Positions 1 through 64,000 of a stretch of 64,000 nt of DNA are shown here, piece by piece. Source of the stretch: Isoetes taiwanensis (lineage: Eukaryota > Streptophyta > Lycopodiopsida > Isoetales > Isoetaceae); the NCBI GenBank assembly GCA_021234155.1, contig JAJEKV010000004.1, forward strand, positions 124,001 through 188,000, in the 5' to 3' direction. Under the pieces are notes generated by a model. The model had not been told where the DNA came from and made no database searches. It saw nothing but the letters and a program-made list of their open reading frames with translations. Position numbers and translations under genes: made by a program. How positions within the stretch are numbered: position 1 is the stretch's first letter; each line of letters opens with the position of its first letter.

Positions 1-552
1 ACTTCTGAGATGAGAAGTGGAAAAGCGAAGAAGTGCTATTTTTCTTGGATTCTAGCGTATTGGCGGTCGGATTTATAGTTTGAATGCGATATGGCATCGC
101 ATATTTTGCTACTTTGAGATGGAGGAACAAAAGGCGGTTCTTTAATCGTGGGCTGCTGAATACGCTTCCGCTTCATCGTAAAATATCTGAGTTCTAGCCA
201 TGTGATATGTGATATTCGGTGGATTTTGTGCAGATGGCCGGCTTGAACAAATAAGAGGAGATGGCTCGCTACTGTAGCAGGGTTTTAGAAGCTTCATTCG
301 CTCCTGCTTTAGTGCATCCAATAGTGGCAGTTGCTATGTTGAAGTCAAATGACATCGAGATTCTTGGCAATGGATGTCAACGGGCCCTTGAAAATAGAGC
401 CACATCAGCGTTTGACCCCATTCGTGGCGTTATGCGTAATGGGATGGGCCTAGAGGGCATATCCTGCGAATATTCCCCTATCTAATGGCTGGGAATTCAC
501 TAGAGCGCCCATCTGCGATATATGGCACGGTTTGGATAATACCATGTATATT
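1..552. other. Unassigned left flank
   Basis: No recognisable gene. An open frame of 74 codons at 261-485 (+) starts MARYCSRVLEAS and has no motif I know; it could be a stray exon or chance. The flank ends where sequence shared with the 3' LTR of the next element begins. If the CACTA end at 9806-10280 belongs to an element extending leftward, this stretch could be its interior, but it shows no GTCA-rich subterminal repeats, so I leave it unassigned. Confidence 0.4.
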
Positions 553-1701
553 TGTGCTAAGGTTATGCATTGGCATAAAATTCGTCACCAGCCTTAAGCC
601 AAAAAATTTGCAATAAGAAAAAAAACCCTATAGCTGGTCTCGGGCAAAACCCTATCCAAACCACCATTGTTTCTGCACCATAGTCTGCCATGTCGGAGTA
701 TCCAAATAGCAGTTTCGAAGCCATGGAAACAATTGTCGGTGCCGACTCCAGAGAACAAGGATGCGGTGCCGAATCCAAAGAACCAGGAACTGATTTGGAT
801 TGGAAAGTTTTGGGCGCCAAAGCAGATAAGAAGAGAGGTATTGCGAGATTACGGATTGCGGTTGGGTGAAATCAAGTTGCCATTTGAATCACGAAGTTGA
901 TCTTTGAATTTGATCTTTGTGAAGAACCGATTCTTTGGGCTGAATGCCTACATTACATTGCTATTACATTGCTTGAGGAACTGAGAGTTGCAGAAAACAA
1001 ATAACCTGAAGCAAAGTTTTGATTGATTGTAGCTGATCTCTGATCACTATGGAGAGATAAGTTGCTGTACATTTTATTGCATAAATACAAAATGTTTGAT
1101 GGTTGCTCAATTGAGAAATTGTTCCTGTGCATTAGTACTCTACTTTTTTAGGATGCTTCCATGTCATTAACGATAGTTTTTGCTGATATTTAGATCTGTC
1201 CATAAACTTCAAGTAGTCAATAGCCTTGCAATAGCCATAATTGTCTTCTGTAAACAGATAATGGGATTCAGTGTTGTTATATCCGTTTGCTAACTGGAGT
1301 TATGTAACCTGTTCACAGATTTCTGCACTTTTGCTATATCCATGCATTAACCCTTTTGCATATTCTCTTGCTTATAAATTCCTTCTGTAGCATGTAGTCA
1401 ATCACATCCAAATAGAATTCTGCCACGTCTTACATCCGTCTAATCTATATCCAGTCATTAAACTTTCTATTCTGTTGCATATAGGCAAGCTCATCCAAAT
1501 AAAATTCTGCTACAAATTACATCATTCCACCCTATTTGATAGAGTTGATCTTAGAGACCGTATCCTCCTGCATTCCCAAGATAATCCTTTATCCCTTCAT
1601 TTTGGCATCTTATTACATACTGTGGGGAATATTGGCTGGCTTCCATAACAGCCTGGAGGTCTGATCATTGGGTGGTGAACTCTTAGATTAACAGTTCACC
1701 A
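553..1701 (+). repeat. 5' LTR of Tat-like element
   Basis: Direct repeat of 8640-9805, running from TGTGCTAAGG to ACAGTTCACCA (TG...CA). Compared with the 3' copy it lacks about 27 bases near 1470 and differs around 893-945. Sequence left of 553 does not match sequence left of 8640. A TG at 8592, just after a purine run at 8571-8584, leaves open that the true LTR starts about 48 bases earlier and the 5' copy is truncated. Confidence 0.88.
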
Positions 1702-1704
1702 TTT

Positions 1705-1722
1705 TGGAGGTCCTACCGAGAT
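1705..1722 (+). promoter_or_regulatory. Candidate primer-binding site of Tat-like element
   Basis: TGGAGGTCCTACCGAG lies 3 bases after the LTR end, where a tRNA primer site beginning TGG is expected. It is not the initiator-Met site; I could not assign the tRNA from memory. Confidence 0.35.
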
Positions 1723-1741
1723 TTTCTATAAGATAGGATAA

Positions 1742-3779
1742 ATGTGGACCAGGAGTAAGACAAAAGGGGAAGGAATGAATGAGCAGCGTGTTGAACATAC
1801 AGTTGACATGACAGAATTACCTTCTGCTTTCCATCTGCATATGAAATCCTCCCAAGTGACAGAACAGATACCTGAAGTGGTTCAAACTCCATACGCCCGG
1901 ATGCTAAATACTATGTTTGATACACCAGCTCCTGCAGAGATGCATGATCATGAAGGAGAGCCATCAATGGCTGAGCCAGTGCTTCAGACTGCAGACACAA
2001 ATCAGGTGGTCACCACCAAATATTTAGAGAACATTTTGGCTCCCTTGGCACCTGGAGCACCAGCATATAGCGCAGATGTTGGCCCTGCAGCATTTTTAGC
2101 TGAATTTGAAGATTATTATGAACAGTATGGGCATAGGAGAGGCACAAAGTTGGAAGTTTTTGGCAAATGCATGAAGGGAGAAGATGCCCAAGGTTGGTAT
2201 GAATTCTTCATCACCTATGAAGGCTGTTCTTGGGAGCAGTTAGTAGAGTCCTTTTTGGAAAGATTTGGAGGCGAAATAAATTCAGATGCCTTGCTGGAAG
2301 AGTTACCTAAGTTCAAAATTGGAATTTCTGAACCAGTAGCGAAATATGCGGAGCGCTTTGCGAAGTATTGCAAGGTATGTAGGGAAAAAGGAGTAGATGC
2401 ACCCTTATATCAGACAACTTACTACGTCATACAAGGACTAGCGCGCAGAGAAAGAATCTGTCAAAAGCTGAATAAGATGAGTAGGGCAGGTGTTTACAAA
2501 GGCAAAAGCTTTGGCTGCAGAAATTGGGGAGGATATGGTAAACCATAACAGATTAAGCAAGGAGGTTTGGAAGGAATCCAAATTGCCCAACATGCAGCCT
2601 GTGTATGCCATAAACAAAGAATATGCATTGGAACACAATGGTGCAGATTGTTATGCCATTCGAGGAGCAAAAGGAGATAAAAAAGAAAGCCACTCTAATC
2701 TGGACAATGGCATGGCAGAGTTAAGGGAGGAATTGAAAAGAGCCCAAGAGGAGTTAAAAAATAAAAAAGAGCAGGCTCTTACACATCAAGAAGGTTTTAA
2801 ATTACTGTTGGAAGAGCTCAAAAGCATGAAAGAGGCTGTGAACAAAAAGGAGTTGGCATGCAAGAATTGCCTAAAAGTTGGACATGATGAGACTAGATGT
2901 TTTCGGAAGCCGTGCCTAAAGTGTGGTAAATCAGGCCATTTTGGTAGAGAATGCCCAGTATGTAGTTACTGCAATCAAGGCCATGATGTTCAGTTTTGCC
3001 ACGTTAAGGCATATGATATGTCGTTGGGAATCAATCGGGCTGTTGGCAAGGTTAAGGCTGCTGGGAAAACAAGCTCGTGCTTGATTGAGTTAGGTGAACC
3101 TGAATGTGAACCTGTTTTAGCAGTGACCAGACATCAAGTCAAGGGCAGAATTGAGCCACCAAGGATTCGAGCAGAAAGAATGCAATCAGACGTACCCAAT
3201 GCTGTTAAGGCAAATTCTGATGAGCAGAAGCATGTCAGGTTTTCAGAGCCTCCTACTAGGCATAGGGAAGAGCATTTAGCTCATGGGCATATTCAGGTTG
3301 AGCAATTGTTAAAAAATATAAAAGTGTCAATTGATTTGTTAACCTTATTCCGCGAAGCTCCAGCTTATAGACAAGGATTTCTAAGGCTTGTGGAGCCTCC
3401 AGGGGTAAATACAAATACTTTACTGTTGCAAGAAGGGAAGATAGAGGATCCTGGCGTAATAACCTGTGCTGCCCAAATCAGAGATCACGATTTGAGCAAA
3501 GTAATTGTAGATGGAGGATCGGGGGTTAATGTAATGCCTTATCATGTGATGACAAGGTTGGGGTTAAAAATCACAACCACGCCTTTAATAATTAGGGGAT
3601 TCAACCACCAAGCAGTTTCTCCCATAGGACTGATCGAAGATGTCAGACTCATTATAGAAGGTGTTATATCGTATGTTGATTTCTTAGTGGTATCAATACC
3701 TGAAGGACAAGGTGCAAATGCATATGATTTGTTGTTAGGAAGAACATGGTTGAAATCTGTCAATGCAAAAACCTCCTGG
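1742..3779 (+). pseudogene. Gag-protease of Tat-like element (frameshifted)
   Basis: Capsid/nucleocapsid and protease region. The first frame (1742-2548) has a gag-like segment (FGKCMKGEDAQGWYEFF, then ESFLERFGGEI). The reading then shifts near 2490-2548 into a second frame to 3779, so one indel separates the halves. The second frame holds a charged coiled-coil-like stretch, two CCHC knuckles (CKNCLKVGHDETRC and CLKCGKSGHFGREC) and a possible third (CSYCNQGHDVQFC). A retroviral-type protease follows, with VIVDGGSGVNVM as the active-site region and YDLLLGRTWL near its end. The start was chosen at the first ATG after the primer-site region. DGG in place of DTG/DSG could reduce activity. Confidence 0.85.
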
Positions 3780-3959
3780 AGGAAGGCAAGTGTACGATCA
3801 CGGATGGCCATATGACTGCAATTCTATACACAAGTTCAAATGTTACAGGTCAGGAACCAGCAATTAATTATGTAGAGGTGTTGCAATCTACAGGGCTAGG
3901 ATGCTATGTCTTAAAAAGTAAATCATTGGAAGATGATTATATTGCAGGGGCAACAGAGC

Positions 3960-4376
3960 AACTATGTTTGCAAATTGATTCTCAACCGTCAGTGGATGCT
4001 ACTATGTGGTTTGATGGTGGAGTTTCAAGTAAATTGGGGGTATCAGCTATTGGAATAGTGATTAAATCACAAGCAGGCGATACCCCGGCAGAGAAAGGAG
4101 AACTAATATCACTTTGTTCTAACAATATGTCTGAGTACGTTGCATTACTTACGGGGTTGCATATGGCCCATGAACTTGGACTGAACAGGCTGCAAGTATA
4201 CGGGGACTCTGAGCTAGTGTGTAAACAAGTAAATCAGCAATACCAAGTCAAAAGCCATCAATTAGAACCTATTTATGAACAGGTGATACAAGTATTGAAG
4301 TTATTTAACTATGTTGAGGTGAACCATATTCCACGAAAAAAAATGAGGAGGCTGATGCGTTATGTAAGCAAGCTAT
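3960..4376 (+). pseudogene. Additional RNase H placed before RT
   Basis: An RNase H fold of the archaeal/plant type recruited by Tat elements. The acidic positions are visible in order: WFDGGVSS, NNMSEYVALLTGL, VYGDSELVCKQVN and, after a one-base slip in the A-run near 4337-4346, EEADALCKQAIM. The frame opens just after the protease (WLKSVNAK) and ends where RT begins. As I recall the published plant Tat elements, the extra RNase H follows the Gypsy RNase H and precedes integrase; here it sits between protease and RT. A second, degenerate RNase H follows RT at its usual place. Confidence 0.8.
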
Positions 4377-4377
4377 T

Positions 4378-5357
4378 ATGGCAGCTCTTTCAGAAGGGTG
4401 TTTGCCTGAAGAAGAAAGTTCTGATATCTCACAAGATTTTTGTGAATTTTTTTCAATCTCCACAGAATGTCGGGGCATTAAAAGGGACAATATTTCAAAA
4501 AATGGAGTTTCAAGGTCCTTGTTTGTAGAAAATGACGTGAGTGACCAAGAGGCGGAGAAATTGCAGAAATTGTTTCAGACCTATGATGAGTGTTTTGCTT
4601 GGGAGTACAAGGAGCTCAAAGGGATATCTCCTGATGTAGCAAAGTTCCATATCAGATTAAAGGAGGATGCAAAACCTGTTCAATATAAGTTAAGAAGAAT
4701 AAATCCCTTGCTGGTGCAACTCGTCAAGGATGAAATAGGTAAACTTTGTGAGGTTGGATTTATATTTTCCATCGAGAACCCGTCTTGGGTATCTGCTATA
4801 GTCCCATTGAAGAAGAGAAATGGCAATATCAGGGTGTGCGTGGATTACTCAGATTTAAATAAAGCTACCCTACGAGATCCTTTTCCTCTTCCATTCCAAG
4901 AGGAAATATTATATATTTACTTGAGCAGGCCAAAAAGTGTTCTCATTCATGGATGGATTCGGTAGTTTAACCGAATCTGAGGTTCTTTGCAGAAGATAAG
5001 GCAAAAACAACATTTGTAACCCCATGGGGGGTGTATGCCATGAATGTCATGCCATTCGGATTAATGAATGCCCCTGCTACCTTTCAACGCGCAATGGTGG
5101 TGGCTTATGAACAAATGTTAGGGAAAGAATTGGGCATATTCCTGGATGATTTATGTTTGGCTAATGAAAGGAGGCTACATATCAAAAAATTGCAGGAAGT
5201 ATTTGAGTTGAGCAGGGCGTCCAAAATTTGTTTAAACCCTTTAAAATGTAACTTCATGGTAAGAGAAGGTGTATTGCTGGGTCATAGAATCAATAATCAT
5301 GGATTGCACATAGCAGAAGAGAAAATTGAGATCATATCTCATTTGCCTACACCATAA
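4378..5357 (+). pseudogene. Reverse transcriptase of Tat-like element
   Basis: RNA-directed DNA polymerase domain. Visible motifs are VPLKKRNGNIRVCVDYSDLN, then after a frame break near 4965-5030 TPWGVYAMNVMPFGLMNAP, and the catalytic FLDDLCLANE in place of the usual YLDD. GVLLGHRINNHGL marks the end of the domain. Stops and frameshifts between 4950 and 5030 remove the segment between fingers and palm, so no continuous polymerase can be made from this copy. Confidence 0.85.
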
Positions 5358-5574
5358 GCTTGATAAAGGAAATAATGAAGGTTGATTGGTACATGTTCTT
5401 TTTTAAGAATACATATTCCCAACTTTTCTCATCTAATTGCTCCAATAGTGAAGCTTACTAGAGTTGGCAACCTGGGAAGGCGAGAGAAGCGATAAAATTT
5501 TGTGGTCGTTTGGAGTGAAGAATCATAAAAAGCATCTGAAGAGTTCTTTGTTGGCCATGAAAAAGCGGTTGGGT

Positions 5575-5988
5575 TAATGCCACCGGACCTTCAAAAGCCC
5601 TTTCAAGCATATATTACGGTGACAAAAGAGGCTATAGGTGTTGCATTATGTCGGAAAAGGATGGCAAAAAAGCGAGGTTAGGGTTATTTTCTATGCTGGA
5701 AAGTTGTTTAGCATTGTAGAGGAAAGATATGTATTGTTGGAAAAGTATGCACTTGGGATAGTTTATTTATTTGAAAAGTATCAACATTTGCTAGCTGACC
5801 AATATACAGAAATAATAATCAAAAGAAATCCCATGTCACTCGTAGCAGGAAGAATTTTGAAGAAAGCCAAGCTTCAAAAATGGCATGCTTATTTGCAGCA
5901 ATTTGACTTTGATGTGAAGCCTACAACATCATTGTCAAACCCAAGTAGGTATATTCCTTATGCCTTTATGTCAAAAGATGTGACCTAA
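5575..5988 (+). pseudogene. Degenerate Gypsy-type RNase H (connection domain)
   Basis: The position after RT and the pattern KSEVRVIFYAGKLF, EERYVLLEKYALGIVYL and LQKWHAYLQQFDFDV match Gypsy RNase H. The first catalytic aspartate is missing: the segment expected to read LYxDAS reads AYITVTKEAIG. Loss of this catalytic site is typical of Tat elements that gained a second RNase H, so the domain may serve only as a connection. It is followed by a stop at 5986. Confidence 0.75.
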
Positions 5989-6133
5989 GATGATGTTAAA
6001 GAGGATGATGCTACAATGGAGTTAATTCAGGTAAAAGACTCTTGGATGTTGCCATATCTATATCTGTTACAGGGAAAGGAGCTGCCTACGCACTATGGAA
6101 AAACAGAGATAAAAAGAATTAAAAGGCGATTCT

Positions 6134-7853
6134 TTGCACTTTGTTTTAGTTGAAGGAATTTTGTGCAAGCGAGACATCCGTGGAGTCCTTTTAAGGTGTC
6201 TAAATGAGGAAGAACAGGAATATGCTCTGGAACAGTGCCATTATGGAGTATCTTGTGAGGGGCATTTTTGCGGGGCAGGCCCGCAAAGACGAAGGATTAT
6301 GAGAGCAGGTTATTATTGGCCAACACTACATAGAGATTCCCATCAGTATGTAATGAGATGCCATTATTGCCAGATCTATGCCCCAAAAAAAGACCAACTT
6401 TCTTTGAACTCAACACTATTCCCACCATTGGACCATTTCATACTTGGGGCCTTGATTTTATTGGACCCTTGCCCACTACAACTGCTGGTTACCAATTTAT
6501 ATTGATGGCGACTGACTATTTTACTAAATGGGTGGAAGCCATTCCATGTAGAGTAGCTAATGCACAGGTAACATGCTCTTTTGTGTTCCATCACATTTGT
6601 TGCAGGTTTGGGGTGCCACAGGTCATGATCAGTGATCGCGGTTCACATTTTATGAACGAGTTGATGCAGCATATGGCAGGTAACTTGAAGATGCGGCATA
6701 TGTTTTTCTAGCTTCGTATTATCCTAAGTGCAGCGGGCAAGCGAGAATCCTCAACAAACAACTAATTAGGATGCTAAAGAAGATGGTAGCGAGCATGGTA
6801 GCGGCTGGGCAACACATATGAGTTGACCATTTGGGCTGCCGTACTCAAGTGAATGCGGCAACAAAATTTTCACCTTTCGGTTGGTTTATGCCGTGAGGCA
6901 TTAGAGGAAAAAATGAGATCACATTTTGTCCCATTAAGGGATGCTTAAAATGCCATGTCGGCTTTTTAAAAAGCGTCCAATAAGAGAAGAGCTCCGGTAT
7001 ATCTCATTCCAATTATTATGTGGCAGCTCTGTAATTAATGCGTTTGCAACTAACTTCATACTATCATTTTTTTTCATTATAACTTTTGATCCGAACTCGA
7101 TTCAAGAACTTTCAGTAGCAATGGGTTTCGTCTTCACAAGATCTATCTAGTGATAACCCATTCATACATCTTTTACGATATAAATATATAAGAAATAAGC
7201 AAAAAATCATATTTTTTTAAGGTTAATGCATATGACCATATTGAAATACATCATAACCATATATCATTGGAAAGATCTTTTCATTCCGCATCTAATGCAA
7301 CAAACGCCGCAACATTTTGACAAGTGGATCAAAAGTTATGGGGGAAAAACAACAACAATGAAGTTGTTGGTGCTGCATTAATTGCAGTTAATAGAGGGTA
7401 GCCATTCCATTGGAGAATTCTTATGGGGATGAAATGAGATCTCAAATTTCCTCTAATGCGCTTTCTCCCTTGGAGCTGGAAGTACCTTCCTTGCGAGTGG
7501 CTGCTACATCCACAAACGAGAACCTCTTGACAATCGCAGATCGTTTGAATGAAGTGGATGTTCTTGACGAGCACAGGTATCTGGCATATATGGCTAACCA
7601 GCTCAAAAAGAATAAGGACAGGATTTATTTCAGAAACAAGCATGGAGCGGCAGAATTTTTTGAAGTAGGCCAGCTTGTTCGTAAGTGGAACAAGGCCCAA
7701 GAAGATAGCAGGAAGAAATTTCAGCCCTTATGGGAAGGACCATACACAGTTGCACGCGTTTGCGGATATCACTCATACAATCTCAGTCACTTAACAGGCG
7801 AAATCCTTCCAAATCCTATAAATGGGTCACAGCTGAAGGCCTATTGGCCTTAG
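6134..7853 (+). pseudogene. Integrase of Tat-like element (frameshifted)
   Basis: DDE integrase. The zinc-binding HHCC region lies at 6134-6390 (CHYGVSCEGHF then MRCHYCQIYA). The core runs in another frame at 6400-6711 with the two aspartates in FHTWGLDFIGPLP and QVMISDRGSHF. The catalytic glutamate region near 6735-6760 is frameshifted, and 6712-7400 is badly broken. The C-terminal domain at 7410-7853 keeps a GPY-like motif (LWEGPYTVARV) and ends GSQLKAYWP. There is no chromodomain, unlike elements A and C. Confidence 0.83.
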
Positions 7854-8639
7854 GCTGAAGGGATCAACCTTTTGTTTTGGGCATAATGTTGGCTACGCGT
7901 GCGGAGCCAACGTAGACATATAGTTAGATTTAGTTCAATTGCATTTTCTGATCATGTGGCTTTTTTAGGTGCGGTTGCAAGTGAGTTTGTTGAAGAATTA
8001 GTGGGCAACCATCATAGCATTAAGTGCGGCAAAACCCACGATTGAGCGGTTTGACCACTGTGAAATCAAGGTTCAGCAACTTAGAATTTACACAAGGGGA
8101 AGGTTATATCAGGACGAAAGGTAATGGCCCAAGAGGTATTGCTCACGACATGGTAAGATATGGTGTATAAACTAGAAAATGTCAAACGTACTTGTTTTGT
8201 CATCCTCCCAGCTATTCTGCCATGTTTCCTTTCTACTTGTTTATCCCTCGCCAATTTTATGCCATACCATGCTGCCTCCCTAGTCCTTCTACTTGTTTTA
8301 TCACGCACCAGTCTTTATGCCATACCATGATGTCCATTTTCTCCTTGCCGTTACTCTGAAATCCATTTGCCTTATCAAGACCTGCTACACTATTGTCTAT
8401 TCTATATTATGCCCATCATTAAATTGCTAGCACCGAGCTCTCTGGTCACATTGCATGGTCACAATGCATGAAATAAGCATGAGCAAATCTATCCATCCAT
8501 TATTGCAAGTGCCAACATAATCTAGTTTACCACAGCCCATCTTGATCTTTGGACAAAATCGTGATGTACCAAAGACAAAAAAAGCTTAAATCTGCCATTT
8601 TATGCCCAAGTTGTTAAGCCTAGTATTTTTGCCTATATT
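7854..8639 (+). other. 3' noncoding region of Tat-like element
   Basis: No coding frame of interest. A purine-rich run at 8571-8584 (AAAGACAAAAAAAG) is a possible polypurine tract, but it lies about 55 bases from the TG at 8640, which is why the LTR boundary is uncertain. Confidence 0.5.
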
Positions 8640-9805
8640 TGTGCTAAGGTTATGCATTGGCATAAAATTCGTCACCAGCCTTAAGCCAAAAAATTTGCAA
8701 TAAGAAAAAAACCCTATAGCTGGTCTCGGGCAAAACCCTATCCAAACCACCATTGTTTCTGCACCATAGTCTGCCATGTCGGAGTATCCAAATAGCAGTT
8801 TCGAAGCCATGGAAGCAATTGTCGGTGCTGACTCCAGAGAACAAGGATGCGGTGCCGAATCCAAAGAACCAGGAGCTGATTTGGATTGGAAAGTTTTGGG
8901 CGCCAAAGCAGATAAGAAGAGAGGTATTGCGAGATTCTGGATTGCGCTGGGTGAAATTCAAGTTGCCATTTGAATGCGAAGTTGATGCTGAATTTGATGC
9001 TGTGAAGAACCGTTGCTGGAACTGAATGCCTACATTACATTGCTATTACATTGCTTGAGGCACTGAGAGTTGCAGAAAACAAATAACCTGAAGCAAAGTT
9101 TTGATTGATTGTAGCTGATCTCTGATCACTATGGAGAGATAAGTTGCTGTACATTTTATTGCATAAATACAAAATGTTTGATGGTTGCTCAATTGAGAAA
9201 TTGTTCCTGTGCATTAGTACTCTACTTTTTTAGGATGCTTCCATGTCATTAACGATAGTTTTTGCTGATATTTAGATCTGTCCATAAACTTCAAGTAGTC
9301 AATAGCCTTGCAATAGCCATAATTGTCTTCTGTAAACAGATAATGGGATTCAGTGTTGTTATATCCGTTTGCTAACTGGAGTTATGTAACCTGTTCACAG
9401 ATTTCTGCACTTTTGCTATATCCATGCATTAACCCTTTTGCATATTCTCTTGCTTATAAATTCCTTCTGTAGCATGTAGTCAATCACATCCAAATAGAAT
9501 TCTGCCACGTCTTACATCCGTCTAATCTATATCCAGTCATTAAACTTTCTCAAATTCTCATGCTTATAAATCCATTCTGTTGCATATAGGCAAGCTCATC
9601 CAAATAAAATTCTGCTACAAATTACATCATTCCACCTATTTGATAGAGTTGATCTTAGAGACCGATCCTCCTCGCATTCCCAAGATAATCCTTTATCCCT
9701 TCATTTTGGCATCTTATTACATACTGTGGGGAATATTGGCTGGCTGCCATAACAGCCTGGAGGTCTGATCATTGGGTGGTGAACTCTTAGATTAACAGTT
9801 CACCA
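8640..9805 (+). repeat. 3' LTR of Tat-like element
   Basis: Repeats 553-1701 with high identity. It includes a 27-base segment (CTCAAATTCTCATGCTTATA... near 9549) missing from the 5' copy, and ends ACAGTTCACCA at 9805, directly followed by GTCA-rich CACTA end sequence. Confidence 0.9.
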
Positions 9806-10280
9806 ATAGGTCAACATAAAGTCAAGCATAGCGTCAATTGCATGGTCAGAACTAGAGTCAGATGACGTGCATGCTTGAACCTAATGCCAACACCTTTGAC
9901 TCATAGTGCATCAGCTGTTACGTCAGTTATAACGTCAGTTATAGCATTAGATTGGTTAAAATGATATAGCATCATCTTTAGAGTCAGACATAACGTCAAA
10001 ATTAGAGTCAGATGACATGTATATTTGAACCTAATGTTAACACCTTCGACTCATAGTGCATCAGCTCCTACCTCAGCTATAACGTCAGCTGTAGCGTTAG
10101 ATTGGTTAAAATGATATAGCATCATCCATAGAGTCAGATATAGCGTCAGAATTAGCAGCAGAGAAATATCTAACTATAAGTGCTGCTAATAACTACAGAA
10201 CATTGTTTTCACCTCAAAAAACACCAAAAATATCATTCTGACGCTAAAACTGACTCTAATACCCCCTTCCTCTTGTAGTG
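9806..10280 (-). mobile_element. CACTA-1 terminal segment (TIR and subterminal repeats)
   Basis: The right edge reads TCTTGTAGTG (10271-10280), the complement of the CACTA-type terminal repeat CACTACAAGAG; the same start occurs in CACTA-2 at 30891. Inside the edge the sequence is packed with GAGTCA, ACGTCA and GCGTCA motifs, as expected of CACTA subterminal arrays that bind the element's own regulatory protein. The element extends leftward and appears to be interrupted by the Tat-like LTR at 9805. It sits in the gag gene of element B, which resumes at 10281. Confidence 0.75.
9851..10150. repeat. Two tandem copies of a 150-bp subterminal unit
   Basis: ACTAGAGTCAGATGAC at 9851 recurs as ATTAGAGTCAGATGAC at 10001. 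ATTGGTTAAAATGATATAGC at 9951 recurs at 10101. Both give a period of exactly 150. Each unit carries several GTCA/TGAC motifs. Confidence 0.9.
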
Positions 10281-10549
10281 TGCCTCTTCTTTTCCTCTTC
10301 CGTTCCCTGTCGGGTGCCGATTTTCTTCTCTTTCGGCTTGGGGTACTTCGTCAATACCTCCCACAGGTGGTGGAGGTGGTGGCAACAGTCCGTACTCTTG
10401 AGCGTGCATAAGTGGAGTTGCCCTTTGGAATAATTCTGCATCGATTCCCATCCGGGCCAACCTTGCATTCACTGCTTCGACTATCATGCCTTGTTCGTCG
10501 TCGTGTTCCCGGCCGAACAGGTTCCTAGGTTGCCATTGGTGCTGCCGGC
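10281..10549 (-). pseudogene. Gag fragment of element B (left of element A)
   Basis: The minus-strand frame reads ...NLFGREHDDEQG, MIVEAVNARLARMGIDAEL, QEYGLLPPPPPPVGG, then a charged stretch cut off by the CACTA end at 10280. Joined at the CCGGC duplication to 23670-23725 the frame is continuous (GSGSQGQGR then QHQWQPRN). This shows element A inserted inside this gag N-terminus. The proline-rich layout resembles the gag start of element A (LPPRPLSPPAQQ). The rest of element B's gag and pol is not in the window. Confidence 0.75.
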
Positions 10550-12158
10550 TGTGACGCTCCCAGAATATATACGACCCGCGAACGTATACATACGGGGACT
10601 TTCCCCTCCCATGGCAATCATCTCACCATGAGCAGGGCCCTCCGTCTATTTCGGGCCATCTATGAAATGAGGCCCGAAGAAGGTTTCTGAAGGGGTCATT
10701 CGGCCCACGCCTTCAATGGGACTCCTACGTTGCGGAAGCATGAATACAAGGGTTAGCACACAGCATGAATATACATAAATAACCACCGCGAAGGGTGGCG
10801 AATCCATCCAATATACCAACGGCACAGAATATGCATCTAATCCTAAGAAAACACCGTAACCCGGGTTCTACCCCGGCTCAGACTCCCGGTGAGGATCGAC
10901 TGACGGCTGGGCCTCAAGGGATCAGCAGACCGAGTCTTGGCATGGCGTTGGCTGGCATAGAACATTGGCTAGGGTTGTCCACTCCATCCGCCCCTCCTGT
11001 GCACACTTTGCAGATGGGTCAATTCATGCTATGGCTTTGCTATAGCCTTAGGAGACGCAAACTTCGGGGGCATCACCCTCCCGAGCCTACTCCAGGTTCA
11101 TGGACGCTTTGGTCCGATGAGGCAGGAGTGGGAGGCGTCCCCTTCGGAGAATCCACGGTGGTTCCATGGGTGAGCTAGAGAATACGTGCGCATCAGCGAC
11201 CCCGCGATCCGTACCCGATTTACTCACCCTAAATCTACTCAAAGTGCAAGGTGCTCCATACGGATCACACCTCTACACCCGGGGAGTGTCGGACCCATAC
11301 CCGCCCTACGTGGCCAGGCCATCGGGCCTAGCCCATCAGAGGAGTCTCGGGGAGCCTTGTATGCCGTGCAAGACCCCACCCCTCATGTCACCACCGGGTG
11401 TTCCTTGTGCGGTGCTAAGCGCACCATAGCACCTAGGACCCGGTGGGTTCTTGTGCACCGCCGATTTTAATGGGACTCTGCGCTATCTAGGAGCATACTA
11501 CAATACACGGTTCAGAGGCCTCTACCCCCGTAATCCCCGCTTTGAGTCGATTAAACAAAGAACTAACAATCCATCCTTTCGAGTAAGAACCGTAATTGAA
11601 TATAAAGAGAACTTGTTTGTACAATCAAGGGTTAGTTTCTATGATTGATTCACAAAGAGAATGAGAGAGACCGGACACAACCAAGTGTTAACTAGAATTC
11701 ACATAGCCACCTACCTGAATTCTGGCTGGACTCGTTTCCATGGGGCGCCTCCATCTTTTGGGAGTTGAGAATTCAGCTGTTACTTCCACGGGGCTTATTT
11801 GTTATGGTGATCTTACGCAGTGTGTCGATGGCGCCCGCTCACGGCCTTCCTTGGTCGATCTTGAGGAGTCAATCCTGGGGATAGGGGTCAAGTTGGCATC
11901 CAAACTTGGCAATCCCCATCGCCCAATCGATTGGGGCAGGTGGGCCTTCCCAAATGGTAACTAGCCTAATTTCCTAGGTTATAGGTTATTATTATTAATG
12001 TGTTAAATTAGCATAGCTAATTTAATCCTTTTAAGGTAACCCCTAGGTTGCAATTAAGTTCCCATACCCCATGGTAGCGTGCCTTTAGGGAGTGGCGTGC
12101 TTGTATTTGTATGCGTGTCCCGTATAGTAGACCGTATAAATACATGGAACGCGTCACA
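10550..12158 (-). repeat. 3' LTR of element A
   Basis: Matches 22065-23664, with shared blocks such as ATGGCAATCATCTCACCATG and AATTCACATAGCCACCTACC. The pair differs mainly by many short indels in GC-rich spots rather than by scattered substitutions. It is preceded on the minus strand by a polypurine tract. Confidence 0.93.
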
Positions 12159-12171
12159 TTCTCCCCTCCTT
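12159..12171 (-). promoter_or_regulatory. Polypurine tract of element A
   Basis: On the minus strand AAGGAGGGGAGAA directly abuts the TGTGACG start of the 3' LTR. It matches the tract of element C (AAGGTGGGGAGAA), primes plus-strand DNA synthesis and fixes the element's orientation. Confidence 0.9.
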
Positions 12172-12684
12172 AAAAATAATCTTTGTCCTCAAAGATTGGG
12201 GTTAGCTAATTGAATACATATACGTAAAGCACTGAATTAGAAAATGAAGTTAAGAATATAACATTAATACGTTGAGATTATAGTAATTCGGACAGTAATA
12301 CATTGAAGTTAAAATATCAAAGTACAAGCACCAAGGTGCCCGATACAAACTTATGATCAAGGGAGTTTAGGACCGAAGTCCCATTTAAAACATTCTGACA
12401 GCAAAAATCACACATGTAGACAAAACCAATACGGGAAAAGTTGGGTCATCAGCAACCCTCTATACAAGGCAGGTGACGACTTGTTCATTGGCCTGCACAT
12501 AACCATATACCCGTAGGTTAATAATATGATTAAGTTGTGGTTGAAGGGACCACCCCCTACAATTAAAAAAAAAATTATCTAGAAGGGAATCTATCATGTG
12601 TACGGCTTGCAATTCATTGTGGCATAAGGAATGGTGGAGTTCCCCCGTAGCGGAATGAACGCAGTCTATTTACTAGATGCCTCT
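12172..12684 (-). other. 3' noncoding region of element A
   Basis: Lies between the chromodomain stop and the polypurine tract. AT-rich, with no coding frame or further repeat that I can see. Confidence 0.6.
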
Positions 12685-13239
12685 CTAGCAATTCGCGGTC
12701 ATGTCAACATCAACAATAAACCACGTCCTAGAGAACACGAAGGTGATCTCATCATCGGTTATTATTATTATATACGATGCGTCTACCCCTCTAAAACATG
12801 ATTCTCGGTCAATGAAGCCTTCAAGCTTACCGCCGGGAGCGGGGTTGATAGCATCGTTGATGGTACGGCCTTGAGATTCCCGCATGAAGTCCGGATAGTG
12901 CTTCTCAAGGTCTATCTTCATCACCCAGGTAGCATCTTCAACTGGTAAGTGCTTCCACTTGACCAAGTATTGCAACATTTGAGTCCTTCTGGTCTGTTTG
13001 TAAGCTCGATCAAGAAGAGCTTCGGGCATTATTTCCAGCTGCTCTTCAGTCATTTCTAGGAGGGTAGGGGTATCCAAAACCTCCTCTGGATCAGGGGTGT
13101 GTTGCTTCAGAAGACTCACGTGAAAGACCTTGTGGATTTTCAAGCGGGGTGGCAAGTCCAAGCGATATGCCTGTTCTCCCACACGTTCATTAATCCCGAG
13201 CGGCCCATTATCCGGGTGCCAACTTCTTACGATTACCAA
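12685..13239 (-). pseudogene. Integrase C-terminus with chromodomain, element A
   Basis: The frame contains the integrase tail (RLDLPPRLKIHKVFHVSLLK) followed by a chromodomain (RRTQMLQYLVKWKHLPVEDA, then TWVMKIDLEKHYPDF). Chromodomains of this family bind methylated histone tails and steer integration into heterochromatin. The same domain is present in element C, where YLVKWKHLPVEDATWV is identical. The frame is open to its stop at 12685, past the usual domain end, with a non-conserved tail. It lies at the end of pol just before the 3' noncoding region. Confidence 0.9.
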
Positions 13240-14360
13240 TTTTAAGCTTGGCTTGTTTTACTTTGATCTTAAGCCAAACCGATTTCGCCCACCTGGAAGA
13301 TTCGTGGGGTTGATTGCTTATCCGCTAGACTCTTCGACGATTGCGTCGCGGCCAATAAGTAACCCGAACTGGCCCACCAAGGCCACATTTCTAGAAGGAG
13401 TTGTTGAGAGACCTCCACTTTAGAAACAGGGATTATGCCACGCGGTCCGCAGTAAGACATTGATAGCCATAATTTATCATGAAGGGAGACATTCTAGAAG
13501 ACTCGCTTTTTAATGCTGTTGTAGGCTAATTCTACCAAGTAAATATAATCCAGCGCATTGTGATTTGTTTACTCCATACATAGCTTCTTAGCATATCTTC
13601 GATAATACGATTAACACGCTCGTTTGACCATCCGTCCGAGGATGGTAGGTCTGCACTCATGGCAAGCTTGGTGCGGATGGTGGCGAAGAAATCCTTCCGA
13701 ATGCAATCGACAAACTTAGGATCCCTATCCGATACAATTACTCGCGATCCCCCGTAATCTAAAAATTTCCTTTGCAAAGAGCAAGGCGGGCGGCGGTGTC
13801 CGTGGTGCGACATGGGGGAAGTGAGCCATCTTTGATAATTTGTCGACCACGACCATTAAGGCATCATATCCACGAGAGTATTGGAAGCCCCACAATGAAA
13901 TCCATGGTTATGACTTCCCACTTGGCGTTAGGCACATCCAAAGGTTGCAACTCCAGGGAACTCTTAATTGCTCAAGCCTTGGTTTGGACAAATCGACATC
14001 ATTTGATGTACCTAGCAATATCCTTCTTCATGGAAGGCCAAAAATAGCTGGAGCGGATCTTAAAATAAGTTTTCATAAAACCCGCATGTCCTGCTATAGG
14101 GCTGTTGTGTGTATCATGGAGAATCAGCTTTCGCACCCCTGAAGTCGCTGGAACACACAACTTATCTTTGTAATATAATAAATTGCCCTCCTTCTTATAT
14201 GAATGGAATGCTTCACGTTCTCTATCGGTACGGGCTTCCTTACCCAAACTTTTCCAAATATTACAGAATTCGGGATCTGTGGCCAAGGTTTGTTCTATTT
14301 GCTTCCCAAACTCGCTGGTGAGTGTGGAAATGGCATTACAATGGGTCCGGGTTATAAAGG
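13240..14360 (-). pseudogene. Integrase zinc finger and catalytic core, element A
   Basis: The HHCC region at about 14360-13999 includes VRKLILHDTHNSPIAGHAGF and SYFWPSMKKDIARYIK. The core continues in other frames: IVSDRDPKF carries the second catalytic aspartate near 13740, and NERVNRIIEDMLRSYVW, with the glutamate, lies near 13610. Frameshifts at about 13990, 13810 and 13530 break the gene. Order and sequence match element C's integrase at 51480-52500. Confidence 0.85.
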
Positions 14361-14930
14361 GATGACGTGACAAAGCATCCGCAACCACATTGTGCTTTCC
14401 TGGCTTGTATACAATCTCGAAGTCATATTCCTCGAGGAATTCCATCCATCTTCATTTGTTGAGATTGATTTGGCTGGGTGGATAAATAGCGGAGACTCGA
14501 TGATCCGTATCCGGCTGAAATCTTCTACCAAGAAGGTAGTGTCTCCAAATACGGAGAGCATTTAACAAGCGCCAGCAATTCCCCGGTCATGGGTAGGATA
14601 TCGCTGCTCGCATCATTCATCTTCTTTGAATCGTAGAAAGCAACAACTCTCCCCCTCACGCATTAGAACTCCACCAAGAGCTATCTTACTAGCGTCGGTG
14701 GCTACCGATTTATCCTTTTCCGGATCGGGCAAGGTAAGGATCAAAAGTGCGATGTTAAGGCATCCTTGAGCTTCCGAAAGCCGACTTGGACTTTTGTTTT
14801 CCAATGTTCCATCCAATCCTTTACTTTTCATGCCTTGTGAGATTAGTAAGAGGTGCGGCAATTGTTGCAAAATCCTTAACAAATTTCCGATAATATCCAT
14901 GAGTCCCAAGACCCTCACGAAACATTAGCC
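14361..14930 (-). pseudogene. RNase H, element A
   Basis: Gypsy RNase H with the first catalytic aspartate in SVATDASKIALGGVLM (near 14690) and the C-terminal signature FLEEYDFEIVYKPG, then HNVVADALSRHPF (14440-14360). The middle, with the YPTHERELLA-like region expected near 14600, is frameshifted. It follows RT directly and precedes the integrase zinc finger. Confidence 0.82.
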
Positions 14931-15720
14931 TGGAATGGGCCAATCCTTTACTTGCTTCTATCTTAGCGGGTCTGTAGCAATTCCTTCGCTGAGATAATAT
15001 GCCCCAAATAGTCTACCCTGAGTGGCGAACTTGCATTTAGAGAACTTGGCAAAGAGCTGATAAGCCTTTAGCTTTTGCAAAGTTAATCGAAGATGTTGTT
15101 CATGTTGCCGCAAGGTTTTACTATAGATGAGAATGTCATCAAAGAAAATGACAACAAAGTCATCCAAGTATTGGCGGAAGATGTCATTCATCAACCGCAG
15201 ATAAACGTTGTAGGGCATTGGTCAATCCAAAAGGCATGACGGTAAATTCATAATGCCCATATAGCGGTAAAAGCGGACTTATGGATGTCCTCTTCCTTAA
15301 TCCTTATCGATGGTAGCGAGCGCAAATCAATCTTTGAGAAATATTTTGCTCCTTGCAACCGGGTCCATAAGATCATACGCCTAGGCAAAGCATAGCGATT
15401 CTTGATGGTATGCTTATTGAGTTGCCTATAATCAATACACATCCTTAAGGAGCCATCTTTCTTCTTGACAAAAAGAATAGGAGCGCCAAATGGTGAAAAC
15501 TTGGGCGAATAAACCCCAAATTCGGTAACTCTTGTAGTTGTTTCTTAAGCTCGCTAACTCAGGAGGACTCATTGATACGGGGCTTTGCTGGTAGGCTTAG
15601 TACCGGTTCAAGAGTTATCTCACATTCTACCCCTCTAAAAGGGAGGAAGTTTGTGGATCTCATATCGGAAAAAGATCGCTAAATTCGAAGAAGGGTAGCA
15701 ATGTCCGATGGTAAAGCGTC
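14931..15720 (-). pseudogene. Reverse transcriptase, element A
   Basis: Polymerase domain in several frames. [19 protein letters not shown] and [16 protein letters not shown] (about 15490-15370) mark the fingers. [12 protein letters not shown] and [13 protein letters not shown] follow. The catalytic motif FVVIFFDDILIYSK (near 15130) has FFDD where YVDD/YLDD is usual; element C also has FFDD, so this is a family feature. LFGAYYLSEGIATDP closes the domain. Confidence 0.85.
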
Positions 15721-15796
15721 GATTATTTGCCGCTTTGGAGTCCGACTCAATGGAAGCAAGTTTAATGAAGCAAAGAAGTTCATTCGCGCATAGCTT

Positions 15797-16250
15797 TTCC
15801 TAGCTGCTTTCATTGACATTGATTTGCATGACTGAGTGTAATGAATCACCTTTTATCGTCACACGTGCTCCATTAGCGGCATTGAAGGTGACCTCCCGCT
15901 TTCGCAGATCTATGTGGGCCCCGCACGCTAAAAACTCCATTCCCACAATAAGATCATATTTGCCAATGTCCATTAACTCGGCACCCAAGGCAACGTGTTT
16001 TTTGGCAACCGTGCATTTTAAGGTTAATACGGCGCCATGAGTGTGTGCGATCTTACAGCTAGCTAATGTGACCGGGCTTAGGTCTGGGATTTTCAGCGTT
16101 ACCGGTAAAGACACGGGCCATTCTAGGAGAAGCAAAATTATGTGTACTACCCGTGTCCATCAAAATTATGAAGGGCTTACTGTCTACTTGGCCTATTGTA
16201 GAAATAACGGAAGGCTGACTTTCAGCGTTGCCTGTTTCTATAGCGGCAAG
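15797..16250 (-). pseudogene. Aspartic protease, element A
   Basis: Retropepsin-like domain with the active site in FIILMDTGSTHNFAS (near 16160) and the later GKYDLIVGMEFLACGAHIDL segment, spread over two frames that overlap near 16060-16135. It processes the Gag-Pol polyprotein and sits between the gag knuckle region and RT. Confidence 0.85.
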
Positions 16251-16456
16251 AATATGAGACGCACCATGAATGTACTTTCGGGAGCCTCGTCTTCCGCAAG
16301 CAAGATTGACTCCAAATCTTCCCAATCCAGGTCGGCCATGGCGGTTGAGTAGCCTGCGTGGACGCGGCAACAGTCGCATGAAGTGTCCAGGCCTCATGCC
16401 CGTGGAGCTGTTCTCCGGCCTCTTTAGGAATGGACTGTAAGAGGCCCCGAATTTCC

Positions 16457-17500
16457 TTACCAAACATTGTTACGCTTATCCGGGCGTGCTAAAAGCAACT
16501 TTCTTCTCCAAGGTCCATAAGAATTGTGCTGAGAGGGCCCCGGACTTGGGGAACGGGGTTTGTAAGGTGTGGACGGCCGTGGCTGCGAGTAAGGAGCAGG
16601 TCGCGGATACTGGCTCCTTGGCGTGTCTTCCTCAAGGCTTAATGCCTTAGCTTCCGCCTCTGCTACTGACTTTGGGTCGATAGCCTTGACCATTCGTTTA
16701 ATAGATGGGGCCAACCCTTCAATGTAGCCCTCTACTGCTCTTTTCTCATTCATTCCTGGCACATACAACCTCAAACGCATGAATTCGTCAGTGTAGGCCT
16801 GCACGGACATGCCCTTCTGTTCCAACCTGTAGAAGGTCTGAATCTGTTGGCATTTGTGCGCACGAGGCACGTAATGCGATTTAAAAGCCTTAGCAAACTT
16901 CCTGAACTTGCATCTGCTCCTATCCAGGTGTTTAGCTACGCGTAACCCTTCCACCAAACACGGGCACGCTCCGGTAAGGTTCGTGGTGGCGACCTTCCCT
17001 GTATCTTTCTCCTCGTCATTCCATAGGACTTCCGAATTCCTTCATTTCGTCCAACCAAGATTCCGCGATTCAAGCCTCCTCACGGATTTCCCATCAAACC
17101 GAGCCAACTTCCGGTTCTTCCATATACTAGTGATAGTCAGTATCAACAGTTTTTTGGTATTCCTTATCCTTACGCCTTTGAATGGTCATTGTCCGATAGC
17201 GAGGAACCGAAGAACCCGGGTGGTTGAATGGGAGGAAGCGGCGCTATCCTTAGAGGAACTTCGTTGACGCTTAGCATGAGTCCTTCTGCATGCAGTGGGG
17301 GGCTAGCCGGGAGGAGATGGCTGTTGTGCAGGTGGACTCAATGGTCGTGGAGGTAATTCCGGTCCGTCCTCCTGAGTATGTGGCAGTGGATTGGTATGCA
17401 ACACATAAGCCTGTAACTCGCCGAGTTGCCTTTTCATTAACATCAATTCCTGTTCAGGGGTGAGCCTACTGGCGTTGGAGGGTGTTGCCAAGCCGTTCAT
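16457..17500 (-). pseudogene. Gag, element A
   Basis: The N-terminal part (17500-17303) starts MNGLATPSNASRLTPEQE and is proline-rich (PELPPRPLSPPAQQPSPPG). After a broken stretch a retrotransposon gag domain follows (FRKFAKAFKSHYVPRAHK, QAYTDEFMRLRLYVPGM), then a low-complexity S/P/R/Y-rich tail to 16457. The frame near 17000 (NDEEKDTGKVATTNLTGA) aligns with element C's gag. The zinc-knuckle region near 16400 is frameshifted and I see no intact CCHC. The start was chosen by its match in layout to element B's gag. Confidence 0.82.
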
Positions 17501-18486
17501 TACGCATAATCGCCTATAGGAATCATTTATGAAAATATAAGCAGATTTACATTAATGTACAATCCCTTTTTAAGTTAATCGAGACAAAAGTATATACAAA
17601 CAGAAAACAATATTTGTATTTCATTCAAGTTGAGTACAACAACGGGTTGATTGATACATGGATTGAGACAAAAGTAGGTATGATACAATGGGAACTTGTA
17701 AAGTTCTACTTGCACACAAACAGAAGTAAGCACAACAAAAAAACATAACGGAAGAGACCAAGCCTAGGGGTTGGCGAAGGGGTACAGGATCGCGTAGCGG
17801 GTACTCTCCCGTACAGCTCGGACGAGTTTATAGCGTGCCCAGGCTTGGACAATGATTGCTTGGTACTCCCATGTTGGGCTGATAATCGAAGGTTAAAGAG
17901 CCTTCTTCATTGCATAAAAGAGTTGCCAAAGATGGTCGTTATGCCCTCAAGGCTTCGTGCTGGTCATATTCCAGTAGTCCTGTGTACGACCACGTGGTCA
18001 TCTTCAGATCCTCAAAGCTCGATCCTCGAGGATGTTAACTATCTCCAGCCCTTTGTCGTGGTCAGAGTTCCCCGGTGGCGGTGGTTCGGGTTTCATAGCC
18101 TTCCTCCCACTCTGGATATTCACCATATCTCGGCCATAGTCCTGGTCGGGCGGGCCCGATCGCCCCTCCTAACCATATCGGTGATTCTCTCCTCATATTC
18201 CCAAATGGTTTCCTCTGCAATATAGTTGGAATAAATAGAGAACATTTTTGTAATTCCATTATTTTCTAAAGTTTTAATACTTTTGAAGAGGATGTCATAT
18301 AAAAAACACACAATCCAATAATACTCCTCAAGAGAACTTTGTATTTAATAAGTAAATAAGGTACACCATTTGTCAATATGGTCCATTCAATTGCCAATCG
18401 AAAATCCCAGAACACACATAGATATATATATAAGAAAAACTAGCAAAACATATATATATATATACATTTCTCATAGCAAAATCATA
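17501..18486 (-). other. ORF-B to gag interval, element A
   Basis: About 990 bases without a convincing gene. Minus-strand open pieces at 18311-18062 (for example YEERITDMVRRGD) may be eroded coding sequence. An AT dinucleotide run lies at 18421-18470. This is probably the gag leader. Confidence 0.4.
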
Positions 18487-19893
18487 CTAGGAACTAGGCC
18501 CTGCCTCTTGATCCTTAGCCCTAGGAGGTGGTGGAGGCGGTCGGTGTCGCAGCAGAGTAACCCCAGGGTCTACTGTGGCAGCCGCAACGGATGCAACCTC
18601 TGGTGGATAGGCAACGGCCAATGGGGCTGCCGTGAGGAGCTTCATGCCCATCCAAGGCGCAATGTCCTGACCCAAGGCCGTCAGGGCAAGATCCCGTCGT
18701 ACGAGTACATACGTAAACGTACGATAGGGAAGCTTCTTGTGGCCGGCCAGTGTAGAGAGTGCACGGAGGCCCCACCATGAAGCCTCAGCCTCTGGCGCTA
18801 GATCTCGGGCTATGAAGAGGACTTGTCCGTATTTGAAGGCCGACAAAAAGAAACGGGTAAGATGGTTACCCAGCACTTTCCCTTGCGAAGTCTCAGATGC
18901 TGCCACTTCTTTATCCAGGTCCATGGGGACTTCTTCCTCCTTGAGCTCCCTGTTCCCTCCTCCTTCTTGTGCGCAGGGTTATGGTATAAATCTTCACCCT
19001 CATCATCTGAGTCGGAGGGAACCTCCACCATATTAATGTTTGGGACGTGAGGTCCCATAGCCGTGAAGGCATCCAGTGCTGGGGCCGGTTCCCGCATCAG
19101 TTAAGTCAACAAGACGTAGTAGAGTCTCCGCCGGCTCTAGAGTCTCCCTAACGGAACTGACTAAGGAGCCTGGTGCACCTCCCGAGGAAGCTCGGTAGAA
19201 GTGAAGTCGATGAAGTCATCCATACAATACTCCGCAAGCTGGTCAGAGTACATGGTCTTTTGCGCTAGCGCCGAATCGGCCACTACGTGATACGCCCGGA
19301 TAATATCATCCAAGAGAAGGTATTCGCCGGTGATAAATAACCGGAAGGCCGTCTAACCCCGACAAGCCTATAGATGGGTCACGGGCGCGGTGGTAACTCC
19401 TCCGCTAGTTTCCTTTCCAACGGGCAAAGTCGCCCATTCCGATATGCTCACATCCCTCCTCGGAGGATTCCCCCGCAAGCTTGCCCTTCTCTGCCGGGCA
19501 AGGTTTCATCCTCAACGTATTGGTCCATGAGGATGGCTAGAGCGAAAGTAGCTTCCAGATACCGCTGCCCCTCGATCTTTGGACCACAATGGTAGGTGTT
19601 TACCCCATCGGAGTTTCCCTTCGTGACATCATAAGCATGTGTGTCCCCGCCTAGCATCTGCCGAACTATCTCCCGCCCAAATACAAGTGGGGGAGGATCC
19701 CTAGAGGAATACACATGAGGAAGCATTTCCTCCATGTAAAGTCAAGGAATCCGGCGAGTCCGGATGCCCGCGCATGTTGGCAAGGAGATCTATGCGTTGG
19801 CATAGCAAAGGCTGTGAAGCAGTTGAAGGGAACCTGTGGATCCCATTTCTCTCCATCAAGGTACCGTGCAAAGAAGGTTCATATGGCAGCCAT
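18487..19893 (-). pseudogene. ORF-B, element A copy (unknown conserved protein)
   Basis: Function unknown. The start ATGGCTGCC at 19893 was chosen because the other copies also begin near MA. The reading changes frame several times: RYLEATFALAILMDQ near 19540, TGEYLLLDDIIRAYHVV near 19300, DFIDFTSTELPREV near 19200, then an S/D/E-rich basic linker, and a C-terminal block (RALSTLAGHKKLP, YVLVRRDLALTALG) ending in a proline run and PSS at 18487. Each block has a counterpart in the B and C copies (DFIDYSYQEVPREV; ALSGFGQHAKI; HIILFKRSVALYSLD). It lies between the H3-like gene and gag. TTTAATAAG at 19963-19972 (minus) could be a weak TATA element. Confidence 0.75.
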
Positions 19894-20006
19894 GGCGCTT
19901 AGAAGGGAGGAGAGAGGAAAAGAAGCGCTTAAAATAACTTACGGTCCCTTTTTAAGCCCCTCTTATTAAAGCCGACGCCAAGATTTTTAATTTAAAAAAA
20001 AAAACA

Positions 20007-21321
20007 TTAAACTTTTAATTCAAAATAAAAGCCTTTTTTATTAATTATCACAAAAAAAAAAAAAAAAAAAATATGTACAAACGCGATCCCAAGAAGTAGA
20101 TACTCAAGGTTGCTCCCCCGTATCCTACGGGCGAGGGCTAAATCCTTAGGCATTATGGTGACCCTCTTTGCGTGGATAGCGCAAAGGTTGGCATCACCAA
20201 AAAGTGCTACCAAGTAGGCTTCAGCAGCCTCTTGGAGCGCCAAAATTGCAAAGGTCTGGAAACGGAGATCGGTCTTAAATTGCTGTGCGATCTCCCGTAC
20301 CAGCCTCTGAAAAGGCAGTTTCGATCGAAGGTCCCGGACTTCTGAAATTTGGCGGATCTCCCGCAATGCCACGGTACCGGTCGGAACCGGATGAGGCTTC
20401 CGGCTGCGGGGCGAGGCCCCCACGATGTTGGCACCGTTTTAGCCCCAAAGAACCGCCGGAGTTATCCACTTCCGCCGCCTCCGGCCGGAGCTGGTCTTTC
20501 CCAAAAGCCCCGGACAGTCTTTAACTTATCCTTGTATTGACTGCCGCCTTATGGGCAACTCCCTTCCTCCGAGCTTACGCGGTCGGATCGTCGGTTTTGG
20601 GTTTGAGCCACTCCCGGATGCACCTCCCTCCCCTGTTGGTCCCGCTGATCTTGTCGGTCCCGGCCATCTTGCTCCAACTTTCGCTCTTCCCGAAGCCTCC
20701 TTAAGTCTTCTTGGATCTGAGCAAAAAGCTGGGCTGCGGCACGGCGATTAAGTTCATATGGTACCTTGTGGCGCATAACCCATATCTATCTGAATAGTTG
20801 TCAGATAGTCTATGCTAATGTCGGGGATTTCTCCCCATACAAAGCCGCTTGGAACCCTCATGCCATTGGTATGGGGAACCTCAATGGCTCTGCCATCAAT
20901 GACGGCAAAGCCGCCCCGAGGTACTTCCCAGTACTCCTACCCAGGAAAGCTGGGCTGTCCAGCCACCGCTCCTCGGTGGTCGCCCTCCCCGCAAAACCCT
21001 ATCCCCAGTCGGCCTCCCGCCCCCGACATCTTCCTCCTCCGTATGGCCTTCCCTGCTCGAGGATAAAATTTGATGAGCATCATTACCACGTGTTGCTCAA
21101 CAAGGGTATATGGGAGTCGGGCGAGGTTCACCGGATGAGGAATGGCTCGAGAAGTGATAGACGTGATATGGAATCCTATCGTTGTTCTCAAACCTATTGA
21201 CCAGCTCATCCAACAAGATGTCGATGAGGGCTGGGTCAGTAGCCATGTGCTTAGCAATCATGGCGTAGATCTCCACGATGCTCATGGTGGACGGATCCGG
21301 AGCGCTCTTGGTAATGGCCAT
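20007..21321 (-). pseudogene. Histone H3-like fusion gene, element A copy
   Basis: The C-terminal third (about 20378-20115) encodes a near-canonical H3 core: [77 protein letters not shown]. Loop 1 has ordinary H3 length and lacks the CENH3-type RW signature. Two compensating one-base slips near 20350-20320 scramble the lysine-56 region; the shifted frame still reads KFQKSG. Upstream pieces encode MAITKSAPDPS (start at 21321), an alpha-helical SIVEIYAMIAKHMATDPALI segment and a charged coil (RRAAAQLFAQIQEDLRRLRE). The tail is not ARTK here. At least two frame breaks lie between 21150 and 20424. The frame runs on past the core through a homopolymer to 20007. Confidence 0.88.
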
Positions 21322-22050
21322 AGCGGGTAGTGCGGCACCGGGCGGCAAGGGGATGGCAAGGGGGCGCTTAAGAGGCACAAAGCACAAGGGCGCAGGGTCA
21401 AGGTCCCGTCCGGTGGCGATGGCGAGGGCTGCTCAGCGGTTGGAGGCTGAAGCAAAAGCAAATGACAGAAAATGGTTTGCTAAACGGCCAATTAACTTTT
21501 AAAATTTCAAAATTTTTTCTTATTAACTTCAAAATTTTATTATTAAAAAAAATTATACGGCGGAAATACGCGCCACATACGGCCTTGGAACCGATGGCAT
21601 TATATCGGTTTTCGCCTCGGGTGTCGCCGAAATGCAAGCGGCGCTCGAAGTTGACTCGGCGGGCCCGTTGACTGGACTGGTCCGATTTATGGGCGCCGAC
21701 AAAGATTTCGGCGCTTTTAACTTGACTGCAAAGTTTACAAAAGCAAGCGGCGCTCAATTCGCTTTTGGGCCTGCCCTTGACTATTTTTAACCGAGTTGAC
21801 GCTTTTAGGGTAATTCGAAAAGTACGCCCAATCCAATGGAGCCATCATCTTTGTCATTTGAGTTACCCATCGGGCACCTGCTAGGCCTCCAATCTTGGCC
21901 CCTCCACTTCAAAGCTACAATTTCTTAACTTAACCTAACACCAAGCCAAACAACAAAGAGAACTAACAACACATTGACTTAGCCTCCTCCTAACTACCGT
22001 ATACGAAGTTAGTGTTTGGCCAGTGCTATGATTTCGAACAACCAAATCAC
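21322..22050 (-). other. 5' leader of element A
   Basis: Between the primer site and the H3-like gene. It contains AT-rich sequence (21490-21560) and a GC-rich stretch with repeated CGGCG motifs (21560-21720). No gene seen. Confidence 0.5.
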
Positions 22051-22062
22051 GGCTCGATACCA
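22051..22062 (-). promoter_or_regulatory. Primer-binding site of element A (initiator-Met tRNA type, imperfect)
   Basis: The minus strand reads TGGTATCGAGCC just inside the 5' LTR. Element C has the exact TGGTATCAGAGC complementary to the 3' end of plant initiator-Met tRNA. This copy has lost or changed a base. Confidence 0.8.
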
Positions 22063-22064
22063 CC

Positions 22065-23664
22065 GCGGACGCCCTGTAATATATACGACCCGCGGGGACG
22101 ATACATACATGGGACTTTCCCCTCCCATGGCAATCATCTCACCATGAGCGGGGCCCTCCGCCTATTTCGGGCCATCTATGAAATGAGGCCCAAAGAAGGA
22201 CACGGGGGTCATTCGCCCACGCCTTCAATGGGACTCCTACGCTATGGAAGCATGAATACAAGGGTTAGCACACAAAGATGAATATACATAAATAACCACC
22301 ACGAAGGGTGGCTTAATCCATCCAATATACCAACGCACGTAATATGCATCTAATCCTAAGAAAACACCCGTAACCAGGTTCTACCCCGCTCGTGACTCCG
22401 GTGAGGAGGATCGACGGCTGGGCCTCAAGGGATCAGCAGCACCGAAGTCTTGGCATGGCGCTGGCTGGCATAGAACATTGGCTAGGGTTGTCCACTCCAT
22501 CCGCCCCTCCTGTGCACACTTTGCAGATGGGTCAATTCATGCTATGGCTTTGCTATAGCCTTAGAGACGCAAACTCGTGGCATCACCCTCCGAGCCTACC
22601 TGTGTTCATGACGCCGGGTCCGATGAGGCAGGTCGGGAGGCCCCTTCCGTAATCACAAAGTGGTTCCATGGGTGAGCTAGAGAATACGTGCCGCATCGGG
22701 CCCCCCCGCATCCGCACCGACTTACTCACCCTAAATCTACTCAAAGTGCAAGGTGCTCCATACGGATCACACCTCTACACCTGTGGGAGTGTCGACCCAT
22801 ACCCGCCCCTACATGACCGGCCATCGGGCCTAGCCCATCAGAGGGAGTCTCGGAGCCTTGTATGCTCGTGCAAGACCCCACCCTCATGTCACCACTTGTG
22901 TTCCTTGTCCGGTGCTAAGCCGCACCATAGCACCTAGGACCCGTGGGTTCTTGTGCATGTGCCGCATTTAATGGGACTCTACTGAGCTATCTAGGAGCAT
23001 ACTACAATACACGGTTGGGAGGCCTCTACCCCGTGAATCCCCCCCGCTTTAGAGTCGATTAAACAAAGAACTAACAATCCATCCTTTCGAGTAAGAACCG
23101 TAATTGAATATAAAGAGAACTTGTTTGTACAATCAAGGGTTAGTTTCTATGATTGATTCACAAAGAGAGGAAAGAGAGAGACGGACACAACCAAGTGTTA
23201 ACTAGAATTCACATAGCCACCTACCTGAATTCTGGCCGGACTCGCTTCCATGGGGCCTCCATCTTTGGGAGTTGAGAATTCAACATTTACTTCACAGGAC
23301 GATCGTTATGGTGATCTTTCGCAAGTGTCCGATGGCGCCCGCTCCCGGCCTTCCTTGGTCGATCTTCGTGAGTCAATCCGGGTGGATAGGGGTCAAGTTG
23401 GCATCCAAACTTGGCAATCCCCATGCTCGCCTAATCGATTGGGGGTGTGGGCCTTCCCAAATGGTAACTAGCCTAATTTCCTAGGTTATAGGTTATTATT
23501 ATTAATGTGTTAAATTAGCATAGCTAATTTAATCCTTTTTAAGGTAACCCCCTAGGTTGCAATTAAGTTCCCATACCCCCATGGTAGCGCACTTTAGGGA
23601 GTGACGTGTTTGTATTTGTACGTGTCCCCGTATAGTAGACCAGATAAACACGTGGAACGTCACA
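22065..23664 (-). repeat. 5' LTR of element A
   Basis: Partner of 10550-12158. It starts (minus) TGTGACGTTCC at 23664 and ends next to the primer site. The inner boundary is approximate to a few bases because the terminal CACA is altered. Confidence 0.9.
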
Positions 23665-23669
23665 CCGGC

Positions 23670-23725
23670 CTTGGCCTTGAGACCCTGAACCAGTGTTCCT
23701 GGCTGCGTCATTAATGTTGTTACTT
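23670..23725 (-). pseudogene. Start of element B gag (right of element A)
   Basis: The minus-strand frame NINDAARNTGSGSQGQGR runs into the CCGGC duplication and continues at 10549 as QHQWQPRNLFGREH. The remaining 200 bases up to ORF-B (23726-23925) show no gene. Confidence 0.6.
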
Positions 23726-23925
23726 AGGTTATACATTATTCAACCTTATTTACAAGTCAATTATTGTTAGGTATAAAAGAAATCATGTTCAAATTCCAAC
23801 TTATAAGTTTAAAGACAATTTTGGCAATTAATATATGAGAGTTATACATTACATAGGATATATGATAGTACATAGAACTGAAGTCATTTTTATACATTTA
23901 GAAGATAAGTGAAAGCAGAAAGTGT

Positions 23926-25426
23926 TCATCTTCGAGACCCCTTCATTGACTTGAAGAAGTTCTTGACGTCCCTAAGTTGAAGGCCTTTGCCGACGTTGTG
24001 CAAGATATTCCTGGAAGATCCTCCTTCGAGGGCTCGAATCATTTGAGGTGGGGGAAGTGGTGGTGCTACCGCCACTACAACCGTGAGTGGAGCATCCCTT
24101 AAATGACCTCTGGCGAAGTCGAGGCTGTAGAGTGCCACGGATCTCTTGAAAAGAATGATGTGATCCGTGTGGCTGCTTATCTTGGCATGCTGCCCAAAGC
24201 CGGATAGCGCTATGAGGAGCGCCACTGCTTCCTCTCCTCGTGAGCTGAACTCCTTGTGAAAAACTATCATTTGTCCTTGACTAAGGACTGGCATATAGTA
24301 ACGGAGTGCCCTGCCCTTCCCTATGGCCTTGGTGCCCGTGCCCTTCCTTTGAGCCGCTCCGCCATAGACGTCGAATGCTAGAAGATCTTCAAGATCTCTC
24401 CACATTGTTGTTGCGCTATCCAGGTTGACGCTGTTGGACCCTCCAGGCGATACTTTACGGATCGGACGGTTCGGCCGGGTGCCCGCCCTCTCCCATGTTT
24501 GTACAACTGGATTGGATCTCTGAAATTCTTCTTCTGGGATGATGGGCTGCTGCTGACGATACATCTCCCTGATATGCTTGTAGGCTGCAACATCCGACAT
24601 TGTCTCCCCGGCATAGGAATGCCTTTCTGCTACCTCCCTTGGGACTTCTTGATAGGAGTAGTCGATGAAGTCGCTCTGTTGCTCCTTAGCAATTAGGCCT
24701 AGGAGCTCGTCGATTCGAAGCCCCTCTTCTAGACAATATGGAAGATTGAGGATGTCGTTGGCGAGGATGTATTCTTCCCCTCCGATGACTATCAGCGATA
24801 GCGCCGTGATGCTGATAGGTGGTTCATTGGCCCGCCTGATGTCGTCATCATGCCTTGCTATCTGCCTCTCCATTCTGGCTGCTTCCCTGCTCTCCCAATC
24901 TGGGTCTTCCTCCCCAGCCTGCTCGTAATCCTGCTCGATCTGCAATGTAGCGGTGCTTGTGCCGTAGTACTCATACTCCGAAGACTCGATTTCCTGTATT
25001 CGGGCTTGCTCCCTCCTTGTGTTGAGCGGTGCTAGATCCAAGGGTTGGACCGATGGCTCTCCTATCTTGTTGATCGTCTTATGCTGCATGAATAGAGCTA
25101 GGGCTGCATGTGCTGAGACATATCTATGCATATGGGCTCTACAGGTCATGTAGTCGGGCATGTCTCTTGTCCTATCCCACAGTTGGTCCTAAAGCTTGGC
25201 TAAGCGAATCTAGGGATACCCACTTCCCTCCCCTAGGCGGCAGACTAACTTCCCAGGGTAAGATCTGCTGGTCATATTGACAGATTATGTCGGTGTAGAA
25301 AGGGGTCCTGGTCAAGGTTGCGTGGAGATCAAAGACATGGTCAAATACATGGAAGGCCTCTTCAGCAGGAAAATCATGGATGTGGTTGGCGCTGCCGTAC
25401 CATTGAACAAAGTTGGTGGGCGCCAC
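23926..25426 (-). pseudogene. ORF-B, element B copy (longest open copy)
   Basis: Function unknown. Two frames: 25426-25172 (APTNFVQWYG, AFHVFDHVFDLHATL, QQILPWEVSLPPRGGKW) and 25161-23926, one base out of phase. Together they give about 495 residues. The second begins DYMTCRAHMHRYVSAHAALA. It has an acidic middle (EDPDWESREAARMERQIARH), GGEEYILANDIL, DFIDYSYQEVPREV and a C-terminal domain (VALLIALSGFGQHAKI, DHIILFKRSVALYSLDFA) followed by APPLPPPQ and a basic tail (VKNFFKSMKGSRR). The start codon position reads GTG where the other copies have ATG. There is no membrane segment or zinc finger. A TATA box lies 113 bases upstream. Confidence 0.8.
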
Positions 25427-26220
25427 TGAGTAGAGATGGGTGTAAAAGATGGTTTGGAAGAACTAATGAGAACCTGAGAAATTGCCTAAGATGGTGAGAG
25501 CAATCTATGTGAAGGAAAAATGGCAAATGAGGCCCCCGTTTTATAGATTGGGGTTGCCTCAGGTTCCGTGCACAAGGGTTCTTGATCGAACAGACCTTTG
25601 TTCTAAGGCTATAGATCTCCAAACAAGGTACCATGAAGTGCAAATTTAAGTAAAACAAGGCAAGAAATACTACATGGCAGTTTGTTGGGTTAAATTTGAC
25701 CAATCTAAGTCAAAATGGGTCAACCCGGGTGGGTTCGCACGGATGGCCTCTGCGTCCGCGAACGCAGACGCATTTGGCGGGGACCCGCCCAGTTTGGGTG
25801 ATTTCTATGAAAAACTGAACTTTTCTAAGGGTTGTAAGATGCTAACATGCCTATTTGGCTCGATTCTAATCTAGTTAGCAAGTTATTTCATGCAAAATAG
25901 CCATCTAAAAGTGCTATTTCAAGGCAACCGGGTGGGTTCACGCGGATGGCCTCAAGCGTCTATGAACGCAGACGCGTTTTATGGACCGGGCCCGGTTTGG
26001 CCATTTTTGAACCAATTTGACTAATTTTTGCGCTAAAACTTATAGTTTATCAATTACAAGTACTCTAAGCATAATACAAAAGATTATACTACAATCTAAC
26101 TTACTTTAAGACATTTTCATGCCAAATTATAATCAAATTACAGAGAGAAGAAACTTATATATATATATGCCAAAAGGTCAATTATATAGGAAAACTTTAA
26201 TACTTAAGTTAATTACAAAA
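25427..26220 (-). other. H3-to-ORF-B interval of element B with paired direct repeats
   Basis: Two direct repeats, about 25722-25796 and 25925-26000, share CCGGGTGGGTTC, CGGATGGCCTC and GAACGCAGACGC. Each contains inverted segments (GCGTC...GACGC, GGACC/GGGCCC), so each could fold. They occupy the same interval as the single hairpin repeat of element C. No gene seen; the ORF-B promoter lies at the low-coordinate side. Confidence 0.7.
25539..25546 (-). promoter_or_regulatory. TATA box for ORF-B, element B
   Basis: The minus strand reads CAATCTATAAAACGGGGG, a strong plant TATA box, 113 bases before the ORF-B start at 25426. Elements C (H3-like) and C (ORF-B) have the same spacing. Confidence 0.65.
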
Positions 26221-27366
26221 TTAGGAGGTCTTCAAGGGCTCCTTGCGAATCCTCCTCGCAAGGTGCAGGTCTTTGGGCATGACCGTCACCCGCTTGGCAT
26301 GAATTGCGCAGAGATTTCCCTCCTCAAAGAGCTGTACAAGCTCCCCCTCTGCTACCTCCTGCAGGGCCCGAACCGTCAGGGGTGTCACCCTATAGTCGGT
26401 CCTAAAGTCCTGCATTATTTTCCGAAGGAGCCGCTCGAACGGCGCCTTCTGGATCAGGAGATTAGTGCACTGCTGGAAGTGCCTAATCTCCCGAAAGACT
26501 CGGGCATGCTTCGAATTGGGCCCATGATGGAGTCTCTTCAGTGGCCCCGGTCTTGGGGGTGGCGGCTTGGGCTGATTCTTGGGCCGCCCACCCTTAACGT
26601 ACTTCTGTACGTTTTAATACCAATCGGTGTACCTCCTCCAGCGGCGGAGGTACTCCTGGTATGCTTTTTTCCGACGCTGGAATTCACGATCCTTCTTCAA
26701 CGCGAATTCCCGCTCGCCCACCTTTTGCTTCTTAACTACCTTGGGTGGCTTGGGCCACTTTGGGTAGGGTGGGCGGGCGTTGGGGTCCGAAGGCTCCCCA
26801 GCGTCGTGCTCGGGCTCCTCTTCCTGCCCGGCTTTCTCCTGCACTTCTTCTTCCTCCTCGTCTTCCTCCTCCACTTCCTTGTCGGGAGATCGACGAGGTT
26901 CTACGATCCGGACCGTCCCCCTTGGGTGGTCCTGGTCCCTTTTGGACCTCTTCTCTCTTCTTCGCGCTTCTTTCTCCCTCTCCCTGTTCTTCCTTGCTGC
27001 CTTCTCCTCTGGCCACTCCGTCACCTTTTCCTTCCCCTTCTTCTTCTTGGAGGTGCCAACCTCCTCCTGGCGTAGCTGCTGCTGCTACTGCTCCTGTTCT
27101 TGGTGTTCCTCCTGCTCTTCCTCCTGTCCGGACAGAGTATCGACGTGAATGGTCTCATCTGTCCCCTGCGTCTCTACCGAAGAAGAGCTGCTCTGGGCCT
27201 CCTTCTGAGAGGCGTGAAAGGTCTCGTCCGTCGAGCTGGACGATTCCTCTTCCTGCCCCGACCGAAGGTGTTCAGGGATCTGCTTCCCTGGAGCTCCAGC
27301 TGCTGCTGCCATAGAAGGGGTCCACCTTGGGCTGTACTTCCTCGCGGTGCACTTGGTCCTCGCCAT
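26221..27366 (-). pseudogene. Histone H3-like fusion gene, element B copy (382-codon frame, two stops)
   Basis: One reading frame from ATG 27366 to the stop at 26221, interrupted only by TAG at codon 94 and TAA at codon 251. Residues 1-11 read MARTKCTARKY, the H3 tail with K4 and K9 positions kept and serine 10 replaced. Residues 20-95 are S/E/Q-rich; then a basic, NLS-like GTSKKKKGKEKV, K/R/E-rich and acidic stretches, and a second basic helix-rich part. The H3 fold is at about 288-375: [64 protein letters not shown]. The lysine-56 position is glutamine. Normal H3 is 136 codons with about 40 between tail and fold; here the linker is some 270 residues. The TAG lies in a run of CAG codons, so one C-to-T change explains it. 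Confidence 0.92.
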
Positions 27367-27399
27367 ATCTTACACCTACAACTCTTGAGAGGCAGGGCA

Positions 27400-28352
27400 A
27401 CACCATTGCCCCAGGAGGTGTCGGACCCATGCCCAGCCCACACGAAGTGCTGGCCATAAGCCTAGCCCGCTATGGGGTCCCTAATAGCCACGCCGTGAGG
27501 GACCCTCCTCCCAGATCTCCTCTAGCCCCGGCGTGTAGCTGAGTCACATCATATATAGCCCCAGTAGCCCGGTGGGTTCCTATGCACAGGCCGCACAATA
27601 ATAGAAACTAAAGGGTCTAACTAGGAGCACTAAGTAAGGCTACTAGGTCTCTACCCCCCCTTCCCAATACAAGAGGAGCAAACATGATCAACTAATTTCA
27701 CATAACATCATATAATGATAATCATCATAAGAACATCTTAACCTAATCATACATATCTAACTTACAGTTAGGGTTCCTTGATTAGGGTTCAAGATGTTGA
27801 ATAAGGGTTCTAGGATGGCTCTACTCTAGATACAACATACTGACATATCTGGAGTGCTAACTTCCAGATGAACTACTATGGACACTACTCCAAATACCTG
27901 CTCCCGAAGCGCTCCCTCCCATTCCTGGCGTCTCCATGCTCCACGAGTGGTCGAAGCCGTGCTCACTGCAAGATCGTGCACACACTCTGGGGGCTGCTGC
28001 ACTAGGCTATGCCACAGCAAACGGTGCTCAAAACGGGGTTTCGAGTGCGAAGAAGGTTCCCAGGGTGATAGGGCTAGGAAAAGAGGCCTAGGGTTAGGGT
28101 TTAGGTTAATATAGGTTAGGGTCCACATGGGATGACACGTGGCTCCAATGGGATATGGCCACGTGGCGGCTGCCCAATAGGATAAGGCCATGTGGGACAT
28201 GGGTCTTATCCTAAGGTTATCTAAGTTACATATATAACTTAGATATGCACCCATGGCACTTCCTAAGGTATACAAGGCTACGAAGTAGACTTGTATAGTG
28301 ACAGACCCAAAAATATACGTATTCATAGCGTATATTTCCCTGGAACGTCACA
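27400..28352 (-). repeat. Truncated 5' LTR of element B
   Basis: Starts (minus) TGTGACGTTCCAGGG at 28352. Blocks match element A's LTR (GTCGGACCCAT..., CCCGGTGGGTTC, TCTAGGAGC-like, CTCTACCCCC). The inner 700 bases or so are missing. The sequence is clearly diverged from element A, so B is an older or different subfamily. Confidence 0.75.
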
Positions 28353-28660
28353 GTATGCACATGAGGCGCAGATGGAGTGGATTACCCTTTGCCATTGTTC
28401 TATTTCCAGCCAACTCCAATGTTATAACTTCCATTTGTTATCTTGTGGCCCGTGATTGCCGGTCCTACCTCAATGGGAGTCTAAGCGTGGATTAGGACTT
28501 CGGTGATGCTATGGTGATGTCATATTATGATGATGATGCTATGTTGTTGATGGTGCCTCACCCTTGGTGAGGAGCATATATATTGACTATGATGTATGTT
28601 GCTTGTGCTTACATTTACATGCTTTTGTAGTGAGATCGACCCCGGGGTGTCATGAACCTA
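28353..28660 (+). repeat. Fragment of a related LTR, opposite orientation
   Basis: CGCAGATGGAGTGGA...CCAGCCAA... and later GATGTATGT...TACATTTACATGCTTTTGTAG resemble the 3' half of element C's LTR (33545-33800) in order and wording. Element B seems to have inserted into, or next to, this LTR. 28661-28821 shows nothing else. Confidence 0.5.
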
Positions 28661-28821
28661 CGCGAAAACATGGAAAATACGTGGAAAATATGCAAGAAAT
28701 ACGAGAGGAATACGCCAAGATCGCAAAGAATATGATATATGGACATGAATCAAGAGTAACGATGCCCTCGAAGGCAAGCGGGAACACTAGACGGATGCCT
28801 AGAAGGCTCAAGAGGCGGCAT

Positions 28822-29177
28822 TGAACCAGAATGGTTCGGCGAGAAGGAGGTGCCTCCTTATATATCTAAGCCAATGGTCGGGATCGCCACTCCAATGGAT
28901 GAGATCGCGCCAAGTGTTAGCAAGATGCATTTAGGTTCTAGAATATTCTAGAACCTCACGGAGATATTCCCACATATGAGGAAAACATGAGGGAATATCT
29001 TCAATATATATTGGTAGTGCACTTAGCAAGGGTGTATGACTCGTGAACCGGAAGGTTTTGAGGGTTTCAACTCGCCTCTTGTGCAACTACCATTTCACAT
29101 CCGTGTGGCGACCATCTTTTGTACATCGCACAGTATAATGTTAGGTATGATGATAATACCCGTGCATGGTCGTCACA
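28822..29177 (-). repeat. 3' LTR of element D
   Basis: Matches 63222-63568. It starts (minus) TGTGACGACCATG and ends near GGTTCAA. Contains GGAGGTGCCTCCTTATATATC and a GTGCACTT...GTGCAACTACC segment discussed with the other copy. Flanks of the two LTRs do not form a target duplication. Confidence 0.8.
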
Positions 29178-29424
29178 CCACCCTCCTACCACTCGCCACG
29201 AAGTTATCGTGGAGCTTGGGCCGAAAGTACTCAAACTTGGCTTATCCGAGTAACGGTGGGAAACTCCGCAATTTTATCGGGAGCATTACTCGATTCTGCA
29301 GCTCCCGTGTTCTATCACTTGGTGAGTAACCTTCCCAATCGGACAAAGTAATACAATCGCCGATGAAGAAACTTGGAGTCTAGAATTTCTAACCTCGAAC
29401 TCCCTCAATGATCATCAATTTCTA

Positions 29425-30315
29425 CTAGTGGTGGCGGATTGGAGGAACGCGATCCGGAGAAAGTATTAATTGTGTAGGGCTCCACAGAGAAACATGAAAT
29501 ATTTGGATGGAGCCAAATAGCGGAGCTTCGAGCCGCCATATTGCTGATTTGAGTCGTGATCTAGTAAGGACCAAGGCGATGATAGTCAAACTTGTTGTAG
29601 GGACGCCGAGGGTAGAGGTCCCTACGAGAAGCCGAACAAGGTCACCAACATGAAATTTATGAGCTTCCCGCGGATGCAAATCGGCATAATGCCGATAACA
29701 TTCCCTGTGCTTTCGGTGTGGTGATGTGAAGATCGATTGAAGAGCACAGGTTTCTCAAGTCGAGGACTTCGGCACCGGGATTGACAGAATCCGCCAAGCG
29801 ACTACTAAAGGACCAACGAGGGTGTGGACCAAAGTTCAGAAAGAACGAGATCTGGCTAGTGGAGGCATGTGCTAAGTTATTATAGGCAAACTCAGATAAT
29901 GAAAGATAATCAACCCAATCATCCTGCTGATAACTGATAAAGCACCTTAAATGTTGCTCCAGAGTCTGATTAATGCGCTCTGCCTGCCCATTACTTTCTA
30001 AATGATGACCAGATGTCAGTGAGCGGTTGATATACAATAACTCCAAAAGCCGCTTCCAAAAGCCTGCGACGAACTGCGGTCCACGATTGCTGACGATAGT
30101 ATCAGGCAAGCGATCTTCTTCTTCGTGACTACTTCACGAAGAAGAAGATCCGATGTTCCCTCACTGGTGATGGTGATATTGCAGGGAATAAAATGAGTCA
30201 TCTTAGAGAAATGATCCACAACAAGCATGATGGCATCATAACCCCGAGAGAGTGGCAGCTCTGGAATAAAGTCTATAGAAATACTCTTCCAAGGTCCATC
30301 TGGTACGGGCAGTGG
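29425..30315 (-). pseudogene. Integrase core and C-terminus of element D
   Basis: The core frame at 30109-29657 reads TIVSNRGPQFVAGFW, where the second catalytic aspartate (normally SDRG) is asparagine; the glutamate region is intact (SNGQAERINQTLEQHLR). The upstream piece at 30228-30016 holds MLVVDHFSKMTHFIPC. The C-terminal part (29679-29425) has FHVGDLVRL and IFHVSLWSPTQL. An inverted duplicate of GAAGAAGATC around 30113-30145 breaks the frame. No chromodomain is visible. Confidence 0.8.
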
Positions 30316-30890
30316 CTAAAGAAGGCCATGAGGAACCTTCGCTCGACAGCATATATCATGGGATCGAATAAAAGCTTCGACAGAGTGATGAAGCCCAGGC
30401 CACCAATACTCTCGACTAAGAAGTTCAGGAGTCTTAGCTACTCCAAAGTGTTCGACCATAGGTGAATCATGGACAAGCCCTGGAAACCTGAAGCCAAGAA
30501 GCACCATATAGCACATCTGAGAAGCCCATCCATTTAACATGAGTCCATCTCGAACCTCAAAATGATCATAGTCCGATGCGATTTGGTTTGAGAAGATGAT
30601 CGCGAGCCAAGGTGTGAGAATACATATTGAGCCAATGGATCGGCGAAGGGAGATCTTTCGAATAGACTCCAAGAAGGTCGTATCTTGAGGCCTCTCGAAC
30701 AAAGTGAGAGCCGTGGCCCGAACCGATCGGGCCCTAGAATAACGTGATTCTTGATAAAATGCAGGATCATCTAGCTTGGGCTCAAGGTAAGAGCGTCGAG
30801 ACAAGTCATCAGGCTTCCCTTGGAGGGATCCAGGATGGTGCATGATCACGAAATCAATACGTGATAATACTTGAGTATGCCATCGGGCTG
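30316..30890 (-). pseudogene. RNase H end and integrase zinc finger of element D
   Basis: The frame starts at the CACTA junction with ARWHTQVLSRIDFVIMHHPG and GKPDDLSRRSY, the end of a Gypsy RNase H. An integrase HHCC zinc finger follows (VEHFGVAKTPELL, REYWWPGLHHSVEAFI, SHDICCRAK). It continues the gene interrupted at 62574, where the frame ends [15 protein letters not shown]. Confidence 0.85.
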
Positions 30891-31365
30891 CACTACAAGA
30901 GAAGAGGTCGATTAGTGTCACCTTTTGTGTCAATTTTTGGCCTAGAATTGCAAATCAAATTTTCTTAATAACTGACGTTATGGGTGCCACATACTAGTGA
31001 CACTAATGTAGAAGCGAGAACGTCACATATATTGTCATCAGCTTTGTCACCTATAGTGGCAATACCTATGCCACTTGTAGCGGCATACATAGTGTCACCT
31101 ATAAAGTCAATTATAACACCACGTTTAATGTTAACATTAATGGCAATAGTAGAGTCACCTATATCCTCACGTGTAGTATCATATATAATGTCATATATAA
31201 CGTCATATATTGCATCATTTATAATTTCATATTTAACGTCATTTATAATGCCAGTAGTAAAACCATTCGTAATGTTGTAATTATTATCGTATATAATGTC
31301 ACTTGTAACACCACTAATTCTACCATATATAATGCCATTAGACCATGTTAAGAATGTCATTTGTT
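30891..31365. repeat. CACTA-2 left TIR and subterminal GTCA array
   Basis: About fifteen GTCA or TGAC cores in 470 bases, mostly in 8-10 bp contexts such as AGAGTCACC, ACGTCATAT, ATGTCACTT and AGTGACAC. They are in both orientations but mainly GTCA on the + strand. Likely binding sites for the element's regulatory protein. Confidence 0.8.
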
Positions 31366-32027
31366 TTCACTACCTATATAAGGCAGATACATTTGTTCCC
31401 ATTAAAAATTTGCTCCTAATATTTCTGGGCTAAGACGAGCCCACAGGTAGGCCACGTCTATTTGTTTAGGCTTTTCTAAAATAAGAGGAGAGAAAATTGC
31501 AGAGGAAGCCACGTTTTGTGCTTATCCGTTTGGAGGAATCCAGCTCTGGTCAAATCCTCTCCTTAAGGTTCTTGCTTTTCGCTGGAGCTTGGGACAAGCT
31601 GCGTCCCGCTATTCTGCCTTCATAAGGCATAGCTTTGGGCACAACATCCGCCTTCTTCCGGCTATTACGCCTCTTCAAGCGAGCATCTGGGTGTTGATTA
31701 CTCGGCATTGCTTGATTCGGCGATTTTTTTTTTTTCAAGATCCAGCAGAGCAGAGGGTAAGTAAGGGCGGTGATGTTTTTTCTTTATCATTGTTGTTTAC
31801 AGGAACCTTTGTTTTGTGAGTTTAGGTAAAATTTGCGGTTATCTCCTTGCGCTAGTCTCGAGGCCTTAAAAATGACTACTCTCGAGGCGGTATGGTGGTT
31901 TGTACCTATAAATGTTCGCCTTAGTAATGCAATAGGTTGTTTCTTTGGTGGATTGTAGCTCTAATATGCAGGCCGCCGCCTCAGTTTTGCGAGGGCTTCG
32001 ATTGTATTATGAGGGGGATAGAAAATC

Positions 32028-32370
32028 TTGGAAATATCAATGCGCCATGGTCGGAACCCTTTTGAGATGAATGCAACCAACGTGGAGTTGCATATATTTC
32101 TTTTGGACAGTGGGTTCTTTGTTATTATAGTTTATGTTTTTGTGTATCACATGTTAGAACCCCAAAGAGAATTCTATGAATTGGTATCGGAAGATGGAAT
32201 TATAGAAGAAAGCGAGAGGAATCTAGTTCGCATTGAATTTGCCCCCATTGTTAGAGTGCGAGAATGGCACGGGGTAAAAGATGCCGCAGTGAGCATACAC
32301 AAAACTCCCTTTTTGTATAGAATATTCGGGCAAGTGTGACGTTCAAAGATAGTATCGCCCGGGGATCATT
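32028..32370 (+). pseudogene. Unknown frame in CACTA-2 cut by element C
   Basis: An open frame begins at 32028 (MEISMRHGRNPFEMNATN). It has a hydrophobic stretch (IFLLDSGFFVIIVYVFVYH), then EFYELVSEDGIIEESERN, and reads into the GCAAG duplication at 32330. Joining across element C (resuming at 55347) adds only about a dozen codons before a stop. I do not recognise it. The region 31371-32027 looks like an untranslated leader with a possible donor at 31756 (GGTAAGTAAGG), but I see no firm gene. Confidence 0.35.
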
Positions 32371-32461
32371 ATCACCTTGCTCTCGCCAGCGTACCGCGCC
32401 ACCCCGGCGTGTGCGCTAGCGTGTAGCAGTGTGAGTAGCCCTGGGGGCAACTTGCCAGAAA

Positions 32462-32610
32462 TATGTGCAACTATTAATGTGCACATTTTCCAATGAACAC
32501 ATTAATGGAGCACACATTGCCAAGTGGGCCACACCCATAGGTGCAATTAATGTGCACATTTTCCAATGTACACATTAATGTGGGCACACATTGCCATGTG
32601 TGCACATTTG
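32462..32610. repeat. Tandem repeat in element C LTR (enhancer-like)
   Basis: Two degenerate copies of a unit of about 76 bp: ATTAATGTGCACATTTTCCAATG...CACATTAATG...GCACACATTGCC. The ATTAATGTGCACAT / GTACACATTAAT parts are inverted. The same pair occurs in the 3' LTR at 53822-53970. Its U3 position suggests regulatory sites. Confidence 0.8.
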
Positions 32611-32698
32611 GCCACCTAGCCCTTAAAGGCAAGTGGGCCCATTTCCAATTATCCCACATGCCAAAGGGGATAATTGGAAACCCTAGCCAACCCCTTGT

Positions 32699-32708
32699 CT
32701 ATATATGG
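32699..32708 (+). promoter_or_regulatory. LTR TATA box, element C
   Basis: CTATATATGG in both LTRs (also near 54059), followed by conserved AACCCTAACTAGCCC. A likely start point for the genomic RNA. Confidence 0.6.
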
Positions 32709-33977
32709 TAGGAAACCCTAACTAGCCCAATTTTTCGATTTTAGGGCTTTAGAACTCTGTTTTGGCTGCCTCAGCGTACCAAAACCGCATCCTGCTTCGA
32801 CTAGGAGAATTGCATCCTTAGTTTCTCTAGATTGGCGTTTGTTGGGGATGGTGGGAGCTGGTCGAGGAGCCCCTCAAGGATCAGGTATTTGGCCAATTAG
32901 ATAGTCTAAACCCTATTTTAGTCATTGAATGTTAGGGTTTAGCCTATTAGATTGGCCATAGCGTGCCTCTAGATCTCTAGATAGCGATTCTAACTAAAGA
33001 ACCTAACTCTATGTTGTAGATTAGACCTTGTTCTTTAGTTCTTCCGTGATGTATATGGATGATGTATCTCTATGAACTCCTTATATTGGGAAGGGGGTAG
33101 AGACCCAAAGCTTTGTAGTTGATGCTCCTAGAGTAGCCTCTCTAGCACACCTTGTAGATCTGCCTGTGTGCACAAGAGCCACGGGATGTGGGTGAAGGGG
33201 CCAGGACCGGCCGAGAAGGAGGTTAGGTGTCGACTCTTGAACGATCCCTATGGTGTGTTAGTGCTACGGGGGATCATTGTGACTAGGTCTAATGGCTTAC
33301 CACCGAAAAGCGGGGTAAGGCATGGGCCTCACTAACTGAAGTGGTGTACACTTTCCAGTGGGTTCGGTCCGAATCAGGGGCGGTGGCCCTCTAGTCACCT
33401 TGAGTCAGCATGTAGACCTCTGGAGGGAGTGATCCCTACCTGCCCCATCGGAACTGGGGAGATGGAACCCAGGAATAGCCCTTTTGGCTATGCATCCGGC
33501 GGGCTACAGTCAGGTCCCGACACTTTTCAGACCACTCTGCAAAGTGTGCACAGGAGGGGCGGATGGAGTGGACAACCCTAAGCCATGCTTATATGCCAGC
33601 CAAATTCATTGCCATGAATTCTGTCTGCAATGAACTCTGGAGACCCAAGCCCGGCCATCCTTTGAGTCCTGGAGCCTTGGGTAGGATCTCCTATGTGATG
33701 TGCTGATATTTGTCTATGCAGATATGTGGAGGACCATCCTTCGGGATGGTCACATGATGTTGATGTATGTGCTACTGACATGTATGTTTACGCTTCCGCA
33801 GCTAGGTAGGCCCTGAGGAAGACGGGGTGCAATGACCCTTCCACTCTTTCCCATCGAACCCCTAACGGTTGTAGTGTCATGTGGAGGGCCCTGTATTAGC
33901 ATGGAGCTGGTATGGGGGATGAACTCCTGTTTGTATACCGGTGAGTGCACCGTATAACAGTAGGGGGCGTCCACAGG

Positions 33978-33989
33978 TGGTATCAGAGC
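33978..33989 (+). promoter_or_regulatory. Primer-binding site, initiator-Met tRNA (element C)
   Basis: TGGTATCAGAGC two bases after the LTR end, the standard plant initiator-Met primer site used by many Ty3/Gypsy and Copia elements. Confidence 0.95.
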
Positions 33990-34234
33990 TATGATCTTGG
34001 CAGACCCTGGGATCGAGCATCGACCCAAACCCTATAGGGACTAACTCATCTAGACATTCAGTCTTGAAGATAAAAGCCCAGGCACAAACCTCGAGTTGCG
34101 GGAAAAATTTTTCTCCCGGGGTAGAGATAGTAATTATCTAAGATTAAGATAATTAGAGAACATAGGTAAGATGGAATAAACAATCGAAATAGCACGTAAG
34201 AGACCCTACTAAAATTCAAGCACTTTTGGCCAAT

Positions 34235-34302
34235 GACTCCAAGAGTGCGCCCGGAGCATGTTAGGTTCAGACCTAATGGCCCTTTCGCGCACTCTTAGAG
34301 TC
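34235..34302 (+). repeat. Hairpin repeat copy 1 (leader of element C)
   Basis: GACTCCAAGAGTGCGC at the start and GCGCACTCTTAGAGTC at the end are complementary. An inner TTAGGT...ACCTAA pair extends the stem. It is 68 bp with a loop, upstream of the H3-like gene. Confidence 0.88.
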
Positions 34303-34450
34303 GTCACCCCATATAAACCCTAGAACTTGACCTTAGGAACTCCAAATGGTAAGATAAAAGATGAAATCCCGATCAAAAAAGCTCGAAATAGCTAGAATTG
34401 TATGTTAAAACATCAAAAAAACATTAAGTACAAGTCACTTTTGGAACAGC

Positions 34451-34518
34451 GACTCCAAGAGTGCGCCAGAGCATAGTTAGGTCCCAACCTAACACCCCTC
34501 CCGCGCACTCTTAGAGTC
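34451..34518 (+). repeat. Hairpin repeat copy 2
   Basis: Same 68-bp nested palindrome, with inner GTTAGGT...ACCTAAC, 216 bp after copy 1. Outer stem GACTCCAAGAGTGCGC / GCGCACTCTTAGAGTC. Confidence 0.9.
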
Positions 34519-34660
34519 ATCCCCAAAAGTGACCCTTAAAATTGATTATAAATTAATAAAAGGGTCAAAGTAATGATAGGATCTTGCTTAAAATGCTTAA
34601 ATTAGTGAGTAACAGCATGTAAATTGTGTAAATTGGGTGTGTTGGAGCGAGAAGGCCGAC

Positions 34661-34728
34661 GACTCAAGGGTGCGCTTGAGCATAGTTAGGGTCCCAACCT
34701 AACACCCCTCCCCAAGACTCTTAGAGCC
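34661..34728 (+). repeat. Hairpin repeat copy 3 (eroded outer stem)
   Basis: 210 bp after copy 2. The inner GTTAGGGTCCCAACCTAAC part is kept; the outer stem is weaker (GACTCAAGGGTGCGC / CAAGACTCTTAGAGCC). Confidence 0.82.
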
Positions 34729-34835
34729 ATTCAAGAAGCGGCACCAAACAAGACCCCAATTTTCGTCCAAGACGGGAGACTTTGCCGGCCAAAACCACCG
34801 GAAGACTAAATCGACCAAACCCTAAAAATCCAACC

Positions 34836-34843
34836 CTATAAAT
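34836..34843 (+). promoter_or_regulatory. TATA box for H3-like gene, element C
   Basis: ACCCTATAAATTC lies 108 bases before the ATG at 34951, in a leader with pyrimidine-rich sequence (TTTCTCCCGCAGC). The spacing matches the TATA boxes of both ORF-B copies. Confidence 0.6.
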
Positions 34844-34950
34844 TCTGGGGACATAGGCTCATTTTTTAGGTTTCTCCCGCAGCTTCCACGAGCTCCTTCT
34901 CATTAGCCGATCTTTTGGCCTGCTCTCCAAATCGGGATTTTGTCATTACA

Positions 34951-36165
34951 ATGGCTAGGACCAAACAAACCGGCAAGCCAAAGAAGGACGATAGGCCCAA
35001 TAGCCCAAGTGCTCGCATGGTGAAAAGGTAAGCTCAAAGATGCTCGGACGACAAACCGGCAATCGACATGGAGAGGCTGCCTAGGTACAGGTGAATTTGG
35101 AGAAGAGGCGGAGGAAAGAAGAAAAGGCAAAGAGGAAAGAAGAAAAGGCAAAGAAGAAAGAGGAAAAGGCAAAAGAAGAGAAGAAAGAGCCAAGAGGAAG
35201 GAGGAGAAAGCGAGAAATGTATGGATGAGGAGGTTATGGAACTGTAAGACGCACCAATGGCGAACTAAGAACCAAGAAAAAGAGAGGACCCCACCCCAAA
35301 GGAAAAAGGGTAATGACTCAAGAGCCCCGAATAAGAAGAGAAGAACCTGGCGGGCAGAACTATAAACGAAAGCCAACCGAAGGTGAACAACCCCCAACCT
35401 CGCTCTGAGGAGACTGAGGATATAGCAAAGATTCTTGGAGGCAACCCTTCCTGAATCCGGGAGAATCCTCACAGCCAAGCCTAACCTCAACCCAAAACAG
35501 AGGAAACCGCGAGGAAGAGCCAATCCCAACTCCAAACACGGTTGAGACACAGATTAACCTACCCCCGCTGCCCCACCATTCTTGGTATGGCAAGAAGCAA
35601 AGAAGCTAGATCAGAAGGCACCGGCAAGAAAGCAACCAAAACCGCCCGAGACTCGTACACCTTAGGACCCGGGAGAGGAGGTACAAGAAAGAATTAGCAG
35701 ATTACAAAGTATACAAGAAGATGCACTAAGACTACGCGACCTATTAATGAAACAAAAGGGGTCAAACCGCCGAAGGAGGGAGGCCAACTCGGGAAGCATT
35801 CCAGCTCAAACCCCGCCAGAACTACAGAACCCCCAAGAAGCCTATGAGGAGATCCCAAGACTCCCCTTTTGCCGAGCCTTGCGGGAAATCAAACACTTCC
35901 AAAGGAGCTACGGATTCCCTCATCCCAAGAGCAAAGATTCCGGAGGTTTGTCCGAGAAATCTTGTGGGAGTTCGACCCCAACAAGCTTAGTAACCAACGA
36001 CATGTTACTCGCTTTACAAGAAGCGAGATGGAGGTTGTGCAAGACCGAAGATTCATTAGCATGCACTCTCCATGCAAAAGAGTCACCCTTCAGCCAAAGG
36101 ATATGGCGGCTAAGTACATACAAGCGGAGGGACTAATAGAAGGGAAATTACTTTTTTGTAACTAA
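34951..36165 (+). pseudogene. Histone H3-like fusion gene, element C copy
   Basis: Starts MARTKQTGKPKKDDRPNSPS, the first six residues of histone H3 exactly, and meets a stop after 26 codons. Downstream frames encode K/E repeats (EEKAKRKEEKAKKKEEKAK near 35110-35170) and, at 35877-36130, the H3 fold in alternating frames: REIKHFQRSYGF, FRRFVREILWEFD, then ALQEARWRLCKTEDS and ACTLHAK in one frame, then KRVTLQPKDMAAKYIQAEG. H3's Cys-x-x-His pair in the helix 2-loop 2 region is kept. The overall span (about 405 codons) equals the B copy's layout. It is the most decayed core but the cleanest tail. A TATA box and three hairpins lie upstream, a Helitron just downstream. Confidence 0.85.
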
Positions 36166-36289
36166 CGGGATTATATCGATGTATAAAATTTTTGAATAAT
36201 AAAATATATCTTCTTTTTTATTTTCGTAAGGTGTTGGGTTCCGTGCAAAGGGAACGCGCATCTTACGCCGCATCGCGGCGTTCCTTCAA

Positions 36290-39204
36290 CTTTGCATCCT
36301 TGCGGGGGCGCAGTGGCGAAATTGAATGCCCAGTCTCAAGAAGGAAGGCGCCAAAATTGAATGTTACAGAATGGCAAATTTGAATTGCCTAAGGCCTATA
36401 CGAAATTGCTCCTCCGACTCTTCTTGGCGCCTCACTCTCATTTCCGGAACCTCAGCTCTCATTTCCGGCAAAGGTGAGCTATTCGTCCATTTCGTTTCCT
36501 TTTCTTCCATGCTTTCCATGCGGTTCGAGTTGTTGCCATGCTTACAGGTCGGATTCGTGAACGTGAACTATTCTTCCATTTTCTTTTCGTGATTTAGTTC
36601 CACGGTTTGGAGTTCATTGTGTTTCTTCTGGAGCCATTTCTTCTGGAGTTGGGTTTCGGATTTCTGATGCTTCGGATTTCTGCTGCTTGGGTTTGATTCA
36701 TGACCATTTAGTTTGATTCATCGCAACTATGTGTATTGCACGTTTGTTCCATGAAAATTCATTCCATTTATCAACCACTCCATCGTAGTGGAAGAGAATG
36801 ATGCTGAAGTTAAATGCGGAAACCGGAAAATGTAGAAATCGATGTTAATGACATCAAGGATGATGCGTTTCATAAAGCTAACTATTAATACCTTTTGAAT
36901 GATGCGGTCCACATACTGCTTTTGCTTTATCCCAACTGAAATTGCGAGCAAATTTTTTGGAGCATCCAAGTTATCCTGCACAATTATTTGCCCTTTAGAT
37001 ACTACTCGCTGTCAATTCCTTCAGATCCTTTCATATATCTACAACTAGACAGAATGAACATACCTCTGCCTTTCGAGAGTTCCATAATGGCTTAAGAGTC
37101 AGATCTGAAGTTTGCTGAATTATGCCTTTTGGTAAAGGATCACCATCACAAACGTGCTTATCTCTGCTAGCCTAGGAAATTCAAGGATATGTTAGAATAT
37201 ATCCTGCAAACCATATGTCCTACTTCTTCTTCTTTTTCTTCTTTCTGCTGCTTTGCAACTGTAGTTCTGGTATCTCAAGAAGGCCTCTAACTTGATTTCA
37301 TTGTTTGCTTGCAGTTTTTAGAGCCCACATACTTAGCAACCTCTGAAGCTTCAACGGGCTAAAGTTTCAGGTAAAATAATTTCTGCAACTGCATACTCTA
37401 GCTTTACATTGTCGCAATAGTCTACCTATGAAAGTCAACTAGGGCAGTATTTGTGGGACTCTGTTACATTGCAAAGATGGCACTTACATATTTGTTGCTT
37501 CCTGCAAATTCAGTGTGGGAAAGGGTAGAAAGAATCAGTTTAGTTTAAGTGCCGTCCTTTCCTTTGGCTGGTCCAAATGTTTTGGCCTTCTATAAAGCTG
37601 GTCCATTTGCAAATTTTTCATGTCTGTCCTTATTTAGAAATGTGGCTGCAGTATAATACGAAGGGGATATAAGCCCAAGATTATCACGCCTAGGCTGTCA
37701 AAATAGGTGACAATTTATCTTCCAAGGTTAGGCATGTAAAAGATAAATAGAACCAACTATCCACCGTAATTTTTGACAGTACCTTCTTGGCTTCCCAAAC
37801 CCGAGAATGCCTCTCCAGATCCCATAAGCTCATTTCAACCTTTATTCTGCAAAATGGCCAATATACTTGAGCAATTGAAGACACAATTCAAGCAAACAGC
37901 TTCTAAGAATTACACTTTGACCTCTTTGGACTGGCAACCAAATTGATAACTGTTTATCGGGTTACATATAGACAAGACGGTTGTTAATTTGCCTCTTCAG
38001 CAGGATCCAGGTTGATTTTATTCATTTTGTCAGTAGTTCTTACATGTACAAATGGCTTTCTATTCTCTATACCAAGGCACGCATTTGACCTAATGTTTTA
38101 ACAGTCAATGAACATCACATGTCAAAAATGTTAACGTGTTCCCATTTATCCTGGCCCAACTACCTATATTTTTATCCGCTGGTGTCCTCATAGGTGCCCT
38201 GGCATGCATATGCTCATGTATCATTGAATCCTTCTGCAGTAGCTATAGTTCATAGCTCTAATTGGCATGAGATACAACAATTACATAGCGGTAATCACTT
38301 TATAGCGGCAGAAACCTTCCATTTTATGTGTTAAAGTGTTCCATGTTCCTCTCATGTTCACTTATTTTCATGTTTTTCCAGATTTCTTTACCCATTTTCA
38401 GCATCAAGCACTGTTCTACTGCAGCAATATATTTCTGATTTGGTATGCATTTGGTTTCCCTATATGCCAATCTTTTAACAATATGTAATCAAAGGCAAGT
38501 TATTTGTTAAATTTTCATTCTTATCTTCAATTTCCATACTTTCATCATTTACAAAAGCTCACAAAATGTTTTGAAGCCTACAAATTTTGATCAGATCTAT
38601 TGATTTGCATTAGGTGTCGTAACCAAGGAAGGCATCCGTTCAGCTGGTGATTCGGTTTCTTTTGCAAGGTTAGTTTTCATGATTGTTTTATTTATTTATT
38701 GTTTTATATTGGAAAGGGTAGATCTGTAAGGGTTTAGATTTCCATATTGAGTCGAAAGGTTGCTTTTTTATTTCTCATATAAACAGTCCAGTTAAACTTG
38801 CCTTCAAGTTCTCCTCTACTATACACACGTGTCCATGCCAGTCCTTGCCTAAACTTGCTCTAATTTATTTTTCTATTGTCATGTAGATGGTGCAAATTTT
38901 GGTGCCATGGTATGCTTTTGGCAGCCATGTTGCCGAATGGTTGATTCGGAAGGAGGTGCATGTTAGTCGCATCTCCTTCGTCGTCAAAGCCTTGGGGTCG
39001 TGGTATGAGTGGCGACCTTGGAGGCCATGTCCAAAGTGTGTAGATGAGTTGATAAGTGTTGACATCGAGGATCTTATTGTGAAGCTTGAGAAATTCTATA
39101 GCCAAAGCACTTTTGTCGAAGTGAGGGAGGTCAAAGAGGTCATTGATGACATGTTGTTTGTGCTGAAGAATGGGGAAGATGGTTGGGAGAATAATATGGG
39201 TTGA
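36290..39204 (+). other. Exon-like region and 105-codon frame in Helitron left half
   Basis: The frame 38887-39204 (MVQILVPWYAFGSHVAEWLI ... ENNMG) follows a good splice acceptor (ATTGTCATGTAG). Upstream, exon-like pieces have consensus edges: donor GCAAAG|GTGAGC near 36472, pieces at 37315-37370 and about 38390-38445, and one ending TTGCAAG|GTTAGT near 38668. This looks like a gene with a long, spliced, mostly noncoding leader, either captured from the host or native to the Helitron. I do not recognise the product. It holds WYEWRPWRPCPKC, and the tail is acidic. Confidence 0.4.
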
Positions 39205-39829
39205 GAGTATAGTGAAGTGCAGGTCTTGGTTTATGTAGATAGGCCTTTTGAAAATGCTGTTGTAGCACTTTTTTTATGATAGAAGAGCATTGCCTTACAA
39301 TACTCTTTTTTGTACTTCATGATTTTTTGTACTTCATGAAAGTTATAAGGTACATTCCTTATGTACCTTTTTGATGTAATCCTATAACATGGTCAATGGA
39401 TAAAAAAGCTTATGTATTTATTATAGTCTCCTCATTTATATTTTTTTTCCTTTACTTGAACTTCAAGATTTCCTCTTTTTGGCACATTGTTAGTACATGA
39501 TACTCAAAGTACATAGCATTGTGTTCATTAAGGTGAAGACAAATAGTTTCCCTGTTTGATAGGGTTTAGGATTAGGTCGTTTATGACACTCCTAGGTTGT
39601 AAGTTTAGTTTCATGGTGGCATGGGCACGTGGTATATTTGAGGTCCTTCCCTACCTATAGAATTTATGTTCATCAATCTCTAAGATTCTTTTAGGGATGT
39701 AAGTGTGGAATTTACGTTCATCAATCTCTAAGATTCTTTTAGGGATGTAAGTTTGCGCGCTTATTTGACCCTTGGCTACCTTTCCAAATGCCCCATTGGT
39801 ATCCATAACCTCATCTTTATGCTTAGGGT

Positions 39830-42800
39830 ATGGTGACATCAAAAACCATGAGTCCTGGAACTTCTAAAGATGGCAAGGCTACAAATGTTACACCCGAACA
39901 AGAATCAAAGTCGGCTAGGAAGAGGCGTCTTGCCCGTAAGCGTAAATTAACATGGAGAGCACGAGCACGTGCAACAGGGGGAGACATGGTTGTGGATGAC
40001 CACATGTGCGAGGGAGTTGGACCTACATATGGAAGTATTGTTAGAAACTTGCAACGTGAGCTGAATGAGTGTATATCGATCAATGCATCAACAAGTGTGG
40101 ATGTTGTGACTTCGTTGCCAAGTGAAATTGTTGATGATGAGTGTGTTGAGGGTCTTCCAGCACGGTCCACTATGCATAGCAGTCCTCTGAAGCTTGCTCA
40201 AACCCCAGATGCTATACGACAAAATCCGTCTTATCAAACACCTAAGGAATTGGAGACTAAATTGGAGAAAAGCAATCGTCGAGCCCGAAGACGCATGGCC
40301 AAGGCTAAAGCATTAGCTGCAGAATTTGAGAATGTCACCTTAATGCCTAGAAGCACAACAATGGATTCATGTTTGACACAGCGGAGTGGGAATGCGTCTG
40401 ATGGTGGTAACCTTGGCCCGGGGTTGGGAGAGTGTCCCGGACTTGGGGACGTAGTGCAAGCCACCATTCCCTCAGTGCAGAGCGAGAGTATTGTTCCAGA
40501 GGGTGGTGCAGTGGAAGCGGTATTGCATCGAATTCACGTTGCAAGTGTGTCTACTGAAGAACCCAGCAGCATTGGTGCACGTGTTAGCATGAGAAGGAAG
40601 AACCTGAGGCATGCAGAGGCATTCCATGATGATGATGGAGATGCACCACCAAGCCGAGCCAATAATCAGGAGAAGGGTTGGATTTTGGAAAATAGCACGG
40701 ACCGATGCAACTCCTCAATATTGCGATCGCGGGAAGGATGAGCAAGAAATGCAAGGGCTTTGTGGCTTTGCTTTGGAAGGATGAACTTGATACATTGTGT
40801 TGTTCAAATGGGAAGGTTGCATTGCCACATTTCCCGACTCCCCCTCCAGCTCTCATGGACCTATACACACGGAAGGATGAGATTGGGAAGGACTTCCGAT
40901 CTGGTATTAGAAAATATAACAATGCTCTTGCATTTGCCTCATTGGTACATCAAACTTCGATGCCTCCTTGGCAAACTCCATTGGAGGTGTGTACACTTTT
41001 CGAGTCAGCTACGTGCATGTGTCACATGATGGGAACTTTGCTACCTGATAGCGAGGACACCGATCCGTGTTTTGCACAAATTTATATCATGGGCGGGGAT
41101 GAGTTGCAGCTAGAATGGCGACATCATCGGTGGTGGTGCGCGGCGTGATACAATGGCATGCCTTCACGCATGATGGCGGATGTAAATCCTTTTGTTCGTA
41201 TCTTCCTCGGCCCGGCGAGGTAATGCGAGCAAATCCGGTGTTGATATCGTCTTCAGTTCCAAGTGCAAACTGCGGGATTCGCGTAGGCGGCGGTATAGTG
41301 CTCCATCGCAAATGAGATAGCAATATTAATGCCGGTTGACAGCGGCCTGTAAGACAATCGGGAGACATTGTGGTACATTCTAAAGATGGAGGAATAAGGC
41401 ATATTGGCCTTTGCATTCATCATATGATGCTCTCCACTTTGCACTACTCTTCCCTATGGGCGTGATGGGTGGCATATTTGGGATCAAGCAAGTGAGCAGA
41501 TCAAAGGGAGTAACCATGTTGCAATTCTATAAGTATCATCTACAGTGCAGCTTGTGGCACATTATCACCATTGCATATTCTTTGGGAGATTGTTCCATGA
41601 GTACATTTGTGACATGTTTGCTAAGATGTGGCGGTCAAGATTGGGTTGGGTACAACTAAACCAAGCTCAATTACGTGCGAATTGTATAGTGGTATTGTGG
41701 ATTCCTTTTGGGCATGATGGTAATTCCATTGGGGCCGTGTCATTCTACCAGCAACATTTCTTGGAAGCACCACGTTATATGACTCAACTATACCAAGATG
41801 CAATGGCAATTGTTGGGGAGCTTGGCGACCAGATTTGTTCATCACTATTTGCCAACCCAAAGTGGCCAGAAATCACTAGGGGAGCTCATAAATGGCGGGA
41901 CCCGCCAAACTGATGACTGATTTAGTAGCCCGTGTCTTCTACCTAAAGTTGAAGGAGCTATTAGAGATTGTGTCACATCATGGCATATTTGGCGCATTTA
42001 CGCTAGGATTCATGTCATTGAGTTCGAAGAGGGGTCTTCCTCATGTGCATCTCCTTAACATATTGTACGGGGAGGACAAACCCGTAATGCTTCCGGTCGA
42101 GGATATAGATAAAGTGATTTGTGCGGAGATTCGGATAAGGAATCCAACCCCGAATTGTATGAGGTGGTCACCTGCGGCGGAGATGATGCATGGACCCCTG
42201 TGGCCCTACATATCCTAATGCTCCCTGTATGGTTGATGGGGTTTGCATAAAAAGGGTACCGAAGCAATTTACGGAGCGGACTATGATTAGCAGCGGCTAC
42301 CCACTCTCTGACGTAGAAATGATGGAAGAACTGTCTATCGAGAGATGGCATGAACATGGACAATAGATGGGTTGTACCCTACAATCCGTGGTTGTCGTGC
42401 TATTTTAGATGCCATATTAATGTTGAGATATGTGCCCATATTAAAGGGGAGTCAAATACTTATACAAGTACATTTACAAGGGTCCGGACATGATATCGGT
42501 GAACTTAGGACAAGGTTTGAGAGAGTGTCACCACGAGCACTATAGCGGATGACCATGATGAGGTTATTGATATATGTCAATGCCAAATACTAATACGCCT
42601 CGAGGGCGCATGGCGGTTGTTCAAGTTTGGATTGCAAGAACGAGAATCCTCATGTGGTGCGTTGGCAGTTCACCTTCTAATGAGCAGCCAATACTTTTCG
42701 ATGAGAATGGGACTTAGATGAAGTGGTTAACAATGCACATGACACCACTCTTATGGGTTGGTTTAGGGTGAATCTTTGCAAATGAATACCCGGTGTCCGT

Positions 42801-44871
42801 TACTTTGTTGTACCCGACTTTCCCAAGAGCTTTACTTGGAGCAAAGCGACATACAAATGGACAAAGCGTGAAGCGTATTAGGGATTATGCCATCGTGTGG
42901 GTAGAATGTACTTTGTGACTCCCTCCGCGGGGTGAACGATTCTATTTGGCGGATGTTGCTAAGCAATGTACACGAGCTTCGTCTTTTGAAGATCGAGAAC
43001 TGTTGCTGGTCATTTTGTGTGAGGCGTTCAAGAATGCATGCATCAAAGCATTATGATTGTGAATGATAATTGAGTGGCTAGAATGCCTACGAGAAGCATC
43101 ATCGTGGGGTATGCCCGTCAATTGCGACACTTATTTGCTTCAATTACATTTGGAATGTAACCCACTCTATCCACTTGATATTTGGAAGGAGTTGGAATAT
43201 AGGATGGTCGAAGATTTCCTAGACCGGGTTGCTTATGATGCTTATTCCAAGACAAGGTCACTTAAGTCGTTATGCTATTGACATGGCACTAATGGATGTG
43301 GAGGATCATATGCTGTCGGTTGGAAGGAGCACTGGCGAAATGGGCTTCAACTTACGAAGCGTGCTAGACACAACCACACTATTCGAGGGAGGAAATGATG
43401 TATGTGAGTATGGATAAAGTCCTATCGATTCGGAGAAGTTGAACATTGATCGGCGGTCGGTTTACGATCTTTGTTCTCGACCATGTGATCGATAAGACTG
43501 GTGGTGGGGTCTTCGTGAATGGCCCCTGGTGGAACCGGAAAACATATCTATATAACACTCTCCTAGAGGGTATGCGTGCAAGGGTTGGATTGCTCTGGCG
43601 GTTGCATCTTCGGTATTGCGTCGATTATTCTTGCAAGGTGGTCGAGCGGCTCATTCGGCGTTTCAAGATACCCATAGGGGCACATGAAGCATCTACTTGC
43701 AATATTCCAAGTCCGAATTGGCAAGACTCATCCGAGCATGTCGGTTGATTGTATGGGATGAGGCACCAATGATGCACAAATGGATATTTGAGGCGATGGA
43801 TAGAACATTGAGAGATGTGATGGGCAATGAGCAGACCCGTTTGGTGGGATTCCAATACTATTGGGAGGGATTTCCGACAAATACTACGAGTGGTTCCTAA
43901 AGGTTTGCAAGACAAATCGTAGAAGCTTCTCTAAAAGCGTTAAATATATACGGGATAGTGTGAGAGAATATAAACTGACAATCAACATGCGCGTCATGAA
44001 TGCATTGGGCTTAGATGCGCTTGAACAACAAGCATTTGCTGACTACTTACTAAGTATAGGAGATGGCCGAGAACCAACCTTTCCGGAGAAGGGTGTTGAC
44101 ATGGTCCATCTGCCACAGGATATATGCCTTGGCTCAGATGATGTGGATGATTTAATTCAGGACATATTTCCTGATATCCAACAGAACTGGAAAGAAGTGA
44201 TTTTCTGGACACATCGTGCAATACTATCGCCTTTGAACCATTTTGTCGATGAGATCAATAAGAAGGTGGCGTCTCTCATCCCTGGAGAGACGACAAATTA
44301 CTTTAGTGCTGATCGAATCATAGACACAGATGGCCAGCAAGCAGGTCTATATCCCATTGAGTTTCTTAATGCACAAACTCCAAGTGGTGTACCGCCCCAC
44401 GAGCTAAACCTAAAGGTGGGAATGATTGTAATGTTGTTGAGGTCTACATCGTTCAAGAAGGGCCTGTGCAATGGAACACGATTGATTATACGAAAGCTGG
44501 GAAGACGTGTCATTGAGGCACAGATAGTAACTGGGACACACGTTGGTGACACTGTGCTCCTATCGCGCATTCCAATTGTGCCTACCGATTCAGGTTTGCC
44601 ATTTCAGTTTGAAAGGGTGCAATTCCCTTTGCGGCCGGCCTTTGCCATGACCATAAACAAGTCCCAGGGCCAGACAATGCATAAGGTGGGGATATATCTT
44701 CCAAAGCCTGTCTTTACTCATGGACAATTATATGTGGCATTCTCAAGGGTACAAAATCGACAAGGAATTCGGGTTGCTATCAAAGACCCACCATCCATGC
44801 CTCAGGAAGACGCCACTACAGTCTCAAGGTTCACAAGGAACGTGGTTTACACGGATGCTTTGTGATGGAGG
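39830..44871 (+). pseudogene. Helitron Rep/helicase (RepHel)
   Basis: Rolling-circle replication initiator fused to a PIF1-like helicase. 39830-40741 is a basic, low-complexity N-terminus (ARKRRLARKRKLTWRARARA). The Helitron-like N domain follows at 40790-40960 (GKVALPHFPTPPP, YNNALAFASL). The Rep part includes IVVHSKDGGIRHIGLCIHH, RYMTQLYQDAMAIV and the HUH motif GLPHVHLL (near 42040). The two-tyrosine motif YLYKYIYKGPDM is near 42455. The helicase begins near 43440; its Walker A is shifted by one extra C (near 43520). The C-terminal half (43861-44865) is open: FAMTINKSQGQTMHKVGIYL and FTHGQLYVAFSRV. Several frameshifts make it a probable pseudogene. Confidence 0.9.
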
Positions 44872-44987
44872 TAAGTGTCATGTCCTCGACTAACGTTGTA
44901 ATGTCCATATATTGTATGTATATGTGTTTTATTGAGGGAGGTTTTCATGCTTCTTAGATGATTATTGATCTTCTGAATGTGTGCAGA

Positions 44988-45633
44988 TCATGAAGCCCTA
45001 CACACCTTTTGTACCTCGAGAACTTGGAAATCCTAAGCCGAGGGCGATAGTTCATGTACATCGTAGGGATGGTGAGTGAAAGATTTGTTAGTTCCAACAA
45101 TAACAATTGCTTATATGCTTCTTAATAGGATATGCTTCTTAATAGGATATATATTCTATCATTTATTAAGAAGTTCATCAATGCATGTTTCCTATCGTTT
45201 TCTGAAATGATACCTTTTTATTGTAGGGAGTTATGCGATAGTTGATAACACACGCTGGCGTGTTGCTGTGTTGGAGTCAAAAAAGTTCCCCTCTAAGTAT
45301 ACATGCAGGGGAACTTGCTTCACGCCAGGAGGCATCACACACATTGGTGTTTGCGATGGGAGACGGTTCAAGGCTTGGGCATCGATTCCACATGATGCAG
45401 TTGGTGATTATGAGCTTCCTGAGTTCCTAAGAAAGCATAACATCGTTGTTGGTACACCTGAGTCGCGCGTGTGGGACATGGTATCAGAGCATGTTTACAC
45501 GTTCATGTTCGCCACCATAGGCACGACGGGAGGAGCTTATATACCTATCGGCTTCGCAACTGAGCTTCGCATCGAGCCGACGGACGTTCCACGAGTTCTT
45601 TGGGACAGGTTCTTCATGATGTGGATCCATTGA
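44988..45633 (+). CDS. Spliced C-terminal exons downstream of the Helitron helicase
   Basis: After the helicase stop region a donor (GATGGAG|GTAAGT, 44871) pairs with an acceptor before ATCATGAAGCCC (44988: KPYTPFVPRELGNPKPRAIV). A second donor (GGGATG|GTGAGT, 45073) pairs with TTGTAG|GGAGTTATGCG (45229). The last exon encodes SYAIVDNTRWRVAVLESKKF, HIGVCDGRRFKAWASIP, HVYTFMFATIGTTGG and ends WDRFFMMWIH at 45633. It could be a RepHel extension or a separate small gene; I do not recognise the domain. 45634-45874 is noncoding. Confidence 0.5.
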
Positions 45634-45874
45634 GATTGATGGACATAACCTCATTTTGCACTAAAAGTATTTTGTATTTGCGTATAGAACCAGTATATTA
45701 GTTTAACATTTTGTTTGAACTTCATATTATGTGTACACTTTTAAAGGGTAAAGTTTGTTCAATATCTATATGTGTCTATTTCCACCTACACATATATTAC
45801 CTTCGATGCATTGTGCACATTCACGACACAACCACAACTAGCGCACATAAATGCCCTCATACATCCACGACTAA

Positions 45875-45904
45875 TGCCCGGCATCGCCGGGCACACGTTT
45901 CTAG
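45875..45904 (+). other. Helitron 3' terminus (hairpin plus CTAG)
   Basis: Perfect inverted repeat TGCCCGGC/GCCGGGCA around ATC, then CACGTTT, then CTAG and insertion before T. This is the canonical transposition stop signal. Confidence 0.9.
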
Positions 45905-45974
45905 TAGTTGTTTAAGAATGTACATTCATTAGGCACAGTATTAGTTTTGGAACAATTGGAGTAATTTCACCAAT

Positions 45975-46042
45975 GACTCCAAGAGTGCGCCAGAGCATAG
46001 TTAGGTCCCAACCTAACACCCCTCCCGCGCACTCTTAGAGCC
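45975..46042 (+). repeat. Hairpin repeat copy 4 (before ORF-B)
   Basis: Nearly identical to copy 2 (34451-34518), including CAGAGCATAGTTAGGTCCCA, but upstream of ORF-B. The same hairpin therefore precedes both accessory genes of element C. Confidence 0.9.
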
Positions 46043-46223
46043 GCCCAAACTTCCCAAGTTCATAACTTGAGCTAGACATACCCAAATCGACCAAAATTTG
46101 TTGCATTAGAACCCTAAGACTATAGGCAAGCCACTTCGAGCCTCAAATTAACCAAGAAACATTAGCCTCATCCCAAATGTCAGGAGTTTTAGAAACCCTA
46201 AAAAATTTTAGGGCATAAATTCC

Positions 46224-46233
46224 CTATATATAT
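46224..46233 (+). promoter_or_regulatory. TATA box for ORF-B, element C
   Basis: CTATATATAT, 115 bases before the ATG at 46348. The start context CGCCGCCATGGCT is an excellent plant initiation context. Confidence 0.65.
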
Positions 46234-46347
46234 CCCTCAAGATAACCCCTAAACCTCAACCACATAAGCTGCTCCTGCAATTGAGGCGATCTTCCAGCTT
46301 ACTCAGCGCCCCAGTTCCGTTTAACATCGGTAAAGACGCTCGCCGCC

Positions 46348-47862
46348 ATGGCTACGAAGCCTTCATCAGTTGGTATAAGCGCCTCCCCACATCACCGAAG
46401 TAGATGTCAATATAGTATTCCAAGTATTTCAAAAAGAATTTGACCTTTCAGCAACCACGAACTCAATCCTTTCACCCGACAAGTCCGAGGAATTCCAAGA
46501 GAAAGTTGTCCCTAGCTTACTGAAGATACCGCCATGCATAGGGTACTTTGTACCAAGGACCGCATTACAAACAGCCCAATCATGTACCCAATATTGCCAA
46601 GGCATTGAGGAACAGAACCAACCGCTTACCAACCTACATGACCCTAACAAGCAATGGCAAAGTCTTCTTCTCCTACAACACAGACCTTAGCGCTATATCT
46701 AGTATATATAGAAACCGTAATAGGTGAACCATCAATTCAGCCGCTAGAAGTCACACCCTTGGGACGCTAAAGCCCGTGGACGAACGCCTCCCTTGAATAC
46801 GAAAGAGACCAGCGAAGCATCTGAAGAGAGTGAAGACTCGAGCAGGAAAGCGGAGGATGACATAGAGGTGGACCCAGGAAGGAGGAGGCGCCGGAAGCGG
46901 AACAAGACATCACCCGCCGGAGCCGACAAAAAAGACCACCACCGAGGATTGCACAACCAATTGGGGGGAATAACAAGTCTAGCACCGGTCATAGTGAAGG
47001 ACAGGAATACTTAGCGCTAAACGACATCAAAACCTCCCCCGAATGAGGGGCCGAGGCTACCGCGTCGATGAACTCCTTCACCTCCCCACGGCAGCGGCGG
47101 ATCTAGGACTTCATCGACCAAGAAACGGAAGATTTTTTTCAGTACAAATACGAGAGGCAGCTACTTCTACGGGACACACCATCTCGGACGTTTGAAGCTA
47201 CCAAGACTATCGTGAGGTATGATGTCGGAGGAACTTCCTACGAGGAGGAGGAGTTTATAGCACCGAGGAGCAGATGGGAATAAGGGGAAGACAACAAGAG
47301 TACTTCAAGGGGAGTCTTCTTCCTCACAAGAACAGATAGCAAAATTCCAAGGGAGAGCCACAAACGACAAGTGTCTGAACGCTCTTCCACGATTACAAGG
47401 AATTAGTTCAAATACGTAGACCGGTATGCATCAAGGCGCGGGGGCACCTCGGGGGGGCGTGGAGGATGCTGAGGGAGCAGCACTCAAATATTACCTTCCT
47501 CCTCCTAACGGTAGAGTAATAATATTTCAAGCGCTTCAGCCCACGCGAGAAGGAAGGCATGCAGATCTTTGGTAGCACTTCGAGGATTTGGCATGCACGC
47601 ACGCCTATCAGAAAAGGTGGACCATGTCATTTTAGTGAAGCGGAAAACAGCCTTGGGCATTTTCGACTTTGCAGTACCCCACCTTCGACAAGGTAGGTTG
47701 GCAGTAACAGCAGCTCATACCTCCCATAGACGGGTGGAAGAGCTAGCATCCGCCATCCGGGGGGGCAAAGGGATATACTCGGGAACTTGGAAGTACAGTA
47801 GGTACACCCAAGTAAAGAGAAGTTTCGAAGACAACCCGTCTTACCGGCGATTTCAAGACTAG
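46348..47862 (+). pseudogene. ORF-B, element C copy (unknown conserved protein)
   Basis: Function unknown. ATGGCTACGAAG at 46348 is the likely start. Frames shift repeatedly. EVDVNIVFQVFQKEFDLSAT (near 46400) matches the AFHVFDHVFDLHAT block of the B copy, and DFIDQETEDFFQ (near 47110) matches DFIDYSYQEV. A basic/acidic linker holds PGRRRRRKRNK. The C-terminal domain at 47569-47862 is open: LRGFGMHARLSEKVDHVILV, KRKTALGIFDFA, AIRGGKGIYSGTWKYSRYT, matching GFGQHAKISSHTDHIILFKR in the B copy. Total length (about 500 codons) equals the B copy. It is separated from the H3-like gene by the Helitron. Confidence 0.78.
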
Positions 47863-48189
47863 TCAGACTCTTGATCCCGGAGACTTTTTGTATCTGAAAT
47901 ATTATATGATATATGAATATAAATCCTATTGCACTTTAAATGTTTTGTTGATGTATTTTGCCCCACAATTATACCAACAAGCATAATCAATGCAAGAGAA
48001 CAAAGGAACTAATCATATAACCATGAATTGCTTGTGCATGCGGCTAGAGGCCTAAACGGAGGGCGACAACTGCGAGATCTTATAGAAGAGCAAACCCCAC
48101 CAGACCACCCCGGCAAAGGAACCTATTTGAAGATATGGAACCTATGACCCCAGAGGAGGAGATAGCCCGGATGAGGACGGACCGGAGCG
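47863..48189 (+). other. ORF-B to gag interval, element C
   Basis: AT-rich from 47885 to 48010, then eroded coding-like sequence. No gene supported. Confidence 0.4.
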
Positions 48190-49330
48190 GATAAAAAGGC
48201 ATTACGTTGTCCAAGCATGCGCGGTGGGTTGGTGGGCAACGCCGATTCCGCAAGCATCAGCCGGAGGGCAGGAAAAGACAAGAAGAGGAGCAAGAGAAGG
48301 AGATCCTCCAGCCCGGAATCTTAAACTCAAGTTGATTTCGGACTCGACTCGAGGAGGAAGAGGAAGAAGCGAGGGCTTTCGAGGCAACGGATGGAAGGGG
48401 CGGGGAACACCCCAGATGGACGACAAAAGAGACACGGGGGCCTCGACTACCGAAGAAGGTAGATTCGCCTTTGGGCAATGTATGGAAGGCCGAAGCTGGA
48501 ACAGTTCTCGGGAGAACAGGTCGGGATTGGAAGCGCAGAGGCATGGCTGGGACGAAATGAGTGAGTGCAGGAAGCGCTTTATAGCATGAAAGATAAAGAC
48601 AAAGGCAGAGTTGCAACAGCCAACTTGAAAGGAGCCGCACGGATTTGGTGGAAGGGTTATGCAAAGGCACACGGCTTGAGCAGGGATGCTTGTAAGTTCA
48701 AGAAGTTTGCAAAAGCCTTCAAGCGCCATTACGTCCCAAGGGAACATAAGTCCAGCATGATGCAGCAGTTTTACAGGTTGCAGCAAGGCAACAAATCAGT
48801 CCAGAAATATACAGAGGAATTCATGAGGCTAAGGCTGTATGTGCCGAAGTTGGGAGAGAAGCATGCAGTAGAAAGCTATATTGAGGGGCTGAATGAGGAG
48901 ATCCGCAAGCTTGTGAGGGCAATAAACCCTAGGACAGTATCAGAAGCGGAATCCAAGGCTATAAGCTTGCAGGGGTCAGGACCTCAGAATAGCGGGCAGA
49001 AGCAGCAGTACTTCCAGGATAAAGGCAAGGCGACAGGAAGCTATAGCCCCAGGGCAGCCAGTCCAGGTCCAGCTAGAGCCCCATATGGTGGGAACCAGGG
49101 GAAACAGCAGGAGAAGAAGCAGGTGTCCTTCAAGGACAAGCAGGAGGGGTCAAACTACTCCAAAGCAGTGCGATCCTTTTTGCAGGCAATGCCCAAGGAA
49201 AAGAGGCAGGAGTGCATAGAAAAGCAACTGTGCTTCAGGTGCTTCCAGGCCATAGGGCCAGCAAAGGCCCCTCGTCATGAAGTGCGACTCTAAGCGAGTT
49301 GGGAGATTGGGGCATGCTCGTCCAGGCGGC
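48190..49330 (+). pseudogene. Gag, element C
   Basis: The best frame, 48565-49293, has a retrotransposon gag domain (GRVATANLKGAARIWWKGYA, FKKFAKAFKRHYVPREHKSS, YTEEFMRLRLYVPKLGEKHA) and a Q/K/P/S-rich tail. It ends at the start of a CCHC knuckle (KQLCFRCFQ) whose second half is frameshifted at 49245. The upstream part is broken but rich in R/G/E. It aligns with element A's gag over the whole capsid region. Confidence 0.85.
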
Positions 49331-49890
49331 GGCCGGCGAAGGCCCGCGACTACATTCGTGGTGAGTGTCATATCTTTGCCGCAATAGATCTGAGCAAAGG
49401 TAGAGCCGTATAAGGTAATTTCCACAAGAGGGAAGGCCAAGGCCAAGTCCTTCATAGTCTTGATAGACTTCGTGAAGCAGCCATAACTTTGCATCCCCAG
49501 AATGGTTCAAATGTTGAAGTTGAAGCCGCTAAAGTCAAAGCCAAGACCCGTTGTCTTAGCAAGTGGTGCAGTAGAGGCGCGGGCGGCGGGCAAGAGAATT
49601 AACCGACATCGACTTGCGGGGATTAATATCGGATGGGGGCAGAAGTAATGGGCATTGGCAAAATACGACTTGATCATAGGAATGGAGTACCTTGGGCGGC
49701 GGGGCCATTATCGTGGAAGCGGAAAGTGACCTTCCAGCGCCCGACGGCAAGATCATTGAGATAACGGAGGTAAGGAAGTTGTTCCCATCATGCGATTGTA
49801 TGTCTTCTAAGCGGTGTTCAAGTGCATCAAGAAGCGGCGGTGGCATACATCTTCAAGCTTGAGACTAGTGAGCGAATCGGAAGGAAGCAA
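49331..49890 (+). pseudogene. Protease region, element C (badly broken)
   Basis: Identified by position and by AKYDLIIGMEYLG-like wording near 49665 (element A has GKYDLIVGMEFLA). The active-site DTG is not readable, although frames around 49440-49470 give SFIVLIDFVKQ. Multiple stops. Confidence 0.6.
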
Positions 49891-50760
49891 AAGACAAGGT
49901 GCTCGACAAGTTGCCGAAGCAAGTAGCTAAGCTGATCACGGAGTTCCATGATCTCTTTCCAGATGAGATCAAGCAGCTCCCTCCATATAGGGGAGTTGAG
50001 TGCGAGATTGCACTCGAGCCGGGAACAAAGCCAACAAGCAAAGCTCCATATAGAATGACAACGAGGGAGTTGCCGAGCTAAAAAAGCGAAAGGGAGCTCT
50101 TTGGACCTAGGTTTCATTAGACCTAGTGTTTACGCCATTTGGGCGCCCATTCTCTTCGTTAAGAAGAAGGATGGCGGTTTAAGGATGTGCATAGACTATA
50201 GGCGGTTGAACAAGCACACCATTAAGAACAAATACGCGCTCCCCAGATCAGATGACTTGATGGATCAGCTCCAAGGTGCAAAGATCTTCTCCAAAATCGA
50301 CTTAAGGTCAGGTTATCATCAGATCAGGATAAAGGAAGAAGATATCCATAAGGCCGCCTTGAGCGGTATGGGCACTATGAGTTCACGGTAATGCCTTTCG
50401 GCTTATCGAATGCCCCATAGCGTTCATGAGGCTCATGAGCGACATCTTGAGGGGAGTTTTAGACACCTTTGTGATTGTTTTCTTTGATGACATTTTGGTG
50501 TATAGCAGATCCCTTGAAGAGCACGCATAACACCTCGGTGAAGTTGAAGAGGCACCAGTTGCACGCCAAGTTGTCGGGCGCCACCGCAAATGTGGAAGGT
50601 GGAGTATCTAGGTCATGTGATCTCGACCGGTAAGGCATTTCGACGGATCCCGCAAAGATTGAAGCCGCATTGAAGGGCTGCTCGCTTACCAAGAATGTGC
50701 ACGAGGTCGAAGTTTCTGGCCTAGCAGGGTACTACAGAAGTTCGTGAAGAACTTTGCTAA
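49891..50760 (+). pseudogene. Reverse transcriptase, element C
   Basis: [58 protein letters not shown] and, after a break at 50365, GTMSSR/MPFGLSNAP-like sequence. The catalytic motif DTFVIVFFDDILVYS is near 50470. FFDD matches element A. Short losses at GC-rich spots (50360, 50415, 50580) cause the frame changes. Confidence 0.87.
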
Positions 50761-50799
50761 GATAGCAGCCCCAAGTAATCGCATCTCGACGAGGGGCGT

Positions 50800-51290
50800 A
50801 GAAGGTGAAAGATTGGGCAGAGCATTGGCACAAGAAAGCCCAAAAGGGGTTTGAATTGTTGAAAGAAGCTCCCGACGACGTACTCGCCTTGACCTTGCCG
50901 GACCCGGAGAAAGATAAGCTTGTAGCAACAGATGCGAGGTAAGATAGCTACAGGTGCGCAAAGGCTTATGCAAGAAGAGCGCGGTGGTAGCGCATGATTC
51001 CGGGAAGATGAACGGCGCCGAGGCGCTACCCAACACGATCGATCGGGGAGTTGCTTGCGGTTGTCGGGCATTAAGAATATGGAGGCATTATCTCTTGGGA
51101 AGGAAGTTCCAATTGGATACCGACCATCGAGCCTCCAATATGTATTCACGCAACCACACCTTAATCCGAGGCAAGCGGAGAGATGGATGGAGTTCCTCGA
51201 GGAATACGACTTTGATATAGTCTACAAGCGGGGAAGCTCAATGTGGTAGCGGATGCGCTTTCAAGGCATCCCGACAACTAGAGTGCATTG
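50800..51290 (+). pseudogene. RNase H, element C
   Basis: AQKGFELLKEAPDDVLALTL and KDKLVATDAR (catalytic aspartate near 50930) start the domain. WMEFLEEYDFDIVYK and NVVADALSRHPD (51180-51280) end it. The middle is frameshifted. Confidence 0.82.
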
Positions 51291-51479
51291 CAATGCAATT
51301 TCGACGATATCCGGCGACGGTAAGAGGATTGAAGAGTCCTTGCCAACGGATGTGGATTTCAGGGGAAGTATGGGCAAGCCTTTCTAAGGAGGCTAGAAAC
51401 GGATAAAGAGCGGGAGGCCTTCAAGCATTATAAGAAGGAAGGCAACCTGTTATACCATAAGAACAAGTTGCAAAGCGTG

Positions 51480-52820
51480 CCGAATCATCGGTGTAAGGAA
51501 ATTGATCCTCCACGACGCGCACAACAGCCCAATAGCTGGCCATGTGGGATTCATGAAAACATATTTCAAAGTCGCGCAACTATTATTGGCCGGGAATGAA
51601 GAAGCAAATAGCTCGCTACATCAAGGAATGTCGGCTATGCCCGGCAGAGAAGGCGGGCGACTTCGAATTCGGGGGCATTAGAGCCATTAGCGGTGCCAAA
51701 GCGCTAAGTGGGAGGTAATCGGCATGGACTTCATCCGGGACTCCCAAGGACGGCAAGAGGGGAAGGATGCCTTGATGGTAGTGGTCGACAAGTTGTCTAA
51801 GATGGCACATTTTGTGCCTTGCGGGACCACGATACGGCTATGGATACAACAAAGCTCTTCACCAAAGAGATCTTGAGGCTTCATGGCATGCCAAAGGAGA
51901 TCATCTCCGGCGAGGGATCGAAGTTCATGAGCGCCTTTTGGCAAGACCTCTTTGCGACAATCCAGACGAAGCTATCCATGAGCACGGCATATCATCCTCA
52001 GACGGATGGCCAGACGGAGCGGACCAACAGGATTTTAGAGGACATGCTACGAAACTATGTCTGGAATAAGCAAAGTATGTGGGAAGAATTTATTCACTTG
52101 GTGGAGTTTGCATACAATAGCACCAAGCAGGAATCATCCCAAATGTCGCCGTTTATGATCAATTACGGCTATCAGTGCCTAACTCCAGACACTTGGCACA
52201 ACCCCGTGTCAAAAGTGGAAGTTTCGCAGCAGATGTTGGCGGATATGCAGCAGCTTGTGGAAGAGGTTCGAGGGTATCTGCTAGCAGCAAGAAGTCGACA
52301 AAAGAGCATCGCCGACAAGCATCGAACAGTAAGAGAGTTCAAAGTTGGAGATGATGTTTGGCTCAAGATCAAGGTGAAGCAGGCGAAGCTCAGGATCGGG
52401 AATTGCAAGAAGCTTGCTCCAAGGTGGGCTGGACCTTTCAGAATAGTCGAGAGAGTAGGTAATCAATCCTACAAGCTAGAATTGCCAGCACACCTAAAGA
52501 TTCATAAGGTCTTCCACGTGAGTTTGTTGAAGAAGCATACTCCAAATCCAGACGAAGTCTTGGATTCGCCAACGTTGTTGGAAATGACGGAGGAGCAGCT
52601 GGAAATAGTTCCAGAATTGATTCTTGATAAAGCTTTCAAGAAAACGAGGAGATCAGAATTCCTCCAGTATTTGGTCAAGTGGAAACACTTACCAGTGGAA
52701 GACGCGACGTGGGTACTTAAGAAAGATTTAGTAAAGCAGTATCCACAGTTTATGGAGCAATGGGACGGCAAGGTCATCTCCGAAGAAATCGGCTCAGGCA
52801 TGTCGATTTGTGTAGGTTAA
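51480..52820 (+). pseudogene. Integrase with chromodomain, element C
   Basis: The zinc finger region near 51495-51640 (VRKLILHDAHNSPIAGHVGF) is broken. From 51819 a 333-codon frame is open to the stop at 52818: LSMSTAYHPQTDGQTERTNR with the catalytic glutamate, then NRILEDMLRNYVWNKQ, KIKVKQAKLRIGNCKKLAPR and LKIHKVFHVSLLKKHTPNP. The chromodomain follows (FLQYLVKWKHLPVEDATWVL, KKDLVKQYPQF). The first aspartate (IGMDFIRDSQGR, near 51725) lies in another frame. The chromodomain is the H3-tail reader of this element. Confidence 0.92.
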
Positions 52821-53674
52821 TTCTTGTGTAGTTAAGATTAATCTACGCATGCCACCTACGCTTAGTATGGGTCGCATGCGTTGTTACCGATGATGGGACC
52901 ACTACGGTGATCTCTAGGGCGTGGTGTAATGTCAATGTAGGCATGACCGCGTTTCCGCTTGGGCGAGTGGAAGGTAGATTAGAAAGTCTACTTCTGTCCC
53001 ACGGAAGTAGACGACCTCGAGAGAAAGGAGGTCATGAAGGAATGCATTGATAGGAAAAGCACCTTTAGCCCCATATATGCTTTGATAGGAGGAATCTATC
53101 CTTCGCGCCCCCCACGCGAGAAGGATATCCTCCACGCTGGGCAACTAGAGGTGTAGGCATGAGCGGCATATAGGCATATAGGCGCTGTCTCCGCGGCCAT
53201 GATGGAAGATTCACCCTCTTCCTACGCCGGGAGATTAGCCATGCATCCATGTAGATAGGTGGGGTGGTCACCATATAACCAAAATTTTATTTAATAATTA
53301 AATGGTACTAACGTAGTGTCGACCTGCAGGCCAGTAGAGCGCTCCGGAGGGCAAGGAGGTCGGGTTACGAAGACTGGCAACACAAATTTTGTTGGAATGT
53401 GTTGCAAGGAATGAAGAGTACCTCGGACGTTAATTCTAAATTTTGATAAACTTAATTGTAATGTTAAGTGAATTTTGGAGTAATCTGTTAGTAATGTTGT
53501 GAATTGATAAGTTATGTTATAATACAACAATGTGATAATGTCATAAAAATATTACCTTAAGGTAATTTTAATAAATGTGTAGGAATTATAGTAGCGATCG
53601 TATGTATCAAGTTGTTGCAGGTTAGGTTGATCCCAAGGTGGGGAGACCCACGATGCTGCGGACAGCATCATTTC
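52821..53674 (+). other. 3' noncoding region of element C
   Basis: No gene seen. A second polypurine-like AAGGTGGGGAGAC lies at 53635-53647, 40 bp before the true tract. Confidence 0.6.
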
Positions 53675-53687
53675 AAGGTGGGGAGAA
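53675..53687 (+). promoter_or_regulatory. Polypurine tract of element C
   Basis: AAGGTGGGGAGAA directly abuts the 3' LTR TGTGACG, as in element A. Confidence 0.92.
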
Positions 53688-55341
53688 TGTGACGTTCCAG
53701 CACAGTATACGCCCCAGGACGTATACCGTACTGCCTCGTCACGCGTACACGCCACTCCAGCTGACGTGTACGCTAGCGTGTAGCCAGGTGAGTAGCCCTA
53801 GGGGGCAACTTGCCAGAAATATGTGCAACTATTAATGTGCACATTTTCCAATGAACACATTAATGGAGCACACATTGCCAAGTGGGCCACACCCATAGGT
53901 GCAATTAATGTGCACATTTTCCAATGTACACATTAATGTGGGCACACATTGCCATGTGTGCACATTTGGCCACCTAGCCCTTAAAGGCAAGTGGGCCCAT
54001 TTCCAATTATCCCACATGCCAAAAGGGGATAATTGGAAACCCTAGCCAACCCCCTTGTCTATATATGGTAGGAAACCCTAACTAGCCCAATTTTTCGATT
54101 TTAGGGCTTGAGAACTTCTGTTTTGGCTGCCTCAGACCAAAACCGCATCCCGAACTCGACTAGGAGAATTGCATCCTTAGTTTCTCTAGATTGAAGGCGT
54201 TTTCCAGGATGGTCGAGCTTTCGGTCGGGAGGAGCCCCTCAAGGATCGGTATTTGGCCAATTAGATAGTCTAAACCCTATTTTAGTCATTGAATCAAGTA
54301 GGTTTAGCCTATTAGATTGGCCATAGCAGGCCTCTAGATCTCTAGATATAGATTCTAACTAAAGAACCTAACTCTATGTTGTAGATTAGACCTTGTTCTT
54401 TTAGTTCTTCCCATGATGTATATGGATGATGTATCTCTATGAACTCCTTGTATTGGGAAGGGGGGGTAGAGACCTAAAAGCTTTGTAGTTGATGCTCCTA
54501 GAGTAGCCTCTCTAGCACACCTTTGTGGATTGCCTGTGCACAAGAGCCACAGGGATGTGGGTGAAGGGGCCGTGAGGACGGGCCGAGAAGGAGGTTCGTG
54601 TCCCGACTCTTGAACGATCCCTATGGTGTGTTAGTGCTACCGGGGATCATTGTGACTAGGTCTAATGGCTTACCACCGAGTCTTGGGTAAGGCATGGGCT
54701 CGACAACCGTGAAGTGGTGTACACTTTCCAGGTGGGTTGGTCGCAAGGCGGTGGCCCTCTAGTCACCTTGAGTCAGCATGTAGACCTCGGAGGGAGTGAT
54801 CCCCACCGCCCCCCATCGGGCGGGAGATGGAACCCGGGGAATAGCCCTTTTGGCTATGCATCCCGGGCGGGCCATCCAAGTCCCGACACTTTTCAGACCA
54901 CTCATAAAGTGTGCAATGTGGAGGGGCGGATGGAGTGGACAACCCTAAGCCATGCTTATATGCCCGGTCAAATTCATTGCCATGAATTACATGCGCAATG
55001 AACTGGAGACCCAAAGCCGTCGGTCATCCTTTGAGTCTCGAGCCTTGGGTAGGATCTCCTATGTGATGTGCTGATATTTGTCTATGCAGATATGTGGAGG
55101 ACCATCCTTCGGGATGGTCACATGATGTTGATGTATGTGCTACTGACATGTATGTTTACGCTTCCTCAGCCAGGTAGGCCCTGAGGAAGACGGGGTGCAA
55201 TGACCCTTCCACTCTTCCCACTGGAACCCGACACGGTTGCGGTGTCATGTGGAGGGCCCTCAGATTAGCATGGAGCTGGTATGGGGATGAACTCCTGTTT
55301 GTATACGGTGAGTGCACCGTATACGAGTAGGGGACGTCACA
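53688..55341 (+). repeat. 3' LTR of element C
   Basis: Partner of 32335-33975, ending GGGGACGTCACA before the GCAAG duplication. It keeps the TATA box and the tandem enhancer-like repeat. Confidence 0.94.
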
Positions 55342-55346
55342 GCAAG

Positions 55347-57051
55347 GATCATTTATGGATCTGAGCCAGAAAATGAGAAAGTAGGATGTATGGCAGCACC
55401 AAGAGTGGCAAGGAAAATAAGGATAATGGCGGAGAGGACAACTCGCATCATATATTCCAGCCTCCAACTATGGCATCTCTGCTAGCAATTATCTTAGGTT
55501 CAATATATACGCAACAAGGGCTATGCTTTTTCTGAGAGGACACACCATTTGAATTTGTGATGGACGATCGACAAGATTACTTGGATGCAATGGTGCCATG
55601 CATTATCTTTGGTGCGGGGAAGGAATGCTTGCGGGGGGGGGGGTTCTTGAGCTTGGGCTGAGAACTACAATTGGAATATGTGTTACAAGGTTGGTTATTT
55701 TTCCTCTGGTAGGAATTGGTGTGGTGGGCTGCTGCAATAAGCTTGGATTTTTAATTGAATGTGGTGGTATGTATCGATTTGTTCTATTGCTTCAATACAC
55801 ATGCCTAGTTCAATATTATGTGGTGCTATGACCGTTTGCATGGCTATGGCAAGAAAGAAACTCTGTTCTATTGCGGCAACATATTTTTCTTTATTTGCAA
55901 CCGTGAGAGCGCCTATGCCACCATTTATTTTAAGGTAGTTTTTGGATCTAAATGGGCAAAGACAGATGAGAACCACCATTATTATCAAATGTTACTCCTT
56001 AGATAGATAGACAATTAGGGACTACGTTGACAATTGGCAAGAAGAAGATTAAAGGCCGTATATTCACTTCATCACACAAAGCATAATTAATTATATTAGA
56101 AAAAAGTTTGATCCCATAAAAGGCTGGCCCTCAATGTTATTTGAAGTTCTCTAAGCATTATTAGTCTACCATGTTTTTAAGTCTATTGCCTTTGATTCTA
56201 TGGTATCCCAAGGCTTCAATTATCTTCTTGCTATGAGCCCCTCGTCATGAATGAGCCTAATAACCCACCCCTAAACCAACAATTGTGCCTAGCTAGGGAA
56301 ATATAAATCCATGGGTTTTGGTTTTGCATGGGATTGTAAAAGTCTTTGCTCAAGATTGGGAAGGAGATGTGACCATCCCAAGCGCTAATGATTGCGTGGG
56401 TGGAGGACATGGGGTCGAGGAAGCGTTGGTGGAGATAGGCGATAAGTTTCTTGTGTCATTTATTTTGACAATGTTAATGCCATGTATTTTATCATTGTTG
56501 TTAAATATATTGTCAACGTCAATGTCATGTTTATGATAATTGCTTTTGAAGATTGCCACATATAGTGTCATTTGCTAGGTCATGACTAGTGTCACTATTT
56601 ATGTCACTTGTAGAGGCATTTATTAAGCCATCAAATTAAATTACAATTCATTAAATCACCAAAAGCTTCCATTCATTTGATTTCAATTTAAGCAATGGAC
56701 TTATAAAGCTAACACTATAATTGAAACTTACAAAGAGATAACCAAGACATCATTTAAAATTCAGAACCTTAATATTTAAAAATAATCATTCATATATTTG
56801 AAAGGTCGAAGACATCAATAAAAAATCATAATCTTAACATTTAAAAATAATCATTCATATACTTAAAAGGTTTTGAAAGCATACTTGTTCATTCAAACAC
56901 AAATAAAAACATAGCAAGCTGCTAAAATTCAATCATAGTTTAAAAAGATGTTAAGGTGATAAAGGTTCGGTTCTCCTCGCTTAAGATATATGTTTTTACA
57001 AATATCTTTCACCTTGGATTTTTCTTCGAGGTGGTGTTCTTGGTCTTGTTT
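55347..57051. other. CACTA-2 interior without a recognised gene
   Basis: A G-run at 55629-55640 and a small GTCA-rich patch at 56455-56630 (GTCAACGTCAATGTCATG, AGTGTCACTATTTATGTCAC) resembling the subterminal arrays. The rest is AT-rich with only short open frames. Confidence 0.5.
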
Positions 57052-58352
57052 CTAAATTTGCCTCTTTAGCACTATCGCGTTCATCCTCATCGTCACTTCC
57101 ATCCTTATCGCTATCACTTTCTGCAGAGTGATTTCTTTGGAAGTAGATGAGTCAGCCACCGAAAGATTGAGAACTAGAGGAGGCATTTGTCTTTGGGCTA
57201 TTTCTGACTTATCCAACTTCGGCATTACCTTCTCTTTCATCTTCCTACAAGTCCAAAATATGACATTTTATTATTCCTTTTTAAACACAAAACTCAAAAC
57301 ATACAAATTAAAAATTGCACCTTTTCTTCGAAGAGGCCGACAATGTCTAGATCCTCTGAATCCAATACAATACTTGGGGCATCGATACTGGCAATATCAT
57401 TGCCCATGGGATTACTCACTTCCGCGTCTAGATTGATCTTTGAAGTGTCTGCTTCATCATCCTATATATAAAAGACGGTGCAAATGAATTAAAGAACGCT
57501 AGAAACATCCATATAGACATTCAAATTAATTATTGGCGATAGGTCCTAATGAGCATAATGGAAAATTTTTGGTAATGAAGGATGCACGTGTAACAAAATA
57601 CAAATTTAAATGTTCATACCTTGTTAGAAGTTGACTTTGCCTTGAATATACACTTCGTGGGACCTTTTCCGGCGAAATCCCTGGCATCAAACTTGTAAAG
57701 CAACAAGGATTTAATTTATGAGTTAAAGATCATACTAACTATATGAATTTATAAATGTTCCTTACCTTTTCTCCAGATACCTCTTGCGTCCTAATCCAGT
57801 CCTTAAACCCACCTGCCTGGATTATTTCTTCTACTTGCATGGCAGTAGGATATCCACAATAATACTTAAACTAAAAACAGTAATGAAACAAAATATGAAA
57901 TCCTTCGATGTATAACACGACATTAACAAGTATAACAAGATATATAAGTTAGTATTTAATTTTTCGCACTTACAAATTCAGCTTTGATCGAGTCCAATCC
58001 CCCTGATCCTGTCCTAGGCTTCCTCTTTCTTGCAGCAGCAACATTCTTTTTGTCTTCGTTTTCCTTCTTACTATCTTCCTTAAATAACTCCCATGCCTTC
58101 TCTTTCTTGCAATCTGTAGGTTTCCTCATTCTTGGATTTTCTCGTACCTGTTTCCTCAACTTACAATACATATGTACAATCATTTAGAAAGTAAAGTATG
58201 AAAATGAACACCAAAAAACAAGAATGTTCACCTATAATCGTTCCATTTCTTGCCAAGCCTTGACAAGACCCATCGATTAGAGAAACCCGTGCCATAGTGG
58301 TTTTCAAATCATAAAGGACTCTTTCTTTGTGGCTTCTTTTACCAAAGGCCAT
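57052..58352 (-). CDS. Spliced minus-strand gene in CACTA-2, unknown (possible TNPA-like)
   Basis: Exon-like segments with consensus splice edges on the minus strand. 58352-58232 (MAFGKRSHKERVLYDLKTTM ... GLARNGTII). About 58165-57975, a basic stretch (MRKPTDCKKEKAWELFKEDS, AAARKRKPRTGSGGLDSIK) ending at GTAAGT. 57885-57775 (YYCGYPTAMQVEEIIQAGGF, KDWIRTQEVSGEK). 57690-57620 (FAGKGPTKCIFKAK). 57460-57325, acidic (DDEADTSKINLDAEVSNPMG). 57246-57052, the last. Further exons may lie upstream to about 58480. Its place beside TNP2 suggests the element's second, DNA-binding protein, but I see no defining motif; a captured host gene is possible. Confidence 0.45.
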
Positions 58353-58519
58353 GGCTGATCTATGTCATGGCAATGAAGTCGACAAGCTCCATAGCATATC
58401 TCATAAACTTTTTTTCCTTCATCCATATGTATCTGCCCTCCTTCATAAACACAAACCTGGTGCACACATCAAGCCAAATTTACATAAGGAGATCAAAACC
58501 CTAAGTTTATCAATTTAAC

Positions 58520-59533
58520 CATGCCAAATTTTAGAGTTAGTCAATGTTCAGCGAGCATCTACATGATGGAAGGCCAAAGGTGGATAACAACTCATGTTCC
58601 AAATCAGCCAAAGGTGGACATCAACTCATACTAGCAGATTACAGGGTGTTATAGCAGTATTGGCAGCATTTTCTAGCATAAAAAGTCAAGAACATTTCGG
58701 CAGATTGAAAGGTTGCGAAACTGGCTGAAACCTGCAGATGCATTTGTTAGCTGCATTCCACAAACTACACAACGAATTGACGAGGAAGACAGTTATAGTA
58801 AGAACGCAGCTTGAGCAGAGAGGAATATGCTAGGTAGTTAAGAATTTGAAGGAGAATAAAAAAATGCTTACTAGTTGTCATATGCGCAATATAAGCCCGG
58901 GTAAGGGTTACAATGCGACCCAGAACAGCAACAAGTTCATCATTGCTTTAACAAATAACGGTTTTGTACAGGAAGAAAACAATGGCATACCGCAACCCGA
59001 ACGACAACAAGTTCATCATTGCTTCAACAAATAACGGTTTTGTACAGGAAGAAAACAATGTCATAAAAGTTCCAGAAATTTTATGGATAAAAGAATGGAG
59101 GTATTTTACCCATTGAGAAGCCAATGGTGCTTTACATCTTAACTGTTTGCGCAAATCAGCGTGCCATACTGCCTTTTCTTGTATGGCCCCAAAGTGGTGT
59201 AACTTACATAAAAAAGACACTAATTGGGCCACTTCAAGCTGTAAGGGTTTACCATTGAATTGAGCCAGCACTAGATAGGAGAAAAATTAAATCCTTCCAA
59301 TTGAGGCCATTCATCTGCTCGCAAATCCAGCATGCATCTTTTGTGAGCCATAGAGGGCTGCAGGTTTCAGCTATCAAATACATGAGCCTTTATGAGTGTC
59401 CTTGAAAACGTAAGGTTTATCCCTGGCAATCTAGATTGGGCAGCACTTTTCAACCTGAAAAGGGGTACCTTTATTATCTTGCAAAAGGTATTGTAAGTAA
59501 CCACATCCTATCCATCATCGTCAACTCCTATGT
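58520..59533. other. Interval between the two CACTA-2 genes, with a 76-bp tandem duplication
   Basis: ACAAGTTCATCATTGCTT...ACGGTTTTGTACAGGAAGA at 58931 repeats at 59007 (period 76). The two genes diverge from here, so promoters of both are expected in this stretch. No clear gene. Confidence 0.6.
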
Positions 59534-61836
59534 GTGATCCATGCGATACTATTTTTGATGAAGTGGCTCTTTGTTGGTGTAAAAAATGTGCTGGGAGTAA
59601 GCGGAAAACGTTCGACACTCGAGAGCAACATAGATTTGCTTATGGATTGTGTCGAAATGCACCGGTTCAAAAAAATGTACGAGGAGTACGAGACCAGGTA
59701 CATTGGTATTTGTTAATATATAGCTAAATACGTTTTAGGGGATTATCCACATATTTATTATACTTCTTTGATCACAGACATCAACTAGCTCGACTGACCA
59801 ATCATTGGATGGGGATTTTGCTCCCGAGCCTGGTTTAGTCGAAGCTATTAACAATTTTTTTCTAACAAATGAAACTGAAGGCACTGAAGTTGCATTTGAA
59901 GCTCAAGACAATAATAATCAAGTCATGGATGAGCCATTCAATTTAGAGCTACACAAACCATTATATCCAAATGCTAAAATCTCTCGTCTGGCGGCATGTC
60001 TATTAATTATAAATCTCCAACACAAGTGCGGATGGAGCAACAATAGTGTTTCGCAACTATTCAGGTAAGATATAGAATAAAATAGAATAGTTATTGTTAT
60101 TATGTAGTTGCCATAATTACCTAGATATGGATTTCATATTTTTTTGTAGCTTGTTGGGGGATATTCTACCAGATGGCCATTGCCTTCCAAGGGATAGACG
60201 AGACACATATAAATGTTTGAGTCAATTTGGACTTGAGTATAATGCAATCCATGCATGCCCCAATGATTGTATTCTCTACCGCAATGATTATGCAGACTTG
60301 GAGACTTGCCCAAAATGCAACGAGCCTAGATATGATGTTAAGATGAAAACTGCAGGAGTCCCAAGGAAGGTCTTGCGGCATATGCCATTGATACCAAGGT
60401 TGCAAAGGGTGTTTCGATGCCCTTCACTAAGTGCACTTATGGAGTTCCATTCAAAGCATCGGAGCACAGATGGAGTTTTACGACTTGCAGTTGATGGTGA
60501 AGCAATGAAACACATTGAGGACAAGTGGCCAATGTTTAAAACAGAACCAAGAAACTTGCGTCTTGCCATTGGTTTAGAGGGGGTTTGTCCTTTTGGTCAC
60601 ATGTCCTCAAGTCATAGTGTGTGGCCTGTTGTGGTAGTGAATTATAACATCCCTCCTTGGATGGCAACAAAAGCAGGGCACCTCATGTTGACACTTATTG
60701 TTCCAGGTATGTACCAATCTCATTTCAAATTAAATATATGTAGCAACAACATATATATTCTAACTAGTTTCAAATTAGGCAAGTATCAAGTTAAAAATAT
60801 GGATGTATATCTAGAGCCACTTATTGAAGAGTTGCAAATACTGTGGAAAGGGATTCAAATGCACGACATAACCAGGTCGCCTCAGGCATTTACCTTTCAT
60901 GTTATATGTTGTTTCACCATTCATGATTATCCGGGATTTGGTTATGCATCAGGTGTGTATATATTGTACGTTGTAAGATATAGGCTCTATTTTATTGATG
61001 GTTGTAAAGTTTTTCACATCTTTTTTTCTTGATGCATAGGTTTGCAAACAAGTGGAAAGTTCGGATGCCCTTCATGTGGAGCTGAGTTGCCATGCTATCG
61101 CTCGAAGCATTTATCTAAACAAATATATCATGGCCATAAGAAATTTTTGCCACCTACACATCACATGCGTGGATGCGTAAGTACCGAAAAACCACGAAGA
61201 AGAACTCCTAAGGATTGGTTAGACACTTGGGTAGATGCCCGTGGATCTCAAAATGTAACTGAGGATAGTTTGGTAGTTCCTCCCCCTGGTATGAAACAAC
61301 TTTCTATTTTCTATCAACTTGAGTACTGGTCACAACTAAAAATTGCACACTTGCTTGAACCCATGCACATCTTTAAGAATGTTGGCAACTCATTATGGAG
61401 ACATCTAATTGGTGATTGTGATACTCTGGCTAGTAGAAATGATTTGAAAGATCAAAACATGATGCCCCAATTATGGCCACCACAAAATGGGAAAAAGTGC
61501 AAAAGTGCACCTTGGGTACTAAGCAAACAAGAGGAGAAGCAAGTCAAACAGGTGATATCTAGTATGAGAACACCCACAGGTTATGGGGCATCTTTGCGTA
61601 AGGCATTTACCAAAGACGGTGAGCTTAAAGGATTGAATACACACGATTGGCACAAATTTTTACAAGTAAGTCTGTGATTTTCATTTTAGCATTTCATTTT
61701 ATTTTATGTTGACGAGAATGTTGAAGTTGAAAGTGTGCCTCAACATCTACTGCATCTACAACTTGGTGATGATGAGTTGGAGGATATTGAACAAGATGTA
61801 ATAGACGAGGCATCACTTGCAAGTTTGGCATTGTAA
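59534..61836 (+). CDS. TNP2-type CACTA transposase, C-terminally shortened
   Basis: Spliced gene with good GT-AG edges. Exon 1 is about 59534-59700 (FKKMYEEYETRYI). Exon 2 is 59777-60064 (KPLYPNAKISRLAACLLIIN). Exon 3 is 60150-60706 (LLGDILPDGHCLPRDRRDTY, CPKCNEPRYDVKMKTAGVPR, AVDGEAMKHIEDKWPMFK, FGHMSSSHSVWPVVVVNYNI). Exon 4 is 60779-60952 (NMDVYLEPLIEELQILWKG). Exon 5 is 61040-61665 (GKFGCPSCGAELPCYRSKHL, KKFLPPTHHMRGC, AHLLEPMHIFKNVGNSL, THDWHKFLQ). A last short acidic exon ends at 61836 (EDIEQDVIDEASLASLAL). Motifs and order match the TNP2 family. The large C-terminal region that normally follows THDWH is missing, so activity is doubtful. All five main exons are open and free of frameshifts, unlike most genes here. 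Confidence 0.9.
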
Positions 61837-62084
61837 CTGGTTTGAAGTTATATAATTTTATTTATCTATTTGCATTTAAAAGTTATGTACAACAATACTT
61901 TTCTCTCCATAGGCCGATTGGTCTCCGTGGACGATAAAAACAATTCTATTCTATTCTATATGAACGATTGCCAATTTCATATGTAGATAATAGTAAGTAT
62001 TGATTCAAATATGCAATTCTAATGCTAAAATACATGAAATCTTATGACCTTAGATGTGACTATGGATTGACATAAATCTTGACA

Positions 62085-62573
62085 ATAATGATGAGACATG
62101 ATATGTGACAATATGGGTGATATTAGGAGCAACAACTGTTATGGCATATACTATGGCCACAAAAATTGACAAAATTTTTGACACTAAAGGTGCTATTATA
62201 TTTGATGCTAATAACACCACCTATAATGTCACTAGTTGGCGTTGACACTAATACCGATGCTACATGTGTAATAATAGGCAACACTATAATTGCTGCAAAT
62301 AACAGCACTTATAACGTCACCAGTGGTACTGACATTAATGCTAATGCCGATGTTATGTGTGTAACAACTAGTGACGCTACAACTGATGCTACTAGCAACA
62401 TATATAGTGTCATAACAAAACGAGTGGCACTATTGGTGACACAAAGGGTGATATTATTCCTGACACAAATTGCCTCACTTCTAGCATCATCTTCGTCTAA
62501 ATGTCATCAATAATGTCATAGTGTATATTTGCCAATGTTGTGGTGACGTTTTGCTGACACTAATTGACCTATG
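62085..62573. repeat. CACTA-2 right subterminal GTCA array and eroded TIR
   Basis: About fifteen TGAC/GTCA cores (TTGACACTAA, ACGTCACCAGT, GTGACGCT, GGTGACACAA, CTGACACTAA), mirror-like to the left array. It ends TGACACTAATTGACCTATG at 62573 before CTG. Compared with the left end, about 11 bases of the TIR are deleted. Confidence 0.8.
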
Positions 62574-63219
62574 CTGGCGACGGTTGAGCACTCGAGCAGA
62601 CTGAAAATACTCTAGATTTCGATGATATATATAGACAGTGACCTTATAAAGAGATCCCTCTAGGAAACGTCCCCACTCCTCGAAAGAATCCACTATCGCC
62701 AACAACTCCTTGTCATAAATGGGATAGTTGATTTCAGCAGCCTAAAACTTTCGTGAGTGATAGGTGATTGGATGCAATTCATAGTCATCTCCCTCCTGTA
62801 ACAGGATCCCACCAAGAGCAAAATCAGAAGCATCTGCTTCGACGACATATGGGCACAAAGGATCTGCATGAGCAAGAGCTGGCGCCGTGGTAAAAGCATG
62901 CTTCAGAGTAATGAAGGCAGATTCTGCTTCTACACTCCATTCAAATGGCACGTCCTTAACGGTCAGGCATGTCAAAGGAAGGGCAATCTCCGAATAATCC
63001 CGAATAAAACGCCGATAGAAATTGGCAAACCCAAGAGAACATTGTACGTCTCAAACGGATGAAGGTGTTTGCCACTCCAAAACAGTGTTGGCCTTTTCGG
63101 ATCCATAGAGACTCCATGTGGAGTGATATGATAGCCAAGGAACTCCACATTATTCTGCTCGAACTGACACTTCTCAAATTTGGCATATAACCCATGCCCA
63201 CGAAGCTTCTGAAGGACCT
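62574..63219 (-). pseudogene. RT end and RNase H start of element D
   Basis: Read from 63219 down: [20 protein letters not shown] and [18 protein letters not shown] (RT thumb), a frameshift near 63040, [19 protein letters not shown], then RNase H (YVVEADASDFALGGILLQEG with the catalytic aspartate, ELHPITYHSRKF) and [15 protein letters not shown] at the CACTA junction. RT upstream of the thumb, protease and gag are missing; LTR sequence abuts directly. Confidence 0.85.
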
Positions 63220-63221
63220 GT

Positions 63222-63568
63222 CGAACCGGAATGGTTCGACAAGAAGGAGGTGCCTCCTTATATATCTAAGCCAATGGTCAGGATCGCACCACCCCAATGG
63301 ATGAGATCGCGCCAAGTGTCGCGCATGCATTTAAGTTCTAGAATATTATAGAACCTCCTGGAGATAGTCCCACATATAAGAAAGACGTGAGGCAATATCT
63401 CCAACATATATTGGTAGTGCACTTGACAAGGGTGTATCACTCGCATCTGGAAGGTTGCGGGTTCAAACCCTGTCTTGTGCAACTACCCTTTTGCATCCGT
63501 ATGACGACCATTTTTTGTACATACGAGTATAATGTTCGTATGATGCGAATACCCGTATGGTCGTCACA
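63222..63568 (-). repeat. 5' LTR of element D, joined to RT
   Basis: Matches 28822-29177. On the + strand, GGTAGTGCACTTGACAAGGG ... GCGGGTTCAAACCCTGT ... GTGCAACTACC looks like a tRNA-like cloverleaf, with acceptor pairing GGTAGT/ACTACC and a T-arm-like GGTTCAAACCC. Its inner end runs straight into RT coding sequence, so everything from primer site to mid-RT is deleted. Confidence 0.75.
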
Positions 63569-64000
63569 CGGGGAAGATGGGGAAGTAAAGAGTTTTATGT
63601 CAAAAACTAGGCGATGACAAAATGGAAACAAACCACGTGTTTGTAAAGGGCAATCCCTCGATGTGTCAACATCTTGTTTTTATTAACAGCAGACAGACAC
63701 AACACATGGGAAGATTTGCACTCACCCGATATGTTTTTGAACTTTAATGGGGACACCCAATCCAGAGGCCTAACCATTAGTCCTTCACCATAGCCCTTGA
63801 TTCTTCACAAACATCATCCCTCCCCCCCCCAAAAAAAAAAAAAAAAAAAAAAACCCCGGAAATGCAGGCTTGGGGTGACGGATAGTGTGGGGATAGAGAA
63901 GTTACATTCATGAAACTTATTTATACATGATTATTTAGTGGAGTTTGATGGTATGCTTTGCTGTTGTTGGTGCTATATAATGAAATGTTAGCTATGCGGG
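63569..64000. other. Right flank, unassigned
   Basis: No gene seen. A C-run followed by an A-run occupies about 63823-63853. Confidence 0.5.

Follow-up and report, generated by a model that had tools for sequence, protein, structure and literature searches.

Does the histone H3-like gene lying among retrotransposon sequences in Isoetes taiwanensis belong to the retrotransposons and, if so, what could it do for them? The question is raised by a 64,000-nucleotide stretch of this genome (contig JAJEKV010000004.1, positions 124,001 to 188,000; hereafter the window), where an initial annotation had placed a gene with a C-terminal H3 fold between the 5' LTR and gag of three Gypsy elements, A, B and C.

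Structure of the three window elements

The H3-like gene is real and lies between the 5' LTR and gag in all three elements, as claimed. Two of the elements had been described as full, with target duplications; LTR pairs and target duplications were confirmed for A and C. Element A is laid out as follows:

10550-23664, reverse strand: element A, a chromodomain Gypsy element inside element B (self-blastn, flanks, and gag, integrase and chromodomain matches)
10550-12158 (3') and 22078-23664 (5'), reverse strand: LTRs of A (self-blastn, pair 10564-12158 / 22078-23664)
10545-10549 and 23665-23669: 5-bp target duplication, CCGGC (flank comparison)
21286-21321, reverse strand: remnant start of the H3 gene, MAITKSAPDPST, of the same start type as in copies L027 and L028
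20007-20423, reverse strand: H3 open frame with a near-canonical fold at 20115-20399 (PDB, Pfam, frames)
18604-19863, reverse strand: ORFX remnants (tblastn with the ORFX of copy L024, best E 1e-34)
16460-17032, reverse strand: gag (tblastn, 51% identity to the gag of C)
12685-13756, reverse strand: C-terminal part of integrase and chromodomain (PF00385, E 2.7e-08 in 12685-13239; tblastn)

The LTRs of A are about 90% identical by self-blastn (K2P 0.114), and its primer binding site, TGGTATCGAGC, is one base shorter than that of C. The profile search suggested for the H3 gene gave a clear answer: the open frame of A matched PF00125 in Pfam (E 1.1e-32), and its top match in PDB was histone H3 (E 5.9e-41). 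The N-terminal part upstream of the fold is disrupted, so the gene of A is not intact.

Element B had been delimited as a separate element at 23670-28352. It is indeed separate, but its end at 23670 does not hold, since B resumes beyond A. Copy L049, a relative of B, aligns to 25741-23666 and then picks up at 10549-10285; A was therefore inserted into B.

23665-28352, reverse strand: 5' part of element B, with its start TGTGACGTTCC at 28352, interrupted by the insertion of A
26221-27366, reverse strand: class II H3-like gene, 381 codons and a stop (tail, long charged insert, H3 fold)
27366-27337, reverse strand: H3 tail MARTKCTARK, the N-terminus of the same gene as the fold
26496-26224, reverse strand: H3 fold (tblastn against A, at 26493-26230; PDB)
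23926-25161, reverse strand: ORFX, an open frame of 411 amino acids (25% identity to class I ORFX over 243 positions, E 1e-13)
10285-10549, reverse strand: continuation of B beyond A, between ORFX and gag (L049 2572-2849, 67%, E 9.9e-14)

The B fold is 57% identical to that of A (tblastn E 1.1e-25) and also matched histone H3 in PDB (E 1.9e-31). Two in-frame stops show that the gene is not intact.

32335-55341, forward strand: element C, a Gypsy element with later insertions (self-blastn, flanks)
32335-33976 and 53688 to about 55341, forward strand: LTRs of C (self-blastn)
32330-32334 and 55342-55346: 5-bp target duplication, GCAAG (flank comparison)
33978-33989, forward strand: primer binding site, TGGTATCAGAGC (sequence)
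34951-36135, forward strand: class III H3-like gene, decayed (compared with the class III copy in L050)
34951-34986, forward strand: H3 tail, MARTKQTGKPKK, the N-terminus of the same gene as the fold pieces
35873-36135, forward strand: H3 fold pieces in several frames (frame reading)
47551-47850, forward strand: ORFX remnant (tblastn with the ORFX of B, 36%, E 3e-11)
48565-49293, forward strand: gag (PF03732, E 2e-18)
51819-52820, forward strand: C-terminal part of integrase and type II chromodomain (PF00385, E 8.2e-10; cage residues)

The LTRs of C are again about 90% identical by self-blastn (K2P 0.098), and its primer binding site is presumably a match to the initiator tRNA. Its H3-like gene is frameshifted and thus not intact. 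The initial annotation had recognized the C-terminal fold and overlooked the H3 N-terminus in B and C; it had likewise seen that H3 precedes gag, and missed both ORFX and the nesting of A in B.

The full order, from the 5' LTR, is primer site, H3-like gene, ORFX, gag, protease, reverse transcriptase, RNase H, integrase with chromodomain and 3' LTR. Copy L015 shows the Ty3/Gypsy chromovirus domains in order (RVT_1, E 7e-39; Ty3_capsid, RVP_2, RNase H, rve) and the C-terminal chromodomain (E 6e-08) that is also present in A and C, where an LTR pair, a primer site and a 5-bp target duplication add further marks of this type. The primer motif is present in 14 of 20 class I copies. The elements do not fit a hAT transposon with a transduplicated H3, being of LTR type with reverse transcriptase and integrase.

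ORFX is a second extra gene, an orphan between the H3 gene and gag. A comparison with the 8,000 best database candidates gave no relative at E 0.001, and its best match to PDB sequences reached only E 0.93; the ORFX of L024 and of window B fell in no Pfam family. The class I N-terminal domain had no relative at this threshold in a set of 2,423 database candidates; its Pfam matches all lay at E 0.04 or above, and those to PDB sequences at 0.2 or above. The two showed no likeness to each other by hhalign. AlphaFold models made without an alignment (pLDDT 46 for the B fold, 35 for ORFX) were set aside.

Linkage to the element and selection on the H3-like gene

The H3 motif CAIHAKRVT is encoded at 2,090 sites of the I. 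taiwanensis genome, a number that includes the host H3 genes, and the reversed pattern used as control at none. This count and the PDB matches rule out a chance similarity to H3. Linkage was sampled in both directions. Among copies picked by their H3, which are spread over many contigs, gag lies 0.8-3.5 kb downstream in 17 of 20; one of the others has a protease and two have neither. When C-type copies were picked with the gag of C (48565-49293) as query, blind to H3, the H3 gene was found upstream in 19 of 20 and was absent from the stretch examined in a single copy, so that, in this sample, relatives lacking the gene are the exception. Together with the LTR pairs and target duplications, this two-way sampling rules out a host gene adjoining an element, and the claim that the gene is part of the element stands. 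The H3-like gene is almost certainly a regular part of these chromodomain Gypsy elements, which form a varied group.

The encoded folds match the H3 profile, with no insertion or deletion in residues 45-133 in 40 copies of classes I and II. In these samples, biased to open, high-scoring copies, C110, H113, R116, T118, D123, L126, R129 and I130, which we take to be core contacts of H3 (H3-H3 and DNA), are each retained in 19 or 20 of 20 copies per class. The chaperone patch at residues 86-90 is altered. In class I, where the fold is identical to host H3 at 75-79 of 89 positions, a new N-terminal domain replaces the H3 tail; R takes the place of K36 in 19 of 20 copies and, on our reading of an ambiguous tail alignment, K4 and K9 appear to be missing. 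Class II and III proteins usually begin A-R-T-K4-Q-T-x-R-K9: residues 1-9 of the canonical tail ARTKQTARKSTGGK are mostly retained, those beyond are not, and S10 is almost never kept. Nineteen of 20 class II copies have the ARTK-x-T-x-RK tail, with synonymous differences in its codons. Of 20 class III copies sampled, the start could be read in 16 and is MARTKQT in 15 of these; position 9 is V in two class III copies, and the tail has diverged in two. Class II has lost R42 (to H, in an alignment that is unsure before residue 44), K53 (to H) and F84 (to V) in 20 of 20 copies, and K56 is retained in none of 20. Long H3-like proteins with H3 tails were also seen in ENA contigs; among viral contigs, query P0020 found no relative.

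The dN/dS comparison across copies, proposed with the first reading, gave values of 0.034 and 0.037 for class I folds, 0.060 for class II and 0.064 for class III, indicating strong purifying selection. The remaining parts of class I and II proteins gave 0.11-0.24, with 0.114 for the class I N-terminal domain. Both the fold and the tail of the element H3 are under purifying selection.

Possible functions of the element H3

All together, the gene almost certainly descends from H3, belongs to the element and is under selection. We infer that it is expressed, that its product enters nucleosomes and that this has an anti-silencing effect. The encoded variant probably has a histone role in chromatin; we propose only tentatively that it serves mainly to counter silencing. 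The element H3 would pair with host H4 and enter nucleosomes, both in host chromatin and on new copies of the element. Nucleosomes with the class I protein would bear a large N-terminal domain foreign to H3 and be devoid of K4, K9 and K36, which would put the usual silencing marks out of reach. Classes II and III would present the K4- and K9-bearing tail, without S10, at the tip of a long charged arm, where it may engage or occupy the host proteins that write and read marks on H3K4 and H3K9. Element chromatin would, as a result, be silenced less strongly. Since classes II and III retain K9, no single anti-marking mechanism would fit all classes.

The protein might instead, although this is doubtful, serve as a chromatin tether or integration guide, its H3 part anchoring the element complex while the N-terminal domain, ORFX or the chromodomain docks. 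The chromodomains of A and C have type II cage residues (Y24 replaced by I, Y48 by L, W45 retained), the partner of such chromodomains is unknown according to the accessible parts of PMC6317226 and PMC3350952, and this place could be taken by the H3 tail that the element itself encodes; selection on the foreign N-terminal domain (dN/dS 0.114) would also fit. However, a nucleosomal protein dispersed genome-wide would be a poor guide. It is rather unlikely that the H3 of this retrotransposon group builds element-specific chromatin and, with it, a selfish chromatin code apart from that of the host; class I chromatin would then not be normally silenceable, and that of classes II and III would display K4 and K9, lacking the S10 switch, to the integrase chromodomain of the element itself.

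A free decoy, soaking up H3K4 and H3K9 enzymes, readers or H3 chaperones with its tail and fold outside nucleosomes, is unlikely: the selected tail on a long arm in classes II and III and the altered chaperone patch are consistent with it, but class I has no such tail, and the retained H3-H3 and DNA contacts would be unneeded. Some virus-encoded histones bind and compact DNA, and the element H3, with its basic linkers and a gene placed first after the LTR, could similarly package element cDNA in the particle or at nuclear entry; this is improbable, as such packaging would require H4 partners and would give no reason for K4 and K9 to be under selection. Very improbable is a derivation of classes II and III from centromeric H3, or a mimicry of it, favoring insertion or persistence at centromeres. 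The motif REIRHFQxCTNLLI resembles plant CENH3, but CENH3 has a longer loop 1, whereas loop 1 is not longer here (no indel relative to host H3 in 40 copies), and the best 60 of the 177 PDB chains matching the B fold are all named H3. Finally, an inert captured passenger, amplified without function like RIP-inactivated fungal hAT copies, is ruled out by the dN/dS of the folds (0.03-0.06 at dS around 0.8-1.2) and opposed by the synonymous changes in the conserved tail, even if H3 capture by transposons is known (available text of PMC6710886).

Plant transposon silencing runs largely via histone H3 marks. If the anti-silencing reading is true, a retrotransposon with its own H3, selected to keep or lose K4 and K9, would represent an arms race within the nucleosome. 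The element genes also form a natural collection of many H3 variants.

Comparison with known systems

A literature search found no LTR element with an H3. According to the accessible text of PMC3538342, a hAT DNA transposon of Pyrenophora tritici-repentis carries an H3-like gene in 26 very similar copies, for which its authors propose drift. Both systems have a transposon-borne H3-like gene, N-terminal tail insertions and a further gene of unknown function. However, the Pyrenophora element is a DNA transposon with terminal inverted repeats, whereas those of Isoetes are LTR elements, old, under purifying selection and represented by about two thousand motif sites. In Pseudocercospora and relatives, an H3 coding sequence was likewise captured and amplified by a transposon, but that transposon is a hAT element and, in the sections of PMC6710886 available, the extra H3 copies are inactivated by RIP.

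A screen of 121 angiosperm genomes and 25,565 consensus sequences included orchid Gypsy elements with a gene for an AlkB RNA demethylase, for which an anti-silencing role is proposed (PMC9289625, available sections). Like the Isoetes elements, these are Gypsy elements of a plant that have acquired an additional gene from the host, in their case a different one; section 12 of that paper names no histone domain. The repeat library of the I. taiwanensis genome paper was purged of plant protein matches (PMC8566536, available part), a step that could drop such elements and leave their H3 genes resembling host genes. Plant type II chromoviruses share gag, protease, reverse transcriptase, RNase H, integrase and chromodomain with the Isoetes elements, and no H3 gene or ORFX is described for them in the accessible parts of PMC6317226 and PMC3350952. 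Common to them and to A and C is a chromodomain without the first and last cage residues, and the element H3 may be a partner for this orphan type II chromodomain of plant retrotransposons.

The three elements and their H3-like genes

The window carries three Gypsy elements, A, B and C, each with a histone H3-like gene, together with other mobile sequences:

547-9805: younger LTR element, LTR K2P distance 0.027, with a Gypsy-type gag match and no significant H3 match
10550-23664, minus strand: element A, LTRs of 1.6 kb, ~90% identical, 5-bp duplication CCGGC on both flanks
28352 (start) to 23665 (broken off), minus strand: element B
29657-30933, minus strand: integrase zinc-binding domain and more integrase-like sequence, another Gypsy-like remnant
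32335-55341, plus strand: element C, LTRs of 1.6 kb, ~90% identical, GCAAG on both flanks
43861-44865, plus strand: Pif1 2B domain within C, after the H3 gene and before gag; it looks like a Helitron insertion

The target duplications reported by the initial annotation on two full elements were confirmed for A and C. Both are old insertions, since their LTRs differ by K2P distances of 0.114 (A) and 0.098 (C). B does not simply end at 23670, where it had been taken to end. In a genomic relative, L049, sequence matching 25741-23666 runs on into sequence matching 10549-10285; this jump from 23666 to 10549 shows that A is nested in B. In all three elements the H3-like gene is followed by ORFX, a second orphan gene. 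The H3-like genes lie where the initial annotation placed them. Gag and pol come after ORFX in A and C; of B, only a short stretch was found past A.

Profile and sequence searches bore out the predicted C-terminal H3 fold. The open frame of A matched Pfam PF00125 (E 1.1e-32) and PDB histone H3 (E 5.9e-41), and the fold of B matched PDB H3 (E 1.9e-31), the best 60 of 177 matched chains all being named H3. An H3 N-terminus opens the genes of B (MARTKCTARK) and C (MARTKQTGKPKK); in B it is in frame with the fold, two stops aside. All the window genes are damaged: the N-terminal part of A is out of frame, B has these two stops and C is frameshifted.

Copies in the host genome

In the host assembly (1,658,258,908 bases, 1,110 contigs), a degenerate pattern for CAIHAKRVT gave 2,090 sites and the reversed control pattern 0; this count includes host H3 genes and leaves out the C-type copies (class III), which have their own motif, CTVHAKRVT. 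Among the Pfam-search matches, the top 15 of 150 rows have the scores of complete canonical H3, and all 8 that were excised proved canonical. The word "histone" is absent from the main text of the genome papers of I. taiwanensis (PMC8566536) and I. sinensis (PMC10541799).

For the A-type genes (class I), we took 20 of the other 135 rows, distributed along the list with a preference for long open frames. A start was found within the open frame in 15, giving proteins of 400-459 aa. Their N-terminal domain is of type MPRFKL, METVKQ or MANTKS; a charged linker joins it to the H3 fold, which is identical to host H3 at 75-79 of 89 positions in all 20 copies. Gag lies downstream in 17/20, at 0.8-3.5 kb and usually ~3 kb, and an 18th copy (L011) is followed by protease; neither was present in the stretch examined for L012 and L017. 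A primer-site motif was found upstream in 14/20, and one copy (L015) reads H3, gag-PR-RT, RH-INT-chromodomain.

The search with the B protein returned 111 rows including its own (108 scored of 28,801 candidates), most near the full query span and many with stops. From these we sampled 20 class II (B-type) rows without stops. ORFX, gag, protease and RT follow the gene in two of three stretches (L049, L051). The third stretch, that of L050, has a nested class III copy with an LTR ~81% identical to that of C; it sits downstream of the class II H3 gene, at the expected place of the class II ORFX.

Class III copies were chosen by gag, blind to H3. A search with the C gag scored 150 of 15,601 candidates; about every seventh row was taken (n=20), and only 1.8 kb per copy was fetched, 2.5-4.3 kb upstream of gag. 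Relatives carrying gag without the H3-like gene would have spoken against the initial annotation; instead, the gene was found in this stretch in 19/20 copies and was not found there in L070. This result applies to the C family, because the query came from it.

Conservation and selection

A recognisable H3 tail opens 19 of the 20 class II genes (the exception being L040). Among these 19, A1 is kept in 17, R2 in 18, T3 in 18, K4 in 19, Q5 in 15, T6 in 18, A7 in 12 (Y in 6), R8 in 17, K9 in 18 and S10 in none. The codons vary synonymously among copies (R2 being CGC, CGA, CGG, AGG or AGA), and the conservation thus reflects selection, not merely recent descent. In class III the start was found in 16/20, with MARTKQT in 15 of these 16 and R8K9 in 12; at residue 10, 14 copies have P, L063 has R and L064 has S. 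L062 and L064 have diverged at residues 7-9, and L066 and L068 read ARTKQTARV, K9 being replaced by V. As read from the alignment, class I appears to be without K4 and K9 in their places; it retains an STGGK-like piece, and residue 36 is R instead of K in 19/20.

Residues 45-133 are free of indels in all 20 copies sampled from each of classes I and II, and C110, H113, R116, T118, D123, L126, R129 and I130 are retained in 19-20/20 of both. The chaperone-steering patch 86-90 is altered at 86, 87 and mostly 89 in class I, and at 87, 88, 90 and mostly 86 and 89 in class II. Class II further departs from H3 by R42H, K53H and F84V (each 20/20) and keeps K56 in 0/20.

The proposed comparison of dN/dS across copies was run as mean dN over mean dS (NG86, pairs with dS <2), many pairs being excluded with saturated or zero dS; the folds gave 0.034-0.064.

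dN/dS within the three classes (pairs used)
Class I: fold 0.034 (94/190)
Class I, 15 copies with start: fold 0.037 (46/105), N-domain 0.114 (27/105), linker 0.237 (36/105)
Class II: fold 0.060 (92/190), N-part 0.161 (146/190)
Class III: fold 0.064 (16/36), from 9 of 10 stop-free folds among 12 read of 20 copies

Against host H3, dS is saturated. The class I and II samples are biased to open, high-scoring copies. Such bias lowers the ratio but can scarcely account for a dN of 0.03 alongside a dS near 1; class III was picked by gag.

Origin and possible role

A tree of 128 H3 folds (102 of 120 listed database proteins, 24 element rows, 2 host rows) separated class I and class II as distinct clades (support 100/93 and 100/99) and placed P0073, a 376-aa H3-fold protein of the fern Adiantum nelumboides, as sister of class II on a long branch (96/88), with few columns and a bootstrap that had not settled. 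These sequences fit two captures of H3 as well as one capture with deep divergence. The class II and III inserts are similar immediately before the fold, and the class I and class II versions of ORFX are related (25%, E 1e-13). No accepted relative of ORFX or of the class I N-domain turned up among Pfam families, PDB sequences and entries of the protein database.

Long H3-like proteins from ENA contigs (P0020, P0055, P0042, P0026, P0034, P0049 and P0005-like) form large sets, P0020 representing 201 sequences; some show the tail of H3, as MARTKQTARK or MVRTKQTARK, then a long insert and the H3 fold at the C-terminus. In the tree these proteins are placed apart from the quillwort classes; they may represent H3 genes that are mobile in other organisms. 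In P0038, P0039 and P0106, the H3 fold is followed by ~200-290 residues of other sequence.

The chromodomains of A and C have I and L in place of the HP1 cage residues Y24 and Y48 and retain W45. They are of plant type II, for which PMC3350952 and PMC6317226 give the partner as unknown.

All together, it is well supported that these elements bear an H3 variant under selection. This H3 likely enters nucleosomes, because its contacts are conserved, and our best guess is that it opposes silencing. The initial annotation knew of no LTR family with an H3 gene, and searches of the open PMC library listed no histone-bearing LTR element. The closest systems listed there are the fungal hAT transposons bearing H3 (PMC3538342, PMC6710886) and Gypsy elements of orchids that carry an AlkB gene (PMC9289625).
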